Source: Parcubacteria group bacterium (GTDB lineage: Bacteria > Patescibacteriota > Minisyncoccia > Phycocordibacterales > UBA2163). From it: a stretch of 17,636 nt of DNA. This document shows positions 1 to 17,636 of this stretch, piece after piece (positions within the stretch are counted from its first letter, which is position 1; every line of letters begins with the position of its first letter). The notes below the pieces were generated by a model, which was not told where the DNA came from, did no database searches, and saw only the letters and a program-made list of their open reading frames with translations. The DNA is taken from assembly GCA_016784285.1 (NCBI GenBank), contig JADHUX010000003.1, positions 1-17,636 on the forward strand, read 5' to 3'. The position numbers and the translations under genes are program-made.

Positions 1-510
1 TGATGGGCCGAAGGTTGTGACCTCTACTGGGTGGAAGCCGGAGAATTCTAAGATACCGCGTGAAAGCTCATTAGTAAAATCCCCAAAATGAAACTTCGCT
101 TTGATGGGACTCATACCAGAAGTTATGATCACTCTTGCACTCTTACCTGTAAGAAGCTTTTCCCACTCAGCGTCTTTTTCTTTTGAAAAATTAAATGCAA
201 AACCTGGTAAAAACATCCTGTCAAACATTCCTTTGAGTGGAGCTGGCATAGAGCACCACCAGTTTGGATAGACTATTACTACGTGGTCTGCCCACTTTAT
301 ATCTGTTTGTACTTTTTTTAAGTCTGGTTCAAGTTCTTGAATCTTCTTGTACCCATAGTGCAAGATCGGGTCAAACTTTAACTCTCCTATATTTGTCCTC
401 CTTACTGTATGTCCACCTTCACGTGCAGCCTTACCATATGAATCTGCTAAATACCCTGAGAGAGTCTCACTGTCTGGATGTCCTAATAATATATAAATTT
501 TCTTTTTCAT
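1..510 (-). CDS. NAD(P)H:quinone oxidoreductase family protein, flavodoxin-like fold (partial, C-terminus off the window)
   Basis: 170 codons are open to the left edge, starting at the ATG at 510. The N-terminus MKKKIYILLGHPDSETLSGY has the beta-strand plus phosphate-binding loop of the Flavodoxin_2 fold. Residues near 83-101 read YPNWWCSMPAPLKGMFDRM, the signature of the KefF/MdaB/YwrO/NQO-like quinone reductases (aromatic pair, S-M-P-A, K, D-R), followed by a typical PGFAF loop. The family uses FMN or FAD to move two electrons from NAD(P)H to quinones and is cytosolic or membrane-associated. It is the last visible gene of a five-gene operon; its start lies one base after the stop of the preceding membrane gene, so translation is probably coupled. 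There is no Shine-Dalgarno sequence. Family members are about 190-200 aa, so only the last 20-30 residues are likely missing. The family call is firm; the substrate is unknown. Confidence 0.9.
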   Translation of the reverse strand, partial: MKKKIYILLGHPDSETLSGYLADSYGKAAREGGHTVRRTNIGELKFDPILHYGYKKIQELEPDLKKVQTDIKWADHVVIVYPNWWCSMPAPLKGMFDRMFLPGFAFNFSKEKDAEWEKLLTGKSARVIITSGMSPIKAKFHFGDFTNELSRGILEFSGFHPVEVTTFGPS

Positions 511-511
511 A

Positions 512-841
512 TTAATGAGCGACTAAAAAGTATTCGTATAGATAAAATGCTGATATTGCAAGTACTCCTACAACTGCAATCCAAAATACTACTTTTAAGA
601 CTGTTATCAATACCTTTTCACTACTTGATGCTTTAAAGTATCCCAGAAAACCAAGTGCATAGAAGATCACGATAGCTATAACTCCTTTACCAATCCAATG
701 ATGTGAGAAAATATCTTTCAGAGAGTTTTTAAATGGTTTGTATAGCTCGCCAAAGATAGTAGCAAACACTATAAATACGATAGCAACGGAAGCTGCTATA
801 GCAAATGAATTTATGATTTTATTTTTATTTTTATTTATCAT
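512..841 (-). CDS. Small integral membrane protein, three predicted helices
   Basis: 109 aa from the ATG at 841. A GTG start at 856 would overlap the upstream gene, and the ATG gives the same TAATATG junction as its neighbours. After a Lys/Asn-rich start (MINKNKNK) there are three hydrophobic stretches, roughly residues 10-30, 52-70 and 80-102. A polar segment containing adjacent histidines (SHHW, near residue 47) lies between helices 1 and 2. No family is recognised. It lies between another membrane gene and the quinone reductase gene, which suggests a shared membrane-redox role, but that is an inference from context only. There is no signal peptide cleavage motif. Confidence 0.75.
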   Translation of the reverse strand: MINKNKNKIINSFAIAASVAIVFIVFATIFGELYKPFKNSLKDIFSHHWIGKGVIAIVIFYALGFLGYFKASSSEKVLITVLKVVFWIAVVGVLAISAFYLYEYFLVAH

Positions 842-842
842 A

Positions 843-1298
843 TTATCTTGCAGCACCTGATATTAATATACCTCCAAGCGCCATAGATACTGCTATTATA
901 AGTGTGATCAAAGTTATCAGTGCTAATATGTTCTTTAATTTTTTATCTTCTACTAGTTCATCTCCCTTTAACCATATAACAAGTAAAGATATAAATGCCA
1001 ACATGGGAAGAAAAAGGAATATATGTTCTTTAACTTCCATTATTACTAAATGTACCCAAGGTGTAGGGCCTTCTTTTATAATTGGTTTAACATTGTTTCC
1101 ATAATATACAACATAATAAAACCCACCCGTTATCCATGATATTACATAAGCCACAAAAGCAGTTAGAGAAGAGATCTTAAGTAAATTTACAGGAATATCT
1201 CTCTTAAAAAGCCACATGAGAGTCATGTAAGTTGCCGCTATGCCAGTAACACCAATGAGTACATGTATACTTAGATATATTGAAAGTGAAATTGTCAT
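843..1298 (-). CDS. Four-helix membrane protein with conserved-looking His residues, unknown function
   Basis: 151 aa. There are four hydrophobic segments, about residues 6-30, 43-65, 82-110 and 124-148. Histidines fall at or near membrane positions: H12 (IHVLIGVTGI), H83 and H92 (WVHLVIMEVKEH). The pattern of one His in helix 1 and a pair 9 residues apart in helix 3 is compatible with heme or quinone binding but does not prove it. The start of this protein and of the upstream neighbour share an H-(V)-L-I-G-V motif in helix 1, so the two may be distant paralogs. It lies inside the tight five-gene operon, one base from the genes on both sides. No named family is assigned; unrelated small cytochrome b-like or CopD-like folds are alternatives. 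Confidence 0.75.
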   Translation of the reverse strand: MTISLSIYLSIHVLIGVTGIAATYMTLMWLFKRDIPVNLLKISSLTAFVAYVISWITGGFYYVVYYGNNVKPIIKEGPTPWVHLVIMEVKEHIFLFLPMLAFISLLVIWLKGDELVEDKKLKNILALITLITLIIAVSMALGGILISGAAR

Positions 1299-1299
1299 A

Positions 1300-1797
1300 T
1301 TATTTTTTACCTAAATATAATTTTTTAACTACTGAAAGTATTCCTATGACAATAACCACAGCTATTGCATAGAAAAGAAGAAACGTAAGATATGAATAAT
1401 CTGCTCCTCTTATTATACCAAAGACAAGTGCTCCATACCAAGATGTAAGTGACAAAGACTCTCCAAGCCACATAGGGATCTTCCTCATTTGTATCAAGAT
1501 TGCATTGGACACAAGTACAAGTATGACAGTAAGCTTAGCCCACAGGCGTGGGTCCATAAGCCTCTCTTCTTGGCCTGTAAAACGATACTCTAAGAAAAAT
1601 CCAAAGCCTGTAACCACTGCAATGGCAAGTCCTATTCGTAATATCATAAATATAATAGAAAGCCACTCACCTTCCATAGGGTCGACCTTGCCGTCTTTCA
1701 TTGCTTTCAAATACAAAATACCACCAAATGTAGCTCCTCCTACACCAAGTGCGACTCCTATAAGATGTGTGGTTATAAGAATTGAATGAAGATCCAT
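1300..1797 (-). CDS. Multi-helix membrane protein (HLIGVALGVGG-type), unknown function
   Basis: 165 aa from ATG at 1797, with about four transmembrane helices (residues 6-30, 47-69, 86-105 and 134-156). The N-terminus carries H4 and H11 in THLIGVALGVGGATF, a Gly-rich first helix. I recall similar small membrane proteins as hypotheticals in CPR genomes, but could not search. The loop after helix 2 is charged (RFTGQEERL) and the C-terminus is Lys-rich, suggesting a cytoplasmic tail. It starts 9 bp after the stop of the 73-aa gene and ends one base before the next start. An electron-transfer or heme-associated role is an inference from the histidines and the quinone reductase in the same operon. 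Confidence 0.75.
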   Translation of the reverse strand: MDLHSILITTHLIGVALGVGGATFGGILYLKAMKDGKVDPMEGEWLSIIFMILRIGLAIAVVTGFGFFLEYRFTGQEERLMDPRLWAKLTVILVLVSNAILIQMRKIPMWLGESLSLTSWYGALVFGIIRGADYSYLTFLLFYAIAVVIVIGILSVVKKLYLGKK

Positions 1798-1806
1798 AAT
1801 TTTATT

Positions 1807-2028
1807 TTACATTATTTTTTTCAATTCTTCTTGATGGTTTTGCATAACTTCCATCATGGCTGTCATCTGGTCTTTACCGTCTTTCATTTTAGCTTGTGCT
1901 TCTGTGGCAATAGTCTGAAAAAGCTGTGGGTTCTTCTCTATCATACCGATCAGCTTGTCTTGCTGATCTTGTGGTACGCCCTTAAGTTGCGACTTAAGCA
2001 TTTTTTTCATTAAAAAGTTTTTTAACAT
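1807..2028 (-). CDS. Small helical cytoplasmic protein, operon leader gene, unknown function
   Basis: 73 aa from the ATG at 2028 (an in-frame start at 2130 would run through the divergent gene's promoter and start). The protein is charged, rich in Met, Lys and Gln, has no membrane segment and is predicted to be almost entirely helical (KGVPQDQQDKLIGMIEKNPQ, then a long amphipathic helix ending EELKKIM). It is the first gene of the five-gene operon. A TATAAT box ends 8 bp before the ATG, so its mRNA is predicted to begin at or next to the start codon (leaderless). No family is recognised. Confidence 0.65.
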   Translation of the reverse strand: MLKNFLMKKMLKSQLKGVPQDQQDKLIGMIEKNPQLFQTIATEAQAKMKDGKDQMTAMMEVMQNHQEELKKIM

Positions 2029-2035
2029 AATATTT

Positions 2036-2064
2036 ATTATAACTTTTCTTGGAATGCTGAGCAA
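2036..2064 (-). promoter_or_regulatory. Promoter of the membrane-redox operon
   Basis: On the minus strand, TTGCTC (2059-2064) and a perfect TATAAT (2036-2041) are separated by 17 bp. The expected start of transcription, about 7 nt past the -10 box, falls at about 2029, directly at the ATG (2028). It is interleaved with the divergent promoter of the glycoside hydrolase gene. Confidence 0.6.
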
Positions 2065-2078
2065 ATGTAAGATATAAT
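2049..2078 (+). promoter_or_regulatory. Promoter of the glycoside hydrolase gene, near-leaderless
   Basis: TTGGAA (2049-2054), an 18-bp spacer and a perfect TATAAT (2073-2078) stand 9 bp before the ATG at 2088. A start about 7 nt after the -10 box leaves a leader of about 3 nt. The -35 boxes of this and the opposite promoter overlap the same 30 bp, so the two directions probably compete for polymerase. Confidence 0.6.
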
Positions 2079-2087
2079 TAAAAAACA

Positions 2088-3455
2088 ATGACAGAGCATC
2101 AACATAATCCGCCAGCTGGCGGAAAAACAAAAAGAAAAATCTTTTTTGAAGATGCTAAAAAGGTTTTAGATGGTAACTGGATAGACCTTGGTGAAGGCCG
2201 TGGCTACACTCGCCCTGCCGAGAGTATCTACCCACTTCAGTGGAGTTCTGACTCAGCGTTTGCAGCTTATGGCTACTCGCACTATGACGTACCCAAAGCG
2301 ATCACCGAGCTTCGTACACTTTTTGAAGGACAATGGTCAAACGGATTCCTACCTCATATAAACTTTCATAGAAAAGTCGACCACTACTTCCCTAACGAAG
2401 ATTTTTGGGACTCTAAAAATGTGACTGACAAATCCCCGAGAGATATAGGTACTTCTGGTATCTCTCAACCGCCTATTGTCGCTATGGCAGTATGGCATAT
2501 ATACAAACGCCTCAAGCTTGAAGGACAAGAAGGTGCGCAAGCATTCTTAGATGAGTTCTACCCTAAACTTTATAAACTGCATAAATATTTTCATGATTAT
2601 AGAGACCCAGAAAACTGGGGACTTATAACTATCTACCATCCATGGGAGTCTAGCTTTGATAATTCTCCACGTTGGGATAAAGCTCTAGAAGCTGTAATAC
2701 CAAAAGATTTACCAGAATATGAAAGAATGGACACGAGATATGTTCAAGAAGAAAATCGCCCAACTGACGAAAGTTATGACAAATATGTATATCTTGCACT
2801 TGAATTAAAAAAGAAAAATTATGACGACGATCTTATTTATAAAAACCACCCATTTAAAGTGAAAGATAAAGTTGTCTCTTCTATTCTTTATATGGCAGAT
2901 AAAAGACTTAAAAAAATGGCAGAGACTGCGGGTAAAGATATAAATGAAATTGAAAAATGGATGAAAATGTTTGAAGATAACTTAACGAGTAAGCTTTGGA
3001 ATACTGAAAATAAATTGTTCTATGACTTTGATTTAAATAGCAATGATTATATAAAAGTACAAACAGCAGGCGCACTTATACCGCTTGCTACAGGGATACT
3101 CTCTGAACAACAGATCCAAGACATTGTCGGGCATATGAATACTAGAGATTTCTGTGGAGATGGATCTTGCATTATAGATCTTGTACCGTCTAATAGTATT
3201 AATGAAGAAACATTTGATGACGACCACTACTGGCGAGGACCTATATGGATAAATGTAAATTGGTTTATGTGGAAAGGATTTAAAGAATATAATATGAAAT
3301 ACAGTGCAAAGAGTTTTAAAGAAAGAATCCTTAATCTGATAGAAAATGCAGGTTTCTGGGAGTACTACTCACCTCTCACAGGTAAAGGCACAGGTGCCAA
3401 AGACTTCTCTTGGACTGCAGCACTCGCTATCGATATATTATTTGATGATCTTTAA
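2088..3455 (+). CDS. Glycoside hydrolase, GH63/MGH1-like (alpha/alpha)6-barrel
   Basis: 455 aa, no signal peptide, presumably cytoplasmic. Motifs typical of the mannosylglycerate hydrolase/GH63-type barrel appear in order: QWSSDSAFAAYGY (about 51-63), HPWESSFDNSPRWD (about 184-197), YWRGPIWINVNWF (about 380-392), then WEYYSPLTGKGTGAKDFSWT near the C-terminus. In characterised relatives the Asp of the DNSPRWD region and the Glu of the EYYSP region are the proposed catalytic acid and base. The substrate (mannosyl- or glucosylglycerate, oligosaccharide or trehalose-like compound) cannot be told from sequence. The first 16 residues are non-conserved and contain PPAGG, encoded by a copy of a repeated palindrome. 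The gene is transcribed alone and ends at a bidirectional palindromic terminator facing trmD. Confidence 0.85.
   Translation: MTEHQHNPPAGGKTKRKIFFEDAKKVLDGNWIDLGEGRGYTRPAESIYPLQWSSDSAFAAYGYSHYDVPKAITELRTLFEGQWSNGFLPHINFHRKVDHYFPNEDFWDSKNVTDKSPRDIGTSGISQPPIVAMAVWHIYKRLKLEGQEGAQAFLDEFYPKLYKLHKYFHDYRDPENWGLITIYHPWESSFDNSPRWDKALEAVIPKDLPEYERMDTRYVQEENRPTDESYDKYVYLALELKKKNYDDDLIYKNHPFKVKDKVVSSILYMADKRLKKMAETAGKDINEIEKWMKMFEDNLTSKLWNTENKLFYDFDLNSNDYIKVQTAGALIPLATGILSEQQIQDIVGHMNTRDFCGDGSCIIDLVPSNSINEETFDDDHYWRGPIWINVNWFMWKGFKEYNMKYSAKSFKERILNLIENAGFWEYYSPLTGKGTGAKDFSWTAALAIDILFDDL
2108..2123. repeat. Palindromic repeat copy 1 (inside glycoside hydrolase gene)
   Basis: A perfect 16-bp palindrome, TCCGCCAGCTGGCGGA, preceded by A in all three copies. 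It is read in frame as part of N-P-P-A-G-G in the non-conserved N-terminal tail. Identical copies lie at 4280-4295 and 15220-15235. Confidence 0.95.
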
Positions 3456-3462
3456 AGACTAG

Positions 3463-3512
3463 ACCAAAAAGTGGCCATTGTATGCTATAGCATACAATGG
3501 CCACTTTTTGGT
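3463..3512. terminator. Perfect 50-bp palindrome, bidirectional terminator
   Basis: Two 25-bp arms with no spacer, perfectly complementary (centre between 3487 and 3488). The arms end in A5/T5 tracts (ACCAAAAAGTGGCC and GGCCACTTTTTGGT). The palindrome fills the 66-bp gap between the convergent ends of the glycoside hydrolase gene (3455) and trmD (3522), so it probably terminates both transcripts. Confidence 0.85.
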
Positions 3513-3521
3513 TGTTACTTT

Positions 3522-4157
3522 TTACTTCCCTGCGCGCCATTGGTCGATCTTTTTATGGTTGCCAGAGAGTAAAACTTTTGGTACTTTGTAGTTTTTACCT
3601 TTATATTTGAGGACTTCTGGGCGTGTATATACATCAGAGCTTGAAACCCTCTCTTCTTCTACTGAAGATTTATTACCAAGCACACCTTTAACCTGCCGTG
3701 CTACTGCATCTAAGATTATCATCGCTGGAAGTTCACCACCTGTAAGCACATATGGACCTACTGTTATTACTTCTGCTTTTAATATCTTTCTTACTCGTGC
3801 ATCTATACCCTCGTACCGCCCAGAGATTATGACCACGTCTTTATAGTTTTTAGAGAGCTTTTTAGCATAAGTGTTGTCAAACTGCTTACCGTTTGGTGCT
3901 AGGAAAATTATTTTGACCTTCTTCTTACGCCCTACTGCCTTCTCTACTGCTTTCAGTATAGCTTGTGCCTCTAGTACCATACCTGGCCCTCCGCCGTATG
4001 GCTTTTGGTCTACACGTTTATGTTTATCTTTAGTAAAGTCTCGAGGATTATAGAACTTGATTTTAATCTTCTTATCCTTCACTGCGCGTGCAATAATAGA
4101 CTCGTTTATATACGAGTCAAATGAATTTGGAAATAATGTAATAATGTGAAATGTCAT
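3522..4157 (-). CDS. trmD: tRNA (guanine-N1)-methyltransferase TrmD, short form
   Basis: 211 aa. TrmD methylates G37 of tRNAs next to the anticodon using SAM bound in a trefoil knot, which prevents +1 frameshifting. Visible motifs: GGGPGM (55-60), GRYEGIDARV (113-122), the knot segment GPYVLTGGELPAM (134-146), catalytic-type Asp 175 in SSSDVYTRPE, and VPKVLLSGNHKKIDQWR (192-208). The usual knot motif has D and S where this one has P and T (GPYVLTGG). The protein ends just after the IDQWR motif, about 30-45 residues shorter than common TrmDs, so the C-terminal helical tail is absent. It lies downstream of the KhpA-like gene, a remnant of the rpsP-khpA-rimM-trmD-rplS order with the other members missing. 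An SD-like GAGGAG lies 8 nt before the ATG. Confidence 0.95.
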   Translation of the reverse strand: MTFHIITLFPNSFDSYINESIIARAVKDKKIKIKFYNPRDFTKDKHKRVDQKPYGGGPGMVLEAQAILKAVEKAVGRKKKVKIIFLAPNGKQFDNTYAKKLSKNYKDVVIISGRYEGIDARVRKILKAEVITVGPYVLTGGELPAMIILDAVARQVKGVLGNKSSVEEERVSSSDVYTRPEVLKYKGKNYKVPKVLLSGNHKKIDQWRAGK

Positions 4158-4161
4158 GTTA

Positions 4162-4230
4162 TTCGCTCCTCGAGGTCAAACCTCCCTACTTCACTTCGTT
4201 GCGCGATGAGGAATGACCTCTTCCCGCGAA
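4162..4230 (-). promoter_or_regulatory. Nested inverted repeat in the trmD leader containing its SD
   Basis: Three nested complementary blocks: TTCGC (4162-4166) with GCGAA (4226-4230), GAGGTCA (4172-4178) with TGACCTC (4214-4220), and CCTC (4181-4184) with GAGG (4208-4211). They are separated by symmetric internal loops. In the minus-strand RNA the trmD SD GAGGAG (4166-4171) lies in the internal loop at the base of this structure. The arrangement could modulate trmD translation or be a palindromic element that landed in the leader. Function is not shown. Confidence 0.5.
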
Positions 4231-4272
4231 AAGAAAAAACTGTGATTTTAGAATATCACAGTTTTTTCTTTT
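4229..4272 (-). terminator. Intrinsic terminator of the KH-protein gene
   Basis: An 18-bp stem (4229-4246 with 4255-4272) around GAAAAAACTGTGAT and ATCACAGTTTTTTC with an 8-nt loop, giving a T-rich tail on both strands. It lies between the KH gene stop (4305) and the trmD start, so trmD expression would need read-through or its own promoter. Confidence 0.75.
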
Positions 4273-4279
4273 TTATCTA

Positions 4280-4295
4280 TCCGCCAGCTGGCGGA
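4280..4295. repeat. Palindromic repeat copy 2 (intergenic)
   Basis: TCCGCCAGCTGGCGGA, identical to the copies at 2108 and 15220. Here it extends to 18 bp (A...T) and lies 9 bp past the stop codon of the KH gene. It has no T-tract of its own. Confidence 0.95.
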
Positions 4296-4304
4296 TTAAA
4301 GTGA

Positions 4305-4625
4305 TTATACTTTTAAGTCTTCCATTGCTTCGTCAACACTTTTTTCTGATGTTGCTTCTGCTACCGGACCTCTTGTACTACCTTCTGGTTCATTAATCTT
4401 TAGATTAACTCGAGCGTTATTTTTCATACCAACTACTCGCAAGAGTGTTCGTATAGCTTTAGCTGTGTTACCTTGTCGTCCGATAATCTTTCCCATGTCT
4501 TCTGCGTTTATATCAAGTGTGAGAAGAACTCCCATCTCGTCAACAACTCTTTCAACTTTTACGTCGTCTGGGTTATCAACCAACTCCTTAATCATAAACT
4601 CTAAAAATGCTTGATCTTTTTCCAT
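4305..4625 (-). CDS. khpA: KH-domain RNA-binding protein, KhpA/YlqC family
   Basis: 106 aa. A single KH domain spans about residues 5-75 with the RNA-binding GxxG loop IIGRQGN (47-53), followed by KAIRTLLRVVG and a last strand ARVNLKINEP. The C-terminal about 28 residues (TRGPVAEATSEKSVDEAMED) are acidic, probably disordered, and longer than in typical KhpA (about 75-80 aa). KhpA binds RNA, often with KhpB, and affects cell size and RNA turnover in Gram-positives. The position upstream of trmD fits the conserved khpA neighbourhood. It has its own TTGACA promoter with an inverted repeat and no clear SD before the ATG. Confidence 0.88.
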   Translation of the reverse strand: MEKDQAFLEFMIKELVDNPDDVKVERVVDEMGVLLTLDINAEDMGKIIGRQGNTAKAIRTLLRVVGMKNNARVNLKINEPEGSTRGPVAEATSEKSVDEAMEDLKV

Positions 4626-4677
4626 ATTGTTAAATATCTTTACTTAACTTACTTAATAACAGAGCAGGAATTCGACT

Positions 4678-4718
4678 TTCTGCTATATATAATATACACG
4701 ATTATAGCAGAATGTCAA
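4678..4718 (-). promoter_or_regulatory. khpA promoter with flanking inverted repeat
   Basis: Minus strand TTGACA (4713-4718), a 16-bp spacer and TATATT (4691-4696). A perfect 10-bp inverted repeat, TTCTGCTATA (4678-4687) and TATAGCAGAA (4703-4712), brackets the -10 box. It is a good candidate operator. A leader of about 60 nt follows. Confidence 0.6.
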
Positions 4719-4722
4719 TAGA

Positions 4723-4760
4723 AAAAACCATAAAATATTACTAAATATTTTATGGTTTTT
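4723..4760. terminator. Bidirectional intrinsic terminator after the zinc-ribbon gene
   Basis: A perfect 17-bp AT-rich stem (AAAAACCATAAAATATT, 4723-4739, with 4744-4760) and a 4-nt loop, with A/T tracts at both ends. It lies 34 bp past the stop of the zinc-ribbon gene and directly upstream of the khpA promoter, so it insulates the two genes. Confidence 0.8.
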
Positions 4761-4793
4761 GTATTTTGTTTTAAATATAAAATTAAAACATCT

Positions 4794-5036
4794 TTACTCT
4801 ACAAGATGTAGGTATTCGACTGATTCAATCTTATCTTTTGTATGAACCTTATATTGAGTTCTTACGGTTCGCTCATTAACTGAATTACATCTGTCACATA
4901 TACAGTTATACGGACCTTTGCTTGGGAATTTCTCCCCACACTTAAGGCAAATTCTTTTCTGCTTTAATGATGTTAGTTTGTTTTCTGCTTCTTTAATTCC
5001 TGCTGGTGTTACTTTCTTTTCTTTTGTTAATGTCAT
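4794..5036 (-). CDS. Small zinc-ribbon protein, possible transcription regulator
   Basis: 80 aa. The central segment CLKCGEKF (C30, C33) and NCICDRC (C45, C47, C50) forms a zinc-ribbon/knuckle with a hairpin (SKGPYN) between the two halves. This layout is like small bacterial and phage proteins with C-x2-C...N-x-I-C-x2-C. The N-terminus is Lys-rich and helical; the C-terminus is a short basic beta-rich tail. The family is often DNA-associated, but no function is proved. It is monocistronic with a fully consensus promoter, a strong SD (GGGAGGTG, about 6 nt before ATG) and its own terminator. The promoter spacer holds a 12-bp palindrome, so autoregulation is plausible. It could be a mobile or phage-derived gene. 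Confidence 0.75.
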   Translation of the reverse strand: MTLTKEKKVTPAGIKEAENKLTSLKQKRICLKCGEKFPSKGPYNCICDRCNSVNERTVRTQYKVHTKDKIESVEYLHLVE

Positions 5037-5086
5037 TTTTACACCTCCCTATATAAGTTATTACTACCTATTTAAAATCTACTAAG

Positions 5087-5115
5087 ATTATAACAATATT
5101 GTTGATATCTGTCAA
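5087..5115 (-). promoter_or_regulatory. Consensus sigma70-type promoter with palindromic operator candidate
   Basis: Minus strand TTGACA (5110-5115), exactly 17 bp, then TATAAT (5087-5092): a perfect match to the consensus. The spacer contains the perfect 12-bp palindrome AACAATATTGTT (5092-5103). The predicted start is about 5080, giving a leader of about 44 nt with the SD at 5042-5049. Confidence 0.85.
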
Positions 5116-5121
5116 GCTAAT

Positions 5122-5508
5122 TTACTCTGTAGTCACTCCGTCAAAATGCTCTTCGTATTCGTCTGCTTTTGTCTTCTCCACTACGCCGTCTTTATGCTCT
5201 GGTGGCGAATAAACAGTATAAAGCTTTAGGTCCACACTACCTGTATTTATAAAATTATGCTTTGCACCAGCTGGCACTACTACTGCTATTCCGTCACTCA
5301 CCTCTCTTTCTACTCCGTCTAAAACAGCTTTACCGTTCCCCGCTTCAAACCGCAAGAACTGATCAAGCTCGTGGACTTCCTCGCCTATCTCGTCGCCTGG
5401 CTTTATGTTCATAAGTACAAGCTGACTGTTCTTAGCAGTATAAAGTACTCTACGATAATCTTCGTTTTCTAATGTTTCTTTTTCTATGTTTGTTGTGTAT
5501 CCTTTCAT
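5122..5508 (-). CDS. Cupin-domain protein
   Basis: 128 aa from the ATG at 5508. The longer in-frame start at 5544 would include the promoter and is rejected. Cupin motif 1 is GDEIGEEVHELDQFLRFEAG with the metal-binding His and an Asp/Gln pair. Motif 2 is VVPAGAKHNFINTG with the second His. The C-terminal tail is acidic (YEEHFDGVTTE). Stand-alone cupins of this type (MKGY-N-I-E start, LYTVYSPPEHKDG segment) are widespread small metal-binding beta-barrels of unknown substrate, possibly detoxifying or sugar/aldehyde-binding. It is transcribed alone. The -10 box ends 8 bp before the ATG, so it is predicted to be leaderless. Confidence 0.85.
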   Translation of the reverse strand: MKGYTTNIEKETLENEDYRRVLYTAKNSQLVLMNIKPGDEIGEEVHELDQFLRFEAGNGKAVLDGVEREVSDGIAVVVPAGAKHNFINTGSVDLKLYTVYSPPEHKDGVVEKTKADEYEEHFDGVTTE

Positions 5509-5515
5509 AGGATTA

Positions 5516-5544
5516 ATATTAGCAAAAATGTTGATTATTTCCAA
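5516..5544 (-). promoter_or_regulatory. Cupin gene promoter, leaderless
   Basis: Minus strand TTGGAA (5539-5544), 17 bp, TAATAT (5516-5521), with the ATG 8 bp after the -10 box. The -35 box is the end of one arm of the large inverted repeat at 5539-5570, so a protein or structure on that repeat would affect this promoter. Confidence 0.6.
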
Positions 5545-5570
5545 CGGCTCAACGAATTGAGCCGTTGGAA
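5539..5570. repeat. Perfect 14-bp inverted repeat with CGAA loop
   Basis: TTCCAACGGCTCAA, loop CGAA, TTGAGCCGTTGGAA. It lies upstream of both the cupin gene (minus) and the tRNA-Ala promoter (plus) and overlaps the cupin -35 box. There is only a weak T-rich tail, so it may be a palindromic element or operator rather than a terminator. Confidence 0.85.
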
Positions 5571-5573
5571 TGT

Positions 5574-5602
5574 TTGATTTTAATAAGAAAATATATTAGA
5601 AT
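5574..5602 (+). promoter_or_regulatory. Putative tRNA-Ala promoter
   Basis: TTGATT (5574-5579), 17-bp spacer, TAGAAT (5597-5602). The predicted start near 5609 leaves a pre-tRNA leader of about 90 nt that contains two palindromes. Confidence 0.5.
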
Positions 5603-5625
5603 ATTTGTTGTAATAAACGAGTTTT

Positions 5626-5705
5626 GGGCCCGCCCCGACACCAATATTGGTGTTGCTGAGCGCGGTGCCAAAACGGCACTTACACCAACATTGGTGTGGG
5701 GGCCC
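5626..5705 (+). repeat. Nested palindromes reaching into the tRNA-Ala 5' end
   Basis: ACACCAATATTGGTGT (5638-5653, perfect palindrome) and ACACCAACATTGGTGT (5682-5697, centre mismatch) flank GTGCC-AAAAC-GGCAC (5665-5679). GGGCCC at 5626-5631 recurs at 5700-5705, where it is the 5' strand of the tRNA acceptor stem. The whole block can form an imperfect long hairpin in the precursor RNA that would compete with acceptor-stem pairing. Confidence 0.75.
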
Positions 5706-5772
5706 GTAGCTCATCTGGTAGAGCGCCTCACTTGCACTGAGGAGGTGGCAGGTTCGAGTCCTGTCGGGTCCA
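5700..5772 (+). tRNA. tRNA-Ala (anticodon UGC)
   Basis: 73 nt, full cloverleaf by eye. The acceptor GGGCCCG pairs with CGGGTCC and includes the G3:U70 wobble that specifies alanine. D-stem GCTC/GAGC; anticodon stem CCTCA/TGAGG with loop CTTGCAC (UGC at 5733-5735); variable loop of 5 nt; T-arm GCAGG-TTCGAGT-CCTGT; discriminator A. CCA is not encoded (the next bases are CTT), so it must be added enzymatically. The decoding capacity covers GCN codons. Confidence 0.97.
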
Positions 5773-5773
5773 C
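5755..5773 (+). repeat. Direct repeat copy 1, in tRNA-Ala 3' end (possible att site)
   Basis: 19 bp covering part of the T-loop, the T-stem 3' strand, the acceptor 3' strand, the discriminator base and one flanking base. An identical copy lies at 5928-5946. tRNA 3' ends are the usual integration targets of tyrosine integrases. Confidence 0.85.
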
Positions 5774-5778
5774 TTGTG

Positions 5779-5817
5779 AAAATAAAACACTCTTTGAATT
5801 AAGGGTGTTTTATTTTT
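5779..5817 (+). terminator. Intrinsic terminator after tRNA-Ala
   Basis: A 16-bp stem, AAAATAAAACACTCTT (5779-5794) with 5801-5816, one G-U pair, 6-nt loop, ending in T5. It starts 7 nt after the tRNA. Confidence 0.8.
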
Positions 5818-5927
5818 GCACAGTAAATTCTTGGCAGGACTCGAAAGCCGGAAGAAAGGTGTCAGTGGCACGTTTCTGAGGCGGGGTCGCGAACACTTAT
5901 GAGTATAGCGAATTAGTGATTTGTAAC

Positions 5928-5946
5928 CGAGTCCTGTCGGGTCCAC
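5928..5946 (+). repeat. Direct repeat copy 2, tRNA-Ala 3'-end duplicate (att-like scar)
   Basis: Identical to 5755-5773, but the sequence upstream (5850-5927) does not fold as a tRNA: there is no T-stem 5' strand or acceptor 5' strand. It is therefore a 3'-end fragment, not a second gene. The 154 bp between the copies hold the terminator and about 110 bp without an ORF. Consistent with an attachment-site duplication left by a lost element. Confidence 0.8.
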
Positions 5947-5951
5947 AGATA

Positions 5952-5980
5952 TTGACAGGTATCTACATGTATGTTATTTT
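5952..5980 (+). promoter_or_regulatory. Promoter for the Cys-rich small gene
   Basis: TTGACA (5952-5957), 17 bp, TATTTT (5975-5980), starting 5 bp after the second tRNA repeat. Transcription toward 6145 gives an AT-rich leader of about 158 nt (5987-6144), in which I see no conserved structure. Confidence 0.5.
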
Positions 5981-6144
5981 AATTGTGGAAGTTTTTAATT
6001 ATAATTCCATATAAATTAATTCTTGAGAAAGGGAAATGTCATAGAAAAATAGAAACAGAAAGAATATGCAGTATTTACAAATGAAAGGAAAAAGTATCGT
6101 ATAAAAATTCTAGTTTCATTTAAATATTTTAAGAGGAGATTCTT

Positions 6145-6297
6145 ATGTATATTTGTAAATCTTGTGAGAAAAAAGAAAAAGAAGATGAAAGTTGCACCTA
6201 TGTTCATTTTGGTGGGTCATATGGGAATTGTGAACTATGTGGCAAAACTGCTCTTTGTGTTGATTGTAATTGCCACAAGCAATTAGAACAAACTTAA
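6145..6297 (+). CDS. 50-aa Cys-rich (zinc-finger-like) small protein
   Basis: An ATG at 6145 preceded by AGAGGAG (8 nt spacing) opens a 50-codon frame ending TAA at 6297. There are eight cysteines: C4-x2-C7 (MYICKSCEKKE), C17, C29-x2-C32 (GNCELCGK), C38-x2-C41 and C43 followed by H44 (CVDCNCH). The paired CxxC motifs suggest two zinc-binding knuckles. The middle (YVHFGGSYGN) is a likely beta-turn. No family is recognised. The gene has its own TTGACA promoter and a canonical terminator 12 bp downstream, and lies just outside the att-like duplication, so it may be part of a former mobile element. Coding status is supported by SD, Cys pattern and terminator, but the gene is short. Confidence 0.7.
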   Translation: MYICKSCEKKEKEDESCTYVHFGGSYGNCELCGKTALCVDCNCHKQLEQT

Positions 6298-6309
6298 ACA
6301 TTTAACATC

Positions 6310-6346
6310 CCCTTCCGAAAGTACTTTACTTCGGAAGGGTTTTTTT
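6310..6346 (+). terminator. Intrinsic terminator of the Cys-rich gene
   Basis: CCCTTCCGA (6310-6318) pairs with TCGGAAGGG (6331-6339), followed by T7. An extra GTA/TAC pairing extends the stem. It lies between the convergent ends of the Cys-rich gene and ddl. Confidence 0.9.
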
Positions 6347-7312
6347 CTATCTCCCCATCGCCAACCCCACCACATGATCCAAAAAGTTTGGTAGCTTTGT
6401 ACCCCCTGCGTCTAGTGCTTTGGGCATTAGTGATTCTTCTGTAAGCCCTGGGAGAGTGTTTACCTCTAAGAAATAAATCCCACGCGGAGAAACTATAAAG
6501 TCAGAACGTGAATAATGTCTAAGCCCGAGTGCTTTGTGCACTTCTTTAGCTAGTCGCTGTATCTCGTCTTTTATGACTTTATCAAAATGTGCTGGACATA
6601 CTTCTTGTGTCTTACCACTATATTTTGCAGTGTAATCAAAAAAGTTGCTTTTCTCTTGTATTATGATCTCCACTGGCATAAGAGCATGTATGTCCTCCCC
6701 TCTAAATCCTTCTACTACACCACAAGTCACCTCTCGTCCGTTTATGTATTCTTCTATCAAAACTTTTGGACAATGCCCAAGCGCCTTATACACCCCATCA
6801 CGAAGATCGTCAAAGCTTTTGGCTATAGTCACACCTACAGATGACCCACCAGATACAGGCTTTACTATAGCTGGCATAGAAAAGCTCCTAAAGATATCAA
6901 AAATGTCTTTTTCTAAGTCATCAGAGGCTTCGATAACAATATGATCAGGCATATCTATGTCATAGTTCTCCATACCTTGTTTCGTAAGAAGTTTATTCAT
7001 ACCAATAGCAGAAGAAAATGCAGTAGAGCCAGTATAAGGGACAGAAAATGTATCTAAAAGTTGCTGTATTGTGCCGTCTTCCCCGTATTCTCCATGCATT
7101 GCGTTAAAAACTACGTCAACTTGGTTTATGATCTTCTCAGGTGCAAAAGGTATACCACGAAAATGCCACTCTCCGTTCTTAGAGATGAAGATGTCACGAA
7201 TATCATATTTTTCTTCTGGTAAATTCCTAAGCACACTACCTCCTGTTTTAAGAGAGACGTCGTATTCATTGCTTGGACCACCACGAAGTACACCTACTTT
7301 TATTTTTTGCAT
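6347..7312 (-). CDS. ddl: D-alanine--D-alanine ligase
   Basis: 321 aa ATP-grasp ligase that joins two D-Ala for peptidoglycan precursors in the cytoplasm. Motifs: N-terminal GVLRGGPSNEYDVS (8-20), HGEYGEDG (73-80), ATP-binding KPVSGGSSVGV (151-161), EEYINGREVTCGV (187-199), omega-loop FFDYTAKYSGKTQ (224-236), D271, and metal-binding E283/N285 in FLEVNTLPGLTEESLMPKA. The tyrosine of the AKY motif (Y231) is kept; its change to Phe marks D-Ala-D-Lac ligases, so a normal dipeptide product is expected. Length is normal. A TATAAT at 7324-7329 lies 11 bp upstream of the ATG, giving a leader of only about 5 nt. No cell-wall genes are adjacent; it sits downstream of uvrC across a structured spacer. 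Confidence 0.97.
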   Translation of the reverse strand: MQKIKVGVLRGGPSNEYDVSLKTGGSVLRNLPEEKYDIRDIFISKNGEWHFRGIPFAPEKIINQVDVVFNAMHGEYGEDGTIQQLLDTFSVPYTGSTAFSSAIGMNKLLTKQGMENYDIDMPDHIVIEASDDLEKDIFDIFRSFSMPAIVKPVSGGSSVGVTIAKSFDDLRDGVYKALGHCPKVLIEEYINGREVTCGVVEGFRGEDIHALMPVEIIIQEKSNFFDYTAKYSGKTQEVCPAHFDKVIKDEIQRLAKEVHKALGLRHYSRSDFIVSPRGIYFLEVNTLPGLTEESLMPKALDAGGTKLPNFLDHVVGLAMGR

Positions 7313-7323
7313 ATTATTTTTCT

Positions 7324-7329
7324 ATTATA
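7324..7329 (-). promoter_or_regulatory. ddl -10 box
   Basis: A perfect TATAAT on the minus strand, 11 bp before the ddl ATG. No convincing -35 box at 16-18 bp (closest AGTTTG). The predicted transcript has an extremely short leader without SD. Confidence 0.45.
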
Positions 7330-7380
7330 ACATACACGACACAAAACAAACTGTGGAAAGCTAAGAACACTTTTAACGAA

Positions 7381-7483
7381 ACATAGTCTTACTAAAAAGC
7401 CTTGCGCAGTACTGTATCAACAGGACGAGCAGAGCAAAATTTGTCGCTACAAATTTATGTGTGCTTTTTAGGAAGAGCTATGT
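7381..7483. other. Structured intergenic element between uvrC and ddl
   Basis: The 190-bp uvrC-ddl gap carries a long-range inverted repeat: 7381-7400 pairs with 7463-7483 (19 of 20 positions, one mismatch and one bulge). It encloses two smaller hairpins, CTGT-ATCA-ACAG (7412-7423) and AAATTTGT-CGCT-ACAAATTT (7437-7456). It has no open reading frame of note and no T-tract that would make it a simple terminator. It could be a structured RNA, a palindromic mobile remnant, or an mRNA-end structure for uvrC. Confidence 0.55.
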
Positions 7484-7502
7484 GAGTAAAAAGTACTAGT
7501 TT

Positions 7503-8798
7503 CTATCTTTTTCTAAAGTTAAAAAGAGATTTCTTACGATGAAAAGATATAGCAAACCTATGCGCTTCTGCATTTGCTGTTAAAATCTCTTTTTCATACT
7601 TATCTCGCACTACTTTATCAGCTATAAGGCCTTTTGGCTTATGCTTGTCGTCTTTTACTACTCCTGCTACCGCTATCTTATAACCATATTCCTCCAAGAC
7701 TCTCTGAGCAGTATTTACCTGCGCTTGCCCACCGTCTACTACTATAAGGTTCGGACTCCTCCATTCATCATGCTTGAGTCTACGCCTTAAGACTTCTTCA
7801 AGTGAGCCTACGTCATTACCAGAGACTTCCTCTGAGACATTGAACTTCCTATAGTCATTCTTCTTTACCCAGCTATTCTCAACCACTGTCATCACACCCA
7901 CTGTATTAGAGCCTCCCATATGCGCGATGTCATATGCTTCTATCCTAAATGCCCTTGTATCAACTCCAGAAAAGGGTAGCCCTTTTTGTTGTTGAAAAGG
8001 GCTACCCTTTTCTGTTTCTGTGTTAGGTGCTTTTAATTCTTCTTTTATAAGAGACACATCTTGAATATGCTTTAACCCAAATATTGTTTTCTTTATAGCT
8101 CCTGCTTTTTCAAATTTTTTCTTTTTAGCATAGTCTTTCATTTCTTGCTCTAGAGTTTTTATTAGAGAAGATTTTTTACCTTCAAAGAAGAGTTTTATGT
8201 GGTTTATCGTCCTACTGTATTCTACCTTTGACACCACACCCGAGCACACACCTGGACAAAGTTCTATCTGCTTGTTGAAGCATGGTTTTCTTTCAGAGAC
8301 TCCATCATATGGAGTACATACATCTCTAAACGGAAACAACTTACGTACTATCTTCATCGCATCTTTAAACACTCCGCCATATGGAAATGGCCCAAATATG
8401 TGCTTTATATCTCTTGAAGAAAATTTACTTTCAAGATCGCTTCCCCGTACTACAAGCACACGTGGGAATTCTTCATTGGTTATAACTAAATAATTAAAAC
8501 TTTTATCGTCTTTTTCTTTTGTATTATATCTTGGTTGGAATTTCTTTATTAAATTTGCCTCCATTATAAGAGCTTCTAGTACTGAGTCTGTTTTTATAAA
8601 ATCTACAAAGTTTGCTTCTTCTACCATCTTCTGGATAAGCTTACCTCGTGACTCTACCACACCTTTATTAAAATAACTTCGTACTCTGTCTTTTAAAGAA
8701 GTGGCTTTGCCCACGTATAAAATGCGCGTATCCTTTTGAAAAAGATACACTCCTGCAGAATCTAGTATTTTGATCTTTTTTAAATCATTAATATCCAT
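7503..8798 (-). CDS. uvrC: UvrC nuclease subunit, form lacking the C-terminal HhH domain
   Basis: 431 aa from the ATG at 8798 (a GTG at 8813 is less likely). UvrC makes both incisions in nucleotide excision repair. The N-terminal GIY-YIG domain has GVYLFQKD, YVGKA and a downstream Glu; the UVR motif region (EQEMKDYAKKKKFEKAGAIK) binds UvrB. The RNase H-like 5' nuclease keeps its acidic residues in EAYDIAHMGG and LIVVDGGQAQVN, and the His in EAHRFAISFHR. The protein stops 11 residues after that helix, so the usual tandem helix-hairpin-helix DNA-binding domain is missing (typical UvrC about 590-610 aa). No HhH coding remains in any frame downstream. Between the UVR and nuclease domains lies an extra segment (KGSPFQQQKGLPF) encoded by a 19-bp inverted repeat. 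Confidence 0.95.
   Translation of the reverse strand: MDINDLKKIKILDSAGVYLFQKDTRILYVGKATSLKDRVRSYFNKGVVESRGKLIQKMVEEANFVDFIKTDSVLEALIMEANLIKKFQPRYNTKEKDDKSFNYLVITNEEFPRVLVVRGSDLESKFSSRDIKHIFGPFPYGGVFKDAMKIVRKLFPFRDVCTPYDGVSERKPCFNKQIELCPGVCSGVVSKVEYSRTINHIKLFFEGKKSSLIKTLEQEMKDYAKKKKFEKAGAIKKTIFGLKHIQDVSLIKEELKAPNTETEKGSPFQQQKGLPFSGVDTRAFRIEAYDIAHMGGSNTVGVMTVVENSWVKKNDYRKFNVSEEVSGNDVGSLEEVLRRRLKHDEWRSPNLIVVDGGQAQVNTAQRVLEEYGYKIAVAGVVKDDKHKPKGLIADKVVRDKYEKEILTANAEAHRFAISFHRKKSLFNFRKR
7968..8013. repeat. Perfect 19-bp inverted repeat inside uvrC
   Basis: AGAAAAGGGTAGCCCTTTT (7968-7986) pairs with 7995-8013 around an 8-nt loop (TGTTGTTG). It is translated in frame as KGSPF-QQQ-KGLPF at about residue 262-277, between the UVR motif and the RNase H-like domain, where UvrC proteins vary. 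Confidence 0.9.
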
Positions 8799-8834
8799 AA
8801 ATAAATTAAACACTTTCTACAATAAAAAATCCAT

Positions 8835-8866
8835 AAAAAAGGGGACCCTATTATAAATTGGGTCCC
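8835..8866 (-). terminator. Intrinsic terminator upstream of uvrC
   Basis: GGGACCC (8842-8848) pairs with GGGTCCC (8860-8866), an 11-nt loop, followed on the minus strand by C-T6 (8835-8840). It ends the RNA that starts near 9022. Since uvrC begins only 37 bp further on, it could instead be an attenuator in a uvrC leader. Confidence 0.8.
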
Positions 8867-9022
8867 GATTAGAAGATAAACTTCTTTTGTCAGCTATATT
8901 AAGTATATACCTACTATTTGCTGACGATAAAATAAACGGCTATATTATCTGCTTTTAGCTTTTTCAGGTCGCTTGCTTAAATAAACAAACTATATAATCA
9001 CTAAAACAGTAAAGTACTAACT
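8835..9022 (-). ncRNA. Candidate structured small RNA or uvrC leader/attenuator (about 188 nt)
   Basis: Bounded by a TTGACA-16-TATAAT promoter (9029-9056) and the terminator at 8835-8866. The minus-strand RNA has no ATG start and no usable frame. Predicted hairpins: GTCAGC...GCTGAC (on the plus strand 8890-8895 and 8919-8924), AGAAG/CTTCT, and the terminator stem. It does not match the 6S, SRP, RNase P, tmRNA or tRNA patterns I can recognise. Two readings are possible: an independent sRNA gene, or a long 5' leader that controls uvrC by early termination. Confidence 0.55.
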
Positions 9023-9056
9023 ACCCCTATTATACACTATAGGAGTAGTTTGTCAA
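9019..9056 (-). promoter_or_regulatory. Consensus promoter overlapped by an inverted repeat
   Basis: Minus strand TTGACA (9051-9056), 16 bp, TATAAT (9029-9034). A 12-bp inverted repeat with one mismatch, AACTACCCCTAT (9019-9030) and ATAGGAGTAGTT (9039-9050), spans the spacer, the -10 box and the predicted start, so it is a candidate operator. It lies 23 bp past the stop of the 128-aa gene. Confidence 0.75.
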
Positions 9057-9078
9057 GGGGTCAATTTCTTTCCCTCTT

Positions 9079-9465
9079 TTAATTCAAATACTCTGTATTT
9101 GAAGGGTCATATTTTTTTACCTCAATATCTTCTAAGACATTAAAACAAAAAAATATTGCTGTTTTTTTATCGTCTGTGTATTTGGCAGATACTGATACAT
9201 CTCCTTTATTACTAAATATAGTTTGAAGAAAATCACAAAAACCTTCTGTAATATTTGCTAGTGTTTCCTTTTCAATAATTATAGGGATAACTAATTCTGT
9301 TGTAGCTTTTGATGTCCCATTATTTGAAAGAAAAACCATAACTTCTCCAATCGCTTCCCTAAATGAAAAAACATCTCCGTTCTCTAAATATTCAGTAAGA
9401 GCTTTTGACGTTAATTCTTTATAACTCGTTAAACATTCCTCTAATGCTTTTTCTTTTTCTGTCAT
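9079..9465 (-). CDS. Hypothetical acidic soluble protein, 128 aa
   Basis: The ATG at 9465 follows a perfect AGGAGG (9474-9479) at 8-nt spacing, the strongest SD in the window. No signal peptide or membrane helix. The N-terminal half is helical and acidic (TEKEKALEECLTSYKELTSK); the middle contains ELVIPIIIEKETLANITEGF, then a strand-rich end (DVSVSAKYTDDKKTAIFFCF). The composition suggests a small alpha/beta domain. No family is recognised. It stands between uvrA and the uvrC leader, separately expressed, with no shared operon signal. Confidence 0.75.
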   Translation of the reverse strand: MTEKEKALEECLTSYKELTSKALTEYLENGDVFSFREAIGEVMVFLSNNGTSKATTELVIPIIIEKETLANITEGFCDFLQTIFSNKGDVSVSAKYTDDKKTAIFFCFNVLEDIEVKKYDPSNTEYLN

Positions 9466-9540
9466 CTTAAGATCCTCCTAAGAATGTCAAAATAACTATA
9501 CTAAAAGAACAATAGCAAAAACTAGACTATAAATCAAAAT

Positions 9541-12129
9541 TTATTTTTTTAATACTTTCTTCAGATACTTGGCTGTATATGACTTCTTGGATTCTGCTAC
9601 TTGCTCTGGAGTACCTTTTGCGACTATTTGTCCACCACCTTCCCCTCCTTCTGGACCGATGTCTATGACATAGTCTGCTGATTTTATAATATCCATACTA
9701 TGCTCTATCACTACGACAGTATTACCTCTCGCTACGAGTGACTGAAGTATCTCTATGAGCTTTTTCACATCTTCATAATGAAGTCCTATCGTCGGCTCGT
9801 CTAATAAGTAGATAGTCTTCTGCAAGTGTGGTCGATAAAGCTCTGAGGAGATCTTCACTCTCTGTGCTTCCCCACCTGAGAGAGTAGTAGCAGACTGCCC
9901 AAGCTCTAAGTAACCTAGCCCTACTTCATTAAGGGTTTTGAGTCTGTCATAAATCGCTGGAATGTCTTCAAAGAATGTAAGCGCTTCCTCTACTGTCATA
10001 CTAAGTACACCGTAAATGTTTTTATGTTTATACTTTACTTCTAAAGTTTCCTTCATAAATCTTTTGCCTCCACAGACGTCGCACTTTACATACACTGTAG
10101 GTAAGAAGTGCATCTCTACTGCTATCGTTCCATTACCTTGGCATGTCTCACATCTTCCACCCTTTACGTTAAAGGAGAATCTACTTGCCTTCCAGCCACG
10201 CGCTCGTGCTTCAGTAGATGAAGCAAACAGATCTCTTATAAAGGTAAACGCTCCAGTATAAGTAGCTGGATTTGAGCGTGGAGTACGCCCTATGGGTGAC
10301 TGATCTATAAGGATAGAGCGACCTAAATACTCTGTGCCAGTGAAGCTTTTAGCATTGTATACTTCTGCGCTTCTGTACTTTCTCTCAAACCTTGCTCTTA
10401 GATTCTTATAAAGTAATTCGTATAAGAATGTAGATTTACCAGAACCAGACACACCTGTAACTGTCACAAGTTTACCAAGAGGAATATCTATATTCATACC
10501 TTTAATATTAAACTTCTTTCCTCCTCTTATCTTTATAGCGCCTTTGTTTTTGTCTCGTCTTTTCTCTGGAAGCTCTATTTTCTTTTCTTCACGTAAATAA
10601 GCAAGTGTGAGAGACTGGCTTTTATTTGTCTTCGCAGTCAGTAATTCATCTAGATCACCTGAGACAACAACCTCTCCACCATGCACTCCAGCTCCGACAC
10701 CAAGGTCTACAATATAGTCAGAAGAATATATCGTATCTTCGTCATGCTCTACTACTATTATGGTATTACCTAGATCTCTTAGGTTAAGAAGGGTCTTTAT
10801 AAGCCTGTCATTGTCGCGCTGATGCAAGCCTATAGTTGGCTCATCAAGAACGTAGAGCGCACCTACAAGCCCAGAGCCAAGCTGTGAAGCCAAGCGTATC
10901 CTTTGTGCTTCTCCACCTGAAAGAGTATTGGCACGACGATCAAGCGTAAGATAATCAATACCTACGTCTATCATAAACTGTAATCTATTCGTTATTTCTT
11001 TCAAAACAACTTTAGCGATCTCTTGTTCTTTTTTTGTAAGTTTAAGTTTACTAAAAAATTCTTGTGCATTCTTTATGGACATACTTGTAAGGTCTACTAT
11101 ATTTGTCTTATCTCCTAAATAAACAGACAATGCTTCTTTGCGCAAGCGAGCGCCGTTACATGTATCGCACGCTTCAGATCCAAAAAAGTATTTAGTACCC
11201 AAACCATTACAAGCTTCACATGCTCCGTATGGTGAGTTGAATGAAAATAGTCTCGGCTCAACTTCTGGGAAAGAGAAGCCGTCATAAGGACACATAAACT
11301 TAGCAGAGATTATTCGTTCTTCTCCGTTTGGCTCTTCTATTTTTAGCAAACCGTCAGACTCTTCAAGAGCTTTTTCTATTGCTTCACTAAGTCGCTCAAG
11401 TGCGTTTTCTTTATCGTCTTTAAATTCACTTAAGAATATCTCATCTACAAGCACATCTATGTCATGCTTTTTAGTCTTTGATAGCACTATTTGCTCACGT
11501 AGGTTTTTAACCTTACCGTCTATCTTTACTTTGCTATATCCTTTACCTAGCAAATCATATAGTAGTTGGTAGTATTCACCCTTTCTACCTACTACTACAG
11601 GTGAGTATATTTTAAGCTTTAAATCATTAATATCTACACCCATTATTTTTTTACTAGACTTTTTAAGGTCAGTATTTTTTATTGTCTTTAATACTGTATT
11701 TAGTATTTCTTCATTTGAAAGTTTTTTGATCTCTCTGTCACACTTAAGACAATGCGGTCTCCCCACGCGCGCATAAAGGATTCGCATGTAGTCGTATATT
11801 TCTGTAATAGTCGCTACGGTTGAGCGTGGGTTGTTAGACCTGCTTTTCTGGTCAATAGAGATCGCAGGAGAGAGCCCTATAATCTCGTCTACATCGGGCT
11901 TTTGCATCTGACGTAAGAACTGCCGAGCATATGCAGAAAGAGACTCTACATATCTTCTCTGCCCTTCTGCAAAGATAGTGTCAAACGCAAGAGAAGACTT
12001 ACCAGAACCAGAAAGCCCAGTGAAGACGACCATTTTGTTGCGTGGCATCTCTACTGTTACATTCTTAAGGTTATGAGTTCTGGCACCTTTTACTATTATT
12101 TTGTCTTCTTTTGGTTTTTCTTTTGACAT
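9541..12129 (-). CDS. uvrA: UvrA excision repair ATPase lacking the insertion domain
   Basis: 862 aa (family about 940). UvrA dimers find DNA lesions and load UvrB. Visible: Walker [10 protein letters not shown] (38-45), zinc Cys C127/C130 (CLKC), the UvrB-binding domain (about 130-255), a C280...C304/C307 finger, two LSGGEAQR signature motifs, Walker [11 protein letters not shown], the C-terminal zinc module CETCQGNG...CDVCGGKR, and two DEPTIGLH Walker B motifs. Between GLG (311) and [10 protein letters not shown] (321-330) only about 10 residues remain, where E. coli has about 110: the DNA-contacting insertion domain is absent. The first finger reads CPYD, with Asp in place of the second Cys. 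No SD close to the ATG; the leader contains a C5/G5 hairpin. Confidence 0.97.
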
Positions 12130-12142
12130 AATACGTATAAAA

Positions 12143-12166
12143 CCCCCTCCTCTTGTCCATAGGGGG
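12143..12166 (-). promoter_or_regulatory. Hairpin in the uvrA leader
   Basis: CCCCCT (12143-12148) and AGGGGG (12161-12166) with a 12-nt loop; longer imperfect pairing is possible. On the minus strand it is followed by TTTTAT and contains a GGAGG that is about 16 nt from the ATG, too far for a normal SD. It may act as an attenuator or protect the 5' end. Confidence 0.4.
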
Positions 12167-12192
12167 AGTAGTTAATTAATTTAAGTACACAT

Positions 12193-12221
12193 ATTATACA
12201 TTAAAAATAAATTTTTGCAAA
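12193..12221 (-). promoter_or_regulatory. Putative uvrA promoter
   Basis: Minus strand TTTGCA (12216-12221), 17 bp, perfect TATAAT (12193-12198), giving a start near 12186 and a leader of about 57 nt. No LexA-type box is visible around it. Confidence 0.55.
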
Positions 12222-12258
12222 AAGAAACCCCATAGCACTTATCGTACTATGGAGCTTT
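12221..12258 (-). terminator. Intrinsic terminator of the 100-aa anchored protein gene
   Basis: CCATAG (12230-12235) with CTATGG (12247-12252), outer AAAG/CTTT pairing, followed on the minus strand by GGGTTTCTTTTTGC. It overlaps the -35 region of the uvrA promoter, so the two transcripts are separated. Confidence 0.65.
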
Positions 12259-12280
12259 AATCTTTTTCTTACTCTTATTA

Positions 12281-12583
12281 TTAGTTAAGAGCAATTTTAA
12301 TATTCTTTATACATGGACCAAATTCATCTGCACAAAGATATGCATCTGGATTCTCTTTCTGTATTTTTGCCAAAAGTTTTTTATTCTCTTCATGCTGTGC
12401 ATTGCTTACAGCAAATCCTTTGACATATACAGCTTTGACAACCTTCTTAGTCTTAGCATCTCCTTTATTAGCTAATAATAAAAGTGCTGCAGCTGTTAAG
12501 ACAAATACAGCGATCAAAATGTAAGCAATCTTTTTACCAAAAATTTCTCTCAATCCCATACCTCTCTGTTTTCCAGTTAACAT
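12281..12583 (-). CDS. Membrane-anchored secreted small protein, unknown function
   Basis: 100 aa from the ATG at 12583, chosen because GGAG lies 9 nt upstream; earlier in-frame ATGs (12598, 12634) lack an SD. The basic N-terminus (GKQRGMGLREIFGKK) precedes one hydrophobic helix, IAYILIAVFVLTAAALLLLA, about residues 19-38, which gives an N-in, C-out anchor. The outer domain of about 60 residues is helical (AQHEENKKLLAKIQKENPDA) with two cysteines near the end (YLCADEFGPCIKN) that could form a disulphide. No family is recognised. It sits between uvrB and uvrA but has its own promoter and terminator, so functional linkage to repair is not indicated. Confidence 0.7.
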   Translation of the reverse strand: MLTGKQRGMGLREIFGKKIAYILIAVFVLTAAALLLLANKGDAKTKKVVKAVYVKGFAVSNAQHEENKKLLAKIQKENPDAYLCADEFGPCIKNIKIALN

Positions 12584-12651
12584 AATTACTGTCTCCATTG
12601 AAAAATTAATTAAATAAAAATTAATACAATACAACAGTGGGTTTCTACATA

Positions 12652-12680
12652 TAGAATAACATATTCTACAGTTTTGTCAA
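12652..12680 (-). promoter_or_regulatory. Promoter with palindromic operator candidate
   Basis: Minus strand TTGACA (12675-12680), 16 bp, TATTCT (12653-12658). A perfect 7+3+7 inverted repeat, TAGAATA-ACA-TATTCTA (12652-12668), covers the -10 box. Predicted leader about 60 nt. Confidence 0.55.
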
Positions 12681-12710
12681 TAGCTAAATACCGTTTTATA
12701 ACTTAATTTT

Positions 12711-12736
12711 GATTAACCCAGTCGGCTGGGTTAATC
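12711..12736. terminator. Hairpin overlapping the uvrB stop codon
   Basis: GATTAACCCAG (12711-12721), loop TCGG, CTGGGTTAATC (12726-12736). The T7 tract is on the plus-strand side, so in the uvrB direction it is a stem without a T-tail. It may protect the mRNA 3' end, block antisense transcription, or be another palindromic element. Confidence 0.6.
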
Positions 12737-14750
12737 ACTTTTTTTGAGTTAATACCTTTATTTCGTCTCGTATTATTGCTGCAGTTTCAAAGTCTAGTAT
12801 CTTTACTGCGCCCTCCATCGCCTTTTCTTTCTGTGCTATGAGTTTTTTAGGGTTTTTCTTATAAAGCTCTTTGTCTATAGTAAGTAGTGTCGCTACGGAT
12901 TGCTCGTGTTCTGTACGCATCTGCTCTGTAATATCTTTTATAGCTTTTATAATAGTCTTTGGAGTAATGTTGTGCTTTTTATTGTATGCAATTTGTAACT
13001 TTCTTCTTCTGTTTGTCTCACTCATTGCTTTCTCCATTGAGTTAGTGATCTTGTCGGCATATAAAATCACTCGCCCTTCTACATTACGCGCAGCTCTGCC
13101 TATGGTCTGTATCAAGCTAGTCTCTGAACGCAAGAACCCTTCTTTGTCTGCGTCTAGTATGCCAATTAAAACCACTTCAGGTAAATCTAAACCTTCACGA
13201 AGTAAGTTTACTCCTACAAGCACATCGAACTTACCTTTTCTAAACTCTGTAAGTATCTCTATTCTGTCTATTGTCTTTACATCACTATGCAGATATTCTG
13301 CTTTGATTTTCTTCTCTTTTAAATACTCTGAAAGATCCTCCGCCATCTTTTTAGTAAGTGTCGTTGCTATTACCCTACCTCCCTTTTTCACAACTTTTTC
13401 TGTCTCTTCTATAAAGTCTTGCACTTGCCCTTTGTACACCGAGGTCCGACCTCGGTGTTTGGATTCAACTACTGGTCGTACATCTATCTCTGGATCAAGG
13501 AGCCCAGTCGGTCGTATGACTTGCTCTACTATGTTTTTACTATTCTCACCCTCATATACTCCAGGTGTAGCAGATGTATAGATACTCTGCCCTACTCTCT
13601 CTTCAAACTCTTCAAAGTTAAGAGGTCTGTTGTCCACAGCAGACGGCAAGCGAAAACCAAACTCTACTAAAGTCTTCTTCCTTGACCTGTCTCCTGCGTA
13701 CATACCACCAAGCTGTGGGACCGTCACGTGTGACTCATCTATAACTGTAAGAAAATCTTTGGGGAAATATGAAAGTAAAGTATACGGTGGTTCGCCTTCT
13801 TCACGTCCGTCAAAATGCCGAGAGTAGTTTTCTATACCGTTTGTATACCCTATCTCTTTTATAAGAGCTAAGTCATAGTTAGTTCTACGCTTTAATCTTT
13901 CATGTTCAAGTACTTTGCCTGCACGCTTGAAGTTTGCAAGTTGTTTGGTAAGCTCTGCTTTTATATCTGCTGTGGCTCGCTTCTTTTCGTCTTCTGGAGT
14001 TACGAAATGTTTTGCTGGGAATAAGAAGAAAGATTTAATATTTGCCTCTAAAATCATCCTGGATATCGCGTCTATTTTATTTATCTCAGTTATAGTACTT
14101 CCCTCTAGATCTATTCTGTAAATCACCTTTTCATTTACTGGCATTATCTCTACTACATTGCCCATTGCTCTGAACTTCCCCGGTGTAAGATCTGCATTAG
14201 TACGCTCAAAGTAAATCCCGATAAGCTTACGTATAAAATCTGCACGTGTGATCTTCATCCCAGTTTCTATCTTCAAGTTAACCTTTTCATATTCTTCTGG
14301 ATTTCCCAAACCATAAATAGCAGAGACCGATGCGACTATTATCACATCTTTACGTGTAAGTAGAGCTTGTGTCGCGGCATGCCTTAACCTGTCTATCTCT
14401 TCATTGATCTGTGTTTCCTTCTCTATATAAGTATCAGTCACTGGCAAGTACGCCTCTGGCTGATAGTAGTCATAATAGGATACAAAGTAATGCACTGCAG
14501 CGTCTGGGAAAAACTCTCTGTATTCTTGCGCTAACTGTGCTGCGAGAGTTTTATTGTGCGCTAGCACCAATGTGGGTTTCTGAACCTTTTCTATAACATT
14601 AGCAACGGTAAAAGTTTTACCAGATCCTGTAACACCCAAAAGGGTCTGGTGCTTTTCACCTTCCTTTAGGCCCTCAACCAAGCTTTTGATAGCCCCCGGC
14701 TGATCCCCCGCTGGCTCAAATTCTGATTTTAATTTAAATTTATTTTGCAT
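12735..14750 (-). CDS. uvrB: UvrB excision repair helicase-like subunit
   Basis: 671 aa. UvrB receives damaged DNA from UvrA, verifies the lesion with its beta-hairpin and recruits UvrC. Motifs: Walker A LLGVTGSGKTFTVANV (about 38-53), beta-hairpin YYDYYQPEAYLPVTDTYIEK, DESHVTVPQLGGMY, YTSATPG, GVNLLREGLDLPEVVLIG, QTIGRAARN, and the C-terminal UVR motif (KEKAMEGAVKILDFETAAII). The usual VRP-x-KGQVDDL junction is interrupted here by about 12 extra residues (VESKHRGRTSVY), encoded by a palindrome. The ATG overlaps the tgt stop region by 11 bp, so translation is coupled to tgt; the gene ends in TGA inside a hairpin. All catalytic motifs are intact. Confidence 0.97.
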   Translation of the reverse strand: MQNKFKLKSEFEPAGDQPGAIKSLVEGLKEGEKHQTLLGVTGSGKTFTVANVIEKVQKPTLVLAHNKTLAAQLAQEYREFFPDAAVHYFVSYYDYYQPEAYLPVTDTYIEKETQINEEIDRLRHAATQALLTRKDVIIVASVSAIYGLGNPEEYEKVNLKIETGMKITRADFIRKLIGIYFERTNADLTPGKFRAMGNVVEIMPVNEKVIYRIDLEGSTITEINKIDAISRMILEANIKSFFLFPAKHFVTPEDEKKRATADIKAELTKQLANFKRAGKVLEHERLKRRTNYDLALIKEIGYTNGIENYSRHFDGREEGEPPYTLLSYFPKDFLTVIDESHVTVPQLGGMYAGDRSRKKTLVEFGFRLPSAVDNRPLNFEEFEERVGQSIYTSATPGVYEGENSKNIVEQVIRPTGLLDPEIDVRPVVESKHRGRTSVYKGQVQDFIEETEKVVKKGGRVIATTLTKKMAEDLSEYLKEKKIKAEYLHSDVKTIDRIEILTEFRKGKFDVLVGVNLLREGLDLPEVVLIGILDADKEGFLRSETSLIQTIGRAARNVEGRVILYADKITNSMEKAMSETNRRRKLQIAYNKKHNITPKTIIKAIKDITEQMRTEHEQSVATLLTIDKELYKKNPKKLIAQKEKAMEGAVKILDFETAAIIRDEIKVLTQKK
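13436..13458. repeat. Perfect 10-bp inverted repeat inside uvrB
   Basis: ACACCGAGGT, loop CCG, ACCTCGGTGT. It is translated as H-R-G-R-T-S-V at about residue 431-438, in the middle of a segment that most UvrB proteins lack. Confidence 0.85.
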
Positions 14751-15960
14751 AATAACTCTTTAAAAACTCCTCTTTAAACTCATCAAAGTTTTCATCTAGG
14801 ATTGATTGACGAATATTTTTTACAAGATTTACGATGAAGTATAAGTTATGGATTGATGCAAGTGTTGACGCGAGCATCTCTTTTGCTCTGAACAAATGTG
14901 CGAGATACGCTTTAGTGTAGTTCTTACAAGTATAACACTCGCAATCTTCTTCTATTTTTGAAAAATCTTTTGTGTATTTTGCGTTTTCTATATTTATCCT
15001 GCCTTCTTTAGTGTAGAGCGTACCGTTACGTGCTATCCTCGTCGGTGATACACAATCAAACATATCTACGCCATTTTCTACACCTATAAATAAATCAATT
15101 GGTTCCCCTATGCCGAGCAAATGCCGTGGCTTACTTTCTGGTAGTATTTTGTTCACCCACGCTAGCGCCTCGTCTAAATCTTCTTTAGAGAATGACCCAC
15201 CAATACCGAAGCCGTCAAATCCGCCAGCTGGCGGACATAACTCTGCCATGAATTTTGCACTTTCTTTACGCAAATCCTCAAACCGCCCACCTTGCACTAT
15301 GCCAAACAGCGCCTGTTTATTTCTACTTGGGTGCCTTGCCACCAAGTGATTATGGTGATCTAGAGAACGTTTTGCCCATCTGTGCGTACGCTCCATCGCC
15401 TCCTTTTGGTACTCATGCTCAGCAGTCGGTGAAGTGCATTCGTCAAATGCGAATATTATATCAGCGCCTATATTGCTCTGAATCTCTATTGATTTTTCTG
15501 GAGTGAAGTAATGCTTACTTCCATCTATATGCGACTGAAACTCCACACCCTCTTCATCTATCTTTGCCAACTTACCATGCTCAGAATTGTTCAAAGTTGA
15601 ACTTTGAACAAAGTTATCTTTTTTGCTAAATTTGTTTTCTCCTGTTCCGAATCCTGCGCCAAGTGAGAATACTTGGAAGCCACCTGAGTCTGTAACTGTA
15701 GGACCTTTCCAGTTCATAAACTTTCCTATTCCGCCTCCAGCCTTGACCACATCATCGCCCGGCTGTAAGTACAAATGATAAGTATTACCAAGTACTGCTT
15801 GTGCACCAAGACTATTAACCTGCTCTGGAGTGAGAGACTTCACAGTAGCTTTAGTACCAACCACAGTAAAAGACGGCGTTTCTATAACACCGTTTGGGGT
15901 AGTAATCTTCCCTGCTCTACCGAGCTTATTTTTTAATTTTTTTTCTATCTCAAATCGCAT
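14740..15960 (-). CDS. tgt: tRNA-guanine transglycosylase (bacterial queuine/preQ1 type)
   Basis: 406 aa. Tgt swaps G34 for preQ1 in GUN-anticodon tRNAs. Catalytic D91 is in VTDSGGFQVFSLG; the nucleophile D302 is in DMFDCVSPTR; GIVQGG (220-225) binds the base; the zinc site is C340, C342, C345 and H371 (CECYTC...SIHNLYF). Family length is about 370-380 aa; the excess comes from a segment of about 29 residues after SLGA (103-131) and a CPPAGG block (242-247) before FDGFGIGG. Both are encoded by inverted repeats. No queuosine synthesis gene is nearby, so preQ1 is made elsewhere or salvaged. A terminator-like hairpin lies only 20 bp upstream of the ATG. uvrB follows with an 11-bp overlap. Confidence 0.97.
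   Translation of the reverse strand: MRFEIEKKLKNKLGRAGKITTPNGVIETPSFTVVGTKATVKSLTPEQVNSLGAQAVLGNTYHLYLQPGDDVVKAGGGIGKFMNWKGPTVTDSGGFQVFSLGAGFGTGENKFSKKDNFVQSSTLNNSEHGKLAKIDEEGVEFQSHIDGSKHYFTPEKSIEIQSNIGADIIFAFDECTSPTAEHEYQKEAMERTHRWAKRSLDHHNHLVARHPSRNKQALFGIVQGGRFEDLRKESAKFMAELCPPAGGFDGFGIGGSFSKEDLDEALAWVNKILPESKPRHLLGIGEPIDLFIGVENGVDMFDCVSPTRIARNGTLYTKEGRINIENAKYTKDFSKIEEDCECYTCKNYTKAYLAHLFRAKEMLASTLASIHNLYFIVNLVKNIRQSILDENFDEFKEEFLKSYYAK
15220..15235. repeat. Palindromic repeat copy 3 (inside tgt)
   Basis: TCCGCCAGCTGGCGGA, identical to 2108 and 4280, read as C-P-P-A-G-G between AKFMAEL and FDGFGIGG. Relative to other Tgt proteins as I recall them, six residues (18 bp) look inserted. Confidence 0.95.
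15587..15611. repeat. Perfect 11-bp inverted repeat inside tgt
   Basis: TTGTTCAAAGT, loop TGA, ACTTTGAACAA. It encodes N-F-V-Q-S-S-T-L-N-N, about residues 116-125, within the segment of about 29 residues that other Tgt proteins mostly lack. Confidence 0.85.
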
Positions 15961-15972
15961 TTACTCAACATA

Positions 15973-16020
15973 ACAAAAAATCACTGCCGTAGCTAGTGAT
16001 CCTTTACTGCTAAAATTATA
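15973..16020 (-). terminator. Terminator/attenuator hairpin in the tgt leader, with upstream -10 box
   Basis: ATCACT (15980-15985) pairs with AGTGAT (15995-16000), followed on the minus strand by TTTTTTGTTATG. A perfect minus-strand TATAAT (16015-16020) lies just upstream without a good -35. Either it simply ends the FKBP transcript, or, if the -10 box is used, it is an attenuator in a 48-nt tgt-uvrB leader. No other promoter fits between it and the tgt ATG. Confidence 0.6.
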
Positions 16021-16139
16021 AAACTTTCTCAGTTGCGTGCAGTTCGAGGCGTAAGCGAAAAATAGATTGAGATGTATTTATAGTACGGTGAATGATATTT
16101 TTCGTGAAGCAACGAAGAAATGTACCAACTGTAGAAGTT
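16021..16139. other. Non-coding spacer with weak nested inverted repeats
   Basis: CAGTTG (16030-16035) and CAACTG (16126-16131) enclose CGAAAAAT/ATTTTTCG pairing and small TTCG...CGAA and TTCGT...ACGAA hairpins. No ORF. This may be the 3' end structure of the FKBP mRNA or a degenerate palindromic element. Confidence 0.35.
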
Positions 16140-16661
16140 TTATTGTGAATCTACTGCAAGTAGTTCAACATCAAATAGTAACGTTGAGTTTGCAGGTATT
16201 GCTCCGATTGCTCGGTCGCCGTATGCCATGTTTGCTGGGATCATAAGACTTCTCTTGCCTCCTACTTTCATACCTGCAAATCCTTGTTCCCAACCTTGGA
16301 TCACCTGCCCTGCTCCTAGTACAAACTGGAATGGTTGTCCTCTGTCTACTGAACTGTCAAACTTTGTCCCATCTGTAAGAGTACCTGTGTAGTGTACTGT
16401 TACTACTTTACCTGCTACTGCTTCTTCTCCTGTACCTACTATTGTATCTACTATTTTCATACCATTTATATCTATTATTTCTGGAGCTTTTTGAGTCTCC
16501 ACTGTTAATTCACCTAAAGATGCACTATTATTTTCATTATCTACATCTGCTATCCTTCCTTTAGATACGAAACCTACTACAGACGCTGCTGCAAAAAAGA
16601 ACAGAATTACTGCAAGTGATACAAATACTGCTGTTTTTTCATTTTTTCCTAATTTCTTCAT
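16140..16661 (-). CDS. FKBP-type peptidyl-prolyl isomerase, membrane-anchored and exported
   Basis: 173 aa. Cytoplasmic MKKLGKNEK, one transmembrane helix (about 11-31), a linker of about 35 residues (DVDNENNSASLGELTVETQK), then a single FKBP domain from about residue 60. Active-site residues are present: VVTVHYTGTL (Tyr), GTKFDSS (Phe, Asp), PFQFVLG, VIQGWEQGFAGM (Val-Ile, Trp), MAYGDRA (Tyr), and LLFDVELL (Phe). It speeds proline isomerisation in exported proteins outside the membrane. It resembles the secreted Mip/FkpA type without the dimerisation domain. The start at 16661 has no SD. It is transcribed toward tgt but separated from it by a hairpin. Confidence 0.95.
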   Translation of the reverse strand: MKKLGKNEKTAVFVSLAVILFFFAAASVVGFVSKGRIADVDNENNSASLGELTVETQKAPEIIDINGMKIVDTIVGTGEEAVAGKVVTVHYTGTLTDGTKFDSSVDRGQPFQFVLGAGQVIQGWEQGFAGMKVGGKRSLMIPANMAYGDRAIGAIPANSTLLFDVELLAVDSQ

Positions 16662-16762
16662 AATAATAGTGAATTAATTTTTAATATTCTCTAATAATAC
16701 CCTATTTTTATAAAAAGAAAAGGGTCTAATCTGTGGAAAACCTATTGTCAGTTAAGCTTGAC

Positions 16763-16786
16763 CCTCGTCGCTCGCGAGTGACGGGG
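16763..16786. repeat. Imperfect palindrome upstream of secG
   Basis: A 12-bp inverted repeat centred on CTCGCGAG (16771-16778), with two G-T wobbles, GC-rich in an otherwise AT-rich spacer. It directly abuts the secG -35 box (16787). Confidence 0.6.
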
Positions 16787-16814
16787 TTGATATTTTTTTC
16801 ATATCTGATATGCT
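16787..16814 (+). promoter_or_regulatory. secG promoter, near-leaderless
   Basis: TTGATA (16787-16792), 16-bp spacer, TATGCT (16809-16814). The ATG (16826) is 12 bp after the -10 box, so the leader is about 5 nt and has no SD. Confidence 0.5.
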
Positions 16815-16825
16815 ACCTTTTATAT

Positions 16826-17056
16826 ATGGAAACAATATCTGAATTATTACCGTATGCGCAGGTTGTCCTATCTATACTTCTCATAGGGGCAATCATACTA
16901 CAGCAAACGGGGTCAAGTCTTGGAGGAGCTTTTGGTGGAGATAACTTTAGCGCCGGGTTCCACAAGAGAAGAGGTTTTGAAAAGCTTCTATTTAATGCAA
17001 CAGTAGTGATTGCTGTACTTTTTGCAATTACAGCATTTCTAGCACTCATTATCTAA
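16826..17056 (+). CDS. secG: Protein translocase subunit SecG
   Basis: 76 aa from the ATG at 16826; an earlier in-frame ATG at 16733 would run through the palindrome and promoter. Two transmembrane helices (about 9-27 and 52-74) flank the conserved cytoplasmic loop ILQQTGSSLGGAFGGD and the FEKLL region. SecG associates with SecYE and helps SecA-driven export. The next gene starts 6 bp after the stop, so the two are co-transcribed. The pairing with an anchored substrate-binding protein suggests an envelope operon. Confidence 0.93.
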   Translation: METISELLPYAQVVLSILLIGAIILQQTGSSLGGAFGGDNFSAGFHKRRGFEKLLFNATVVIAVLFAITAFLALII

Positions 17057-17061
17057 CTTTA

Positions 17062-17636
17062 ATGAAAGAAATATATAGCAGAATACTGCAAAAGACTTCT
17101 CTACTCCAAAAAAGAGAATCTGTAATACAAAACATTAGAACTTTCTCTCCTTCAGAGAAATTGCTGTTTTTTGTATTGGTTTTTATATTTATAGGTAGTG
17201 TAGTTTTAATACTTTCAAACATTAATAAATCATTTCTTTCTGAAGTACCTGCTTATGGAGGTAGTTTACAAGAAGGAGTTGTAGGCTCTCCACGATTTAT
17301 AAACCCATTACTTGCAAACTCAGATACTGACAGAGACCTTACAGCTCTTATATATTCTGGACTCATGAAAGCGACCCCTTCAGGTAACCTTGTAGTAGAT
17401 TTAGCAGAAAGCTACACAATATCAGAAGACGGTTTTTCATATGATTTTATACTAAAAGACAATATAACATTTCACGATGGAGTAAGTGTAACTGCAGATG
17501 ACATAATATTTACAATACAAAAAACACAAGATGTGAGTTTAAAAAGTCCTAAACGAGCAAGTTGGGATGGTGTAACTATAGAAAAAATAGACGACAAACA
17601 TATACGTTTTACTTTGAAGCAACCATATGCTCCATT
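17062..17636 (+). CDS. ABC transporter substrate-binding protein, family 5 (peptide type), partial
   Basis: 191 codons plus two bases from the ATG at 17062 to the window edge. The cytoplasmic N-terminus is about 37 residues (MKEIYSRILQKTS...RTFSPSEK), followed by an uncleaved-looking hydrophobic helix (LLFFVLVFIFIGSVVLIL, about 38-55). Then comes the SBP_bac_5 start: EGVVGSPRFINPLLANSDTD, LIYSGLM, VDLAESYTISEDGFSYDF, and FHDGVSVTADDIIFTIQ. That order is diagnostic of oligopeptide-binding DppA/OppA relatives. There is no lipobox Cys; anchoring by an N-terminal helix with a long cytoplasmic tail is unusual for the family. The rest, usually about 350 more residues, is beyond the edge. Confidence 0.92.
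   Translation, partial: MKEIYSRILQKTSLLQKRESVIQNIRTFSPSEKLLFFVLVFIFIGSVVLILSNINKSFLSEVPAYGGSLQEGVVGSPRFINPLLANSDTDRDLTALIYSGLMKATPSGNLVVDLAESYTISEDGFSYDFILKDNITFHDGVSVTADDIIFTIQKTQDVSLKSPKRASWDGVTIEKIDDKHIRFTLKQPYAP

Follow-up and report, generated by a model that had tools for sequence, protein, structure and literature searches.

A probably mobile 16-bp palindrome tolerated in bacterial protein genes and linked to GIY-YIG nuclease genes lodged in tRNA loci

The 16-bp palindrome TCCGCCAGCTGGCGGA is present three times in the 17,636-nucleotide stretch of DNA analysed here (the window) and, judging from sequence comparisons between related genomes, is almost certainly a mobile unit that is compatible with coding sequence. 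We observed lineage-specific insertions, a bias towards one reading frame, replacement of a few base pairs at the insertion sites, covariation in the hairpin stem and physical linkage to GIY-YIG genes. The hairpin very probably belongs to an element that is lodged in tRNA genes and encodes a small GIY-YIG nuclease. The explanation we lean towards is that the 16-mers are non-autonomous mobile hairpins derived from this element, with the nuclease as their most likely mover. A preliminary description of the window had regarded the repeat as a mobile, coding-compatible palindrome, comparable in kind to Rickettsia palindromic elements and much shorter, and this view is supported by empty sites in congeners. 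The replacement of a few target bases, the occurrence in many lineages and the tie to tRNA-lodged GIY-YIG genes are new here.

Results

The preliminary description had noted three identical 17-mers, and we located ATCCGCCAGCTGGCGGA at 2107-2123, 4279-4295 and 15219-15235 of the window. The leading A is merely a common flanking base; what is symmetric is the 16-mer TCCGCCAGCTGGCGGA, a perfect palindrome (Table 1). Its hairpin geometry is a 6-bp stem with a 4-nt loop; as single-stranded DNA it is predicted to fold in this way, at -5.9 kcal/mol, and it contains no stop codon in any frame. As had been described, two copies are coding and read PPAGG, in the hydrolase and in Tgt, while the third is intergenic. 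None of 200 dinucleotide shuffles reached the number of ATCCGCCAGCTGGCGGA matches in the window, in keeping with the claim that three copies are beyond chance. In an Rfam search of the window, the sole match was a tRNA-Ala.

Table 1. Palindrome copies in the window and the genes associated with them
Feature	Position	Strand	Context	Domain match
Palindrome copy 1	2108..2123		in frame, N-terminal tail of glycoside hydrolase, MTEHQHN-PPAGG-KTK	
Palindrome copy 2	4280..4295		intergenic, 9 bp past stop codon of KhpA/KhpB-like gene, before terminator-like hairpin	
Palindrome copy 3	15220..15235		in frame in tgt, before FDGFGIGG, AELC-PPAGG-FDG	
MGH1-like glycoside hydrolase	2088..3455	+	host of copy 1	PF22422, E 5.4e-93
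KH-domain protein, KhpA/KhpB-like	4305..4625	-	gene upstream of copy 2	PF13083, E 7.1e-22
tgt, queuine tRNA-ribosyltransferase	14740..15960	-	host of copy 3	PF01702, E 8.9e-144

The genome of the window, denoted as G000 (376,478 bases in 43 contigs, 70% complete), contained 27 exact copies of TCCGCCAGCTGGCGGA along with 12 that differ at one or two positions, 39 in all, while the reversed-word control gave none. Order-2 and order-3 Markov models predicted about 4e-6 to 1.4e-5 copies, so that the genome count suggested as a check in the preliminary description exceeds its expectation, about 1e-5, more than a million times. The GC content is 75% for TCCGCCAGCTGGCGGA and 36% for the genome. All 33 pairs of TCCGCC and GGCGGA lying at most 24 nt apart in G000 enclosed a 4-nt loop. 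We looked for a longer flank common to the copies and found none; AA formed the two bases preceding the palindrome, in gene orientation, in 21 of 34 coding copies. A reading as a restriction site was rejected since CAGCTG was not depleted in G000 (102 seen, 70 expected).

Open reading frames held 33 of the 39 copies, a proportion near the genome's rough coding share of 87%, and 30 of these 33, with up to two mismatches, were in the PPAGG frame. When one copy with three mismatches was included (n = 34), the PPAGG, RQLAD and SASWR frames were used 31, 2 and 1 times, respectively, and some copies in the PPAGG frame read PPTGG, PSADG and similar. In five other families, 37 coding copies were distributed over the same frames as 32, 0 and 5; this count took the longest open reading frame of at least 120 codons, a few of which are possibly spurious, and covered 58 of 59 places, with a further 21 copies in no such frame. 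Compared with an expectation of 1/3, the bias towards PPAGG gave P values of 3e-12 in G000 and 3e-11 in the five families. The hosts in G000, named by reading the protein sequences, are mainly housekeeping proteins: LeuS, HolA, PolA (twice), MurD, SecA (twice), SecD, SecF, MiaA, GltX, GyrA, GyrB, TopA, DnaE, DnaG, DnaB, DnaK (twice), PheT, CysS, Tgt, SMC, ribosomal proteins and others.

The coding sites were then compared with stretches and search loci of five relatives, using a chimeric query that comprised 11 of 24 host segments. A congener could be aligned at 29 of the 34 sites, and 18 had an unambiguous empty counterpart in one or more relatives (nine backed by two or more relatives and nine by one; one of the 18 is the copy with three mismatches). 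The filled allele was longer by a net 12 bp at 14 of these sites and by a net 15 bp at four, namely Tgt, the hydrolase, GltX and one metallo-beta-lactamase-fold protein, which means that the palindrome takes the place of about 4 bp or 1 bp, respectively. In the case of LeuS, TCT AAA AAA GAA in the relative G004 corresponds to TCT AAT CCG CCA GCT GGC GGA GAA in G000, where 16 bases replace four. At six of the 34 sites, a relative also had the palindrome and none was clearly empty (PolA twice, C29_4105, DnaE, CysS and a metallo-beta-lactamase-fold gene on contig C24). Left out of the net-length tally were five sites with ambiguous alignment (RplD, RplW, RelA, the first DnaK site and SMC) and five that were unaligned (the second DnaK site, RpsQ, GyrA, cysteine desulfurase and DnaB).

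All three window copies are lacking in relatives. The hydrolase of G004, the only relative with an aligned N-terminus, reads MTEHQLD-KAKK there and has no PPAGG. In Tgt, PPAGG is missing from all three aligned relatives (G004, G003 and G001), so that at neither coding site is the motif ancestral, the question for which an alignment of homologs had been suggested. The in-frame insertion before FDGFGIGG comprises five codons rather than the six described; the same five are missing from both solved Tgt chains with alignments shown. Copy 2 is missing from the syntenic spacer of G004, with a net difference of about +18/19 that includes a difference in poly-A length. Considering that the net differences at three non-coding sites were about +12, about +13 and this +18/19, the size of the target loss is variable, and selection for frame probably picks 12 and 15. 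No target-site duplication of 5-8 bp was seen at any of the 39 sites in G000; shorter flanking duplicates were 4 bp at two sites, 3 bp at two and 2 bp at one.

The converse case was also found, in that some copies of the relative G005 are missing from G000. Their net difference was +12 in two and larger in others (+18 at one N-terminal site, about +24 at one linker site), and a TopA copy of G005 lies at a point where G000 has 13 codons more. A genome of another family, G061, has 20 copies and its five sampled congeners have none. Its query covered eight of 12 sites, and XerD, RluD, L373 and L377 were ambiguous; against the nearest relative, three of five clear sites were at +12 and two at +15, with relatives beyond the nearest varying in loop length at HolA and UvrC-b. 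The high genome count together with the empty sites in congeners argues for a mobile, coding-compatible palindrome.

Non-coding copies in three genomes (G038, G022 and G291) revealed a distinct arrangement, in which a broken tRNA-Asn 5' copy holds the palindrome and is followed by a small GIY-YIG open reading frame of about 85 codons and then by an intact tRNA-Asn. A search of 297 genomes of the order returned 10 such genes in nine genomes, and all 10 were closely preceded by a piece of tRNA that the palindrome, or a variant of it, interrupts; in G048, the downstream tRNA-Asn is interrupted. A sample of the phylum had the gene in 20 of 379 genomes, which together with the order makes 30 distinct genes in 28 genomes. 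A palindrome with a 6-bp stem and a 4-nt loop occurred within 100 bp upstream of 28 of the 30 genes (the exceptions being G564 and G358), whereas shuffles gave such a palindrome in 1.4% of cases and stretches drawn at random from the same loci, the true ones included, in 5.7%. ARAGORN identified a tRNA after 23 of the 30 open reading frames (17 Asn, five Lys and one Pro), and in many cases the TAG that ends the reading frame belongs to the tRNA itself. At the tRNA-Asn sites, the hairpin replaces about three bases of the D-loop, such as AAT in G038.

In each of the variant stems beside these genes (TCCGTC, CCCGTC, CCCGCC, TCCGGC and TCTGCC), the change is matched by a compensating one on the opposite arm. 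Three of the six stem pairs change on both sides, with a covariation score that 0 of 500 shuffles reached; this was counted on 11 distinct hairpins with a perfect stem required and G605, which has a longer stem, left out, so the 100% pairing of the stems is partly by construction. Among the loop variants that G000 carries within the TCCGCCAGCTGGCGGA stem, AACT, GGCT, AGCC and AGTT recur beside GIY-YIG genes and AATT does not. Both GIY-YIG genes that were scanned matched PF01541 with an E value of 3e-14. The residues Y16, G18, R26, H30 and E65 are invariant in all 30 proteins, and we take them to be the catalytic residues.

TCCGCCAGCTGGCGGA was distributed patchily, in 44 of the 297 genomes of the order and in none of three congeners of G000. 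Named genomes contributed at least 116 stretches with an 18-mer form; among the 80 listed, about 54 belong to candidate phyla of the Patescibacteria type and about 11 to Bacteroidota, as we read the records, and the others include Elusimicrobia, Cloacimonadota, Fermentibacteria, one Acetatifactor and other bacteria. Together with the size and gene content of the genome, these carriers suggest that the window comes from a member of the Patescibacteria. Further stretches with TCCGCCAGCTGGCGGA, 49 in number, are viral. The 116 named-genome stretches examined contained no GIY-YIG gene of the kind described above. Searches with the GIY-YIG protein gave six weak matches in viral sequences and none in plasmids. 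The exact 16-mer was absent from the full-text literature searched, in which we found no paper on such an element.

Dispersal of the palindrome was associated with presence of the gene. At least two unlinked exact copies were present in six of nine genomes with the GIY-YIG gene versus 24 of 288 without it (P = 4e-5, with both counts treated as the same 297 genomes and kinship ignored; the nine genomes fall into eight families). Counter to this association, G254 has the gene but showed one further palindrome copy when 452 kb of its roughly 600 kb were searched, a small number for the cognate-variant test made there. Also counter to it, among genomes with dispersed copies, G005 (99% complete, nine copies) had no gene of this subfamily at E 1e-15, and G061 (98% complete) was not among the nine genomes of the order that matched. 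The gene was not found in the genus of the window either. G000 itself gave no match in its 70% complete assembly, a weak test of absence because none of its 25 tRNA genes is tRNA-Asn; two tRNA-Lys and one tRNA-Pro are present with no adjoining GIY-YIG gene. We infer that the gene was once, or still is, perhaps unassembled, in the lineage of the window.

Several copies are shared between genomes. Sites common to G000 and G004 are PolA (twice), SecA and C29_4105, and those common to G000 and G005 are DnaE, CysS, the metallo-beta-lactamase-fold gene, DnaK and one decayed SecA copy. Over nine pairs at eight sites, one of 43 four-fold sites had changed inside the element compared with 1028 of 2010 in the same genes (binomial P 2e-12; 5e-5 with the divergence rate halved, as the G000 copies had been picked for matching the consensus). 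Such conservation is unexpected for a neutral or decaying selfish insert and may reflect a DNA-level role or repeated re-insertion. The palindrome could accordingly have a function as DNA, such as signalling uptake or binding a protein; insertion or recombination would create it, and selection or preferential uptake would maintain it. Copies would then remain exact and be found in core genes able to recombine, and the housekeeping character of the hosts would suit this reading. We consider this unlikely, since there is about one exact copy per 14 kb in G000, the distribution over the order is patchy and void in three congeners, the copies arise as insertions of 12 or 15 bp rather than by substitution, and a link to GIY-YIG genes in tRNAs is not predicted.

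We also considered whether the palindrome is a REP that is mobilised by a RAYT (Y1/HUH) transposase, unassembled or lost. G000 has six Y1_Tnp genes, and pairs of RAYT and REP exist in related genomes. None of 22 Y1 genes (six in G000 and 16 in six other genomes), however, was immediately flanked by TCCGCCAGCTGGCGGA; in the 70% complete G000, flanks of up to 220-260 bp on each side were covered, three of them shortened by contig ends. Most RAYT-like genes examined, L177 aside, carry other palindromes of similar size at their ends, which was not seen for the gene at L189, and RAYT was rejected as the direct mover on this ground. The nearest matches associated with Y1 genes were two copies with two mismatches at locus L182 of G038, outside the gene's own flanking palindrome. 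Similarly, the lone RAYT-like gene among the 116 named-genome and 49 viral stretches scanned has TCCGCCAGCTGGCGGA 357 bp downstream but a different palindrome at both of its ends. The tags GTAG and CGTC each occurred within 8 bp on either side of two of the 39 copies (random expectation, 7.4% and 4.0%, respectively). Identity with the GTAG/CGTC REPs was ruled out by the missing tag together with the lack of any immediately flanked Y1 gene among the 22, some of them with flanks shortened by contig ends, and mobilisation by a RAYT seems improbable.

Discussion

The mobile hairpin derived from a tRNA-lodged GIY-YIG element, the explanation that we favour, would work as follows. The source element would consist of a broken 5' fragment of a tRNA with the hairpin, the GIY-YIG gene and, as a rule, an intact copy of the same tRNA. 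The nuclease would recognise the hairpin and cut, and the hairpin would be copied to new places, in a way comparable to that in which RAYT transposases are thought to cut and spread REPs. On entry it would replace a small number of target bases (mostly 1-4) and leave no target-site duplication. Within genes, nearly all surviving copies would be those that alter the length by a multiple of three and are read as PPAGG. Dispersed copies could outlive the nuclease gene. That the nuclease is what moves the dispersed copies seems to us about as likely as not.

The variable, small target loss and the lack of duplication would also fit end-joining, and the hairpin may be a passive filler, a fragment made elsewhere, such as at the tRNA-GIY locus, which error-prone repair takes up at breaks in the DNA without the help of any specific mover. 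That nearly identical 16 nt with the same ends are found each time (27 of the 39 copies in G000 are identical), and that the same sequence has expanded in several families, makes such uptake unlikely. An ancestral PPAGG protein motif or chance is practically negligible as an explanation, given that at least one congener lacks the palindrome at 18 of 29 aligned coding sites, that intergenic and tRNA copies exist and that the expected count is about 1e-5.

If mobilisation of the hairpin by the GIY-YIG element is correct, a tRNA-lodged GIY-YIG gene with a 16-nt hairpin that is mobilised in trans, tolerated in proteins and present in many bacterial lineages might represent a new class of mobile element, a view that we advance tentatively. 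The proteins that gain residues from the palindrome include PolA, DnaE, SecA, GyrB and DnaK, and we know of no mobile element smaller than this frame-keeping unit of 16 bp.

Rickettsia palindromic elements have been described as 105-146 bp long, Rickettsia-specific and found in frame in conserved protein genes as well as in RNA genes (PMC2229807). TCCGCCAGCTGGCGGA resembles them as an in-frame palindromic insertion in conserved genes that is missing from orthologs, at the 18 sites in G000 and in G061, whereas its unit is 16 bp, it occurs in many bacterial lineages, with named carriers listed that are bacteria other than Rickettsia, and it is tied to a GIY-YIG gene. REPs of the GTAG/CGTC type are, by the account in PMC3733652, tagged repeats of 20-40 bp in many copies, mostly intergenic, with some lying inside genes of replication and repair. 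Our palindrome shares with them its short length, its many copies and some replication and repair hosts; in contrast, it is untagged and mainly intragenic, and the gene linked to it is GIY-YIG rather than HUH. The same account describes CGTC REPs without a flanking transposase and treats the spread of such repeats as an open question (PMC3733652), and the GIY-YIG tie supplies a specific candidate, open to testing, for the means by which orphan palindromic repeats spread. Unlike insertion sequences and MITEs, TCCGCCAGCTGGCGGA sites show no target-site duplication of 5-8 bp.

Homing endonuclease genes can restore the host gene by bringing a copy of its end. The GIY-YIG gene is similarly inserted with the 5' part duplicated and an intact host copy remaining, although its target is a tRNA gene, and the 16-nt hairpin, which labels the broken copy, is also found alone at scattered sites. 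Small dispersed repeats (SDR) of Nostoc are hairpin repeats of 21-27 nt that are cyanobacterial and thought to be mobile, and to our knowledge no nuclease is linked to them. TCCGCCAGCTGGCGGA is likewise a very small hairpin repeat, but in a non-cyanobacterial setting and with a linked nuclease gene.

Palindromes in coding sequences and at other loci

In UvrC of the window, EKGSPFQQQKGLPFS is encoded by paired inverted copies of a AAAAGGGTAGCCCTTTT-type palindrome, which is distinct from the 16-bp mobile hairpin whose coding copies mostly read PPAGG, and both copies are in frame. The AAAAGGGTAGCCCTTTT-type core recurs on contig C6 of the same genome (G000), both upstream of and within a gene resembling RAYT, the Y1/HUH transposase of the kind associated with REP palindromes. 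When four RAYT-like genes of G000 were inspected by eye, those of C35 and C30 appeared to carry their own palindrome at both flanks and those of C6 and C33 at one flank, and in all four the palindrome was also seen in frame within the coding sequence.

The 16-bp palindrome itself recurs within lysine-rich proteins of G038 and G291, two other genomes of the order. At L160, L168, L150 and L155, loci from several genomes, it appeared by eye as the tip of a larger inverted repeat specific to each locus. Near PPAGG in RplD and RplW of G000, we found extra short stretches which look like other small coding inserts; that of RplW is missing from the congeneric genome G004.

Features noted, with their positions
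Feature	Location	Strand	Context
KKKKNPPAGGKKK, three times in 60-bp steps	L430 1479-1614 (G038)		lysine-rich protein
KKKKNPPAGGKKK, twice, 75 bp apart	L440 1448-1538 (G291)		lysine-rich protein
Perfect 50-bp palindrome	window 3463-3512		between convergent genes
~70-bp stretch	window about 4172-4240		spacer upstream of trmD; not in G004
Two inverted in-frame copies, AAAAGGGTAGCCCTTTT-type palindrome	window 7967-8014	-	uvrC
RAYT-like genes	G000 contigs C35, C30, C6, C33 (L030, L031, L028, L029)		adjoining own palindrome (by eye)
Extra short stretches STSSGQA; SAEASAKAE	G000 contig C23 10190-10321 (L040)		RplD and RplW, near PPAGG

Long palindromes, the trmD spacer and an interrupted tRNA

The 50-bp palindrome of the window is probably a bidirectional terminator. 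Several perfect long palindromes of a like kind are present in G000, among which the cores AACCCAGTCGACTGGGTT and GTCGCTCGCGAGCGAC, for example, recur. The stretch in the trmD spacer is similar to the GGAAAGACCTTTTCCCGCG word family, which is common in that genome. At L449 of G048, another genome of the order, an intron-like insert was seen by eye to interrupt the tRNA-Asn downstream of the GIY-YIG gene, a small nuclease gene lodged in tRNA genes.
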